Of a stretch of DNA of 64,000 bases, positions 1 through 64,000 are shown piece after piece. This DNA is from Diprion similis (lineage: Eukaryota; Arthropoda; Insecta; Hymenoptera; Diprionidae). The notes under the pieces were generated by a model. That model saw nothing but the letters and a program-made list of their open reading frames with translations. It was not told the DNA's origin and did no database searches. Within the stretch, counting starts at the first letter, position 1. Each line of letters starts with the position of its first letter. The position numbers and the translations under genes were made by a program. The stretch spans positions 788,501-852,500 of the forward strand of contig NC_060107.1 of NCBI RefSeq assembly GCF_021155765.1, written 5' to 3'.

Positions 1-498
1 AACGTTTATTGTACTAACATGTACCTAACTAAGCGAATGGCCTCTACTTGCAAGACACTTTCATCGCCAGGCTGCTGCAGCTGCAGATTTCACCGATAAT
101 AATCACCGATAAGCATGACTAGACGCAAATAAGCGATCTCTGGCAATCGTAACACGGTCACTGTCAATGGCGCTTTCCTTCACTCTCAGTTTCTGCCGGT
201 CAGGAAAGTTTGTAGCGATTTCTGATAAGAGTAATTAAATCACCTTCAACAGTTTTAACCCAATTCGAAAGTCAGTTACCACCATTCCACGAGTATATCG
301 CGGTATCATTATTAATTGATCTCCGTCGTTCTGCCATGCATGTGCATTTTTTACGCATCATATTTCCTCTCGCGTGACTTTCCGTGGCGTTATTTTCTAA
401 TCATCATCGCTCTTGGAGGCTACGGCAAACGGCTTGGGCGGGGCATCGAACGCATATTAAACCGCAAAGAAAGATCTGCCTGGCTAGTCAGAGAGACG
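1..498. other. Upstream spacer, no gene seen
   Basis: No convincing coding exon was found. The open frames here have no family features and no matching splice sites. The stretch ends at the TATA box of the first secreted-protein gene. Confidence 0.5.
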
Positions 499-506
499 TA
501 TATAAT
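499..506 (+). promoter_or_regulatory. TATA box of secreted gene 1
   Basis: The sequence TATATAAT lies about 135 bases upstream of the start codon at 640, so transcription would start near 530 with a leader of about 110 bases. Other genes of the cluster also have a TATA box shortly before their first exon. Confidence 0.5.
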
Positions 507-639
507 GCAAGAAGATACCGCAATTTTTCCAGTAACACTCCGATCCGACGTCTTACTCAATTTACTCACTTTCCCGTTGGCAGTCTCCGCACTTATTCCG
601 CAACGGACATAAACGTATTAGCTCACTTTTACTGCCACG

Positions 640-1261
640 ATGAATCGCAAGGTGTTGGTAAGTGTCGTGAAACGTTTTTACATGTCAACAACGTGTAAGG
701 CATACTGCATACAAGTGTCGTGAAATCGGAACTTGATGGTCAAATAATTTTCAAAGTAGTCAATTATACTACCAACGGTAAAGGGCTCCGCAGAATTCTT
801 ACGGAAATTGGGATTTTCGGGACTTATGTCCATGAGAATTTTTCGAACCAGGAAGATATGTTCTATAAAATACTGAAAATCCAAACAATTTCCTGAAGGA
901 TTCTGCGGGTTCCGTTTACCTCAGTTTGATTATCGCCTTATTTCTTCCACAGTACGTCTTGCAATTGGTGCTACTGCTGAGCGTAAGCTTCCTCGACATT
1001 CCTGCCGAAGCGTAAGAACTTTTTTCTAGTTTCTAGTTTCGAGTATTTCCGCCAACTCCAAATAATTTTGATCGTGAATACTCTTTCAGGAAGAAAGTGA
1101 TCATCAACGTACCTTACCGAGTGAAAAACGTTAAGCATACGCACACCATCTACAAAATCATCCCCCATTACCACAAGAGCAAAGGCCATGGCCACGGCCA
1201 CACCCATAGTCACGAGCATGAGCACGAAGAGGAGGGTGAAAACTTTGAGTACTATCGATAA
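640..1261 (+). CDS. Secreted His-rich protein, VP-motif family member 1
   Basis: Three coding exons, 640-657, 953-1011 and 1090-1261, join in frame to 82 residues. Donors are TTG|GTAAGT and GC|GTAAGA; acceptors are CCACAG and TTTCAG. Exons 1 and 2 encode a signal peptide (MNRKVL, then a Leu/Val-rich core, then IPAEA). Exon 3 opens with KKVIINVPYRVKNVKHTHT, the motif shared with six other genes in this window. The tail alternates His with Gly, Thr, Ser or Glu (HGHGHTHSHEHEHEEE) and ends FEYYR; it could bind divalent metals, which is inference. Intron phases 0 then 2 match the other members. I know no named family for it. It is probably secreted into extracellular matrix or cuticle. Intron 1 carries a small foldback element. 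Confidence 0.8.
788..908. mobile_element. 121-bp foldback (MITE-like) element, family A, in intron 1 of gene 1
   Basis: The two ends are 23-base terminal inverted repeats matching at about 20 positions: CCGCAGAATTCTTACGGAAA at the left, and the complement of TCCTGAAGGATTCTGCGG at the right. The inside is related to the arms of the larger foldback at 10563-11203. It has no coding capacity. It ends 44 bases before the exon 2 acceptor. Confidence 0.7.
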
Positions 1262-2461
1262 CTCGATCCAAAGCAACTAGCCCGTTACCATATAATAGAT
1301 ATCTTTCGAATTAAGACACGTTAAGACGATCTGAATGTCTAAGCCATACGACCTAGTAATTATTAAATTTAAGGATATGATAATATCAATCTTGTATTTC
1401 ATAGAATGTAGTATGAAGCTATCATTATTTCACTTCTTCGTTTTAATGTTATAGAATTTCAAACCCTGTTGATGTTCCGCACATTTTATAATTACAGCAA
1501 GTAAAAGAATGCTTTACATCCAGTTTATTACGTACCTTGATTTGCCCATTACGAGTAGAGTTAAGTACCGATGTCACAGCGGAAGAGAATCCCGAAGCGG
1601 AACAAGGCCAATGGTAACGATCTCGGCTTGTCTCCATGGAAGGAAATTCACATTGCCTCTTGATCCCCGCAGCAAATTCCTTGTTTGCGATACGCCGTAA
1701 AACTGGAGATCAGAAACTGAGAGGGCTACTAATTGTCATGCAGAAGAACCTCCCATCAGGTTTAGGGTCAGTGACTTTTTCGGTGCATTCGTTTCAGGAC
1801 ATTGATCTGGGATTACTTCCGTACCTACCTCACGATCAGCGCTCAAAATCTAGTCGTAACATCAAATGGTGTCGTTTGACCTTAATGGTCCTTACGAACC
1901 TGGGATACACAATGAAATGCAAAGGCGAGGTGGTAGGGACGTTGAAGATAAACCAGGAAGTAGTTGTTATCACCAAGAAAATGCCTTGGATTGTGATATC
2001 TCTTGTAAAAGTATTGATAATCCAAAGCTTTCACTTATCATTAGTTTAGTATAGTGATTGCCGCTTGAATGCAACGTCGCTCAACATTGTTGTCGGCAAT
2101 CCCGATCCGGATAACTTGATGACCTTAATTAAATCAGTTTCTCTTTTGCTTCGATGACTTTTATTATACTCGGGAAAAACTGAAGTGTTATTCGTGCTCG
2201 TCAATTTTCTATACCTGACAGAAAATTTTTATAAGATAGCTTAAAGACACACGCTTTCCGATGTGATTTGATAACCGCAGAAGCATTACTTGGACAGATT
2301 TATACTTTTCATTTCTCGGGGTCTCAGTTTCTAAGGCTAACAATAAAACCAAGTTTCACGCCTATCACAACGGTAATCGCGAAAGACGAGAGATGCCACG
2401 GCGAAAGCGTTCGGCATGACTTCTCTTTGTTTATATTCTGGAACAAAGACGGAGCAAAAAG
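1262..2461. other. Spacer between secreted genes 1 and 2
   Basis: It contains the 3' UTR of gene 1 and then unassigned sequence. A 137-codon open frame at 1636-2049 has no signal peptide, domain or family likeness and was not accepted. No canonical AATAAA was identified for gene 1. Confidence 0.5.
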
Positions 2462-2534
2462 TATAAAAGGCGTTTAAAAAATACGGCTTATAAACGGAAC
2501 GAATAACAAGATTCTTCTCAAACCGATCTCAGTC
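2462..2534 (+). promoter_or_regulatory. Core promoter of secreted gene 2
   Basis: TATAAAAG at 2462-2469 and a second TATA-like TATAAAC at 2489-2495 precede a good arthropod initiator, TCAGTC, at 2529-2534. The initiator fits the second TATA (about 42 bases apart) better than the first. Which one is used cannot be told from sequence. Confidence 0.5.
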
Positions 2535-2609
2535 GTTGCAAGCTGCACATTCATCCAAGCTTCACCAGCTTCCTAAAGTCTTTTGCTACTCAACGGAGGT
2601 CCAACTAAC

Positions 2610-3534
2610 ATGGTAACGTAAGGCCTGCATTTAAAGTGACGACGTGGTCCATAAGTCATAGCCATCTTAAGCCACTCGTAACTCTCTTTCACAGAGGATA
2701 ACGGAGTTCATGTTCCTGACAGTACTGAGCCAAGTCCTAGCTGGCGGAGGCGGCGGGAAGCACCAGTAGGTATTCGACGATAAGAAAAGGGCATTTTTGT
2801 CTGATTTTTTGAAATCCTGAGTAGCCCTGACCCCTCAATCCAACAATCGACGAACGGTCTGTATAAACATAACAAAAACTTTCCCATTCAGTGTGCACTT
2901 CAAAATCCACGTACCGGACATCATCAAGCACCACATCCACACAAAGACGGTATTCGTCCACGTGCACCACGGTGGTGGAAAGAAGAAGATGGTCCCAAAG
3001 AAGAAGGAAACGCACCACCACGAGTCGGGTCACCACGAGGACTGGAGTTCTTGGAGTTCGTACGACGTCCACGGGGGTGACAAGGAGCACCAGCGGCACG
3101 TCAAGAGGCCAAGTCAAGGCTACGGCTACCCTTCGGGTCCACAGGTGGAAGAATTTCACGGACATCCGGTACCGCCCCCGGAAGAGACGCCGGTAATGCA
3201 TCACGGCGGTGTCGTCGGCTACTCGTACCCGCCGCAATACGCGATGCACCCGGAGCTCGGGGAGTTCGGGAGCGTCGAGGAGGCCCCGCACAACGAGGTG
3301 AGACCCTACAGAGACGAGTACGAGGAAGGATACCGGAAGGGCTTGCACACGCAGACAGGCCACGTGCTCTCGGAGGAGCTGAAGAACTTTTATGACAACC
3401 AGTTCGAGGAGGGCGACGACGAAGCTCAGACCGGACACAATAACGGGTACAAGATCTTTGAGGAGTCAGAAGATGCTGACGCTGCCGGTGAACACGGTGA
3501 CGGCTACGTTTCGGCAATCATGGACTCAAGATAA
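2610..3534 (+). CDS. Secreted His/Glu-rich protein, VP-motif family member 2
   Basis: Coding exons 2610-2612, 2695-2765 and 2892-3534 give 238 residues. The first coding exon is only the ATG (ATG|GTAACG); reading on to the next possible donor (AC|GTAAGG) would put a stop just after the join, so this junction is forced. Exon 2 supplies a signal peptide (MRITEFMFLTVLSQVLA) and a GGGGGKH linker. Exon 3 starts with the family motif VHFKIHVPDIIKHHIHTKT, then HVHHGGGKKK, a His-rich stretch, and a longer Tyr/Pro/Glu/Gly region not seen in the small members. The C-terminal half is acidic (DEYEEGYRKG, EEGDDEAQTG). Phases 0/2 match the other members. No known domain is visible; an extracellular structural role is inferred. 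The canonical AATAAA lies 357 bases after the stop. Confidence 0.85.
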
Positions 3535-3890
3535 AGAAAAATTGCGTTCGAACTACTTCGACAAGCGAAAGTGCAGACGGTGCGGAGTGATTAATGTCGA
3601 AAGAAAAGAGACTCTGCAGTTCACGGTGATTGATTCAACGCCGAGATCAACTCGAATCGTAAAGTTTCTCCGAACTTACAAATAATTATTCTAGAGTAGC
3701 GTAGCTTTTTTTTTTGTTTTTTTTACACTATTTAACTAGGTCGACGACAAATTAGTTTCGTACTTCTTTTATACCTATAACGTACATTTTTTATTTCCTT
3801 TTATTTTATTACCTTTGTATGTACCAAATCGCGTAACTATCGATGCGTAAATATTTATGAGAATCTCTGCGAAGTGATCGTCAAACTGTA

Positions 3891-3896
3891 AATAAA
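3891..3896 (+). terminator. Polyadenylation signal of secreted gene 2
   Basis: AATAAA is followed by T-rich sequence with TTGTTTTTGTT within 100 bases, as expected downstream of a cleavage site. Confidence 0.5.
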
Positions 3897-4546
3897 TTGG
3901 TAACACTTATCGGAACTGTACTCTCATTTTCTTCCCAATGCCCAGCTGGTCACTTCTTTTTTGTTTTTGTTCTTGTTTTTTTAAATATACTTTCTAAAGA
4001 ATTGCACACCATCCAAGTACTGGCATTGGATGCATATCATATGGAAATCGACAGGAACGATTGATTAACATCAGGTGTACCAAGACTGGTTCGATTGAAT
4101 TTTTTATATTAAAAATAAAAAATGACAGACGAAAACATAAAATAACAAATAACAAAGTATTTACAGGTAACAAATAAGGTTAAACTTAACATGACCTATA
4201 CAGCTATTGATGAACAGTGGCTAATCTAGATATTCGGGTACCTTAAAATCTACGACCAAAGTAAGACACAGTATTCACATTATATGTGTGTGTGTGGGTA
4301 ATGTAGGTACCTACGTTGTGCGGGTGAGTATAATGTTATAGATGTGTTAATAGTAGTTCAGACTGTAGATGTACCCGCTAGCGTAGGGCAATCTACTCTG
4401 AATGACAAAAACATATCGGGGAAGATAATGATTAGACATGATTGGATGGGGTTAACGGTTAAGGGAGGTTGTAAGGTAGAACCTTTTCTATGTACTCTAC
4501 GATAAGGTAAACTTGCAGCGCGACGACGTAAAACAACGACGATCGG
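3897..4546. other. Convergent spacer between secreted genes 2 and 3
   Basis: It lies between two tail-to-tail genes and must hold the 3' UTR of gene 3 (minus strand). A short GT run is at about 4284-4297. No gene was seen. Confidence 0.5.
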
Positions 4547-5279
4547 CTAATGGCCGCCGCCATATTCTTCTTGGCCACCCCAGCCGCCACCAAAGTCGTG
4601 ACCGCCACCGCCTCCGCCAAAGTCATGACCTCCGCCAAAACTGCCGCCTCCAAATCCACCCCCAAAGTCATGGCCGCCACCCCCGAAGTCATGGCCACCG
4701 CCTCCGTGACCTCCAAGGTCGATTGGGTGACCGACGGTGTAGCCGAGGACCTCGTACTTGTCTCCACCGCCGCCGCCGCCGCCCCCGTGGTGAATGTGTT
4801 TCGTTATCGTGTGCGTATGATGAATGGTCTTGATTTTATACGGGACGTGAATTACCACGTGATCACTGAAATTGAAAAATTCTCGGTCAGCAACATCGTG
4901 AGGAATAAAATTTGCTTTCCTTTATCTGCTTGAGGTATTTTTACGGAGGTCATTAACGCAGGGGGGGAAAATCGTTCAGTCGAACAGAGAGAAAGAAAGA
5001 GACCAAACATCGTGCGTGTTGTTCTGATTTCGCCCGAAATATATTCGACTGGAAAATGAAAGGTGAAAGGAAACTCGAAGCCAATTTGCGTTGACACTTA
5101 CTGTCCACCGTGTCCGCCTCCGCCAGCGGCTGCAAGGCTCAGGAGTGTCGACACGACGAGAATGACCAACTGAAAAATGAAATAAGACAGATATGAGTAT
5201 GGTGAATAGAGTGCAGGTCGTTGGTGGTGCCTCATTGACGAGAAATGCTACCGAAACTTACAGACAGGCTGAGTGTCAT
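4547..5279 (-). CDS. Secreted Gly/His-rich protein, VP-motif family member 3
   Basis: On the minus strand, exons 5279-5262, 5169-5102 and 4865-4547 join to 134 residues. Donors are TCT|GTAAGT and CA|GTAAGT; acceptors are TTTCAG. The start MTLSLSLVILVVSTLLSLAA is a clear signal peptide, followed by AGGGGHGGH. Exon 3 begins with the family motif HVVIHVPYKIKTIHHTHT and HIHHGGGG. It then has DKYEVLGYTVGHP and a tail built on repeats of GGHDFGGG, ending QEEYGGGH. Phases 0/2 match its neighbours. Glycine-rich tails with Phe/Tyr spacers are known in cuticle and silk-like proteins; that function is inferred. This gene is inverted relative to genes 1, 2 and 4. Confidence 0.87.
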
Positions 5280-5382
5280 CTTGCAAGCTGACGTTGAGAC
5301 CCGGTCAGGAAATGTAACCGCTCTACTACTGCGAGCTCTCGTCCACTCGGTTTTGATCTGCTTTACACCGGCAACCGGACTC

Positions 5383-5390
5383 CTTTTATA
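5383..5390 (-). promoter_or_regulatory. TATA box of secreted gene 3
   Basis: On the minus strand TATAAAAG lies 104 bases before the start codon at 5279, so transcription would begin near 5355. Confidence 0.6.
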
Positions 5391-8300
5391 TGATAGATTT
5401 ATAAAAATGAAAGGACTGAAGACTCAGCATGAAAGCCTCGTGTGAAAGGTGTTCCGAGTGAAAAAAGAGCAATTGTACAGTGCATTTGTGGGCAGGGATT
5501 GGCCGGCGGGTCGGTATGTTTGTTTTATATACCTACCGGAGATCGCACGCCGCCTGCACGAGAATGTGTTTCATTATCTTTTTTATTTCATTTCTTTTCT
5601 TCACGTCTTTCATCGTCAAACTTCATTTTTACCTCGGCATGTTAATGAAAGGACGTTTGATAGCCGGACCAATCCTAACTCAAGATCAAGAGGCCCTCTA
5701 ATTCGGTAGTACTGTAGTAGGCAATCGTTGTCGGTGAAAATAAAAAGACAAAAGCCAGTCGCCGCGTTAAACACCCGAGGGTAATTGATCATTTCGCCTT
5801 CTCAGGATGTCGCAATTACCCATTCCTTTCCAGCGATTTCTCAAAGGACATCCGCTGTGCCATTAGTTCAAGTCTCTCTCCGGAGTCTGCTTTAAGATGC
5901 AGGTAACCAAGGTGACTTTAGATCAAGCTTGGAGGAGGGTATTTGATCGCAAAGGACTCGATGCAGGAGTGGAATTTGGTAATTCAAGAAAATCATTGTT
6001 AACGGATCAGTAGGTCAAGAGCGGTTAAATGTAGTGAAATGAGTGGCGATGTTGACATTGAGACCAGACACCATTCTCTCTCCTAAGAGCCGGAACTGGA
6101 GCATTGAACCTTTTCGAACGTATGTTTGAATATGGTGGCGACCTAGACACAGTGCTCGATAGCCGTTACGGCGAGATAGTTGCGTGGAGGGAAAGGGAAA
6201 TAGATTCTGGTCAGCACGGTCATCGCGAACTCTCGTCTCAGGAACAACAAAACAACTGTATAGAAAATAGAGCAGAGTGGTTTAGGTCTTTTTTTCTCCG
6301 CCCATGATACCTACACGGGAAGTTTCCCCTACAAGGAGTCCAGCTGGTGAAAACCTAAAGTATCACCGCAAGTCACAAGCGACCGCACCGTGGATCGCGT
6401 ATCCATGGTCCTCCGGGTACCGGGTGTCGCAAAGTTCCTGGATCCGTCGATTCTAGCTTCCGAGGGAAACGAGAAATGAGGAAAATTCAGGCTTGATCGT
6501 TCCATTCCGCCGGCAATTACAAGCGGGTGAAAACATTCGAGCTTTCTTGCCTGGAAATCCTGTACTTGTCTTCGCTCCGCGAATCACACTCCGGGGAATT
6601 AGTGCCTGTGTATTCAACTCGACTTACGCTTTTACCTACTACAATGTGCTGAACACCGACCAAGTGCAAAACGAATGTTTCAGCTCTTCAACTCGACGTA
6701 ATGCAGCGCCGGGTAGAAAGTGCGGTAGATTAGATTTAGCGCGTTTTCTGATATGCAATTATATTATCACAGCTAGGAAGGCCGTTTCACTTTGCATCGT
6801 GGAAAAATTTCATGCCAAACTTATTGCGGTGGTGAAACTTCTTAATGAAAATGGCCATAATTTCGCACTGGAGTCTTCCTGATCCCGAATTATTATTTAG
6901 ATCTTCAATTCTTCCTTCTTTCTCACACATGTATTCAGACTAAGAAATTACCCTGCAATGAGACTCAGAGTCATTCATAAAAGAGGCGAATGTCGTGATA
7001 GGCTGCAATCCAAGATGACGTCATGGAAATGTAACATGGCACCCATGTATCCGACAACTGACTCCACGTAAACAGGTTACTTGAGGTTGCTTATTTATTT
7101 TCGTGTATTCTGGTAACTGAAAATGGTAGTTTGTGGAGTCAGAAGCTGCAAAAATAATAATATAAACACTAAAAGATAAGACTTGAAAATTTTTTTCATT
7201 CCCTGAAGAGGATAATCACGTCTACCTTACTTACGTTTAAATTTGGCGCCTATGTGACGCCACCTTCTATACGTTTTCTGATTGGTTTAACTAAAGCGTA
7301 CGTACATTGTTTCATCTTATTTCCTTACATCATGGCCTTGATTAATATTCGGTTACCCTATGAATTGCTCATGCGAATAGTACTAGGCGTATCGGTTTCC
7401 TATAGACAGAAAAAGGAATCAATAAGGAGAAAAATGCCAGATTGATAGCCTCCAGCTTCCCCGGTTGAAACCGTCTTGAATTTTGTTTCAATTTTCATTT
7501 ATTTTTACAATCTCATTCTATTTCTTTTTCTTTTCTGTCTCTCACCATTCTCTGCCTCTCAAGATCTTCATAATAGAGAAAATCGGAAGTGTTGTACAAA
7601 ATATGATTTATTGCATATAGAACAGAGAAGAGGGAAAATCTACAGCGATTTATTGCCGTAGATTAAATTAACATGCGTGTTGTTTATTTTGCACATATAC
7701 CATGACTACTTTCTTAACAGCTTCTTCATGAACATTAACAACTATGATTTATGGATTCTTCTTTATCTATCGCATTTTAATGTGCTTAATTTTGATCATT
7801 ATCATTATTATGTATCATCGCTCATTATCATTTTCTATCCATAACTTTGAAACGCGAAGGTGAAAGTCTCGGCAATAACTAGACTGAATAGACGCATAAA
7901 CTATAATGACTGTGTTTATCAGCTCTATTCAAACATAACTCTGGTCAACGGATAAGTATTGGCGCATTAGTTCAGTCATGCATTGTTGAAGTAAATATTT
8001 ATCGACTCATTGGCTCCCCAATTCACGGTCAACATCAGAGGCTCCAGCTGCTGCAGCTTATTTCGTATTCAATAGACAAAATCCATGGAGAGTTTCGATT
8101 ACGCAACCGTTTTACGCGTGCGGTCGTTCCATCCGCATCGATTTGTATACCATTAAGTGAAATTTGTTGTTTATAAGAAAATTAGAGACATAAGACATAA
8201 TATTATAATATCAGTCACTGATTTTTATATGTTTCATTGGACGTGACGAAGTTTCCTTATATTTCATAAGGAAATAACTAACAAATAACGAATAAAAAAA

Positions 8301-9317
8301 AACGAGTGGTACCCATATCATTAAAGAATCCCATAAGAGTTACACTGCTCAACAAAAAACATCACTTTCTTCTTATTTTTGATTTTGATCCCTTTTTCAG
8401 ATCGTTGGAAACCAAAATCAAGGCTGAACGCCCATAGTTCTATCATTAGCGAGATGCGATGAAGTGAAGAGTGAAACTTAGACCGAATTTTCTCCTATCC
8501 TATTCGGTGTTGAAGCGATATAAAATTGTTCCGTTTTACGGCCAGCACTAAATTATCCTTTCTCCATTGGACGTGAGATGTTCACGGCCGGCAGCTGCGT
8601 CGAAGAAGAAAAATAATATCCGCTGTTTACCTCGGCTGCTGGTCCACCCCGTGTCGAGCCTTCTATACACCATGTCGGTGGTTTTTGTCCCCGTAATAGC
8701 TCAGAAATTGAGTGTCAGCTGGAGCGGGGATCCCGAGCTCGTCGAAGCTCGCTCACTCGCTTCGCGGCTCTTCGTTCGTTTTCTTTTTATCGCCTAGGTG
8801 TACTCGCACACATGCAGATAGCTTACAAAAGAAAATAGGTGAGTATCAAGACCTCCTGATATATCTGGATCACGCTGGCCTCGCGACGACACTCGCTTTT
8901 CAACCGTGAACCTTAAGCCTCCAGTAGATCAGCGATCCTTCGCACAGTTTCGACTTTTGATTCAACAACACAACCGGTTCGGAGGTGGTTTGCAAATTTT
9001 TTTTCCATTTTTCACCCCTGCTACGAGATGCGATTGGTGGTAAGTTTTCACTTTCTTTGTTTGATTCCCTAAAATCCTTCACCAGCTGCAGTAGAAAACC
9101 AAAAACAAAATTTAAATAGTTATTAGAATCAAAAAGAATCTAAAACAGTAGTTCGTTAAAGAGTGTACAGGTTGGACGGTCAAAAATTATACCTATTTTT
9201 AGGAGTTCTTTTTTTTTCAAAGAAAATTAAAACGTTCGGAGTAATTTGACTTTAAGGGCTTTATTATTTATAGTTTCAAGAATGTTTCGGAATTGTTTCG
9301 TTGAAATTAATAACAAA
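5391..9317. other. 3.9-kb spacer upstream of secreted gene 4
   Basis: Several open frames of 60-130 codons occur, but none has codon structure, a signal peptide, a domain or splice context I can support. The leader and promoter of gene 4 should be near the right end; no clear TATA box was recognised. Confidence 0.45.
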
Positions 9318-12031
9318 ATGGTGGCTGTAAGTGTCTTCATTTTCTTTAAAGTGAAACGTAAAAATAGGTATAATTTTAGGCCGTCTGATCTGTATCCTTC
9401 CACCTTTCCCTGAATTCAACTAAAAATTCTGCGACTCATCCTTCTTGTATAACTTCTTTAGGTTGTCTTAACACTGGGATTCGGATTATGCGGACCGACG
9501 CTTGCTGACACGTAAGTAGAATATTTAATATTCGATGCTTATACGTAGGTACGTATTAGTCACTGGTGTACCTAGTCGTCGAAGACGAGTCTGAAGAAAT
9601 AAAATAACAGTTGTGCTTTTCCGGATAAATAACTAACCTATCTCGTGAGATTCTTAAACTTTGTGAAACCAAGGAAGTAGCCATAGAGACCCCAAAGCTT
9701 TGCTTCAGCTCAGCTTTCAGTTTTTGCCTGCTCTTAAACGTTGTTATCGGACAAACGTGTTAAACTTTTCGGAAATAGAAAAATTCAGTTCAGTTTTATC
9801 CTTATAATTCTACGAAAGCATCGGGGGTTCAAAGTACTTCACAAAATTTACATTTTCGGAGTTCATGAAGATTAAAACGTTTGGCCGCTGATTCGGATTG
9901 CCAACGTCAGCATCGTCACCGTCACACGTTTGGAAATATTGTCAATCCTTCTAACCGACGAAATTTCGCGCAATCATAAAATTTCGATCGCATTTCAAGG
10001 CCGAGCACTCATTCGGCCTCCTGAAACAGGTTCAATTACCTTCTTTGTTGGATCCCCTCCGCTCGCGTTCGAGCCTTTCTCCTTTCACTCTCCTCCGGCG
10101 TACGCGAGTCGATCGCTTTTTTCGTCTGCAAATGATTGTTTCCCGTTCCAGACGAGAGGCTCGCCAACTGTGTCACGATCCTGCGGGTTAGCCAAACGAA
10201 TACAATACCAGCGAGTAGTTGGCGCAAGAAGGCCGCTTCTGTTTCCTCGCCGATTTGTTCATTCATTCCCTAGCTCGTCGTGTTCATTAATTACCACTTC
10301 TGTTGCAGGGAAAAAGTCGTCTTCGTAGTTCCACGCTACATACGTCGAAGCTTTTCCAACAATGCGGCACCCTTCTACAAGGTCCGCGTACCAAAACGAC
10401 CCTTCTTCGTCGGCCATTACGCCGGAAACCCAGGCAACGGCGACCGCCCGTTTTTCCCAGGAGGAAAGCAGACCGTTGGACAGAATTTGTGTAAATTTTA
10501 AATACCATATATCGTATTTCCAAATGATTTTCTCATAATATCAGTTTTCAACAAAAGGGACTATACAGAATCCTTATGGAAATTGGCTTTCGGTAAAATT
10601 GGTTGGATTTTCAGTACGCTATAGTACATATCCTCCTGGTCAAAAGTTCTCGTGGACAATTTCCAAGAGACAGACTTCGGAAGAAAGATGTCCATAGTTT
10701 CTAACATCTATATGGATTTCCTGATTTTCATGTATTACAAAGCTTCAAGGGGACTAAATCAAACAAATCACTCAAAAAACTGCACGCTTGATTCTCAAAG
10801 ATATGCAGAAAGCTGTGGTTGATTCCAGCAATGCATCGATTCCATTCGTGAACTCGCTGGTTCACCGGAAGGAGATGCAAGGTTAGATTTCGCGTGAAGA
10901 ACGAAACCCTCAGACTCTTGCGATAATCGACTTGTCCTGTTTTTCACGCCTGTGCCAAGTCTATGAGTATCGGCTGTGCAGTTTTTGAGTGATATATTTG
11001 ATTTCAAGTCCACATCGAAGCTTTGTAATTCGTAAAAATCGCGTGATCCATAGATGACAAAAAATCCGTACACCCCCCTTCCGAAGTCTATATCTCGGAA
11101 ACTACTGGTTTTTTGGACTTGTATCCATGAGAACTTTTGACGGGGGAGATATGTGCCATAACATCCAACCGGCAGCCAATCTCCATAGAGATTCCACAGA
11201 GTGCTTTCCAATGCAATTGAAGTATCGATACGTTTTTACAAATCACAAAAAAATGTACTGTTTGCATTATTTTGGTCAGATCACGGTGCGGATTTCGGGA
11301 AAAACTTTGCGGGGGCACAGCAGCAGCAACAGCATCATCGAGAAGTGCAGAACCAGGTTATAATACCACACGGCAAGGGTATTTCCCACGGTGTGAGTTT
11401 CGGGAAGGGATACATCCCGCAAGAGGAGTTGAAACGGGCGATCGAGAACTACGCCGGATTCCCCCGGGGGGACGAAAATCAACTCCAGGACTCTGCGGGT
11501 CAGGGTTTCAACTTCGAGGACGAAGGATACCTGCAGCGATTCGAGGGGCAAAGCGTCGCGCCGCAAGAGGCTCGGTGGGTTTTTCCTCCGAGCAACGAGG
11601 AAGGGCGGAATCAGGAGCCCCATCAAGTCGAGCATGAACAGTACAAGATGTTCGAGGAGCAGGGGTCGCATTCGCCCCCGAACGAGCAGCTCTTCTACAC
11701 GAAGTTGAGCGAACAGCCCCGTCCGATTTCCAACGGCGTTCATCCCTCGGCCAGGATGACGGAGCACAAACTCACCCCCATCGTGCTTCAGGACACCATT
11801 GACATGAAGGAGTACATTGAGAAGGTCGAGGCTTTCACGAGGAGCTGGCCTCTTCAGGGTCTCGCATGGAATAATCAACAACCAAATTTCCCAGGTCTGA
11901 CCTTCCCGCATATCCAAGGGGTCAATCCCTGGGCTCCCAGCTTCCCGAGCAATCCCAGTGGCGGGTATCAAGTTCAGGAAGAATCCGTCGAGGAACCGAT
12001 GAAACGAAGCTTCAGTGTCGCGATGATGTAG
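9318..12031 (+). CDS. Large Gln/Glu-rich member of the VP-motif family (gene 4)
   Basis: Four coding exons, 9318-9326, 9462-9511, 10309-10490 and 11280-12031, join to 330 residues. The start MVAVVLTLGFGLCGPTLADT is a signal peptide split by a phase 0 intron. The phase 2 intron precedes EKVVFVVPRYIRRSF, the least conserved copy of the family motif. Exon 3 continues with PFYKVRVPKRPFFVGHYAG and a Gly/Pro-rich stretch. Exon 4 begins HGADFGKNFAG, then a QQQQQHH run and a long Gln/Glu/Pro-rich region without His-Gly repeats, ending EEPMKRSFSVAMM. The third intron (donor T|GTAAAT, acceptor GGTCAG) is phase 1 and holds a 640-bp foldback element. If that intron is retained, translation stops at 10501 after 83 residues, the size of the small members. 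No known domain was recognised. Confidence 0.78.
10563..11203. mobile_element. 640-bp foldback element, family A, in intron 3 of gene 4
   Basis: The left arm (about 10563-10790) and right arm (about 10965-11203) are diverged inverted copies. The outer ends read ACAGAATCCTTATGGAAATT and, complemented at the right, a GGAATCTCTATGGAGATTGG-type sequence. Inside, GTCAAAAGTTCTC is answered by GAGAACTTTTGAC, and TCACTCAAAAAACTGCA by TGCAGTTTTTGAGTGA. The ends and inner blocks resemble the element at 788-908. No transposase is present. Confidence 0.75.
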
Positions 12032-15000
12032 CGAAATGTGTTATTTCTAGGTTCCTATCACGTACAAAAATCCCTTAGTGTTTAAGTGTTCTTACCATTT
12101 GTACCTATCAAGCACTGCCTTATACGGTGCATCGTTAATACATAATTTATTTATACGTGTTTGAAGATTGTTTTTACAATTATAATACATTTTTGTTGTA
12201 TCTAACAATGAAATTATCAGCGAAATTTTCTATTGGACAATGTCCTCATGACGTCAGAAGTCTTGGTTGTCGCCGCCATTTTATCATCACATAACCTAAG
12301 TTTTTAACTTTAAATACAGGCTAAACGTCTGCTTCCGTTAGTTTGATTTTTTCCACCAGACGACGCCGTCAATATCGCTTCTCGTTTGGCGTCCGGTGAT
12401 AATTTTAATCCACCTAGAATTGAGAGAACCTCGAATGCGGACTGTTATATGCACACCTCATGAAGCAGCTTGCGAATACTTTATACTTTAACGAATGAAT
12501 GTCACGGTCACGTGAATCGCATCCCTTTCATATACACTTTCACTGCGAGCCGTTGACCAGTCGAGTCTTTGAAAGTCTAGAAAGTAAGTTGCACTCCGGT
12601 GGCCTCGCAGATCAAGATGGCGAATGAGAATCACCGTTCACCGGGATTCCTCGATCTTGAATCATGAATCTCACGTCATTCGATGCGGAAGCTGTCGACG
12701 CTGTTCCTGCAGGCATTGCACTGCGCAGTTGTCTCATCCTGAAGAAACATAACTACGTTCGTTGATAACCGATCGGATATTTTTCTTCACTCACTTTCGA
12801 TCCGGGCGAGGCGTTGCAGGTCAAACGACTGACATTTTTATTTTTCACTTTCGTTTCACCGCAGCTGTTAATATCAGAGAACTCAAAGTTCCTTCGGTCT
12901 GGTCAAGTTCGGACGTCGATTCGCATTCAGACTGCTAGACCAAATTTTGATTCATGCTATAAAAATCTCCACACCATAGTAATGAAACAAAAATTGACAA
13001 ACATTTAATATGTGATTTGAGGAAATCTCTGGATAAAATCCACAAGATTTAATAACACCGCATAAATCTAGATACATATGCACGAGATAACCGGAAGACT
13101 GACGGACTCTAACTTTCTTGCGATAAAAACGATTGGTGCCGATCAATACGAGCTGGTGACGCGGTGAACACTTTCGACTAATGACGCCCGACCGGTTTTT
13201 AAAAATCTATTACAACGATTAACAAACTAGTTAATGCCGCGGCGGTTTGTTAATGTCTCTGAGATTTAATGACACGAATCATCGAGCGTAAGGAGTGAAG
13301 TTGACACTTGTGACCCTGCCCACGTTTTGGTTGTACGTTGTGTACCTCGGAGGAGAAATACATAAGACAGGATGGTAAAATGTGAAATCCGACCAAATCT
13401 CTCTCGCGTGAAATGAAAATAAACTAATAAGCATAATCGTATAATTCACAGTGGGAATTTGGGTTTTATTTAAATATCCTGCCGCCGCTTAGGCCGGCAA
13501 TTAAACCAGGAGATGATGGTAAATAGTAATTTGCCGCTTTCTTATAAATTTGTCAAAACGATTTGAAAAATTAAAACTGATCGTAAGATAGAGAACGCGG
13601 ATTCGCAATTACGATCTAGAAACTTTCCAGTTCTGTGTAAATTAGCTTAAAATGAAAAAAAACTTGATGGAAGAAAGAAAATTGCAGATTTTGTACAACA
13701 TTTTTCACCCAACGAATTCCGGACCTTCGTTTTGCCCGTTCGATTTTTATTGGGAAGTAAAAAAACTCTACTGTGACTTTGACCGTGACTTTTTGCTTCG
13801 TTTATCCCAGCAATTCCAGCTACGTAATATCACCAAGTGTATCAAGAGCACCGCGGACTGCATTTCATTGAAGAAATAAGAGAGCGGAATGTGAAATCAT
13901 GCATATATTTTTTCTCCCACGTCTACCTACCTGCGAACAATTTACTGCGAACGAAACGTAGAAAAAGTATGCGGGACGAAAATTATTGTTGCAAGTCATA
14001 ACTATATTAAACTGCAATACCGACATTCCAAGTGTTCAAACTAAGGCCGAAGTCTGAGTGAAATTTTCAGAGAGAAATTAACACGAGTAATTTCGCTACG
14101 GATTCTTTCTCTCAAGCGAGCACATAAAAATTCATGGATGCGCGGGCCGGCGATAATTATTGGATAAGCATGGAAAATTTCCGGTGAAAATCTTCTCCGA
14201 TACCAACTCGTTATTGGAGGGGATTAAATTAATGGCGACGTAATGCGTCTCAACGTTGCAACCACTGTATATCAATGACTGTCAAGGTCGTTGAAACCGG
14301 GTGAAAATAAGTTCGCATGTACAGCACGCGGTTTACGCATCTCAGGAAGAATCAACGTCGTGGCAAGTATGTGTTACAGTACGATTAGAGAGAGGAAGGA
14401 ATTCCTTCGAGAGAGCGGAACTGCAGCCATCAGTCGGTGGGAATCCAGAAAACACAGTTCATCAGCCGTACATGGATAACGATGCCGTGTCTCGTTCTAA
14501 CGGAGACTTTCTTTTTCGTTATTTCAAGACCGCGATGGGTTGACTCGCGATATGCATCCAAGATTATATCTACGATATTCATATTCGATCACGTTAATTG
14601 CTGCTACGATTTAATAATTAATCCGAGAACACGGAATTGGCTTTCACGCCTTGAATGCCACCTTCATAAGCCGCGTTGATCGTGTTTCCAGGGTGGGAAT
14701 ATCTCCGTTAATACACCCAAAGTCAATAATCGCAATTTTAATCAGCTCCAGAAGCATACATTTTTCCTTGCAGTCGGATTCCTTGAAACTGGGTATACAT
14801 ATGAGGGTTCTCGATGTCACTGATTTCAAAAATGGGCTCAGATCTGAGAAATTTTCAATATTCAAAATGCGAATCTAATATGAACGAATAGGATCAATTT
14901 TCATATCGCCAGTCCACCATACTGGATCCACTATCCTGAATTTTGAAATTCTGACATCGAATTCGTTTTTACTGGCCCCAAAAACCCAAGATCACCGAAT

Positions 15001-15860
15001 TCCACTTTTCTAGTCTCCATAATCTTCCCACAATTACATTTATTCTGTAAAAACAGGCATTTTCAATACCTTGTTTATTTAAAGCGCAATTATGCAGAAG
15101 AAAAAAAAAATGACAACGCATGTCGAAAAATGAACATAAATCTGGAATACTCAATCGAAACAAAGTGTCTCATATATTATACCCTGTGTCGCAAAGGGTT
15201 AAATGTCCGAACATATTAACCAATGAAAACATCAGAGATCAGAATGAGAAGTAAATAACAGGAAACGACTGTATTAGAGGAACCGGAAATGGTTCGATGA
15301 AGGGACTGGTCCAGAAGTTTCACTCTCGTAAATTGGTAGCATGGCAGGTATTAGCTGTACCGGGTCTTTGGACTACAACACTTTCTACGCATCGAAATGA
15401 AGGAAATAAAAACAACAAAAAAATAAATGAATAAATAAATGAAACACCGTTCAATCGAAAGTGGTCGAAAATGCACCGACGGTGATGGACCAGTTCCGAA
15501 CCTCGTGAACGATTCCAAGTCCGCTCTTGAAGCACACTCGACAAAAATCGAGCGACTTGCAACGCGCTAATACCTAACGGATTTAAAATAAAGGAATCTC
15601 GTGTTCCGGAGTGCAATAACACGTGGATTAAGCAAGCCGATTGGCTCCTCGATAATACGCGGACGATCGGTTCGAGGACCGCCCGGAGCGCGAATTTCTC
15701 TGGGATCTCTGGGCGTCTGCAGCTGGGAACCGGTGCCGAGCCCCCGGCTGACCCCCGTGGTCCCCGCTCTGCTGGGCACGTGGACCCAGCACCATGAATG
15801 CTCCTCTTCCATCTCCGCCCTCCCACCTCGCGCCGTCCGATACTTGTTATTTCGCGGCGC
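12032..15860. other. 3.8-kb spacer between secreted genes 4 and 5
   Basis: It starts with the 3' UTR of gene 4. Short open frames at 13652-13879 and 14291-14679 show no signal peptide or family motif and were not accepted. One copy of a dispersed repeat is at 14889-14995. Confidence 0.5.
14889..14995 (-). repeat. Dispersed repeat, family C (ATGGCGGATCC type), diverged copy
   Basis: Read on the minus strand it has the blocks GGTTTTTGGGG and GTGGATCCAGTATGGTGGAC in the same order as the copies at 30713-30997 and 42195-42350. The match is imperfect. Confidence 0.5.
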
Positions 15861-15863
15861 CCC

Positions 15864-15898
15864 TATATATACCCGAGATGATCCTCGCATATATATAA
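15864..15898 (+). promoter_or_regulatory. TATA-type promoter of secreted gene 5
   Basis: Two TATA-like runs, TATATATA at 15864-15871 and ATATATATAA at 15889-15898, lie 90-120 bases before the start codon at 15985. The second would place the start of transcription near 15920. Confidence 0.5.
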
Positions 15899-15984
15899 CA
15901 GTTTCTTACTTACCGTGCAGGTGAACACCCGTCCGACCAAGAGCGGAGAGACACAACCACGTGTGTTCGCCTATCGCTTCAGAT

Positions 15985-18468
15985 ATGGCGTCAGGATTAA
16001 AGAAGGTAAGCTCATTTCGTCGTTCTGACGGATACTTGGAACCTGAAGATCGCTGACGGACAGGATTTTACAATCAAGTTTTATGATCAAGTTCAACTTC
16101 ATCAGATATACTTGAGATCATTGCGATCTAGTTTTCGCGAAAATTCTCTCCCGAATTTCGCGAGTAGTGCAGTGTCGAAATTTTATTTATTTAGTCATTT
16201 GTTTATTTATTTAAAAACACAGACTGTTGTACAGTAGCTAGGGCATTAACTACCTGCCTCCCATAGAGGTAATCCTGTTACCTGTGCGTGGGTAGATAAC
16301 GATTTCGAGATTCAAATTATTAACAATAATAAAATATACGAACTATGCAAAAATGAATTTATATAAATAAGAGTGTAGAGAAGTACAGAAATAATATACA
16401 AAAGCACAAAAGAAATTCAAATCGGTATTTTAGCAATGTAATAACAGGTTTTTAAACGTTTGAGCTCTTTCAAGATGTAGCGTTAAAAACTTTGAATTAC
16501 ATGGTCCTGTCATTTTCATTTCGTTTTTCAGATTCCTTGCGCCTTGCTCGCAGCAACGGTATTCACGGGATTGATCGCTTCGACGACGGCCACTTTTGGA
16601 AAAGAACAGTAAGACCGCACTGAATTTGAATCGAATTGAACGCACTACATTCTTGGCTACTTTTTTGAAAATGTTTAAAGCTGTGTGACGTGGTTGATAT
16701 TGAAATTGGGCAAACCTGAACGAGCTTTCGAAAGCTGTAACTTGTATTTGTACAGCATACGTTATTGACTGGCCTTCCGCCTCACATGCAGGCTATTAAA
16801 TTTCTCGTTTCGTTCCACTTTTCAGCGTTCACATAAAGATCCATCTGCCCGAAATAGTGCAGGATGTTCATCACGAGAAGAAGATAATCAAGCACATTGA
16901 GGACCATGGCCACGGTCATGGTCACGGTGGAGGCGGAGGCGGAGGCGGAGGTGGAGGTTACGGAGGTGGTGGTGACCACATCGAGCACATCGAAATAACA
17001 AGCCCAGGAATCGGGGGTGGAGGTTTCGGCGGCTACGGAGGAGGCGGTGGCGGTGGAGGTCACGGAGGTCACGGAGGTCACGGAGGAGACATCGGAAGCT
17101 TTGGAGGAGGTTTCGGCGGGGGATTCGGAGGTGAGAACGAATAAGAGAAAACCCGGCATTAATGCCACCGGGAGCTGAGCTTAAGGTCACCGAAAGTTGC
17201 GCGATTTCTGCTTCACCGCATGCGGGGAATCGGTAACCAGTTTCAATGAATAATTTCTTTTTCGCTACGAAGGTGTTGGATTGTATACGTGAAGCGGGTG
17301 TCTTTCACTCTTATCCAAGCGGCGTAATCTTCGTTTGAATTTCACCGCAAATAATAACATCCGCCACATACATCACGATCTTCTCTTCAAGACCACCTTT
17401 CTCTCGTGAATCGAGCTCACCCATACAGCATTTCCCATACAGCTGCTGCATTCTTTGCCGCCCGATCTTTCCTCGTAACTCAAACTGCAACGAAACTCCT
17501 GCGACGCTGCACGTACAGCATCCACTTTCGTTTTCGCGACCTTATAAGCTCCATAAGCGAATACACACGTCACGATGTTCGATCACTGCAACCTTCAATC
17601 TCTATAACCTACCCAGCTTATAAGAAGTATAGAGTGTCTTACGCCGGACAGCAATTCATTGATAACAATTTCAGGAGGCGGACACGGCGGTGGTGACTTT
17701 GGTGGATTCGGAGGTGGTGGCCATGGCCATGGCCATGGTGGAGGCGGAGACGGAGGACACGGAGGTGGGGACAGTTACAGCGTCGTGACAAGCTACAGCA
17801 GTGGCGGAGGAGGAGGAGGACATGGAGGCGGTGGAGGATTCGGTGGCGACTTTGGAGGCCATGGAGGCGGTGGAGGATTCGGTGGTGACTTCGGAGGCCA
17901 CGGAGGAGGAGATTTCAGCAGCTACGGCGGAGGTGGCGGTGACTTCGGAGGCCATGGAGGAGGAGATTATGGTGGCCACGGCGGAGGCGGTGGTGACTTC
18001 GGAGGCCACGGTGGAGGCGGCGACTTCGGAGGCGGTCACGGTCACGGAATCGAAATCGGCTCAGGCTCCGGATACGACCTGAGCAGCTTAAGTAGCGGCG
18101 GTCACGGCGGTGGCGGATTCGGAGGCGGTGGCGGTGGCCACAGCCACAGCCACGGCCACGGCGGCGGTGGTGGTGGCGGCAGCTACAGCAGCGGAGGCGG
18201 CTTCGGCGGCGATGATCACGGCTCCAGTTACAGCTCTGGCAGCTTCTCGAGCGGATTCGGCGGCAGGTAATTACTCTAATAATGTTCTTCATTTGTAGGA
18301 TTTTCTATAGTTTAAGGACGAGATTTCTTCAATTATCACTGTTTAAACTCTAATTCGTTCATTCTATTTTCCACCCAATTCAGCTCCTCCGGTCACGACA
18401 GCTACAGCAGCGGTGGAGGCGGAGGCGGAGGCGGAGGTGGCTTCTCCGGATACCACTACAAAAAGTAG
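15985..18468 (+). CDS. Secreted Gly-rich VP-motif family member 5
   Basis: Five exons, 15985-16005, 16532-16608, 16826-17130, 17675-18266 and 18384-18468, keep frame and give 359 residues. The start MASGLKKIPCALLAATVFTG is a signal peptide; the first two introns are phase 0 and phase 2 as in the other members. The motif is VHIKIHLPEIVQDVHH, followed by KKIIKHIEDHGHGHGHGG. The rest is dominated by glycine with His, Phe, Asp and Ser spacers (FGGHGGGGDFGG, SYSSGGG), ending GYHYKK. A tyrosine- and serine-spaced Gly tail is typical of insect cuticular or silk-like structural proteins; the role is inferred. Failure to splice after exon 3 gives a stop at 17144 (short form ending GENE). The AATAAA is about 520 bases past the stop. 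Confidence 0.87.
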
Positions 18469-21029
18469 AAAGGTTCATATCGCTCTGTCCTTCCAAGATT
18501 CCTTCCAGGATCCGGACGGAGTCTGGAAATTCTCCGGAACATCGAAACAGCGTTCGAAAATCCGTTGCCCGATATTTTCACCGCGATAAATTCAAAGCGA
18601 ATATATGAAACGATCTGCGTATAATTTATGTGTATAAGCCCACGCGATAATTCGTATTCGAAAATTATTATAATTTGACAAAGAGCGGTCTACTCGATGC
18701 CGAGTGCACCGCATGGCCAATTAAGCATATTTTCGAAATTCATTTTTACCATTTGATCGCGCAAGCTGATTGTGCGCTTTATTCACCTGTCGGCTTGACG
18801 AGGAATTCAAACACGATGTCTCGTGCAATTCATCAGGCTATACACCATTCTCAATTATCATTATACTCATTTTTTTTTATCCATAAGACAAAGGTACTCG
18901 ACTGTTGACCTCACTGATTTGTTGCTATGTTTGTATGATATTTTATTGTAAATACTTCATCCTGTTAGTATATTGTTTATTTTCTAATAAAAAACTGCTA
19001 TAAGTACAAAAATATATTACATAGACTAGATTTATTCCGAATAATTTGAACCTGATCCAGTAAGCTAGTTAATTTCAGACCTTTCGATCGTCTCGATCGT
19101 TCGATTTTACCGACAATCGTACCAGCGGTCGGTAAAACAGCGTGCAATCATCCCATCCCCCAGTGATGTCAAAATGCAATTCAATTATTTATAACGTCTA
19201 CTCTACTAGAACAAAATTATACTTATAAAGCACTTTAGCCATACTGTGACGCTGGACTCGGTCTGGTTAAGTAGCTCGAGCAGCTCCGGACCCATCACTC
19301 AAAATCGATGTTTTTTAATTCCGAACACGATGCAATGAGAAACAAGACGGTGCGACTATTTCGGCGACATACACAAATTCCAGTTTTATCCATACGATTA
19401 AATTTCTCCGCGGGCTGATTTCGCGACAAGTCTACGAAAATTCGAGTAGCTTCGAAAGCCGGACGCATTTCGGTTTTTTAATGAATCACTTGAATTATTC
19501 GAAGCCAAATTTAAACTCAGCTGTCAATCAGGTTAGTCAGACGGCTAAATTACTTCCTTACGTGTCCTCGTTTGCTGCCAACTTACTAGCATGATTGATT
19601 TTGACAATTGACAGCAACATTTCACTATTACTATAAACTTTAGCAACCATTGCAGTTAGCTTCCCGGCACATTGTTGGTTGTAAACTTAATAATACAGTG
19701 TTGAATACTTCACATGTCAACAATATGCTAGCTAAACTGACTGTAATGGTTTCAACAGTTTATGGCTTTTTCGAACAGACAATTACCTGCAATATCTTGC
19801 CACCTAATGACCGAATCATGCTCATCAGGGAAGGTAAAGGAATTTAAATCTCAGCTCAGATATTATTTAACTCAAAATTCAGATGTCCCAGAAAATCTCA
19901 ATCAATTCGATCAAGGTTAAAATTGGAATAGAATTCAGCTTCTAAGATGGCTGTTTCTATGAAAATCTGGAATGTCATAAGAGTTCGAAATTACTCCGAA
20001 GAAACCTCGAGTAGCGTGTGTATCCAGAAAAACTTTGACGTAATTAATCCGACACCACAATGAGCAAACCACGATAGGTTATACTTTCATTTTTACGTAA
20101 TCCATTATACCTACTATAAAACCGTATATATCTATATAGACAAATAGTAACACATAACAAATTATGTGAATTGTGAATAAAAAGGAATTCCCGATACGTT
20201 TGCGACATTCGTAAACGAAACGTTGAGCCATAAAACGACAGAAAAAAAACAAAAAAAACCAAACGATCCGGAACACTTTCCTTGTCACATTGGCGCGGAA
20301 TGAACCACCGCACGTGAAATTCACGTCTGTAGAATGAACGGGATAAATGCGTTCTTACGACTGGGCCAACAGCCTGTTATCGTCATGTTTTTTTCATTGA
20401 TTTATTGGAGAAACTGTGTAATAGAAACGAGTGTGAAGTAGAAAAAAAAAAAAATCTACACACGAAATCGGCACCCGGTCACCCGAGATAGTTGGAGATA
20501 TTTAATTTTTTTGATACCTCCTTATGCAACTGCATCGACGGATTAATGGCCGCAGCAGCGGCACCCAGTTCTTTCTTCTCTCTCTTCTTGTATCTCATTT
20601 CTAATTGATCGTGAGCTCCGACTTCGCGTTCGCAAATTGCTCATCGATCCAACGATCTCTACGACAATGCAGCCGGCATCGGAACACAATAAAACCCAAG
20701 TAACTCGGCCACTCTCTGCACAAGGTATGATTATCGCGAGTACATGCGATGCCCGAAGAGTCGGAGGGCATAATAATAAGAAAGGAAACTCAATAACCGA
20801 CGGATAATTAGAGCTGCGAGGAGAGAGTGGCCGGAACAAGACGCGTGTGTCGTGCTTTAACGAATAAACACCTCAACAACTTCCGCTCTCAGTGTGCACA
20901 CAATGAACCGAACACACCCAGAGACTTGCTGGGTAGGGAGAACGTCCCCGGTTACGTTGTCTCTTGTAGGTACGTATTAGGTACACTCCTTTTTCCCTTG
21001 TTGCCTCTCTCTGATTATGTTTCTAACTT
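18469..21029. other. Spacer between secreted genes 5 and 6
   Basis: The left 520 bases are the likely 3' UTR of gene 5. A weak imperfect inverted repeat is at about 19633-19765. No supported gene was found. Confidence 0.5.
18986..18991 (+). terminator. Polyadenylation signal of secreted gene 5
   Basis: AATAAA in CTAATAAAAAAC is the first canonical signal noticed downstream of the stop at 18468. Confidence 0.45.
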
Positions 21030-21035
21030 TATAAG
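21030..21035 (+). promoter_or_regulatory. TATA-like element of secreted gene 6
   Basis: TATAAG lies 88 bases before the start codon at 21118, the spacing seen for the other TATA boxes in the cluster. Confidence 0.45.
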
Positions 21036-21117
21036 GCTTGCACCGAGATACGATTTTAGTCTGCACATTGTGACTGCGAAGAGACCGCTGCTCGTTTTAC
21101 TCCCTGTGATCGTCGTC

Positions 21118-22084
21118 ATGCCGAACCTCCGTTACACTCAAGTGGGTTTATACACCGTCATTGTTGCAGTACTTTGTAAAACAAATTCGAACATATTTCA
21201 AGTGAACACACCTCACATGGCGTAATTTTTTAGCAAATATTAATAATATATCGTGCATCCCGTTGCGAATGATGTGGAATATTCAGTCGCTTTTCTTACA
21301 AGGAAGGCATCCCAGGTGAATCTCTCCGATTTGATTTCTTTTTTAATATCTTATAGTAGACTGAAAACTAAGTGACATGCATTTTATTTTATCTGCCATT
21401 AAACACTTTGAGGGGGTGAAGTCACCCTCCAAAGTGAGGCATGTCGAGAGCCGATTTGGCAGTTTCACCCACAAGAACGTAATATTTTTTAACCAATCCA
21501 ACTGGAAAAGTTTTCGCATGAGGAGAAATGAAAAACTGCCAAATCGTCCCTTGACATGCCTCACTTTTGAGGTTGGTTTCACCCCCTCAAAGTGTTTAAT
21601 GGCAGATAAAAGAAAATATGTATCACTTAGTCTTCTATGACATGTTACAAAACAAATCAAATCGAAAATATCGACTTGGGATACCTTCCTTGTTAGATGG
21701 AACACGACCGGACACTCCAACGTTTTTAACGACTCTCTTCGTCCTTCTGTCATCTAGATCGCCGTAGTGATGATCGTCCTCCTTGGAATTACGCAATCGC
21801 TTCCGTTGCCTGGAGGAGGACACGGCGGCAAGCAGTAAGTCGTTTTTCTTTGAACTAAGAATTAGAAGATGCGATATAATTTGAATTTGGCGCTGTCCGG
21901 CTATCGGAATTGGGGCGCAAAGTGAAATAAACACTGATTTTACAGCACGCACTTCATAATCAAGGTGCCTCACTTCATCCACACGCACCATCACACCCAC
22001 ACGAAGAAAATCTACATTCCTGTCAAGTCTCACGACACCGGGCACCACGATCACTCCGATTACGAGGCGGCCCACGGCTGGTGA
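21118..22084 (+). CDS. Secreted His-rich protein, VP-motif family member 6
   Basis: Exons 21118-21141, 21758-21834 and 21946-22084 join to 79 residues. The start MPNLRYTQIAVVMIVLLGIT is a signal peptide; GGGHGGKH follows at the phase 2 junction, almost as in genes 2 and 3. The motif is THFIIKVPHFIHTHHHTHT, then KKIYIPVKSHD and GHHDHSDYEAAHGW. About a quarter of the mature protein is His. The first donor (CAA|GTGGGT) is less canonical, so exon 1 is the least certain part; it is supported by phase, by the signal peptide it makes, and by the TATA-like box 88 bases upstream. Intron 1 is occupied by a 394-bp MITE. An AATAAA lies about 140 bases past the stop. Confidence 0.83.
21299..21692. mobile_element. 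394-bp foldback MITE, family B, complete, in intron 1 of gene 6
   Basis: The element begins CAAGGAAGGCATCCCA and ends with its complement TGGGATACCTTCCTTG, and direct TTA triplets (21296-21298 and 21693-21695) flank it. Much of the element is palindromic: CTGCCATTAAACACTTTGAG is answered by CTCAAAGTGTTTAATGGCAG. A 3-bp TWA target duplication is characteristic of PIF/Harbinger elements, so a non-autonomous Harbinger relative is possible. No coding capacity. Confidence 0.8.
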
Positions 22085-22226
22085 AAAGGATCAAAAGGTC
22101 CTGGTCCATCTCTGCCCGTCAGCACCCGACAATTCAGCGCTACTTATAAGTGATTGTGTAAGGACCCTTTACATCTAGGTTATCGTTCTCCGTGATTATG
22201 CGACCCAAGTGTTGTCTGTTGGGGAA

Positions 22227-22232
22227 AATAAA
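22227..22232 (+). terminator. Polyadenylation signal of secreted gene 6
   Basis: AATAAA about 140 bases after the stop codon. Confidence 0.5.
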
Positions 22233-23557
22233 TAATCACCTATTTTTATAATAAATGATTCAACTGCCAAGCTTCCAGCCATGCCTTCCAGTTTCTTTTA
22301 TCCCCAATAAATTACCCACCTTGATGTAGCTTACACACTTATATATATACATATATCCACACTTAATGCTTCGTAGAAAGTTATAAATCCGTTTGGTCAA
22401 CCGGCGGAAGACCGACTTGGAATTTTGCCGGATAGTTGAGCAATGTTCGAATGATCGTGCAGACTGGATCAGACCCATTATGTTATTGTATAACGTGAAG
22501 CTGTCGGAGATTTTCTTTTTTTCTTTTGCTTTCTTTCTTTCTTTTGCCTCCTTTCTTTTCGTTGGGTGAATTGGTTATTTCTTCACCCGTCAATTGCCTC
22601 TTACGACTATAACGATAGCTTGATAATATGTGTACAGCACAAGTGTCGTTGGTTAGAAAGTACGTTCTACTTCACCTCAACGACGTTACTGGGAATTTTT
22701 AAATCCGATGATTGACGCGGTTTTATTGCTAACGCGGATTTAACAAACACTTGATTCTAATATGCAAAGTTGAACGATTAGAATAGCGCCAACTTTCTGC
22801 GGCTTCTTTCACTCTTCTCATAATTATAACTAACAATAAAACAGATTTGGTTTTATTCTGACTGAATTTAGCATTCAACTTAAAGACTTAGTGCAACATT
22901 CGACTTACTCCGAGTTTAGGAAGTAGAAAAATGAGTCGATCAATATTACAATTTTCTCTATAAATTCGTATTTATTTTGTTGTAACAAAAAGCAAGAAAA
23001 TAAAAATAGCTACAGCTATGATCATCTAACAATAAAATTACTAGATCGACAACTGGCCAAAGCTCGTCAAAACTCTGGATCGTCTTGCTCTACAACGATG
23101 ACTTTTACAATTTATTATACGGAAAGAATAGATTAAATCTCTCGTCAGTTTGTACTGCGGTATCAGAATACACTTAAAGCTAACAATAAGTGAATTGGTT
23201 TTTAAGTGGTTACAAATTCTCAACCTATTTACGATCGATACATATCGGAACATTGTTTGATTACAGCTCATGGATGCGCACAATTTTGTGGTATAATGGA
23301 GATTGTTCGTCACGAATCTTATCGTGTAATTACAATTACAATATGAATTACATTACGTGTATAAATGTACATAAACCGAAACGTCGATTCGGCGTCAACT
23401 GAAACAGAGAAATCGGGAGATCAGACTCATGGAACAACAACAAACCCGAACAAATGGCACAAGACCCAGTAATTTCGTCTCGACTAATTACTTACCGAAA
23501 TTATTTACACAAGAAGGTGACGCCGCCTCGACATCGGCTTTCAGACTCTCCTCCTGA
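22233..23557. other. Convergent spacer between secreted genes 6 and 7
   Basis: It holds the 3' ends of two tail-to-tail genes. A CT-rich run is at about 22510-22560. On the minus strand a possible AATAAA for gene 7 is at about 22973-22978. No gene was seen. Confidence 0.5.
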
Positions 23558-24995
23558 TCACCACCATGGCTTCTCCTCGTAGTGGACCGGGACGTGGACC
23601 TTCTCAACGTGGTGAACCGGCACGTGGATTTTCTCGACGTGGTGGACTGGGTAGGGCACTGGGACTGGGACCTTCTCCACGTGGTGGACATGGACCGGGA
23701 CCGGGACCGCGACTTTCTCTACGTGGTGTACGGGGTACGCGACCTTCTTTACGTGGTGGTGATGCACGTTGTGGACGTGGTACGGGACGTGGATCACGTG
23801 GTGTTGGCTACGGGGATGAAATTCACGAGTTAATCGCGAAGACTCCAATAATTACACCGATTACACAGGTCAACAAGTGTTATCGTCGTTCTATATTCGT
23901 TATACTCACTGACTGCCACCCCAGCCTCCTGGTGCCGGTGCGCTGTTTACGGCGGCGAGCATTCCGCATACGAGAAGCTGAAACGTGTTTCGATATTTAC
24001 GCGTTAGAAATTTACACCGAGACATGCAGTCTCTGGTTACAGCTATGCAAAGGCAATTGCGATTACCGTGACCTGAATGTCAGATTTTGCACGCATTTCA
24101 CCGTTCGTTCGAAACTCTTTTTTACGAATGCGGACTGCATATTGCAATGTAATAAGTATACCTCACTACTCCACGATTAGTTTGCGAATCAACGAAATAG
24201 TAGGAAAAAAATTTAATCCAATTATCTAAAAAAGTACATTTTTCATACGTTCGAAATTCGAATTATTATGGGATGATTGCACCTTTTATGGTCACCTTTA
24301 TTAAATTCTGTATTTATTAATTTCACTTGCCATCACTTCGATTACTTGATTTATGAGTTAAACACAATTCTGAGCAAATTTTGGCTAGAATTTTATTCAA
24401 AATTAGTATTCACTTCGGTACAAACATCTTCGTACTATTTGTGGACATTGCAGTACTGACAGATTGAAAACTAAGCGACACGTATTTTTTTGTATCTGCC
24501 ATTAAAAACTTTGGGGGGGATGAAACAACCCTACAAAGTAAGGGATGTCAAGTGATGATTAGGCAGATCCACCCACAAGAATGTAATATTTTTGATCCAA
24601 TCCAACTGGAAAAGTTTTTCCATAAGGAGAAATGAAAAACTGCAAAATCGCCCCTTGACTGCATGCTTTACTTTGGAGGTTAGTTTCACCCCCTCAAAGT
24701 GTATAATAGCAGTTGAAAAAAAATACGTGTCGCTTAGTTTTCAGTCTACTATAACATATTAAAAAAGTAATCAAATCGAAGAGATCGACCCGGGATACCT
24801 TCCCTGTAAGTTGAGCAAAACGAACCTTACACTTGAACTACCGATAAAAAGACTTTAAAAGAAAAGAAAAAAACCAAATACGAACGATTCGAAGTCCCGC
24901 AATTAAGGCAAGTTGGAAAATTCTAAGTGACGATAAATCGAGTGTGAGAAATGAACAGTTTTTTCAATACTCACGGCGACGGTGAAGGAGTACAT
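23558..24995 (-). CDS. Secreted His/Val/Pro repeat protein, VP-motif family member 7
   Basis: On the minus strand exons 24995-24975, 23977-23910 and 23807-23558 join to 112 residues. The start MYSFTVALLVCGMLAAVNSA is a signal peptide, then PAPGGWGGS at the phase 2 junction. The motif is HHVIHVPYHVHNVHHHHV. The tail is a tandem repeat of units like PVHHVEKV and VPVPVHVHHVEKV, ending HYEEKPWW. The alternating Val-Pro-Val and His pattern resembles low-complexity Pro/Val-rich insect cuticle proteins, but repeats of this kind evolve fast and this does not prove homology. A minus-strand TATA lies 73 bases before the start codon. Antisense open frames of 204 and 83 codons over exon 3 are shadows of the repeat. 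Confidence 0.86.
24452..24806. mobile_element. Foldback MITE, family B, left-truncated copy in intron 1 of gene 7
   Basis: It aligns with the element at 21299-21692 over about 350 bases, including CAATCCAACTGGAAAAGTTT in the centre and ATACCTTCC at the right end. The left terminal 55 bases or so are missing or unrecognisable, and no TTA flank is visible on the left. Confidence 0.75.
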
Positions 24996-25067
24996 ATTGG
25001 AATCGAGGATTTTGTTCACCGTTTGCGAACGCTGATACAGTTCTGCCTTTTTGCCGCGTTCGATGTG

Positions 25068-25073
25068 TTTATA
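25068..25073 (-). promoter_or_regulatory. TATA box of secreted gene 7
   Basis: On the minus strand TATAAA (in CTTTATAAACAC) is 73 bases before the start codon at 24995, predicting transcription from about 25040. Confidence 0.55.
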
Positions 25074-28000
25074 AAGGAGAAGCCGAGACGACGGTGTTTG
25101 CCGAAAGCTCGGGGGTGGGAGGCCCGGGCATCGGCTGTATGCGTATGACTTGCCTTACGTAAAACAAGGAAGCGCGTAAGCCTCCGCATGCGTTCGGCAT
25201 GCGGCCGATTCGACGCAGAACGCACGCACACTGCTTTATGCGCTCCACGAGAAATTGCGCGAGCACACGACGGTCTCCATGTCTCGGTGAGGATCTCGCA
25301 ATATCAAATGTAACTCGAGCGCCTTGATTTTTTACTTCACGTATATTCGTATTCCACGTGGTCCTCCGTTTTCGCCGGCTTAATCGAGCCCAACTCACTC
25401 CGCTACCTGCAAGTCGTTACCGATCTTTCGAATTGTTCACACGCTGCACCGAATTAAGGATTTGCCGGCTGTGTACATTCTCAATCAAAAGTGAGTCTCG
25501 TCGATGATATTATATTTTATATTTTATTGTTATGACATAAAAATCGGAAAAAATCAACCACGATGAGAAATTTAAATTTTAGTAATAAGAATAATAATAA
25601 TAATGCCTGAAAGTTATTGATTCATTGTTTAAGCAAAACATTGTTTGACAAATTTATAGGAATGTTTTTTTCATTGATTTTTTTTTTGTCATGTGAAATG
25701 AATTCGTTGATTTTTCTGAATACACATGAATATTTCAAGAATTTTCTTTTACGTTACTTTGAAATTTTCGTTTTTGAAAATTTCTAACGAAAGTGTTCGT
25801 TCAGTGCCCCGGAAACTTCTGAATTGTGATGTACAACGTTTTTACGAAAACGTATCCGAAATTCATGATTTTTCCTCCATTTTTCAAAGTTTACAAATTG
25901 TCGATAAACCGAAAATTCAAAATAACAAGACAATTCTTCAAAATTCATGTGTAATCGGCAAAATCAAAGAATTCGTTTTCACATGACAAAAAAATCATTT
26001 CGTAAAAATTTGTCAAGTAATTTATTGATAACTTTATCATTCAAATTTAATTTTCTTATCATCTTCATTGTGGTTGATTTTTTCCGCATTTCTTATCTTA
26101 TCATTAAAGTATTCAATATTGTCGTCGAGACTCACTTTTCGTTTAGAATCTATAGCCAGTGTATCCTTGAACTGCGACTATATTCATCCTTACCAATGAA
26201 CTTGTCAATAAATCTGCGGGCAGATTTTACGATCGAATTTCTGTAGCCCGATCGCGAATCGTTGGTAGATCGTTCCTCAATACGTATATGTATACGAGAT
26301 TTACTTTTATCTGCATTAGTTTTTCACGACAAACGATAAAAATATTATTTTGGTTACGGTTGTTGCTATTTTCTTTTCGTTTTAATTCCAGTAGTTTAAA
26401 GTTTGAAGACGAAAAATCGAGTTCCTATTTCGAGCTGAGATCGAGATCGAGAAGAGCACGAAACGTCAGCTCGATGTGTTACTTTATTCGTTATTAACGA
26501 AGTTACCGCCGATCAAACCAACGGCAACCGACTGTCACGAAATTCTACTTCTACCGGGATATATATAACGTTGGTTTTACCTCGTTTCAAGGCAAATTGT
26601 TAATGTAGTTCGAGAAACTGTATACCTCTAATCTAACACGTTGTCTGATTGGTAAAAGTAATGTTTTTCTGTGATTGTAATGAATTATTCTATTCATACC
26701 TATAGGATATGATAAATCGTCAAATGTGAGAACGGGCCATTGCTTTTTATTATTCACGCACTCGATGATTTATCACGGAAACTGTGCGTGACTCGAGGTA
26801 AAAATATTCATCGGACTGAAAAGAGTAAAAAGCGTTTACTTTTACCCGTCAAATAGGGACGATCATTCACCGCCGTTCTTAAAACTACATCGTTGTCACT
26901 TTTCCCTAAATTGGAAATCAAATAATTAATCTTTGAATTTTCTCACGCGACACAAGTACGAATCGCAAAATTATACTCGGATATCCGCGATGATTCCTGA
27001 CCATTATCAAGCTTTGATCTCGTCGACATGATATATTCAGAACACTTTACATTTATAGTCTAAGAATGACCAAGAATAATCTTTTTTTGATTAAATCGAT
27101 CATTTTTTCCCATGACTCAAGTATAATTAATTATTTTTCCTGACCATCGATTTTTGCATGTTACTCCCATGAAAGAGGCAATAAAATATCAATTATTATC
27201 CTTGTCTTAGTCACTAAGGTTCACCTGAAATTGAAAAACATTTTGAATAAAACTATAAATCATCAACAAACTTTTCCACCATAAAGACTACGTACATAAA
27301 TTTACGGAATTTTGGTTTCATATGCACCGGTTTAAAAAAAAAAAAATGCTCGATAAAGATTATAATTTTGAGCTGAGTGTCCATCGTCTAGACTCCATTC
27401 GACCGATTTTCCAAAGACTGGACAGCACGTCGAGAATCTTCTATTCAGGGCCGAATCAAAGCCGGCAATAGAAACCTTCCGCGCATAAAGATTACATGCA
27501 AATTCCTATGAGGGTTAATGAGAATGTCGTAGACGTATGAGTACATCAGACATCGACGATCATCCCGGAGTCTCTCAGCGTAGCTCTTTAGTCCGTCGGA
27601 TTGCAAAGGCGGCGTGTTGTGACAGGCCGGAATAATAATTCCGTCGAACGGCATGAATAGAAATCTAAATCCCAGTCACAGTTCGAATTTTTTATAAGTA
27701 AGCATGTATCAACAATGGCACGGATAAAGTCCTGCTGCTTAGGGGGGCCCATAACGGCCTGCCTGCCTGCGCCTTAAACGGCTGAATAAAATTGCCCGAG
27801 AAATAAAAGAGCGGCATTACACTATCCGCATATTTGCGGCCCAATTAGTACCGCGATTGTGGAATGGAACGGATTCATCGTCGACGATTCCATCCATACG
27901 TGCATTATATGGTGGACAGGTGGAACAGGCGTGGAGAAAGTCTTTCATAATCCTTGCAGCAGCAGGTAAGGTTGTGAACACGTCAACGTGACCTAATCAT

Positions 28001-29522
28001 CTCACTGCTGCCGCATTTCGTGTCACATCTCCTATATATAATTCAGGCATAGCGTTAGGAAATTTTTTACCTGGACTTAATTTTCGGCTTTCCTTCGTCG
28101 TCCAGAAGAAATTTTGCGCAATTCCCTACTTATGCAACTTTTTACAACGATTGTTATATTTCCGCACCGTCTCCTCGGCTACTTTATGGTCTCCGGGGCG
28201 AGTCGAGGGCCGGACGGAAGTTGCCGGAGACTCGGGAACTCGATCGTGTAATTCAATGGGGATAATAAGAGTAAAAATCAACGCCTGATAGAAAGTATCA
28301 TACATCGGAATATCGTGCGTATGATGCCTGCATGTTATGTATATATGTAATGAGACTGGGTGTAGCAAACCGCGTTTCATTTTCACTTCTCTTCGTATTT
28401 TTTATGTTTTATGCTTTTCTCTTGGACTCGTTTCATTTTTTCAATGCCACCTGTGATACTGCTGTGAAATAAATAAACGGGTTAAAACAACGTCGATTTT
28501 TTACTCTTATTGATCATACTAAATCGCGATCGACAGAAGATTCGAAACAAATTCATTCCGGACGTTCATTCGAATTTTCACCACTTTTAATCATCTCTCA
28601 TATAAGGCTGAATTATATTTATACTCACCTGATTAAATACCCCCGATAAATTATGATGGTTTCTCTATTTTCTTCCTTTTCTCTTCATTTCAATCACATT
28701 GATGGCTGAATAAACTCTAATCTCTTCACTGTTAATATTGGTGATATTTTTTTGCAACATAATTTGAGTTTTTGAATCAACACGCGGGTGCCGATTCTAT
28801 AAATAATATAAAAACGTCGTATAAAATTGCAGTGTAAAACATTCAGGGTCATATTTTTAATAAATTTATGCCATTATCGTGAATGACAGGCTGCTAATTC
28901 TTTTTTAAGATCTTACGGTAACAACCGACGTAACGATCATTCAAATTACACATGGATGGCCCATCTATATTGCGGGTTTAAAATCTTTATTGCACCCGAT
29001 AAAAGACGCATCTATGAATTGCCGTGAAAGGCATAAATCATAACAGCGAAGAAATCTCGGTTACACGAGTAACGCGCTCGAACATAATTAAATATACCTA
29101 TACTTTAGTCGATTTGAAGGTATATTATAACACGTGGAATCTACCATTTAGGCCACACATGTTGAGTAATATGTGACCAAATATTTATCGATCATATTTT
29201 GTAATTATAGTTTTCTCCTCGAATCTGGACAGCCGAAGAATTTATACGATATTGAATGTGTGTGTGTGTGTGTGTGTAATTCGAAGTGTAAGTTATACAA
29301 AGACGGCTCTGTGAAATTCAACGATTGGTATTATGACATGATATAACTGTGGTTCACCTTTTCGTTTTATTTATTACCTTTTTTTCAATACCGCACTGGA
29401 ATTCGTTCGCAAATTATGCCCAAGGGAAGTAAAATAAATTACTAATACACGCGTACGTTCTACCGGAAATAAAACAACATCGCCATGTAAGCTTCGATAG
29501 AAGTTTGCTCGTCCACTTTCGT
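25074..29522. other. 4.4-kb spacer between the secreted cluster and the SLC26 gene
   Basis: AT-rich with no supported gene. A (GT)n run is at 29256-29277. A GGGGGGCCC-containing GC patch is at about 27740-27780. The right end contains the SLC26 3' UTR. Confidence 0.5.
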
Positions 29523-29528
29523 TTTATT
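29523..29528 (-). terminator. Candidate polyadenylation signal of the SLC26 gene
   Basis: AATAAA on the minus strand, about 255 bases beyond the stop codon. A second one lies at about 29364-29369, and use of either is plausible. Confidence 0.4.
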
Positions 29529-29780
29529 ACGTATGTCACGTGATCCTCGCGATCCATATAATTACCGAATTATGTGACGGATTACGCAAGCTATAATCGC
29601 GAGCACTGGCAAATTTATGGTCTCGGGTCGAACGCGAATTTAATAGTACATACAACTTAGAATTGCAGCGATTGTTCCAAGCTTGCTGACTTCAATTTTC
29701 AAAAATCACCACCGTGACCCTGATTGCCACGGAAATTTTTGTTACAATCGATCACAATTTGCACATTCAAAGAGCTCTGG

Positions 29781-32700
29781 TCATAATCTGCTCGAGCAGC
29801 ATTCGTCTTCCTCTGGATGAACTTCCTGGGGCGGGATCGGCGAGGTCAGAGTGAAGGATCTCTGGTGAAGTGCGAAGTTCACCGCGTCCCCGATCGTCGG
29901 AAACATTGTGAAGTAGTGACCCTCCTTTCTCTCGGCAGTGTTGCACTTTCTCATCGTTTCGTAGACGGGACCTGAAACGAATGAAATGACCGCATAACGA
30001 GGCGAGATTGACGGGCGACGCGTAAGTACGTGACGCTGCTGAAAATAAAAGGAAAAAACCGATTCTCAACGAAAAGGGAATCGTGAATTCGCATTCATGT
30101 ATAAAGAACACGGCGAAATTCGATCGTTGCGCAATCCCTACGCTTCCCTACACATGCATTTCGCGTCCGGATACGTGCAGAAGTGAACTTCATTTAAAGC
30201 CGCTGAAAACTTTCCAAGTGTCTTGTAGGTTTCTTTTTTTTTTTTTTCTTTTTTTTTTTTTAAGTAACTGATCACTGGTTCGTTCAAATTTTACGCCAGA
30301 CACCGAATGCAGCTGATATCTTTTCTTTTTTTCCAGATTTGAATCAACCGTCTGTAATTCTATAGCAAAGTCCACTCTTCGACGTTAACCCTTTGAGTCA
30401 TAGTGTTGAAGTATTCATACCGGCTGTTTTATATTCATTTTTTGTGTGTTTAGAGAATTTATCAACGTATTTTTTTGCAGTTTTTTTTACGATTTTGGGT
30501 AGTATACTAATAGGTTTTTAATACTCGAGAATATTAGTGGGATATAATGTAAATTACTATTGTTAGAAATGAATTGATTGAAAAAAATCGTTACAATTGA
30601 AGGAATAATTCATTTCCGAGAAAGTTACACTTCTGCGCGTATACATGTTTTACATAGATTATAAGTTTTTGTGGTTTTGTTGGTTTTATGAGTTTGAAGT
30701 CGGATTTAAGAAATTCAAAATGGCAGATCCAATATGGCGGACGAAAATTTTAGATTCGATCGAATCCGGAGAGAAAACTCTATCCAGGGGTTTTTGGGGT
30801 CGCTGATGATGAATCTAAAATCAGATTTTGAAAATTTAGTATGGCGAATCCAATTGGTGACCCGAAAAACCCTTGCATCGAGTTTTTGACCGTATTCCAC
30901 CAAGTTTGAAATTTTCGTCCGCCGCATTGGATCCGCCATATTGAATTTTTGAAATCTGATTTCAGATCCGTCATCAGCTACCCCGAAAACCATGAAATGC
31001 TATCTTGTTACAAAAGTTGACTCAGGCTGAGACGAAAAAAAATTAGCTCACCTGAACACCCGGTTATATAAACCGTGACTTGTATTGTATGGAACTCGTC
31101 GATGATGTTGCGAAGCGTTCCAACGCCAGCTGGATCGACGTAAGTCAACGCCGAGAGATCCAATATCAAGACTTTCAACTGTGAGAAGAGAAAAAAAATT
31201 GCGTAAGCAGCTGTGACCGAACGGCATCAATGATTATACCTCTACTCTCAAGGTTAATCAATTTTCTCGCGTTAACGTCAGTCGTCGGCATCGAGCATTG
31301 TGCCGAGACGTCAGAACTGGGTCGAAGTTGTTGCATTCGACTCCATTGATAATAGAAAGGAACAACGTTCGTGAGCAAATAGAGGCTAATGCGAAACTAT
31401 CGGTAATCATGTACATAATTTGACGAGCTTGAGAGTAGAATTGTGGATTTTCTGCCGCTCTTACGATGTTTGGAGTGATGCTCGAAAATCCGTCCACGTG
31501 TTCCTCGTCAAATCCTCCGTTGACGTACCCCTTCTGAAATTTCGAATATCAGAAATACAGAAACTGTATACCTAATCGCCACGTCGTTCAAAGCCGATGA
31601 CCTACTTGCTCGGTTTTTTCAATCCTCTCCGTCTCTTTGGCCGCGATTTTCGACCGCTTTATCAGTTCCTCCTGAGGTACAACCCCGGCAATCTTGTAAG
31701 CCTCGTTTCGGAAAAGATGGCGGGAAGCGAAGTTCAGCCCACCGCAATAGTGGAGCATTTTTACCCCAGGCAACTCGACTGTCTACGGTGAACAAAAACG
31801 AGGAGGATAAAAATCGCACTTTATTGACCTGAAGAATCATCGTGAGAATGAAAGATGATCATAATTTATTGGCACTTTCGAATACCTATTACATCAGATC
31901 AGGTATATATTTTACCACTCGATTTCAAATGTCAGTGAGATAAACAAGCCTGTAGAAATGAAAAAAGTATAAAAATCGAACTGAGGTAATAGTCGTTGTG
32001 AAATTCCAAAACACGAGGATCTAAAACGTCGTATATCATGTCGAGCATACTCACTCCTCTGTAACGCTTGACGTCGAGGTAAATCTCGGTTCCGGGTACC
32101 AGGCCCATTCTGCATACGTAAGGCCGCATGGATAGGATGAGCAGCGAAACCAGCGACACGGTCATCCCGGCCAAAAGCCCGTACTCAATGTCGAGGAAGA
32201 CCACCGTGAGGAAGGTGGTCATCCAAACGGCAGCGTCGACCCGAGAGAGGGACCAGAACTTGCGGAACTGCCTGACTTGCAGGAGCATCCCCTTGAGGGC
32301 GACGACGATTATGCTGGCCAAAACGCACTGTGGAATAAATTATCAGCGTCAGTTTTTTCCCCGCAGCCGAGTCTATGTCTACCGTAATTTCCTCACCCTT
32401 GGAAGTGGCTCGAAAAACGGACCGACCCAAAGCAGCACGCAGAGCAATAAACCGCAGGACACTAAACTCGCCAGTTGACTTCGACCCCCGACCGTTTCCT
32501 GGATCATCGACCTTGACAGCGAGGCTGTGAACGGCATGCAGGAAAAGAAGGAACCCACCAGGTTACCTGCACCCTGTAAACGCATCGCGGAAGCAAGATT
32601 TTAGGGTGCTAATATTGCGGTTAGGCTTGATTTAAATATGAGTTTGAAAGGTGGATAAAGACTACCGTCTTTTGGGTTAGTTAAACCTCAAAACGGAGTT

Positions 32701-34303
32701 GCATAACCTCGAATTTACGTTTGGTAATTAAAGGCCTACTTGAGCCAGGAGTTCTTGGTTTGAATCAACCTCGTAGTTGTTCCTCTGGGCAAATATCAAA
32801 GCCATGGACATCGATATGGTGTAAGAAACCATAGTTATTACGAAGCTGTCGACGAAAACTACAGGAACGAGTTCCAGGGGCGGTAAAGTCGGGGGCGGTA
32901 ACCTGCGGGAGAATTTCCGGGTGAAAGAAATCGTCGATCAAGTAAACAGGAGAGATTTGAATGGAGAGAATGGAAGCGTTATAAGTACCCGACTGGGATG
33001 TTCCCGACTGTCGTAACGCCGTAACCGTCGGCCAGGTTCAACTGCGTGGACAAAATCGTGCCAGCGAGAACTGCTAGCATTTCGATCGGTATGGGAATCG
33101 CGCACTTCTTAGCCAGCAAAACCTGCGGGGATGACATGGGGGGTGAAAATCAATCAGTGCCGTGGTGAAGAGACGAGTGTCCACCGACTTACCTTCAACA
33201 CTTCGTTGTTGAATGTTAAAACGATGATCGTGACTGCGGACAGAATGGTCGCAGTGATGTTGAGGTTTTCAATGTAGCTAAAGATGTCGACGTAGGTCTG
33301 AAAAGGTAGGAAGTATAGGACTAAGCTAATCGTTAACGTCCTCAGCTAGGCAACCCGCTCTATTTAACTGCCGTCACTATATTACCATGACGATTTTGAA
33401 GATACCGGTTCGACTAGGCAGCTTCAACCCCAAAAGATCCTTGATCTGTGACGTCAGAACATGGATGGCTGCCGCAGTGGTGAATCCGCTGACGAGAGTG
33501 TCCGAAAGCAGGGTGGAAATGACGCCAAGTCGCAAAAAGTGCATGCCGAGCTGAGGGATGAAAGCGGACTGGATTAGTCTGTCGGTAAAATCGCGACGAT
33601 CGGGAGTTGCCTGAGTACCTGGATAATGGCGACTGTGAATGTGATCGCGGTCGCCACTTCCGTCGACGAATAGTAGCCGCTTTCCTCGGGAAAAGTCGAC
33701 TCTACAGTGGTTCCATTTCCGGCTGTAAGTCCCGGTGAACTGTGCCGAGCGACGATCTTACCGGTCATGAGGCAGACCAAAGCAAAGGAACCTGATGGCA
33801 GGACGGAGAAATCGGTATTTTTGATACGATCGTGAGGACGAGTGTTTGCTCCGTGGTGCATGGAAATTACCCATCGAGTTGTGCTTCGAAGTGCCGAGGA
33901 AGAGGTAGACCAGGACCGGGAAGAAGGCCATGTAGATACCGATCACCGGAGACACGTTTCCCAATATGGCGTAGGCCATCCCCTGCGGAATGTGCATCAC
34001 GGCGACGGTAACGCCGGCGACAAGATCGCCGGATATTTCCCGTCTCCATCCGTATTTAGGGAGCCAATTGGTCAGAGGAATCGTCCGGCGCAAAAACTCG
34101 CCGAGACTGAAGCTCCGGCACTTCTTCGAGACTGCCTTACCGACTGAAAAACGGAATATCGTTGGAGAAAATCGGGACTCTATCGACTGGCTTTGACTCA
34201 ACTCACTCGGTCTTTTGGGCTTCGTGTAATCACAGACTCGCTGGAGTTCGTTGAGCTGATAAACGGGCCTTCGAACGGTAACTTCTGGGCCGATATCCGC
34301 CAT
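29781..34303 (-). CDS. SLC26 (SulP/prestin-like) anion transporter
   Basis: Thirteen minus-strand exons join in frame to 707 residues, the usual SLC26 length: 34303-34207, 34143-33871, 33791-33619, 33550-33386, 33297-33193, 33122-32989, 32902-32740, 32573-32397, 32327-32055, 31782-31606, 31533-31465, 31178-31052 and 29971-29781. The N-terminus has VRRPVYQLNEL, typical of the family. Membrane-domain landmarks are GDLVAGVTVAVMHIPQGMAY, FLGTSKHNSMG, SGFTTAAAIHVLTSQIK, GAGNLVGSFFSCMP and SLSRSMIQE. The last contains the Ser-Arg pair that in mammalian prestin lines the anion site. The STAS domain starts near residue 500, with VLILDLSALTYVDPAGV at about 605-621; a variable acidic loop separates its halves. 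It exchanges anions such as chloride, bicarbonate, sulfate or oxalate at the plasma membrane. Which insect SLC26 paralogue this is cannot be settled here. Confidence 0.95.
30713..30997. repeat. Dispersed repeat, family C, inverted pair in SLC26 intron 12
   Basis: The left part carries GATCCAATATGGCGGACGAAA and GGGTTTTTGGGGTCGCTGAT; the right part carries the same blocks on the opposite strand (TTTCGTCCGCCGCATTGGAT and a CCCGAAAACC end). Together they form a partly tandem, partly inverted unit. Related copies are at 14889-14995 and 42195-42350. Confidence 0.65.
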
Positions 34304-36800
34304 TTTGGTCCCTATCTACGAGCAGAAACGACCTTGGAGTAACGTGATCGGACTTAATGACCGTCGTCGACATTGACACCGTCGCATCTTTTGCAACAGT
34401 GCAGAAACACTTTTCCTTTATTGCCCATTTTCATCAACCAAAATCGGAGCAGACACGTTGCACGATTTCTTCAGCTCGACCAACGGACCGTGTCATCGTA
34501 ACTCTCGAGGTGACTGACAAGATATTTGAGACGAAAAAAACACTTGCGTAATTCCGCGTCAACGATGATTATTATCGAAGAAACTTTACCGCAGTGACTT
34601 GACCTCCATTTACACGATATCGAGAAGATTTCTTCATGGTAATACTTACTGTTAGCCACTAGTTTATGGAAACTATATAGATTCATTCAAATTTTACCGC
34701 CTTCAGCGTTATGGGGCTCGATTATCAGATAACAGCAATTAAAAATCGACGAAAGGTTTTCTTTCAGCGACGTAATAATGACCTTTTCTGAATCTCGAAT
34801 GTCCGAATAGATTCATCCAGTGTGTAAATAAAGTGGAAGGCTTACTTACGTGTGAGGATGTTCAGACCTGATTTTCCGCGTCCCCAAACGCCATGAACGG
34901 ATCGTCGAGCAAATAAGAAGCGGACTGTCCACCAGGCGAAGTAAAGGAACACTAAACGGAGTCCGGAAAGCTGGATAAACAGCCTCTAACAACGAGAGTA
35001 GATTTCACTGATCTTGAAGTAGATCACGCGTCGCCAATTATACGTATTATGGAATTATTTTCAACTACACTTGTGTCCCAATAGCTCGTTTACAGTGTTG
35101 CTTTTACGACGCTATTTGTTCTGTATGAATGGACAAATTTTTTCATCTTAGTATGAGAGACGTGATAATGAAAGATAAACGACCGACGCTGTCCTTCGAA
35201 GTGACTACCCGAGTTACGCCATCGATTCAGGACTCTGGATAAGGCGGGTACGAGGACGTTAGTTTTCACTCTTCTGGCACCGAGAATTTCTCAACGTGGA
35301 CAGTATTTTTCAAGTATTACTAGTGCAGTGATAACGACTCTATTATTCACCAGCAAACATGGAAGCACGCACTGCAGCTCTTTGATTCTAAAATAAGGTA
35401 GCTCGTGTCGTCGAAAGATAGATGGAAGCCTCAACAACGTGAGCTTACTTAGATGACTATCTTTATTTGCATTTACGCGAAGTTTTCTTATCACTGGCAA
35501 AGATAACGCTGGCTCAAGATCCGCTCTCTCTCTCTCTCTCTCCATCAGCTTTTTCCTCGGGTACAATTTGCCTGTAACGTACATTCAACTGCGCAGTAAA
35601 AAACCTTCGACTACCACATTACACTCAAGGATCTCCCGCCCATTTAGACACGTGTTTTGACTTTTACCGGTACCCGTTTAATTAATGTCCAATTCTTCGC
35701 TGTTGGTCATAGCAGAACGGTATTTATTGTACGACGTTTCGAATTGCGACGACCTTCAGGCCAGGATGTCCATGCAATAAATGAGGCAGTAGACCCGGAA
35801 TGGGGAGATTTTTCTTTTTTACTGTTTTCAAGATTTTTCTGGTAAAAAAATGTTAGAAAATTTGAAGCGGGAGTCATTTTACTGTATATCATTGCTGAAA
35901 GATTTTTACATGTCATACCGGATTTTGGAAATTTTTTTTATATTTTTCGGAACCATTTTACGATTTGCAATTTTTTTTATCAACAAAATGAAGAGTAAAA
36001 ATAAATGTCTCGCGAAAAATCTGACAAAACTCTCAACTCATCCGTAGTAAAACGACTCTCGCTGCTAATTTGTTTTTTTTAGTTTTTTATTCGGAAAAAG
36101 CATGAAAACAGTAAAAAGGAAAAATCTCCCCACTTCGGCTCTAAGCTTGAAAATTTTCATATCTGACACATGATTTTTCAGGATTTAAAAAAATTTTTAA
36201 ATTGTATCGATCAATAACATGATTTTGAAAGATTGTAGAAAATTCAAACCGTATCGAAAAAATGTAAAGAAAAGATAACAGTGATTTTCAAAGTGAGAAG
36301 AATCATAAAAAAAGTTGCGGGCCAAATCCGAAAGTCAGACGCTTTTCAAAAGTCCCAAAAATCTCAGACCCGATTGACTTGTTGAATGTTCGCGCAACAG
36401 TCTTCGTCTTATTCTGCTCCCTGTTCTCGTGCAAAATTTTGCGTGCTGAAAGGAAATTATCGGGCAGAGAGAAAGAGAGAGAGAGAGATTTTAAAAATAG
36501 CTTTCCAGTGGTCTCGTTGAGAAGCGAGCACTTTGTCTGCGTGTGAGTGAGTCGAGTGCAAAAACGTGACGGTCTCTATGGGAATTGAGCAGGATCAAGT
36601 ATTGATGGAAGCCTGCAGCCTCCTACGCAGAAAAGGGCTGAACCCCGATTCGCTCTCAAGTCTCATTCTTCGTCGTGGTTGCAGGTCGTCGCAGCTGAAG
36701 GGAAATGCAGTGACGTCACGTGAATGTCGAAGGCTTGGGTTGAGAGAAGAATCGATATTTGGATGATAAGAGACGGGATCGGCGGAGGAATACTTGCACA
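34304..36800. other. Region upstream of SLC26, with a possible 5' UTR exon
   Basis: On the minus strand a strong donor (CACAC|GTAAGTAAG) ends at 34850 and could close a non-coding leader exon of SLC26. A (CT)n run at 35524-35543 and a (GA)n run at 36465-36488 are GAGA-type sequences that often sit near insect promoters. An open frame at 36566-36766 is unsupported. Confidence 0.35.
35792..36142. mobile_element. 350-bp foldback (MITE-like) element
   Basis: The left arm reads TGGGGAGATTTTTCTTTTTT and then ACTGTTTTCA. The right arm is its complement, with TGAAAACAGTAAAAAGG then AAAAATCTCCCCA. The outer flanks GACCCGGAA and TTCGGCTC also match when complemented. Arms are about 100 bases, with an AT-rich centre and no coding capacity. 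Confidence 0.65.
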
Positions 36801-37617
36801 GATTGAAAATAAGTCGAAATGTGATTAGTACGTTTTTTCTACGTGTCTATTTATTATGAAAATATAATACAAAACATCCTATGTTGTATTACATAGATAA
36901 CAATGCTTGATTAACGTTTTATTTTTTCTTTCTTTCCTTTTTTTTCATCATCATCGTCGTTTATTTATTTACCTCTCATTTTTTCTCTTCGACGTCGTTG
37001 GTTATTTATTTATTTATTTATTTTCGTATTCAATTGGTTGTTTTTTGTTTTTATTTTTTTGTTTCGTTTTTTTGTTTTTCATTCTTTCTTTCTTTGTGGC
37101 TCTTTTATTTTATTATTTCAAACATCACCCCCGCGCGTTCAACGACAACGCGTGATGAGAGAAGCCATGTTTTACAGAGGTTGAAATATGTCTTATGGTG
37201 GAAAGGCCCAATTTACAGTGTGATGATCGAGAAAGAGAGATTTTTTTTTAAATATCGTAGAGGCATCTCGTCTTGATGCGCAAAAGAGTGAAGATTGAAT
37301 CAAAAGTTGGCGGCAATTTACAATTTATTCAGTTTGTGTTATATATTTTCGACATCAATGGACCCAAGCGGACCCAGCGTGTCGTGTTGTTGCATGAATT
37401 GTCTATATAATATTACGTTTCAGCGCAGAACTGTTGGATAGCAATGCGGAGTTTTGTATTAGCACTAGAGTTACAAATAATACAAACGTATGTAAATATT
37501 CGTTATTTATATCTTTTTTTTTTTTTGTTATATTTTTTTCTTCTTCTTCATTTTATTTGTTTTTTTTTTTTTTCCTTTCAACTTTTTGTTTTTCTTTTTT
37601 CATTTCTCTCTCTCTAA

Positions 37618-37650
<33 letters not shown>

Positions 37651-39593
37651 TATACGTATATATATATGTATAATATAATAGTTTCTCTTAATACAAGAAA
37701 GAAGCTTAAAATTTAATCATCTAGCGTCACTATCCTTTGAAATTTATTTATTTAATTTTTTTTTTCTGCTTTTTGAATTATCATTTTATTACTTTTTTTT
37801 TCTTTCTTCTCCTCGTCCTTTCGGCATACTAAATTTATTTCACTACAGGTGATACTGCGACTGGTGCCTAGGGGTGAAAAATTCTATCAATATTAAGATA
37901 ATACGAGAGAAATTTTAGCCTTTAGGACCGTCTTTTCGTCTTTGAAATAAAACTTGCTGTTCAGGGATCCGTTCCATAAAATTTATAGTTATAACTAACC
38001 TTTAATTCTAACGGATAAAACAGAAGAGATCAGCAAAGAAATTTTGCTAACATTTTTTATCGGGGAATCCGAGGAGGTAGGTTTAAATTTATTTTCGTCT
38101 ATACTATACGTGTAATATAAGAGACTTATCCGTACGTTATACATAATTGACTGTAGATAATTGGCTCTATTAGTTGTTTCCCATACTTTTCAGGGAAATT
38201 ATAATTATAGTAAAGAATCAAATGGACCGTGACCCCAATGAGATCAAAAAAAAAAAAAAAAAAAAAAACAACAAATTCATCCCGAGGCACCATGGGAAAT
38301 ACGTCAGCAGTCTACGGGGTAGTTAATTCACTTCTCGTTACTTATTATCGTCACTATTGAACATAGCGATCGTTATTATTATTATTGTTGTTGTTGTTGT
38401 TGTTTTTGTTATCATTATTATTTATATTATTATTATTTTTATTATAATTACTCGCTACGCGATGCATATATTGCATAATATCATTAGGTCTATATCACTA
38501 CCTCGCAGGCATGTCGCGTGCCTCTCGAGGCCTGACCTCCTCCCTATCATAAACCACCATCAGCTGTATTAATATGAGAACGCTGCAGCAACGGGTCTAT
38601 CATAATCTACGTATCTATAATCATAATATAACTATACGTGTAACGTAGTATATTGAATTTATCTGTTTCTTTAATTATTTGTTTTATTTGTTTTTTTTTT
38701 TTTTTTTTGTTTTTAACTTGTTTTTTTTTTTGTTTGCAAACTTCATTTAATTCTCTCATCATGTATATAATCATGTGTGTATAATAATATGTATAATGCA
38801 TATCAGGCGTTGTGATTATTATATTATATTATATATATATACCTACGCTGTTTATCATTATTACTATTATTATTATTGTTATTATTATTATTATTATTAC
38901 GTCGTTTGAGCAAAAATTTTGAAACAATTCGCATTATTGACGCACGCCAGCGACGATATAATATTGAAAATCAAACGATTATCCCAAAATCAATTACACA
39001 TCCGATTGAACTGTATCTATTAATGACGAGGAAAACGTCTAGGGTAGTCCTATACACTTTTTTTTTTTTTCATTCTATTATCGATGAAATGTGTCTGTAA
39101 TTTTTATAATTTACGTATATATTAATGCAGGTCGTAGGGCCGATTTTCATCATTGACGATGTACACGAGTGGTGGTATTAAAATAAATATTATTATTTGC
39201 CTATATTTTCTTGCCTTTTTTTTTTTTTTTTGTTTCTCTTCCTTTTGTTGTTGTTGTTGTTTTATTCTGCTTTCGGAGGCCGGACCGCGGGTGGAAAGCT
39301 GGGTGCTGCCTATCGCGGCATTACAATTAATTTGTTAATATAGTATATATATTTATATATTCATCTTTAAATATGTTTCTATCGTTAATCATGTTATTAT
39401 GTATAACCTACTACGCATATTCGCTAAGTGTGTCTCAACTATGCGCGATATTCGTTATGCTAAACTCGCGTACGATATTATCACTACTGTCAAAGTATTT
39501 TAACCTATATATAATAATTTATATTGTATATTAAATGTGTTCATAATTTATATAATAATAATAATATGTTAACAGCGTGTCATTGTGTATACA

Positions 39594-39834
39594 AAGTGAA
39601 TTTTTAACGACTGCACGTTCCGTCGTCTGTTAAAATTTCATACGCACGCGCTACAATCCGAGAGCGACTGTTTCTCGAAGTAACAAACCGTATCTAACCT
39701 CAAAAATTCTTACCATTTATATGAATTGAACACTAATGTCAAAATTTTCGCAATTTACGACGCTTTCGGATTGAAACGCGTGCACGTTGAATTGTAGCAG
39801 ACGACGGAACGTGCGGTCGTTAGAAATTCACTCA
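39594..39834. mobile_element. 240-bp foldback (MITE-like) element
   Basis: Left-arm blocks GTGAATTTTTAACGAC, GCACGTTCCGTCGTCTG and CAATCCGAGAGCG are answered on the right by CGCTTTCGGATTG, CAGACGACGGAACGTGC and GTCGTTAGAAATTCAC. Arms are about 75-80 bases and are much richer in GC than the surrounding AT tract. Confidence 0.75.
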
Positions 39835-40136
39835 TACTCGTGCAACCAAATTGCGTTCCATTTTTAAGCTTCGCTTCACTCGTCATTATCGTAACTACTG
39901 TTGTTATTGTTGTTGTTGTTCTTGCTGCTGTTATCATTATCATTACATAACTCTATATTGCTCTTTGTATTGCTCGAGTGGCAGCTTTGGCCCTACGTAT
40001 TATATTTCATGCACGTTATAATATAATAATATCATATCAACTCATTGCAACAATTGTTGAATACATAGAATTATTGTTTTTCGTCCAAATATCATGCAGA
40101 CGATTATCTATGTACCTTTCTCACCTACATCTCATA

Positions 40137-40167
<31 letters not shown>

Positions 40168-41265
40168 TATTACTATTATTAATAATATTATTGACGAACC
40201 GATAAATAATTAAGTATTATTACTCATATATTGCTTCTACTCGTTAATTTTTATTTATCAATTTTTTTCTTTTTTTTTTTTACTTTGCATCACCATTCTC
40301 AATCGTCATTTATTATTGTTATTGTTGTTGCTGTTGCTATTATTGTTGTTATTAACATTGCTGAATGTTTATTCATTGCGTCGTGTCGTCGTTCTTATTT
40401 GTTTTTTTTTTTTTTTTTTTTTTTTTTATTCCTCTAGGGCAATTATGCAGCATTTCTTTTTCTCGTAATAGAACACATTTCTATAAATATAGTTAACTTT
40501 ATTATATGCGTGTTACTGCACTTCTTTTTCTTTGCTTTTGTTGCTCTTGTTGTTTTTGTTTTCTTATCCACTCTCTTCCTTCTCATTTTCATTTTAAGTA
40601 AAAGCTACAAAATATGGATACGATTTGCTATTGAAAATTATTCTATATATTCAACTGAAAATACCAACGAAATCGGTATAATATATATACATATATATAT
40701 ATATATACATTATACATATTATACCGTAACGTAGTTTCATTTCTAAATTACTTCTCATGTTAATCTCACCGCGTTACGATGTAACATTATACGTGTGTAC
40801 GTATGCGTGTATATTATGCGCTTTTATATGTGTGTAGGTTTGTGTGTACGTGTACCGATAACGCAAATCGTTTATCATTGTTGAAAAAAAAAAAAAAAAG
40901 TCCAAGACTTTTATAGCAAATGTTCTATACTACATTACATAATTGCTGCAGGCATAGCAGTCTATATAGTGTTTATAATAATAATAATAATTTTCACACG
41001 ATTCATAAATTTAATCTACTTTCTAATCAACTTCTTTTCCCCGCTCTCCGCAGTTTCAGCTTTATAATATTTAATAACAGTGCTGCCGTTTTCTTGTTTG
41101 AAACCTTAAAAATTTATCGTTTAAATTATTTATTCTATTTATCAATTATATATGAATATATATATATATATATTATGTTATTATTGTTATTATTATTATT
41201 AATAAATTAATATTTCTTTTAATTTCTGTATTTTTGTTTAAAAATTAAGGGTATTAATTAGTTAG

Positions 41266-41388
41266 TTAATTATTCTTTTCTCGAGAGACGAGCGTCGCCG
41301 TATTTCGCAGCAGACGCTCCTCCTCGCCTACGTCGTTATTGCTTCTGAATACCCCGGCTTCCGTGGGACGTCCATTCGGAACAATATC
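41266..41388 (-). CDS. Candidate last coding exon of an unidentified minus-strand gene
   Basis: A GC-richer island inside the AT tract. On the minus strand a good acceptor (TTTACAG|GAT) opens a 40-codon frame that starts DIVPNGRPTEAGVF and ends TATLVSREKNN before TAA. The other two frames hit stops early. Residue composition looks like real protein (acidic GEEERLLRN, no low-complexity bias). The rest of the gene would lie to the right on the minus strand, but I found no partner exon, and I do not recognise the protein. It could also be a chance open frame in an older repeat. Confidence 0.4.
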   Translation of the reverse strand, partial: DIVPNGRPTEAGVFRSNNDVGEEERLLRNTATLVSREKNN

Positions 41389-41772
41389 CTGTAAATATCA
41401 GTCGTGGGGTATCACAATGTCATACTTTTTTTTTATACGTATATTATGTACTCTTCGATAATACCTAACGTCGCTAATAATTCAGTAATAACTGAAAGAA
41501 TTTTCAATATTCGCTTATAATAAAACCTTTCAATAATAAATTATAATCGACCCGGGGGGTTTCAAGTCGTTCGATATTCCCCGAAAGTATAACGTCATGC
41601 ACATTCTGCAGCCTATAATAATATTCGTTAGGTATTTCGTTCGCTTATCACATCGTCACGTCCTGCCGATAAACGCGTTTCTTTAACGCGCGAACATTTC
41701 TTACGCGTTTTTCCATGCGTGGTTTCCGTACGCAAAATACTCGTTTCTAGGGCGATAGAGTGAGTCTGCGAA

Positions 41773-41784
41773 TGCGCATGCGCG
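41773..41784. promoter_or_regulatory. Perfect NRF1/EWG-type site
   Basis: TGCGCATGCGCG matches the NRF1 palindrome (YGCGCAYGCGCR), bound in flies by Erect wing. It lies in a CpG-rich patch (41640-41860) inside the AT tract, upstream (minus sense) of the candidate exon at 41266-41388. Confidence 0.4.
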
Positions 41785-42194
41785 GAGTGCCGAAAGTCGT
41801 CTTGTCTGTACTCCGCGCATCCGCCGTCGCGAACTAATCCGAAATTACGCGACCCTAACCTCAATTTCGTGCTTCGTGAAAAAGCGCGTAACATACTTTT
41901 GTTTTGTAAAGAATCGTGTGCAACATGGAGGCAACGGTGTTTTCGCTCACGTATTTGCAATAATCGTCTTCAGCTCACCTAGGATTCATTATATTCCAAA
42001 CTTACACTCGACCCGAAAAGACTGGCTTTACCTCCTTGTTACACAATATACTATTTTTAGCTTATAGGTATAACAATTGCAGTACAATCCTAAATAGCCC
42101 TCCAGAGCATTTAATCGAATGCGATCGCCTCGATCGATGCAAATCCTTTCGGTTACAAATTTTTCAACACAATATTTTTTTGGCCTGCATTTTG

Positions 42195-42350
42195 TTACTT
42201 GATGGTTTTCGGGGTCGCTGATCACGAATCTGACGTCAAAATTTCACAGTTTCTAAATCCAAGATGGCGGATCCATTATGGCGGATGTAAATTCGAAAAA
42301 ACGATCAAAACTCGATATTTCTGGCCGAGACTTCTTACTTAGGGGTTTAT
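42195..42350 (+). repeat. Dispersed repeat, family C, third copy
   Basis: It contains GGTTTTCGGGGTCGCTGAT, GATGGCGGATCCATTATGGC and a GGGGTTTATTGAGG end, in the same order as the 30.7-kb copy. Confidence 0.6.
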
Positions 42351-44712
42351 TGAGGTTATACGAAATAACAAAGATCATTCGAAGTTGTAAACAAACTGTG
42401 ATAAGGTTAGGAAGTGAAAATTTTTTTGGTGGAACGCGAGACCATTTTCTTTTCCACCCCATTAATACGGTTTCTCTTTTCACTTGAACTCGACATCTTC
42501 TAATTCCATTTTCCATGTCTTCGACGAGATTCTTGTACTCTAATCCGCTCTCGTTTTGTAATCGAGGATGACGTTGTGGTTATTGTACATAATAATAACT
42601 CCCTCGCAGATAAACGCGAGGATTTAATTCTCAGACAGATATTACGGCATGTTTTTTTTTTTTGTTTCCTTTTTTTTCCTTATACATTTATAAATACATA
42701 TTTGATTGATCATTATGCATATGTATGCGTGGGTCTATTAAATTGTTAATTGACACGAGAATTTTTATTTTTACTACGCACGTTAATTGTGCGTACAACA
42801 ATGTTATTATATTATTGACGCGCTTTATTAAGGATCATCGAAATTCAGGCACTTTTTGCAAAAACAAATCAAACAGCCGATCGACCAGTAAACAAATGCA
42901 AACAATGGTTGAAACAAAAAAAAAAACCTAAAAAAAAAATATTCAAAAAACACACTCAGGAGAAAAATGCTCTAAAAATCGTTGCTTTCGATTATATACC
43001 TTCGAATTATACCTACGCATATAATTACCTACGTTACAAAATGTATAATTTCTCAAATATAACAGCTTCGCAAAATTTTAATTTATGTTTGTTTTTCTTT
43101 TGTTGGTTTTTTTTTTCTTTTGTTTGATTCACAAAAGATAAAATTATATGTAAATTGTAGTTAGCGATTACGCGTTATCAAAAATTTATTTCTGCCGACT
43201 ATTAAGCGGTATTAATGTTGCCTATTATCAAACACCACAGTGCAAACTGACAAGTTACAAATAATATATTCAATCCAACAATTAATGCATCGTAATATCG
43301 TTACATGAAAAAGGAAACCCCTGAGGAATAACGCGTGCGCGTGAAACTTTCTTCTACATTTCTTTGGTGAAAATTCTTACCATTTTGCATAATATATATA
43401 AATATATTTTGGAGAAAATATAGAAGCATTGCTAAAATTGTTTAAAATTAACTTTCAGTAAGGGTTACTTTTATTGTAAGTAATTTTACCGTGAATAGGT
43501 TTTAAAATGTGAAAAGAAATTCAGCAAACGTAAGAAAAAGAAGAAGAAGAAGAAATAGAAGAAAAATATGATCAAATGAAATGAAATCAGGTGAAGAAAT
43601 TGACTAATTCAAATTTATTTCGTCTCCCTCGTTAAATTCCGGCGTTTTATCAAACCTCTTATTTCTCTCACTCGCTGCAATTTCATTTCAATCACTTCCC
43701 AGCACCGATTCTTTGATTCGATCTGCAAAGCGCGTTACCTCGTGTTTATAAGAATTATATTACAGGTATATTAAGTTAAGTAATATGTACCGCGAATTAA
43801 CACCAATTAGACTGATATACATGCACACTCGTATTATAAAGCGACACCAGATCTGGAAGCACGCCTGTTTTCTTTTTTCCTTTAATCTTTGTATCTTATT
43901 GATCGAAATTTTTTACTCTTGATGTTATTTTTTTATTTATTTATTTTCTTGCGTTGTTGTTTTTTTTTTTTTGTTTTTTTTTTTTTGAACTTCTCGTCTT
44001 ATTTTTTCTCATATATCATGATGAATTAATGAATTAATTCGCTTTCTTGTCGATCTTATTAACACTGATCTTATTCGCTTAATTTAGGTATATATCGTCT
44101 TGTTCACCCTCAAATTCTTTTCGATTATTACTTTACAATTTCATTCTGCGTTTCTTCGCCACATACACGATCGATAATATACTATGCGTGTAATTATATA
44201 TACATATATATGTATATATGTATATTTCAATATCTCGCAATCAGGTTTAAATTACACTTGTTGTAGTTAATATCTGGCCGTCCGATACACAGGACGGATA
44301 ATTAGGTAAAATACGTCTATAACACACGTATGTTTGTATGTATGTATGTATGTATATAACAATTTACTTACGCGAATTTCAAACACAATTATTGCAGTTT
44401 TTTCTTCGTTTAGTTTTTTTTTTTTTCACACATTTCTTTCTTTCTTGCTTTCTTACTTTTTTTTCTCTCTCGCATTTTTTTCCCTCAAATACGTTACACC
44501 GATATTTATCGAATATTGGCCCACAGGGGGACCCCATTTCTTGCCAGTTATAATAATTATCATTATAGTTATAATTACATAAACTTATCAATTATGTACT
44601 TCGTGTATATAATAATAATAATAATATCATCATCGTTATGACTATATGTATACTACACCACTACCACTACCACTACCACTACAACTATTATTATTATCAT
44701 TATTGTTATTGC

Positions 44713-44746
<34 letters not shown>

Positions 44747-45639
44747 GTTATTACTACTACTACTACTACTACTACTTTGCTATTATTATTATTGTTATTA
44801 TTATTATTAATCTTAATGTTAATAATATTATTACTAGTTTCGCTGCGCTATTGCGATTCATACCTATATGTATATATAGTTACGTATAATAACTATAAAT
44901 TTGTATAAATAAATAATTTCTATACATGTATATATATATATATATAGATATATGTGTCTGTGTGTGGGTGTGTGTGTATGTCCCCAAATATCATGATCTT
45001 ATCGTATGCAGTTGAAATTAAATAATAATAATAGTGATAAACTATTTTGTTGATTCTATTGGTGCACAGTAAATTTTATTCAACGAGCCTAGAATTTCAG
45101 AAACATGAAAAAAAAAAAATTATTTCGAAAGAAAGTAAAAAAAAATTTCACAGCTTTCTGAAATTCGCGTAACATTACGTGGAATATTTGAATGGCGGGG
45201 AAAAATTGACGATATATGATAGATGGTATATACATATATAAAATATGTATATATATATTAAAAAAAAAATCGGAGAAATTATTCACCAAACTGATATAAA
45301 ATAAAGTAAATAAAAATTAGGAATGATTTATTGAAACCGTTCTTCTGTCAAATATATCATACCTTACACGTAACATTATGAGTGTGAGTGTGTGTGTCGG
45401 TGTGTTAAATAAATTTAAATGAATGATGTTAATCGACATTTTATGCTACCAGCTCTACTGCAGCCGGTTTATTATACAAGTCAGCCACGGTGATTGAACC
45501 AGATGCGCAGGTCGTTAATTATTTTAAATATGTGTAATGTATCATAATTTTCTCCTGCATATATTATATATAGGTAGGTATATATAATACATATGTATAC
45601 TAGGGTGAACCAAAAAAAAAAAAATGATTATTTTTTTCT

Positions 45640-46302
45640 TCGTTAGTCACCGTGAAAATATCGTTCGAGATGATGAGAAAAAAATTCCGTCAAAGTTTGA
45701 ACTCTTAATATTGATGTTGAGAGGTGCATGTTTGCGATTTTCTATTTCCGATTTTATTACTTAACAATGAATTGGCGTATCGTGAAGTGCAGTAGATATT
45801 TTTTTAGGAGGTTAAACGATCTACAAAAAAGGTCTCTTGCGATTCTTTCGTAAATCTATTGGTTTAAAAGTTGATAAAAATTAAAAATTTTGTACAATAT
45901 TTGATTTTTAAAATTTATTTATTATTATGTGATCAGAAATTTTGTAAAAAAAAATTTCGATGTTCCAGTAAAGAAGATAACATAAACTTTAAGAAATATT
46001 ATATTTTTTTTTTAAATTTCTCAAACCATTATTTCATAGTGGAAATGAAAAAAATCTGGAAATTTGACATAACTAATTTTTAACCCTTAAATAACTTTTG
46101 AACCACTTGATATACGTTAAAAATGCAAGAGACCTTTTTTGTAGATCGTTCAATTTCCTACAAAAAATATATACTGTTCATTACGATACGCCGATCCGTC
46201 GTTGAGTAGTAAAATTCCAAAATAAATATAAAAAAATTTCGCGTGTTACAGCTCAAAATTTCACAGAATTTTTTTTTCCCATCATTTTCACGGCGACTAA
46301 AT
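45640..46302. mobile_element. 660-bp foldback element in the AT tract
   Basis: The left arm (about 45640-45890) and right arm (about 46060-46302) are long inverted copies. AACGATCTACAAAAAAGGTC is answered by GACCTTTTTTGTAGATCGTT, TTGGCGTATCG by CGATACGCCGA, and CACCGTGAAAAT by ATTTTCACGGCG. The centre is AT-rich with no supported gene. The motif AGGGTGAACC followed by a poly-A run just to the left may belong to the terminus. Confidence 0.75.
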
Positions 46303-47052
46303 TTTAAAATAGAAAATTTGTCTCGTTGTCATAATTAGGTATACATATTTTAATACGTATGCATGTAAAGTTTATATTCTCTTTTAACGAAATTGTCGGT
46401 CAGTTATATATGTATTACATACCTACATATACACTCGTATATGCATATATGTACCCTAGTACGTATGCATTTATATCTGCGATCATTACGTCACGTACAC
46501 GCTAGATAATATAATTGTTTCAACAAACTGTTATAAATATTCAATCACTACAATATAATAATTAATCTATATAATATTATATTTGAACACATCGTCATCT
46601 AAAGTTCATACTTTTATTTAAGCGCATATTATATACTTGTGTGTATACGTGTGTCGATATATCTATATATATATATACATATATATACACACACACACAC
46701 AGTCATAATATATTGGTGTATGAAATAATAATAATAATCATAATAATAATAACCGTAATAATAATAATAATATTTATACGCATATTTCATTACATAATAT
46801 TACGTTTTAACAAGCAGGTATCTATATTTTTTTAAACAAAGCTGTTCCCTCGGAATAATGCATCAGTCTGACATTCTTTTTTTATTTTTATCTTTATTTT
46901 TATTTATTTTTTTGTTCTGAAACAATTAATTTAAGTTTTAATTTTAATTTGAATGTTTACTTTACGATTGTTGTTGTTGTTGTTTTTTCCTCTCTCTCTT
47001 TGATCGTTGTCATTTAATTCATCGAATTTTACATTCTCATTCATTATTATAC

Positions 47053-47085
<33 letters not shown>

Positions 47086-49841
47086 TTTTGTTGTTTTTTT
47101 TATCCATTTTTTTAATTCTCTTTTGTCTTCTCTCACCTTTGTCTATTATATTATTACATATTATATCGTGTGTATAATAATAATTGTAATACGTATTACG
47201 TTATCATATAGATCACGATTAAATGGTTGTATAACCATTTGCAATGCGCGATCTGTAACAGCCTGTTTTATCCAAATTTTACAACAATTAAGAGACAGAA
47301 TAGTCGAGAGAGTGTATAGCTCGAGGATATTTAAGATGCGATGGAATAAGTTGTAAGAAACTGTAGACGTGAAAGAGGAAGTTGGATCGATTAGATTAGA
47401 CGAACAAAATTTCGAGGAAACAATAATTAATTAAGTAGTACAGTGTATCCTAAAAATATCTAAGATACGATTTTCATTATACATACATATATACGTACAT
47501 ATGTATATTGTATATATGTATATACAATGTATATAGTTATAGGATAATAATCTAAATGCTGGAAGCAGATTTAAATCGCGCGAATTTATGGAGAGAGTTT
47601 AAAGTTTATAGTTTTATAGTATTAGTATAATAATTGATTAGCTAATTATTTGATTAGTGTTTACGTTCGTATTATACGCATATATCTATCGATCTACGTG
47701 TGTGTCATCGTGTTTTTTAAACGGTATTATAGCGATTTATTTAGTCGACTTTTTTCTACGTAATTGTTATTTATTTATTTATTTTTTTCTTTCTTTCCTT
47801 GTTTTTTTTTTTTTTTTTTTTTTTTTTTTTCTGTTTTCCGTTCTTGTCTCCGTCTTTACGACGACGCGGAGAAATTTCTCTTGTCGATCTTGTTAATCAC
47901 GATCATATTCCGATATAACAATTATTATTTTAATTCAATTTCTTTACTTTTCTTTTCTTTTCCTCGTTAGTATTATTAATTTTAAGACTTATCATTGTAG
48001 CATGTTTTTTACTATTGTTATACGATAATCTTGTTGTTCTTCTTACGTTTATTGTTGAATCATTTATCATTATTGAATATTACTTCACGATCGTGTTGTT
48101 GTTGTTGTTTTTGTTGTTGTTGTTTTTTTTCTACCGCAGGAATTAAGTCAGTGTGAATCTATCAGTTTATGCTGACTCGATGACAGACAGAAATAGTGTG
48201 AAAGTTAGAAGATAAGATATAGGTATAAGGAATAATTAGGATACACACACAGGTTTACCTACAGGTATAATATTTTGCAGTATAAGAATTTTATGAATAA
48301 GTGGAGCTGAGAAGAAGAGGGATGAACAGTGATTACTGAACATTATCGTTATTTACAAATACTAATGTTACTATTATATTTATAATGTAGAACTATGTAA
48401 ATATTGTATGTACAATGTACATACAATTAATATGTATGTCTGTTTTAATACTGCAGTTCGTTATTATTTTATTGTTTTATATTTAAAACAATTTTTCGTT
48501 CAAAATATTTTATTTATTTTTTTTCTCTCCTTTTTCTTCGTTTTCTCTTCTTCTTCTTCTTCTTCTTCTTCTTCTTCTTCTTCGCTAAGGCAATTTGTTA
48601 TGTGTGTACAAATCGACGAACAAATGTCGAGGAACTTTTTTTATTATACTGCAGGGGCTGATTTGCGCGATTTTTAATTTCATCAAACGAATTTCTATTT
48701 CTAATCATCGCTGAGAAATTATTCATATTATTATTTTTTTTTTTTTTTTTCTTCTTGTTATATTAAGCTTTTATCAATATTCCCGATTTTTATTGGCTTT
48801 TATGTTATAATTATATACGAGGGATGATACATTTTTTTTTTTTTTTATTTATCTATTTTCATATTCATCGCGAGTTGTAAATTAATAAAATAGCTGTTAG
48901 ACGAACATTGTTGTTTGTAGCATTGAATATAAAAATAATAATTGCAAATAAAGTAATTATCATCGTTTATTATAAATATCCCTAAAAACATTACAAGCAA
49001 AATAGCCAGAAATTTCTTTGGATTGACTAGTTTTTTTTCTTTTTTTTTTTTGGTCGTATTTTTTTTCGGATGATTTTCACGAAATTCGCTTCTGATACGT
49101 TACCGTAACAGATTTTTGAGCTTGAGTGATTATACGTAGTATGAAAAACTTCCAAACAGACAAAAGCTGAAGTAAATTAACCCTTTTCGTTTCTCACTTT
49201 GAACTAAAAAAAAAAGTGTGTATTAATTTTTTATTTTTTTTTTTTTTCTTTCTTTCTTTCTTTCATTCTACGACGTTGGACGTAATGATTTTTTTTGTTT
49301 TCGTCACTCTCTTCTGCCTAAGAAAATAATAATCAATTTTACTAAGATACCGTTGCATTGGTGATAAAATTAATAATAAATATATTGCGAAAAGCAAAAA
49401 TTGCAACACTGAGTAACAAAAAAACTAAAACAAAGGTAACAACAGACGAAGAACTGAAATTTTTCACTCACAACGCGACAATAAAACGACAAACTACTTA
49501 AATAATAATTCTTGTTGACACTCTTTGGTATAATAATTATAATTGTAATTGTAATTGTAATTGTAATTGTATATAATTTTAAAGCTCATCGCTATAATTA
49601 TTGCTATAATATGGATATTCGAAAACGATACATCAACTGATAATTTATACCGTTGTATATTATACCTTTAAATTATACTTCTATGTGTGTATAATATATT
49701 TATGTATTATATTTCTGTATATCTCTATAATTATTATTAATTTCACTCGCATTCGGCAGATGCGATCGGGATCGTTGTACGTCGGGTCGTCGTTGTATTA
49801 GCTGAATAATAATATTAATAATTCTAATAATAATAATAATA

Positions 49842-49888
<47 letters not shown>

Positions 49889-52651
49889 AAATTACACAAT
49901 AATGACAATGAAAATAATAATAATGATAAGAAATACTGGATGTAAACGAGGAATCGTCAAATTTCTATCCATAACGTAGAGAATATCGTACAACTTTTCG
50001 CATGTCTGCATTAATTCTCAAACTTTTTATATTTAATATTTAAATAGTTTTATCTATGTATATATATATATATATGTATGTGTATATGTATATTTATATG
50101 TATATCTATGTATAATTTATATAATTATACGCGAGCGAAATTCAGGGAAAAATATTGCTTAATATATATTGCTCTAATAGGATTATTATTATTAATGTTA
50201 CTATTATTATTATTATTATTATTATTAAATCTCTAAGATGATATATGAATCCTTCGGCCTTATCATATTATCATCGTCTATATTAATTTACACAGCTAAC
50301 ATTCGCGTTGGATGATTTATCTCTTAAGTTTGCATGTTTACCTAACGTGATGTTAACATAATATCATGTAACGCAAAATATTATTGAAATGGATTTTTCG
50401 TTCACCGTTTACTTTTCGTCTTTCACTATAACTGCATGATTTTTATAATTCATCAGGTATGCGTTGAAAATTTTTTTTATTTCGATGTGTTCGGGTACTC
50501 GGGAATTCAGTATATGACAAAAAGAATTGTCAAACGATTTCTATAGATAGAAATCGTTCGAGAGTGATGATTTTCAAATTTCAAATAAATTTTGTATTTC
50601 GATAATTTCAACAAAATCGATTAAATTTCTTTGCGTTCACTTTTTTGTTTTATATTTTTTTCTATTTCGTTTTGACGTTCCTTCTTGTAAAATCAAATCG
50701 AATTACCAGATGTTTGTGACAAGATATTATAAAATTTTTCCAAGATTTCCCCGACCCTTATTGTATTGCAAAATGCGTAATAATAACAGTGTCGATTCGT
50801 TGCATAACGCGAAATTGCTAATTATTCGATGTTTCCCGCTTTTACTTATAATGTTTGCTTTTCATTTTTTTTTTTTTTTTGTTCCATTTCACAATGCATT
50901 ATTTACGTGAAAACTTGTCCGTGTAAATGTGTGTGTGTTTGTATGTGTGTGGGTATATATTTTTTCCTCTCTCTTTTCTTAATTTTCCGTTACTTTTTCT
51001 CAATGCGCTTTCATATATCTGCAATCTACGCGTTAAACTATAATTCGTTGTGTCGAAACATTGCTTTGACTCTGACTGTATATATTCGTCGTCATTTTCT
51101 TATTACTCTGTTTTTTTTTTTCAATTATTTTTTTTTTTTTTTACGTATAATTTAATATTTTAATTTAATTGAATATTGTTTGTTTGTTTTTTTTTTTTCT
51201 CTTTTACTCCCTCTCTCTCTCTCTCTCTCTTCCTTTCGAGTAATCGATATTATTTATTAATTTATCTTTATCGTTATTAAATTATCATTATTATTCACTT
51301 CTTTATATTGCTTCTAGAAAATATGTGTATAATATATATATATATATAGCAATACATGTATTGCATACATATATGGATTTTTAATATTACATATTCATAC
51401 GCGGTATTACATACTGAAATTCTCGCATCTAAGGATATACATGTATACGTATAATACACGCACACTATATGTATAATATTTTGCACATACATATACATCT
51501 ATATCATACAATGTCGTATATGTATATGATGTGTGTATGTATATGTGTGTGTACGTATGTATGTATGTAATGTAATGTAATTTAGATTTAGGCGCAGCTA
51601 ATTGCAGTTCTCATTTTAATTAATAGTAATAATAATATACATGTACGCATGTATAATAAAATTATCAACCAACGTGACTATGTAATTTAGACGCGAACGG
51701 CTTTTTTCATTATACTTATATACATATATATACATATTTTTTTTTCTCGACAACTTTTTCTTCCATCGTACGATGCATTGTACTACGTATGTAATACCAA
51801 TATATATATATATATGTATATAGGTATAATCGACTAGAGTGAGACTAGATGCAGCGTGTGGACGTCACTGTTCCAGTTTTTTTGTTTTTTTTTTGCTTCT
51901 TTTCGTTTTCTTTTTCGAATTTTTATTTGTTTTGTTTTTTTTTTTTTTTTTGTTTTTTTTTTAATTGTAATTTTTTTTTTCGCTATGTTTTTCTTCTTCT
52001 CATTTACCATTTTGAAGTTTATTCATTTTTTTTCCTAACCATCTCGCTTAAAACTTACTGGACGTTTCATAATTAATGTTATTATAATATATAATATACT
52101 ATGTATATATGTATATTGTATAATATATATACCTCGATACACATATATGTATGTATATATAATATAATATAATATTTATCTACTGGCACTTTTCTACTTA
52201 CATTCTACTGTTTAACGTTTTAATTAATTTCTTTCTAACTGTTCTTCGCGATTTCTACTTCCCTTACATTATTATTATTATTATTATTATTATTTTCAAT
52301 TTTATCTCATCCGTTCGTTGTTTCCCACCAGCGGTGTGATATCTCACAGCTAATTATTACGCGCATAGCGGGAAAGGAAATATTACACGAAATTATAAAT
52401 AATTAGATATCTAATTCGCAAGGTGCGGTCTATTATCATTTCAGACTAGTCTGCGACTCTTCTATAACACCTGCGGCATACACGCCGAGGTTAATCGTCA
52501 AATCTCCAATTAACGGAGGGGGGGTGGTTAAAAAACACCCAACGATCATTACGCGATAACGTTGATAATGACACCTGATACTCTCGTTGAAGAAAAACAA
52601 ACGAATAGTAATTATAATGAAGCTGAGAATACAAATTTGGCCTCTACGCCG

Positions 52652-55600
52652 CTACAACCTGTTTCCGGATGCCGGAGGAGCGGGGTCCTCGTCCCTGAGA
52701 CAGGCGGACTCGAGGTGCTTGTTGAGATAGGACTTGAGGGCGAAGGTCTTGCGGCACCTCGAGCACTCGTAGTTCTTGTCCGAGGAGTGGGTCTGCATGT
52801 GGGCCCTGAGGTTCGACCTGTCGGCGAAGGCCTTGCCGCAGTGAGCGCATCCGTAGGGTTTCTCGCCCGTGTGACTGCGCAGGTGTCCCTGGAGAAGCCA
52901 AGGCCTGGAGAACATTTTCCCGCAAACGCCGCAGCTGTGGGCGAGCTTGTGGGTGAGGACGTGCATCGCGAGTGCCGGCATGCTGACGTAAGCCTTTCCG
53001 CAGTGGATGCACTTCTTCGCCGACTGGGAGTCGAGGCTGCGGTGGGTCTGCTTGTGCCTCGAGAGGTTCGAGGAGGTCGCGTACTGCTTGCCGCACTCCG
53101 TGCACGTGTACTTAGGACGGTCCGGTTGCGCCGCCTCCTTTTCCGGCACCGCCGCGTTCTGCACCGTCCGCTTCTTCGACCTCCCGTCGGACACGAAGAA
53201 GGCCTCGTAGGTGTAGGCGACCGTCTTGTTCTCCGCTGTCGTCGGCGACTGCGGCTCCTGCCGCGCCCCCCCGACCCCCGCCGCATCCCCCGGAGGGGGC
53301 GAAGCGAGGACTGGAAGCGTCGGGGGCGCCGCGACGACGGCGACGTCCGGTTGTGTCAAGGTGTGGACGAAGACGGAGTGATTGGGGGCGGCGGGCGAGG
53401 CGCTCAGGTCGAGGATCGCCTGGGCGGCGGAAAGATCCTCCTCCGCTGGCGTCCGGATCTCCGCAGGCTGCTGCTGCTGCTGCTGCTGTTGTTGTTGTTG
53501 TTGCTGCTGCAACGCCGACTGCAGGCTGTACGGCCTGTAGATGTCCTTCTTCTTCGGCGGCAGCGAGAGCGCGACTCCCGTGCTCGTGAAACACATTGCC
53601 AGACTCTTACGCGGCGGGACGACCGCCGGAAATCCACCCCCTCCTCCGGAACTCGGTACCACGGCATCAGGGCTCTCCGCTCGAGGCGACGTCGGCTCGA
53701 TCCCCTGGAGTTCCGCGGCCGAACGCAGCGTCGCGTACTTCGGCGGCTCCTCGTGACCGATCCATGTCTCCGGGGTGTAACCTGCGGAAGGAGAAGGCGT
53801 GTGAAGGGATCTCATTAGGTACCCTCGTCAGGGGGGAACCTCGCGACCGTGATTTCGGAGCTCGAATTCAGTCGTCGAGTTGCGGGAGCGAAATTGCGAT
53901 CGAGGTCAAAGCGAGAAACGACGCTTCTCCGTTTGTGTCTTCTAGATACAGATTCGCTTACCGACATTTCAGTTATAATTAGCCAAGATACAAACCCTTT
54001 TCCCCGTATCCTTACTGACCTAATCAAACATCGGATCATTTCGTTGCTCTACGTTACCGGCAATTTGCCCTACCTTATCATAGGTTCAACCCTCATCGAG
54101 CAAGATCGAGAGATTTTGATGGACAGGGGTTTGAACTATTTACCATAGTTGCTCGAGGGGGATTTAAACTACGGTAAAGCAGGGCAAACTGCCGGTAACG
54201 TAGAGCAACGAAATGATCCGAGGATCGACTAGGTCAGTCAACTAGAGTAAGGATACGAGGAAAAGGATTTGTGTCTTGGCTAATGGTAACTGAAATGTCG
54301 ATAATCGAATCTGTACGTAGCATTGTCCTTGCCTTCTACTATCTTCGTTGGTCGCGGAAGATCGTGCAAAGCTTCTAACGATCATATCTACCTTCTAATA
54401 GTTGACAAATGAAAATGTAAAGGAATTCTAAACAATTTATAACCGAAACTGGCACCAAAATGACCGCCGACCTTACGACGCTTGGCGGGAAAAATCATGT
54501 CGAATCGTCGACGTCGCGGCCTGTTGGACGAAAGCCACCGACTTCCTGCAGAATTCTGCCTTGAATAATCAATAACCTGCAGCCCGAGACGATTCGCTAT
54601 CGTCAGCTTACACGATTCTACAGGTTGAATCCCCGCTCTGTGTCTACCTTACATTATACCTGTGTGTAGATATGGTACGTAGCTATTGTCGCGAAGAAGA
54701 GGAATCGATCTGAAACGTCAGCGTCCTTGCGCGGTATTCGATGGAGGAAAAAAAACGTCCAGAGACGATATTTTGCAAAACTCTTCCAGCGGATATGAAT
54801 TATTACGACATTAGAGTATAACTTGGTCGAGCTTATCAGTTCGAAAAGTTGCGATTTGATTAAACGGTGCGCATGAAGAACGCTCGGCAAACCGTCGACC
54901 ACGAACTGGTCAGAAGAGAATTGCGAATAAATTTTCACCCTGGAATAAAGTGGAACGTATCTATAACCCGTTTTACGTAACTCGCCGCCAATGAGCGCGA
55001 TTTACATTGATTGTTTAATTTCGCTTCAGGTAGTTTGCGTTTCACTATATCGTGAATATCGCGTGATGTCTAAATCCGTTACTTGCCGGACAAAAAACAA
55101 AACTATAAAAACAGACTGACTGATTAATAAAGAAGGAGAGGAACAGAGAAAGAGAGAAAGTCAACGAATTAAGGAGGAAAAATAATTCTAGAAGATAAAT
55201 GGAATCGAAAAGAAAGTAAGAAATGAAAGAAAAAATATCGAGTTATATTACTTATACATACGTATGTACCCACGTACAGGTATACCTATATATACTCGTA
55301 TATACTCACACGTGTGACGGAATTGCAAATTATAACTGCGACTCACCGATGAATTATCATTAGAATTGAAAGACGGGCGGAGGTCGGTTAATAAATTATG
55401 AAGAAAATTCGTTCGACCATCGTCGTTAGCTGGAGAAATTTCAGCACTCTCATCTCCCACGTCTGTTACATTTCGATAAGATCTGCAGCGGCCGGATCGT
55501 TCCGGAATTTAATCATGCTCGAGCTTTCGGTTGGTGTATCTGTATTTATAAAGTGTACGATAGTAATGATACTGCAGGCACCCTTCCTGAAAAGCTTACC

Positions 55601-58147
55601 CTGCTTTTCACTTCACTCTTCTATAAATCACCCCGGGCATACAGCATGTAGCTATCCAACCCCCCCTCTTTCCGCGCCTCTCCTCTGAAGAATTATTATC
55701 CCCCGGTGAAATCAATTCTCGATTAAATCTCTCGCCTCGCAAGGGGGGAAAGAAAAGATTTTCTTTTTAGATTAAACGAAAATTTCGGTTCGTTCATTTC
55801 CACGATATGGTCGTTAATCTTCACTCTACTGTTGCTTTCGTACGTGATTTTTTTTCGGACAGGGTTGGGAGAGGGTTTAATTCATTCGAATAGTCGGAGA
55901 AATTCGGATTTTCGACAAGTACACGCATGTTTGCTTCGATCTGCTTGATCCGCATGGACGAAAATCGCACCACGCACTCTACCGAGTTCAGCCTGCAAGG
56001 ACATTTGGAGCTTCTGACCTTTGGGGATATTTTCTAATGTCACGAAGGTACGCCGCAAGCTCGCGTTACGCAGGCGGGGGTGAATTAGTACGTTTGAAAT
56101 GAGGGAATCGTAACGGTTGAAAGGATCGCTCCCCTCGCTGACTGCTGTTAAACCCTCCCTTACACATTGCTGATTGTACACACAGGTGTGCGTACCGGCG
56201 ATACAAACGTATATAGCTATAGCTACAGGTGTTTATTGGCTAAAGAATTAAAACGGTGAACCAATTATACTTTATAGCTATTTGCCATCGATCGATATAT
56301 TCAAGAGGTAGAAAAATATTCAAGCTGCAATCTGGGCGTAAAATTTTTAAAACGAAAATGGTGTTACAAACACAGAACATCTGATTTTTTTTAACTATGT
56401 TCTACAGCTAATAACAACTCCTGCTTAACAGTTCCGTTCTGAGGGAGTTGCTAGCAATGAATTTATGGATCGGTGCGCTATTTATTAATCTGAATACAAG
56501 ATCGTCGCACATTGAATATATCTTTAATTTATAACATATTCTTAAGCTACGATGATCTTATTATTCGCGTCCCAATCAAAATTGCTAGAAAATTACAAGC
56601 GAAAGCTTTTTTTCACTTCAAATCGTTTTGAAATGTTTAACCGTAAAGTGAATTGTACAATTTCACTCCATGACGGTTTGTGTTATTGAAAAAATTGTTT
56701 CTTACAAATCTTCTGAGGTATTCATTTTTTAGTGCAATTTGGTATTCAAAACTCACAGTAGTGGAGTCTCGAAGGGTACTATATTAAACGATATCAACTG
56801 GATTAAAGAAAATCGTGTATCAGCCGAGTTGTAAAATGTGTTGAATTTTCAAGGACCGTGACTACGGTATCACAGTTTCAGTCGGTCAAAAAGGAAGACA
56901 ACACGGCAATCATAAGCCGAAAGTTATTCCATCGCAAAAAAATAAGGCACAATACAAGAATTACAATTAGAAACACGCTGGCTAGGGTTCTGGATTTGCA
57001 GGATCGGGCGTGTCCGAGTGGAAGGATATCGGGATATTCCCCTTTCCCGAAACCCGAAAACAGGATCCGGAGGGTGAATGGAGGGACAGAGGGTGAGGGT
57101 GACACACCCGAGACACGCACGCGACTGCAGCAGGGCGATTATTCCCGTTTCCCTTCAAGAATAAGTCTAATGAATTCAACATTTATGAATATTTAAAGCC
57201 CATGATTCACCATCCTTGTACAAACTGCATAATAATTACTCGAGCGCAGCTTTATAACTCTAACGCGTGACAGCTGTTGTTCAGTTGCATCGTGTATGCA
57301 TGCGTGTATGCGTGTGTTGCCTATAATACACACCATACCTACATTGTTAATTCCCAACGTCTGACCGACCGTTGCGTGTGTGCATGCGTGAAAAACGTAG
57401 CTACGTACCTATTTACATACATGCATACGTTATACGTGTAGTCACGTATGCACGTATAAGGTACGTTCAGACATCGAGGTACCAAGGGGACACGTGACAC
57501 GTGTTGGTTCATGGAACGCACCCGACTAACACGCGGTTTCGTACTGAAAGACAGCTGCTAGACGTGCAGAGTGGATATCATGCTGATGGAGAAGGTTTAC
57601 CGCGATTTGGGGGGGAAGGGGGGGGGGGGAGGAAATTTATTTTACAATTCACTATCCATGCTCGATGATAGCGTCATCCCTCGACGTTCTACAGATATTT
57701 ATAGATAAAACCGTATTAGTCACGAGATCAACATGGCCGCCGTGTTCACTGCTGGGTTGCTGCTCGTTTCATCGAGTCATCACAACTTTTATCTACTATA
57801 CTTATTTAACACGTCTCACAATCAGCGGAAACGAAATAATGACAAGAATATTTTTATTCACACGATTTTACAACCCGCGGGTAAAGCTTGTAAGACGGTG
57901 TAAGAGTCGAAAATTCTGCTTATGAAATATGCTGGTATGATAGATAAGTTTCTACTCTGTGTTCTAGTTTTTATTCATTGTAACTTTACTTCGTTCTAAC
58001 CTTGTATACACAGATTGGAAAAAACCCGACTCGTCGTTTGTATATACTTAACTTCAATAACTTCGCCTGATCCGGAAGATTATCTGCCTAATCATCTTTC
58101 TAAGAATATCTGTTGCATACAACGTCATTTTGTGTACACACGTCCTA

Positions 58148-58209
<62 letters not shown>

Positions 58210-59487
58210 GGTTTCATGGCTGGAAGATGGCCGCTGAGCAGTTGTTTTAAAAATGGCGCGTGGTTTAAAAACTCGTGTGTGCTTACGGCCAAACGGATAA
58301 ATTTATCGACAAAGAATCCAAGAGGGATGAGGAGGTAATAGAATAGCGTTGAGTGTATCGACGGCTTCAGATTTACGTTAAATTGACGGTTCCTGATTCG
58401 CTCCGGACACCATGCGGGTATAAAAGCGGTTTCGAAAGACCGAGAGACGGATGAGTTCGTATGAGAGCGACGAGGAGAGGCGGACAGTCAAGCTACGTTG
58501 TACACACAACGGCTAATTGTCTGCATATCGATTTCGGTACTTCCTGTATCGATTTAGAGGTAGAAAAAGAAAGTAGAAGAAGAAGAATCGAGGCAGCTAA
58601 GGGGTAGATGTGTCTAGGCGTGCATGTCATCAACACGAGGGGGAAAAAATCAATAGAGTCGAACGCGAGCCTGCCGAGAACGAGGAGCGTGCATGTAACC
58701 AGGGTGCAGGCCGAGTGTCGTGCAGCAGCCACTCGATCCTGATGTATAATTGTTTTTTTTTTTTTGTTTTCTTTTTTGTTTAGCAAGTCTCAAAGACCCT
58801 CGATCACGGTTCGCTGATAACGATATCTGTCATACCAAGGACTGGGTTAAAACGTTGCTCGTCGTATAAACTTTCGTATAATAACTACTTTAGCGAAACA
58901 TGCGCCGTGTTCGAGGAGATGAAGAGGGGTGGGTTCCAACACCTGGTGCCGCATGCACGTTTCGCTCTCCGCAACAGGAAGCGCAATAGCAAAAAAAACT
59001 GCGCCGATCAAAGGATCGATGAATCGTTGGGGAGAAACTGAATTACTTGCCGAGATTAATCAAGAACAAACGATAAGCGGCGATCGTGTGATAGGTAGGA
59101 GATAATGGAAAGGGTGTGGCCTTCGCGAGGAGGAATCGAAACGGGGATGACGATGTGCGACTACTCACCGTGGTAGTAAAGCGCACCGGAAGCGTTCAAC
59201 GGCGGCGGACTCGGCGCCGTTGCTCCAGCGGTAGGGCTGTGGGGACCCCAGCAAGTCTGTGGTGGTGTCCTGCCGTCGGCGTCGCCGACGACGTCGATCT
59301 CCTCATCCTCGGCCTCGGAGCGAACGACGGCGTTGATCCGTTTCTGGTGTAGTTCCGGCTGCCGGGCCGCGTCGTCATCCTGGTGACGGTGAGGCCGCGG
59401 CTGATCGTCCTCGACGGTCTCAAAGTCGTCCTCCCGGTCGGGCCAGGGGTAGGCCTTCCACTTCTTGGCCATGAGACACCGCGGCAT
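52652..59487 (-). CDS. scrt: Scratch-family C2H2 zinc-finger transcriptional repressor
   Basis: Two minus-strand exons, 59487-59169 and 53781-52652, join (donor G|GTGAGT, acceptor CGCAG) to 482 residues across a 5.4-kb intron. I start at the ATG that places MPRCLMAKKWKAYPW, a SNAG-like repression motif, at the N-terminus; an in-frame ATG at 59544 would bury it. The middle is Ala/Pro/Ser-rich, with a poly-Gln run near residue 210 and the Scratch-type block YTYEAFFVSDGRSKKR. Five C2H2 fingers fill the C-terminus: YTCTECGKQYATSSNLSRH, KKCIHCGKAYVSMPALAMH, HSCGVCGKMFSRPWLLQGH, YGCAHCGKAFADRSNLRAH and YECSRCRKTFALKSYLNKH. Scratch proteins bind E-box sites and promote neuronal fate. Insects have more than one Scratch-like gene, so the exact orthologue is open. 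Long antisense open frames over exon 2 are shadows. Confidence 0.94.
53462..53514 (-). repeat. Poly-Gln (CAG/CAA) run within scratch
   Basis: A run of about 14-15 Gln codons, mixed CAG and CAA, in the linker before the zinc fingers. Length variation between individuals is likely. Confidence 0.8.
53943..54320. mobile_element. Long-hairpin foldback element in the scratch intron
   Basis: Arms of roughly 135-145 bases, among the best matched in the window, flank a loop of about 90 bases. GATCATTTCGTTGCTCTACG is answered by CGTAGAGCAACGAAATGATC, and CGACATTTCAGTTA by TAACTGAAATGTCG. It could fold into a long RNA hairpin when scratch is transcribed. It has no coding capacity. Confidence 0.8.
58150..58206. 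repeat. (TA)n microsatellite
   Basis: An uninterrupted run of about 28 TA units in the scratch intron. Confidence 0.9.
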
Positions 59488-60250
59488 CTTCTCGCCAGGA
59501 TCGGGCAATCGAGGTACGCCGGCGTCGTCGCCTGCGTTTTGCACGGTACGTAAGTTTCCTCAGTCCTTGTGTCGTGGCCGGTTTCGGTGGCGGACCGCGG
59601 GAGCTCGTCATCGGCTCAGCAAGGACCGTCCTGGAGCAGCACCTGCACCGCCACCAGGAGAGGCATTCCAGTCACTCCGCGGCTGTCGGACGCGATACGG
59701 TTCCTTATCCCTTTACAACAACCTCCGTCAGGATCACCCGGGGCGCAGGGTTGCGGACTACCCGAGCATCAAAAACTCCGCGTCGTATCGCCACGACGCC
59801 TCTCTTTTACACACGAGCCACTCTCAACCAGCACACGGCCGTGTGGTGCCACCCCACTGTTGCAGTACCACTCGCCTGCCCACGGGGGCGAATCCCCCCC
59901 CCCCCCTCCTCCCGTCCGTCGACGGAGAACCGCGCCTGCGCCCCCGGTAGTCATCGACCCGGCCTGGCGGCGGCAACACCTGGTTTCGCCCCACGTGCCA
60001 CGCAACCCCCTCATTCCCCCCACCCCTTCATCGCCCCATCCACCGTCCGCCACCCCCCCCCCTGCCGATGGCACACGCGCGCGTTCGCACACCCGGCTAT
60101 ATATCGAGGGGGTGTACGACGTTGTCGGGAGTGTGCACGGGAGCATGGAGAGTTGTTGCCTCGGCGTAGCCTGACTGTCTGCCTTGCCTCACTGCCTTCC
60201 TGACTGTTGACCCTATATATTACGCGTTCTGATTACCTCCCCCTCCCGCC
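59488..60250 (-). promoter_or_regulatory. GC-rich leader/promoter region of scratch
   Basis: Sequence immediately upstream of the scratch start codon is GC- and CpG-rich with C-runs at about 59895 and 60050, unlike the AT-rich surroundings. On the minus strand a TATATA lies at about 60213-60218. Open frames of 160-209 codons on the plus strand are by-products of base composition. Confidence 0.4.
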
Positions 60251-60385
60251 CCTCCGCCCCCTTTAGCCCTTGCATATACCCAGCTTCCGCCTCGGCTCTT
60301 ATGTCGCACGCTTCTATCTTTATATGCTTTCCAAATCCTTGTCACATGTGTATATGTTTATGTATAGGTATGTGGTTTTGGGTGG

Positions 60386-60630
60386 GGGTTAAAAGTTGGA
60401 AGGGTTAATATTTGGAATGGGTGATATATCGAAATTTCAAACATGTGAAAATAAAGTAACGAAAGATGTATTGTTCGATATCTTGATTTTTGACTGTGGC
60501 ACCGATTAGTGGTTATACTAGTCAGTGACAGTTTCGAAAATTAAGATTTCGGACAATTATTTTAGTTTCACGCGTTTGAAATTTCTATATAGCGGGCATT
60601 CCAAATATTGACCATTTCTAGTTTTGACCC
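60386..60630. mobile_element. 245-bp foldback (MITE-like) element upstream of scratch
   Basis: The left arm blocks AATATTTGGAATG and GAAATTTCAAAC are answered by GTTTGAAATTTC and CATTCCAAATATT. The outer GGGTTAAAAGTTGG and GTTTTGACCC also pair. Arms are about 70 bases. No coding capacity. Confidence 0.75.
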
Positions 60631-63600
60631 TCACTCGTTTCGTTCCTCTTCGAGGTGTATCCATATCCGATTTAAAAATTGTATACGAACGGGGTGTGTG
60701 GCAATTTGCTTGTATCTGGAAGAATTCAGTAAAAATAAATGTCCTGAATACCTTCTTCCAACTTTGTTGGAAGAAATTACCTTTTCTATATCCCATAACC
60801 TATTTGAGAAAATTATTTTTCTCGTACAGGAAAGGTTTTAAAATTTTTAGAGGTTTTAGGTATGCATTTCTTACATCTTTTAATGTAAATTTGCCTCGTT
60901 ATATGTATAGATCTTCGTTTAAATGTATCAGGGTGATGCCACAGAGTGCAATTTTTATAAAGTGTAAGAAGGTGAGCGTACAGATTTTTCTTGCATAATC
61001 TACACGGAAATGCGCAAAAATTGTCATAAGATTTTCTCCAATAGCTTCATTTTGAACGAAAATAGATATATTTTCTTACACCCAGGTGAGAATTAGGGCA
61101 AAAAAAAAATCCTATGACAATGTGTGAAAAATACTTGAACACACAACGTGTAAAAATTTCAGGCGAATCGGTAAAAAATTATACGCAAGAGAAAACTTGC
61201 GCGCGAATTTGAAAAATCAAAAGTTAATAAAATGCATTTCAAGTTTAAACTCTCAAAGAATCGCGGTACACAGAGTCATACAAATCGAGGGTTTTCGACT
61301 CAAAATCGGGCCCATTTATAGGAGGGATGAAAGTGCGAAATTTTTTTTTAAAAAATCGAAAATCCTTTTTTATCCGTATATTCCCCTTAAACCAAGGGCT
61401 GCACTGAACTTAACCGCGAATAAAAAAATCTGACAAAAATTTGTTACACTGGTATTTTAACCTTGAACTTGCGGTAGTGACCGTATCTTAGCCTTATACA
61501 CACGTACGTACACACCTACCTGTAACGCGATGAAACGCGGAAGAATGGTATTTGCGGCGGTCGAAGCGCGTGGCGAGAATATGGATTAAAGATGATACTG
61601 CCGATGGCGTGGTGGTAAGTAATACGGTATTATATTTATAACTCACGAAGCGGTGGACAGGCATCGAACGCGATTTCGTTCACGGTTACTGCCTAAACTT
61701 TCTTGCGTTTTCAGTTATACATAGATATAGAGATAGGTAGATAGTATACGGATGTGCAGTATTAATGCCTTGCCTTGCGTCAGACCTGTTGCGGAAATTT
61801 TCCTCTCTTAAGCTGCCGCTGCCAGCAACGGCGGATCCTAGTTGTTGTCGGTAACGCAGCGCCCCACCTCGGAGGTTTGGAGGGCTTATATTGTTCAACG
61901 AAACGTCCAAGATTCCTAACGACTGGTGTAACGTATACCCGTAATTTGAGGCACTCGTATTTTCCTTACTCAGAATTGTACGGGTTCGCCGAGCGAGATA
62001 TTGAAAGGCTTTCCGAGTCTGCTCGGACGCAACTAGTCAAATACACATGTATATAGGTGTACACGTTGATTCGTACGGATATGAGGATTTATGTACGTAT
62101 GTACTAGGTACACACGTAAAAGTTGTCCCTCGAAGATGAAATTAATTATGCTGCGACAAAAGAAGCGTCGAGGAAAAAAACGAAACCGGAAAAACAGAAA
62201 TGAACGAAAATCTCGCACCCTCCGATCGATCGCCGTTAAAAACCAAATTGATCGACGTTGACGTGCAAACCTGGTAAAAATGATTTCAACCATTTTCTTT
62301 TCAATCTTGTTCGAAAAATGATTTTCATCCAAAATAGTAAATATGCATAATTTCTCATAAGAACTTGTAGATTTTTATTTTCAAATTTGTATTTTTTCAG
62401 TAAAAGAAATCCACAAGATACTCCAACTTTAACAAAAATTAACAATTTTTTACGACAAACTATGCACATTTACAATTTTCTACGGAATAGTAAGAAATGT
62501 TTTTAATTTTTGTAAAAATTTTCACTAGCAGAAATTTTCACCAGAGAAGCGGATTAAGACCTGTGGATCCGGAGTCGAGAGGCTCTTCGAATCGACAACC
62601 GGTGTCTCGTGGACTTTGGTCGAAGCCATGCCGAGCCCTACGACTGCGAATAGGGGTGGATTACGCGAGGGTAGAACGACGCCGACGTCCCGACGCTGGC
62701 ATCAGCTCGCCTAACCAGCTCGCAGATAGAATGAAAAGAAACCGCGCGCAGCGACGATCATTACTTACACGATGCACCGAGATGCAAGCGTTGGCCGCGA
62801 AAACGGCGAGGAATAACCGCGAAGGGCTGCTGGCCTCGTCTAGGGGGGCGATTCTTTACCCTCTTTTTTTCTGTCTGTCTGAGTCAACCCTAAGCCCCAG
62901 TCGTATCTTCAAAAGAGGTCTCTCCTGTGGTGAAAATAATTCTACGAATTTCGAAGAAAATTTCTACGAATTTTTTCATGGAAATTTCTATGCAAGAATG
63001 TAGGATTTGGGCCGATTCATGGTTTTTGAACTTGGATTTCGTAACAATTTCCACTTTTTCCCAGTTTGTTGTTATAGTTTTTCGTAGGTAGTTGTAAAAT
63101 AGTATACTTTCTGTTATAATCTGTCCGAGATTCTGTTATAATTAAACAATTTGAAGAACAAAAAATTGTTGAAGAAAATGCGAAAACCTTCTATCATCAA
63201 CCGTATACCCACCGATCCCCGAATCCAATAATTCTTAAGAACTCGAATTCGTTTTAACAACTCCGTACTACATAAAATGAAATTTCACGTCGGTAGGTAT
63301 CTGCCAACGTCAATCGTTGGACCCTTCGGTCCACTGCAATTAATCGTAAGATCCACGTCTCAAAAAGAAAGCTTTCTCGTTATATTATTGCGCTACGCGA
63401 TGGCGCCTCGGATGATCCGATCAGATTGATCTCCACAGGAGTCGCATCTACTCAGGCGGGGGTGGCGGCGTCAAGGGGCGAGCAAAGGGTGAGCTGCTCC
63501 ATAGATAGCCGGAATGAAGCGATCGTTTTTCCATGCGCATGATGCAGCAGATATGCAGAACAGAAACGGACGCCGGTCGGGCAAAGCTCGACCGTGTTTT

Positions 63601-64000
63601 GTCGTTGCCTAGCGACGGGCGTGCGGCGCGTTTAATATAATATATACTATACTCTCAACTATAATACATAGGTATACATTTTACGCGGAAAATAGTAAGT
63701 ATATACGTCTTCATACGTTTAACACACGAGTTGGTGTGCGTCTGAACACGCGACCAGGCCTACCAATCTCGCCCCCTCGTCGATCGTGGCGCTAGCGTCG
63801 CCGCGTCGTTCCGTGTCACGGTATCGATCCGCTCCCTCCCCCCTCCACATGGTCCGTGCGGCGACTGTCTCTGCGGTAACAGGTGTTGGTCGAGCTCCCC
63901 CTTCGCCTCCCAATCCCCCCTCTCCCACCCCGCCGCAAACGCTTCACCCTGACGGCCGTCTCGCGGGGGTGAAAAATCGATGAGGAGCGAGCGGCGGGAG
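60631..64000. other. Right-end region, no supported gene
   Basis: It contains AT-rich sequence to about 62.5 kb and GC-richer patches at 62560-62900 and 63400-64000. A 168-codon open frame at 62497-63003 is Arg/Ser-rich without a domain or clear splice context. These patches may be upstream regulatory sequence or leader exons of scratch. Confidence 0.4.

Follow-up and report, generated by a model that had tools for sequence, protein, structure and literature searches.

A tandem cluster of seven genes for low-complexity, probably cuticular proteins in Diprion similis, most of them opening exon 3 with a common module

Structure of the seven genes

A tandem cluster of seven genes was located in the window, the 64,000 nucleotides of Diprion similis DNA analysed in this work, where it occupied 24.4 kb (640..24995) with five genes on the + strand and two on the - strand. 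GT-AG introns and an open spliced frame were found in all seven, which bore out the seven genes in about 25 kb of the preliminary description. The coordinates are given in Table 1.

Table 1. Positions in the window, exons and predicted protein lengths of the seven genes
Gene	Span	Strand	Exons	Protein	Basis
G1	640..1261	+	640-657, 953-1011, 1090-1261	82 aa	splice sites, open frame
G2	2610..3534	+	2610-2612, 2695-2765, 2892-3534	238 aa	
G3	4547..5279	-	5279-5262, 5169-5102, 4865-4547	134 aa	
G4	9028..12031	+	9028-9039, 9462-9511, 10309-10490, 11280-12031	331 aa	
G5	15985..18468	+	15985-16005, 16532-16608, 16826-17130, 17675-18266, 18384-18468	359 aa	
G6	21118..22084	+	21118-21141 (uncertain), 21758-21834, 21946-22084	79 aa	
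G7	23558..24995	-	24995-24975, 23977-23910, 23807-23558	112 aa	

A common exon plan had been proposed for the cluster, in which a tiny first coding exon ends in phase 0 and a signal exon ends in phase 2. The second part of the plan was found in 7/7 genes, exon 2 carrying a hydrophobic signal-type segment and ending in phase 2. The tiny phase-0 first coding exon was unambiguous in G1, G3, G4, G5 and G7 and ambiguous in G2 and G6, both of which contained an in-frame ATG within exon 2. The first exon of G2 was either ATG only or non-coding with the start within exon 2, and that of G6 depended on a weak donor (GTGGGT) picked among phase-0 candidates. The junction codon was a split His codon (CA/Y) in five of the seven genes. 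A Gly-rich linker, read by eye, was observed in four of them; the GGGHGGKH-like sequence said to stand usually before the junction was thus recovered in G2, G3, G6 and G7 and missing from the other three. Signal peptides and low complexity were judged from the sequence itself.

In an uncontrolled count, TATA-like sites preceded the presumed ATG by 78-148 bases in 6/7 genes. Intron DNA common to G6 and G7 was considered as a trace of duplication and rejected, since it proved to be a dispersed palindromic element.

The module that opens exon 3

Exon 3 was opened by a module of about 22 residues in six of the seven genes, all but G4. The seven sequences were aligned over 24 columns, with the alignment anchored on the splice site and not on similarity, and the sum-of-pairs score was 696 against a mean of -248 (sd 60) for shuffles that preserved composition, 0/2000 of which scored as high. 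When leave-one-out PSSMs were scanned over 264 kb in six frames, the six members scored 26.6-47.7 bits (G1 36.0, G2 35.5, G3 47.7, G5 26.6, G6 40.5 and G7 39.4), compared to at most 18.0 bits at any non-member position. Differently, the corresponding segment of G4 was not recognised by the other six, since it scored -8.1 bits and 3135 of 198157 stop-free positions (1.6%) scored higher.

The motif [VI]-x-[VI]-x-[VL]-P, with which exon 3 had been said to open, fitted as written in G1, G3 and G5 and failed in the other four, where F stood first in G2 and G6, H first in G7 and F third in G4. A better description of the six genes was h-x-I-[HNK]-[VL]-P-x-x-[VI]-x(4)-H, with V, F or I as h, or H in G7. 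The consensus read h-x-I-H-V-P-x-x-[VI]-K/H-...-H, the module extended over 22-30 residues, and T-H-T followed it in three cases. An amphipathic beta strand was also considered for the module and rejected, because alternation at 170 degrees was significant at p<0.05 in 0/7 modules.

Common origin, which had been claimed for the whole cluster, is well supported for G1-G3 and G5-G7 by the leave-one-out comparison of their sequences, and common descent of G4 with these six is plausible. It is highly improbable that the cluster consists of small secreted genes without any relationship, whose VP motif and exon plan arose by convergence or chance: G4 fails the module test and a similar composition can bring His- and Val-rich stretches into alignment, but the shuffles, the margin of six members over every non-member position in six frames of the 264 kb and the anchoring of the module on splice sites all argue against such an explanation. 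A chance match in each gene, the alternative raised at the outset, was contradicted by the shuffles and the PSSM for six genes, and G4 may still be an instance of it.

Tails, catalogued families and further copies

Composition differed gene by gene after the module, and the tails diverged as previously claimed. They were His-rich in G1 and G6, His/Glu/Gly in G2, Gly-rich in G3 (Gly/His) and G5 (with GGHGG and GGDFGG), Gln/Glu/Pro/Gly in G4 and Val-His-Pro in G7 (with VHHVEKVPVPV repeats), and tandem coding repeats were present in G3, G5 and G7. After exon 2, Gly accounted for 52% in G5, 41% in G3, 11% in G2, 9% in G4, 7% in G1, 4% in G6 and 0% in G7. His was 11-28% in six proteins and 4% in G4. 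GGY was nearly absent, with two in G5, one in G4 and none in the other five. Zero Cys was found after exon 2 in 7/7 proteins (one earlier Cys occurred in each of G4, G5 and G7), and Ala and Ser in the same part were at most 5% and 10%.

In Pfam at E up to 10, no family was obtained for 6/7 proteins and no cut-off was reached (G5 was represented by its first 135 aa), the single sub-threshold match being that of G2 to DUF2799 (E 0.1). R&R chitin_bind_4, DUF243 and CBM14 are the domain names for the CPR, Tweedle and CPAP cuticle families; within this E limit, none of the recognised Pfam cuticle domains, these and others, was detected in any of the seven. No solved structure chain matched the module at the same limit. 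As far as tested at the level of sequence, the module is uncatalogued, without match to any protein family searched. The earlier claim that the cluster fits no named family could be upheld for the module, with respect to Pfam and solved chains, and less so for the tails of G7 (CPLCP) and of G3 and G5 (CPG).

The tail of G7 bears on the proposal that the cluster belongs to the Vajk/CPLCP family, with G7 as a CPLCP/Vajk ortholog and the other six as diverged duplicates with changed tails. CPLCP proteins are recognised by densely spaced PV and PY pairs (PMC7497268), and G7, with 12.0 PV+PY per 100 aa, 30% Val and 13% Pro, fits that description and shares low complexity and V-P-rich repeats with the family. 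Vajk-4 is given as the fly ortholog of Anopheles CPLCP3 (PMC8667434), and three conserved sequence motifs are mentioned for CPLCP (PMC8062583). However, G1-G6 contained just 0-2.2 PV/PY per 100 aa, so that G7 alone stood out, as judged by contrast and without a published numeric threshold. Fly Vajk genes are reportedly placed in the Nimrod cluster, with one fly member, vajk-4, outside it. NIM-motif genes were found on contig C7 at 4.083-4.103 Mb, with one on C8 and none within 100 kb of the window; fly-type Vajk synteny is therefore absent, Nimrod/Vajk synteny was rejected and the cluster lies outside any Nimrod region. Neither the CCxGY nor the HEMGH motif was found in the 264 kb that enclose the window. 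Across 30 kb of C7 (4,082,501-4,112,500) no frame was PV/PY-rich in the way looked for: 20 kb held no match to the pattern, and the two frames that contained 5 PV/PY proved to be Cys-rich NIM/EGF repeats. Compared by description, CPLCP/Vajk thus differ from the cluster in the PV/PY density that 6/7 genes lack and in the absence of NIM genes nearby, and membership of the family is considered quite unlikely.

Limited genome searches revealed no member beyond the seven. A loose pattern gave 551 matches compared with 535 in the reversed control, which was no excess. A stricter pattern gave 9 matches (control 6), two of which were G3 and G7; in the 601-base flanks of the remaining seven, and of C3:637,374, one of the loose matches listed, no score exceeded 9.4 bits, compared to 34.8-62.2 for members. 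Two of the 3 matches to a third pattern (control 0) were G2 and G5, and the one on C1 was rejected because it ran into stops and had no similar context. Five other linker-pattern matches showed nothing above 8.5 bits in 3 kb. Protein searches recovered G3 and G1 (G1 at E 0.09) and, in another search, G7 alone. Distant copies may be missed, since the stricter and third patterns recovered just 4/7 known members.

A probable role in the cuticle

Cuticular features in the wide sense were present across the cluster, namely a hydrophobic start and a Cys-free sequence past exon 2, each in 7/7 proteins, and low-complexity sequence. In PMC3766229, Gly-richness, GGY, a signal peptide and a Cys-free mature part nominated two unclassified honeybee cuticle proteins, and a small first exon is recorded in 14/24 honeybee cuticle genes; the other 10/24 are not said there to have one, so this plan is common and not diagnostic. 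His-rich proteins are described as well, in two reports: TcCP30, which is low-complexity, cross-linked by laccase2 and required for the adult moult (PMC4440208), and BmorCPR152, which cross-links in vitro (PMC8062583). Judged from these sequence features, the cluster is probably a tandem family of low-complexity structural proteins secreted by cuticle-forming epithelium, and we infer a cuticle location for all seven. The earlier term, a system for diverse extracellular materials, was reasonable, yet it describes cuticular protein gene clusters generally. Observations of the opposite sense were the missing Pfam cuticle domain, the scarcity of GGY, the lack of significant beta-strand alternation in the modules, and G4 with its 4% His and no recognisable module.

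Silk, eggshell and glues also contain His-, Gly- and Pro-rich secreted proteins. The cluster might instead encode a secreted material of this sort, be it silk, eggshell, cocoon cement or a glue of the accessory gland, in which the module would act as a tag for assembly, a reading that the signal-type start, the repetitive Gly-, His- or Val-Pro-rich tails and the tandem coding repeats would suit equally; this is doubtful, though, given the short proteins (79-359 aa), their low Ala and Ser, the lack of Cys after exon 2 for disulphide-linked matrices, and the small first exon resembling that of the honeybee cuticle genes.

As cuticular components, the proteins would each comprise a signal peptide, a Gly-rich linker in four of the seven, the module in six and a free low-complexity tail, and would be secreted, Cys-free beyond the signal exon, and laid into the cuticle matrix. 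By analogy with TcCP30 and BmorCPR152, His and Lys of the module and tail may be joined to neighbouring proteins by oxidised catechols in tanning, and the composition of the tail (Gly-rich, His-rich or Val-Pro) would set stiffness and hydration. We tentatively suggest as a possibility that the module marks an undescribed insect matrix family, in which an invariant part for secretion and docking stays at a single locus and evolution joins it to freely changing low-complexity tails, a 25-kb cluster thereby yielding materials of varied mechanics. If confirmed, the locus would offer a small, delimited cuticle cluster in which the module stays constant and the tails diverge, a natural series along which tail composition could be related to cuticle mechanics. 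Nothing is overturned by this, as low-complexity cuticle gene clusters are already known, and the seven genes are probably an addition to that type with an uncatalogued module.

The named cuticle systems, compared by description, differed from the cluster in several respects. The module h-x-I-H-V-P...H is not mentioned for CPG or for honeybee GB12449/GB12811 in the source text available, and there were at most two GGY per protein here; TcCP30 of Tribolium is encoded by a single exon, with no such module reported in the accessible part of its description. The likeness to TcCP30, which is His/Glu-rich, lay in the His-rich, low-complexity, secreted character and the absence of an R&R motif. With CPG and GB12449/GB12811 the cluster shared the signal-type start, the Cys-free sequence past the signal exon and the small first exon, and G3 and G5, with their Gly-rich tails, may fit the loose glycine-rich description of CPG.

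Gene set and exon plan of the tandem family

The window is located on contig C3 of the 269-Mb genome, and the seven secreted-protein genes, G1 to G7, were rebuilt from splice junctions. An ATG-to-stop frame was open in 7/7 genes, with a GT donor and an AG acceptor at each junction used, exon 2 ended in phase 2 in all of them, and a hydrophobic segment was encoded in exon 2 (best 11-residue Kyte-Doolittle mean of 2.0-3.4 within the first 35 residues). The preliminary description, which gave all seven genes one exon plan, held for the end of exon 2, but a phase-0 intron 1 with a clear short coding exon was found in five genes, G2 and G6 being ambiguous: the coding part of G2 exon 1 would be ATG alone, with a second in-frame ATG within exon 2, and exon 1 of G6 has a weak donor, selected from phase-0 candidates, with an in-frame ATG also within exon 2.

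The tandem family is real and sharply bounded. Searching the genome in full with patterns and with protein queries revealed no convincing further members; as the two strict patterns catch only 4/7 known genes and loose-pattern matches were checked in part, this absence of outside copies is support rather than proof.

A conserved module at the start of exon 3

The seven modules, the stretches of about 22 residues opening exon 3, were aligned from the exon 3 start, and because of this anchor the register was independent of similarity. The sum-of-pairs score was 696 over 24 columns, and 0 of 2000 within-module residue shuffles were as high (mean -248, sd 60). In leave-one-out scans, each member being scored in six frames by a PSSM made from the others over 264 kb (the window and 100 kb on either side), G1, G2, G3, G5, G6 and G7 reached 26.6-47.7 bits, each exceeding all non-member positions, the highest of which across the seven scans was 18.0 bits. 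Based on the shuffle test and these scores, the module is common to six genes beyond reasonable doubt, with the consensus h-x-I-[HNK]-[VL]-P-x-x-[VI]-x(4)-H, and T-H-T follows directly in G1, G3 and G6. Differently, G4 scored -8.1 bits, with 3135 of 198157 stop-free positions (1.6%) higher; the shared module, originally ascribed to seven genes, thus stood for six, and the likeness of G4 to them is limited to position, exon plan and one VVP.

None of the seven proteins, of which G5 was entered with residues 1-135, reached a Pfam cut-off, the sole match at E up to 10 being DUF2799 with G2 (E 0.1, below the family cut-off), and solved protein chains gave no match within the same E limit. Judged from Pfam and solved chains, the module is most probably uncatalogued. 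An amphipathic beta-strand in the module found no support when checked.

Composition and likeness to cuticular proteins

After exon 2, Cys was absent from 7/7 proteins (G4, G5 and G7 have one each upstream of the exon 2 end), His amounted to 11-28% in six proteins and 4% in G4, and Gly to 41% in G3 and 52% in G5. In this part of G7, Val made up 30%, His 27% and Pro 13%, and the ten PV/PY pairs there correspond to 12.0 per 100 residues, compared with 0-2.2 in G1-G6. Two GGY motifs were counted in G5, one in G4 and none in the remaining five, and tandem coding repeats were carried by G3, G5 and G7.

G1-G7 fit low-complexity insect cuticular proteins and are most probably ordinary cuticle-type structural proteins. 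In passages of PMC3766229, all 24 differentially expressed honeybee cuticle genes have a signal peptide, 12 have three exons and 14 a relatively small exon 1. According to the same paper, two unclassified honeybee proteins may count as cuticular on account of their Gly-richness, GGY motifs, signal peptide and lack of Cys in the mature part. Given these gene counts, the exon plan, initially regarded as special, is a common type for cuticle genes and not diagnostic. PV/PY richness is part of the description of CPLCP in an excerpt of PMC7497268, and three conserved motifs are also ascribed to CPLCPs in one of PMC8062583. Judged on composition, the PV/PY description fits G7, which may be a CPLCP, but not G1-G6. 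The claim of no matching named family was retained for the module, as judged from Pfam and solved chains, and qualified for G7. For how G1-G7 work, the nearest measured cases are TcCP30, a low-complexity protein with 21% His that is cross-linked via laccase2 and co-localised with chitin (PMC4440208, in part), and the Bombyx scale proteins, also His-rich (PMC8062583, in part). By analogy with these, the G1-G7 proteins would be cross-linked via His in the course of tanning.

In the fly, vajk-1 to -3 lie within the Nimrod cluster and their products are cuticle proteins, as the title of Cinege 2017 also says; CG16886 is presumably a vajk gene. In passages of the sources, CG16886 is paired with BmorCPG12 (E 2E-66; PMC2542385), Bombyx CPG12, 13 and 24 are now named CPLCP12, 11 and 3, respectively (PMC8062583), and Vajk-4 is the ortholog of Anopheles CPLCP3 (PMC8667434). 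On contig C7, an EMI-plus-NIM gene and more NIM-motif genes at 4.083-4.103 Mb (stretches L038, L039 and L042; 4,082,501-4,112,500) are the Nimrod-type cluster of Diprion similis. A lone EMI/NIM/EGF-type gene on contig C8 (L040, L041), its EMI below cut-off, is one which we take to be Draper-like. Since the NIM genes lie on C7 and C8, and no CCxGY or HEMGH motif was found in the 264 kb surrounding the window, a fly-type Vajk locus was ruled out by position for the G1-G7 cluster.

Other elements in the window

Positions of features in the window
Feature	Position	Strand	Remark
G1-G7	640-24995	+ + - + + + -	strands in gene order
45-base inverted match	847-891		G1 intron 1
45-base inverted match	10596-10640		G4 intron 3
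Palindromic element, ~280 bases	21358-21640		G6 intron 1 (as modelled)
Palindromic element, ~280 bases	24461-24742		G7 intron 1
Sulfate-permease-family transporter exons	31932-34312	-	PF00916 in 3/3 frames tested
C2H2 zinc-finger protein	52655-53827	-	with poly-Gln run

The two palindromic copies are 84% identical, and the element is dispersed in the genome, with at least 101 matching stretches when 40 of 266 first-look candidates were scored, many of these stretches being both strands of a single palindromic copy. The 45-base match (87%) is perhaps another dispersed element. The transporter is presumably of SLC26 type, and the zinc-finger protein, as we assume, resembles Scratch/Snail-type factors.
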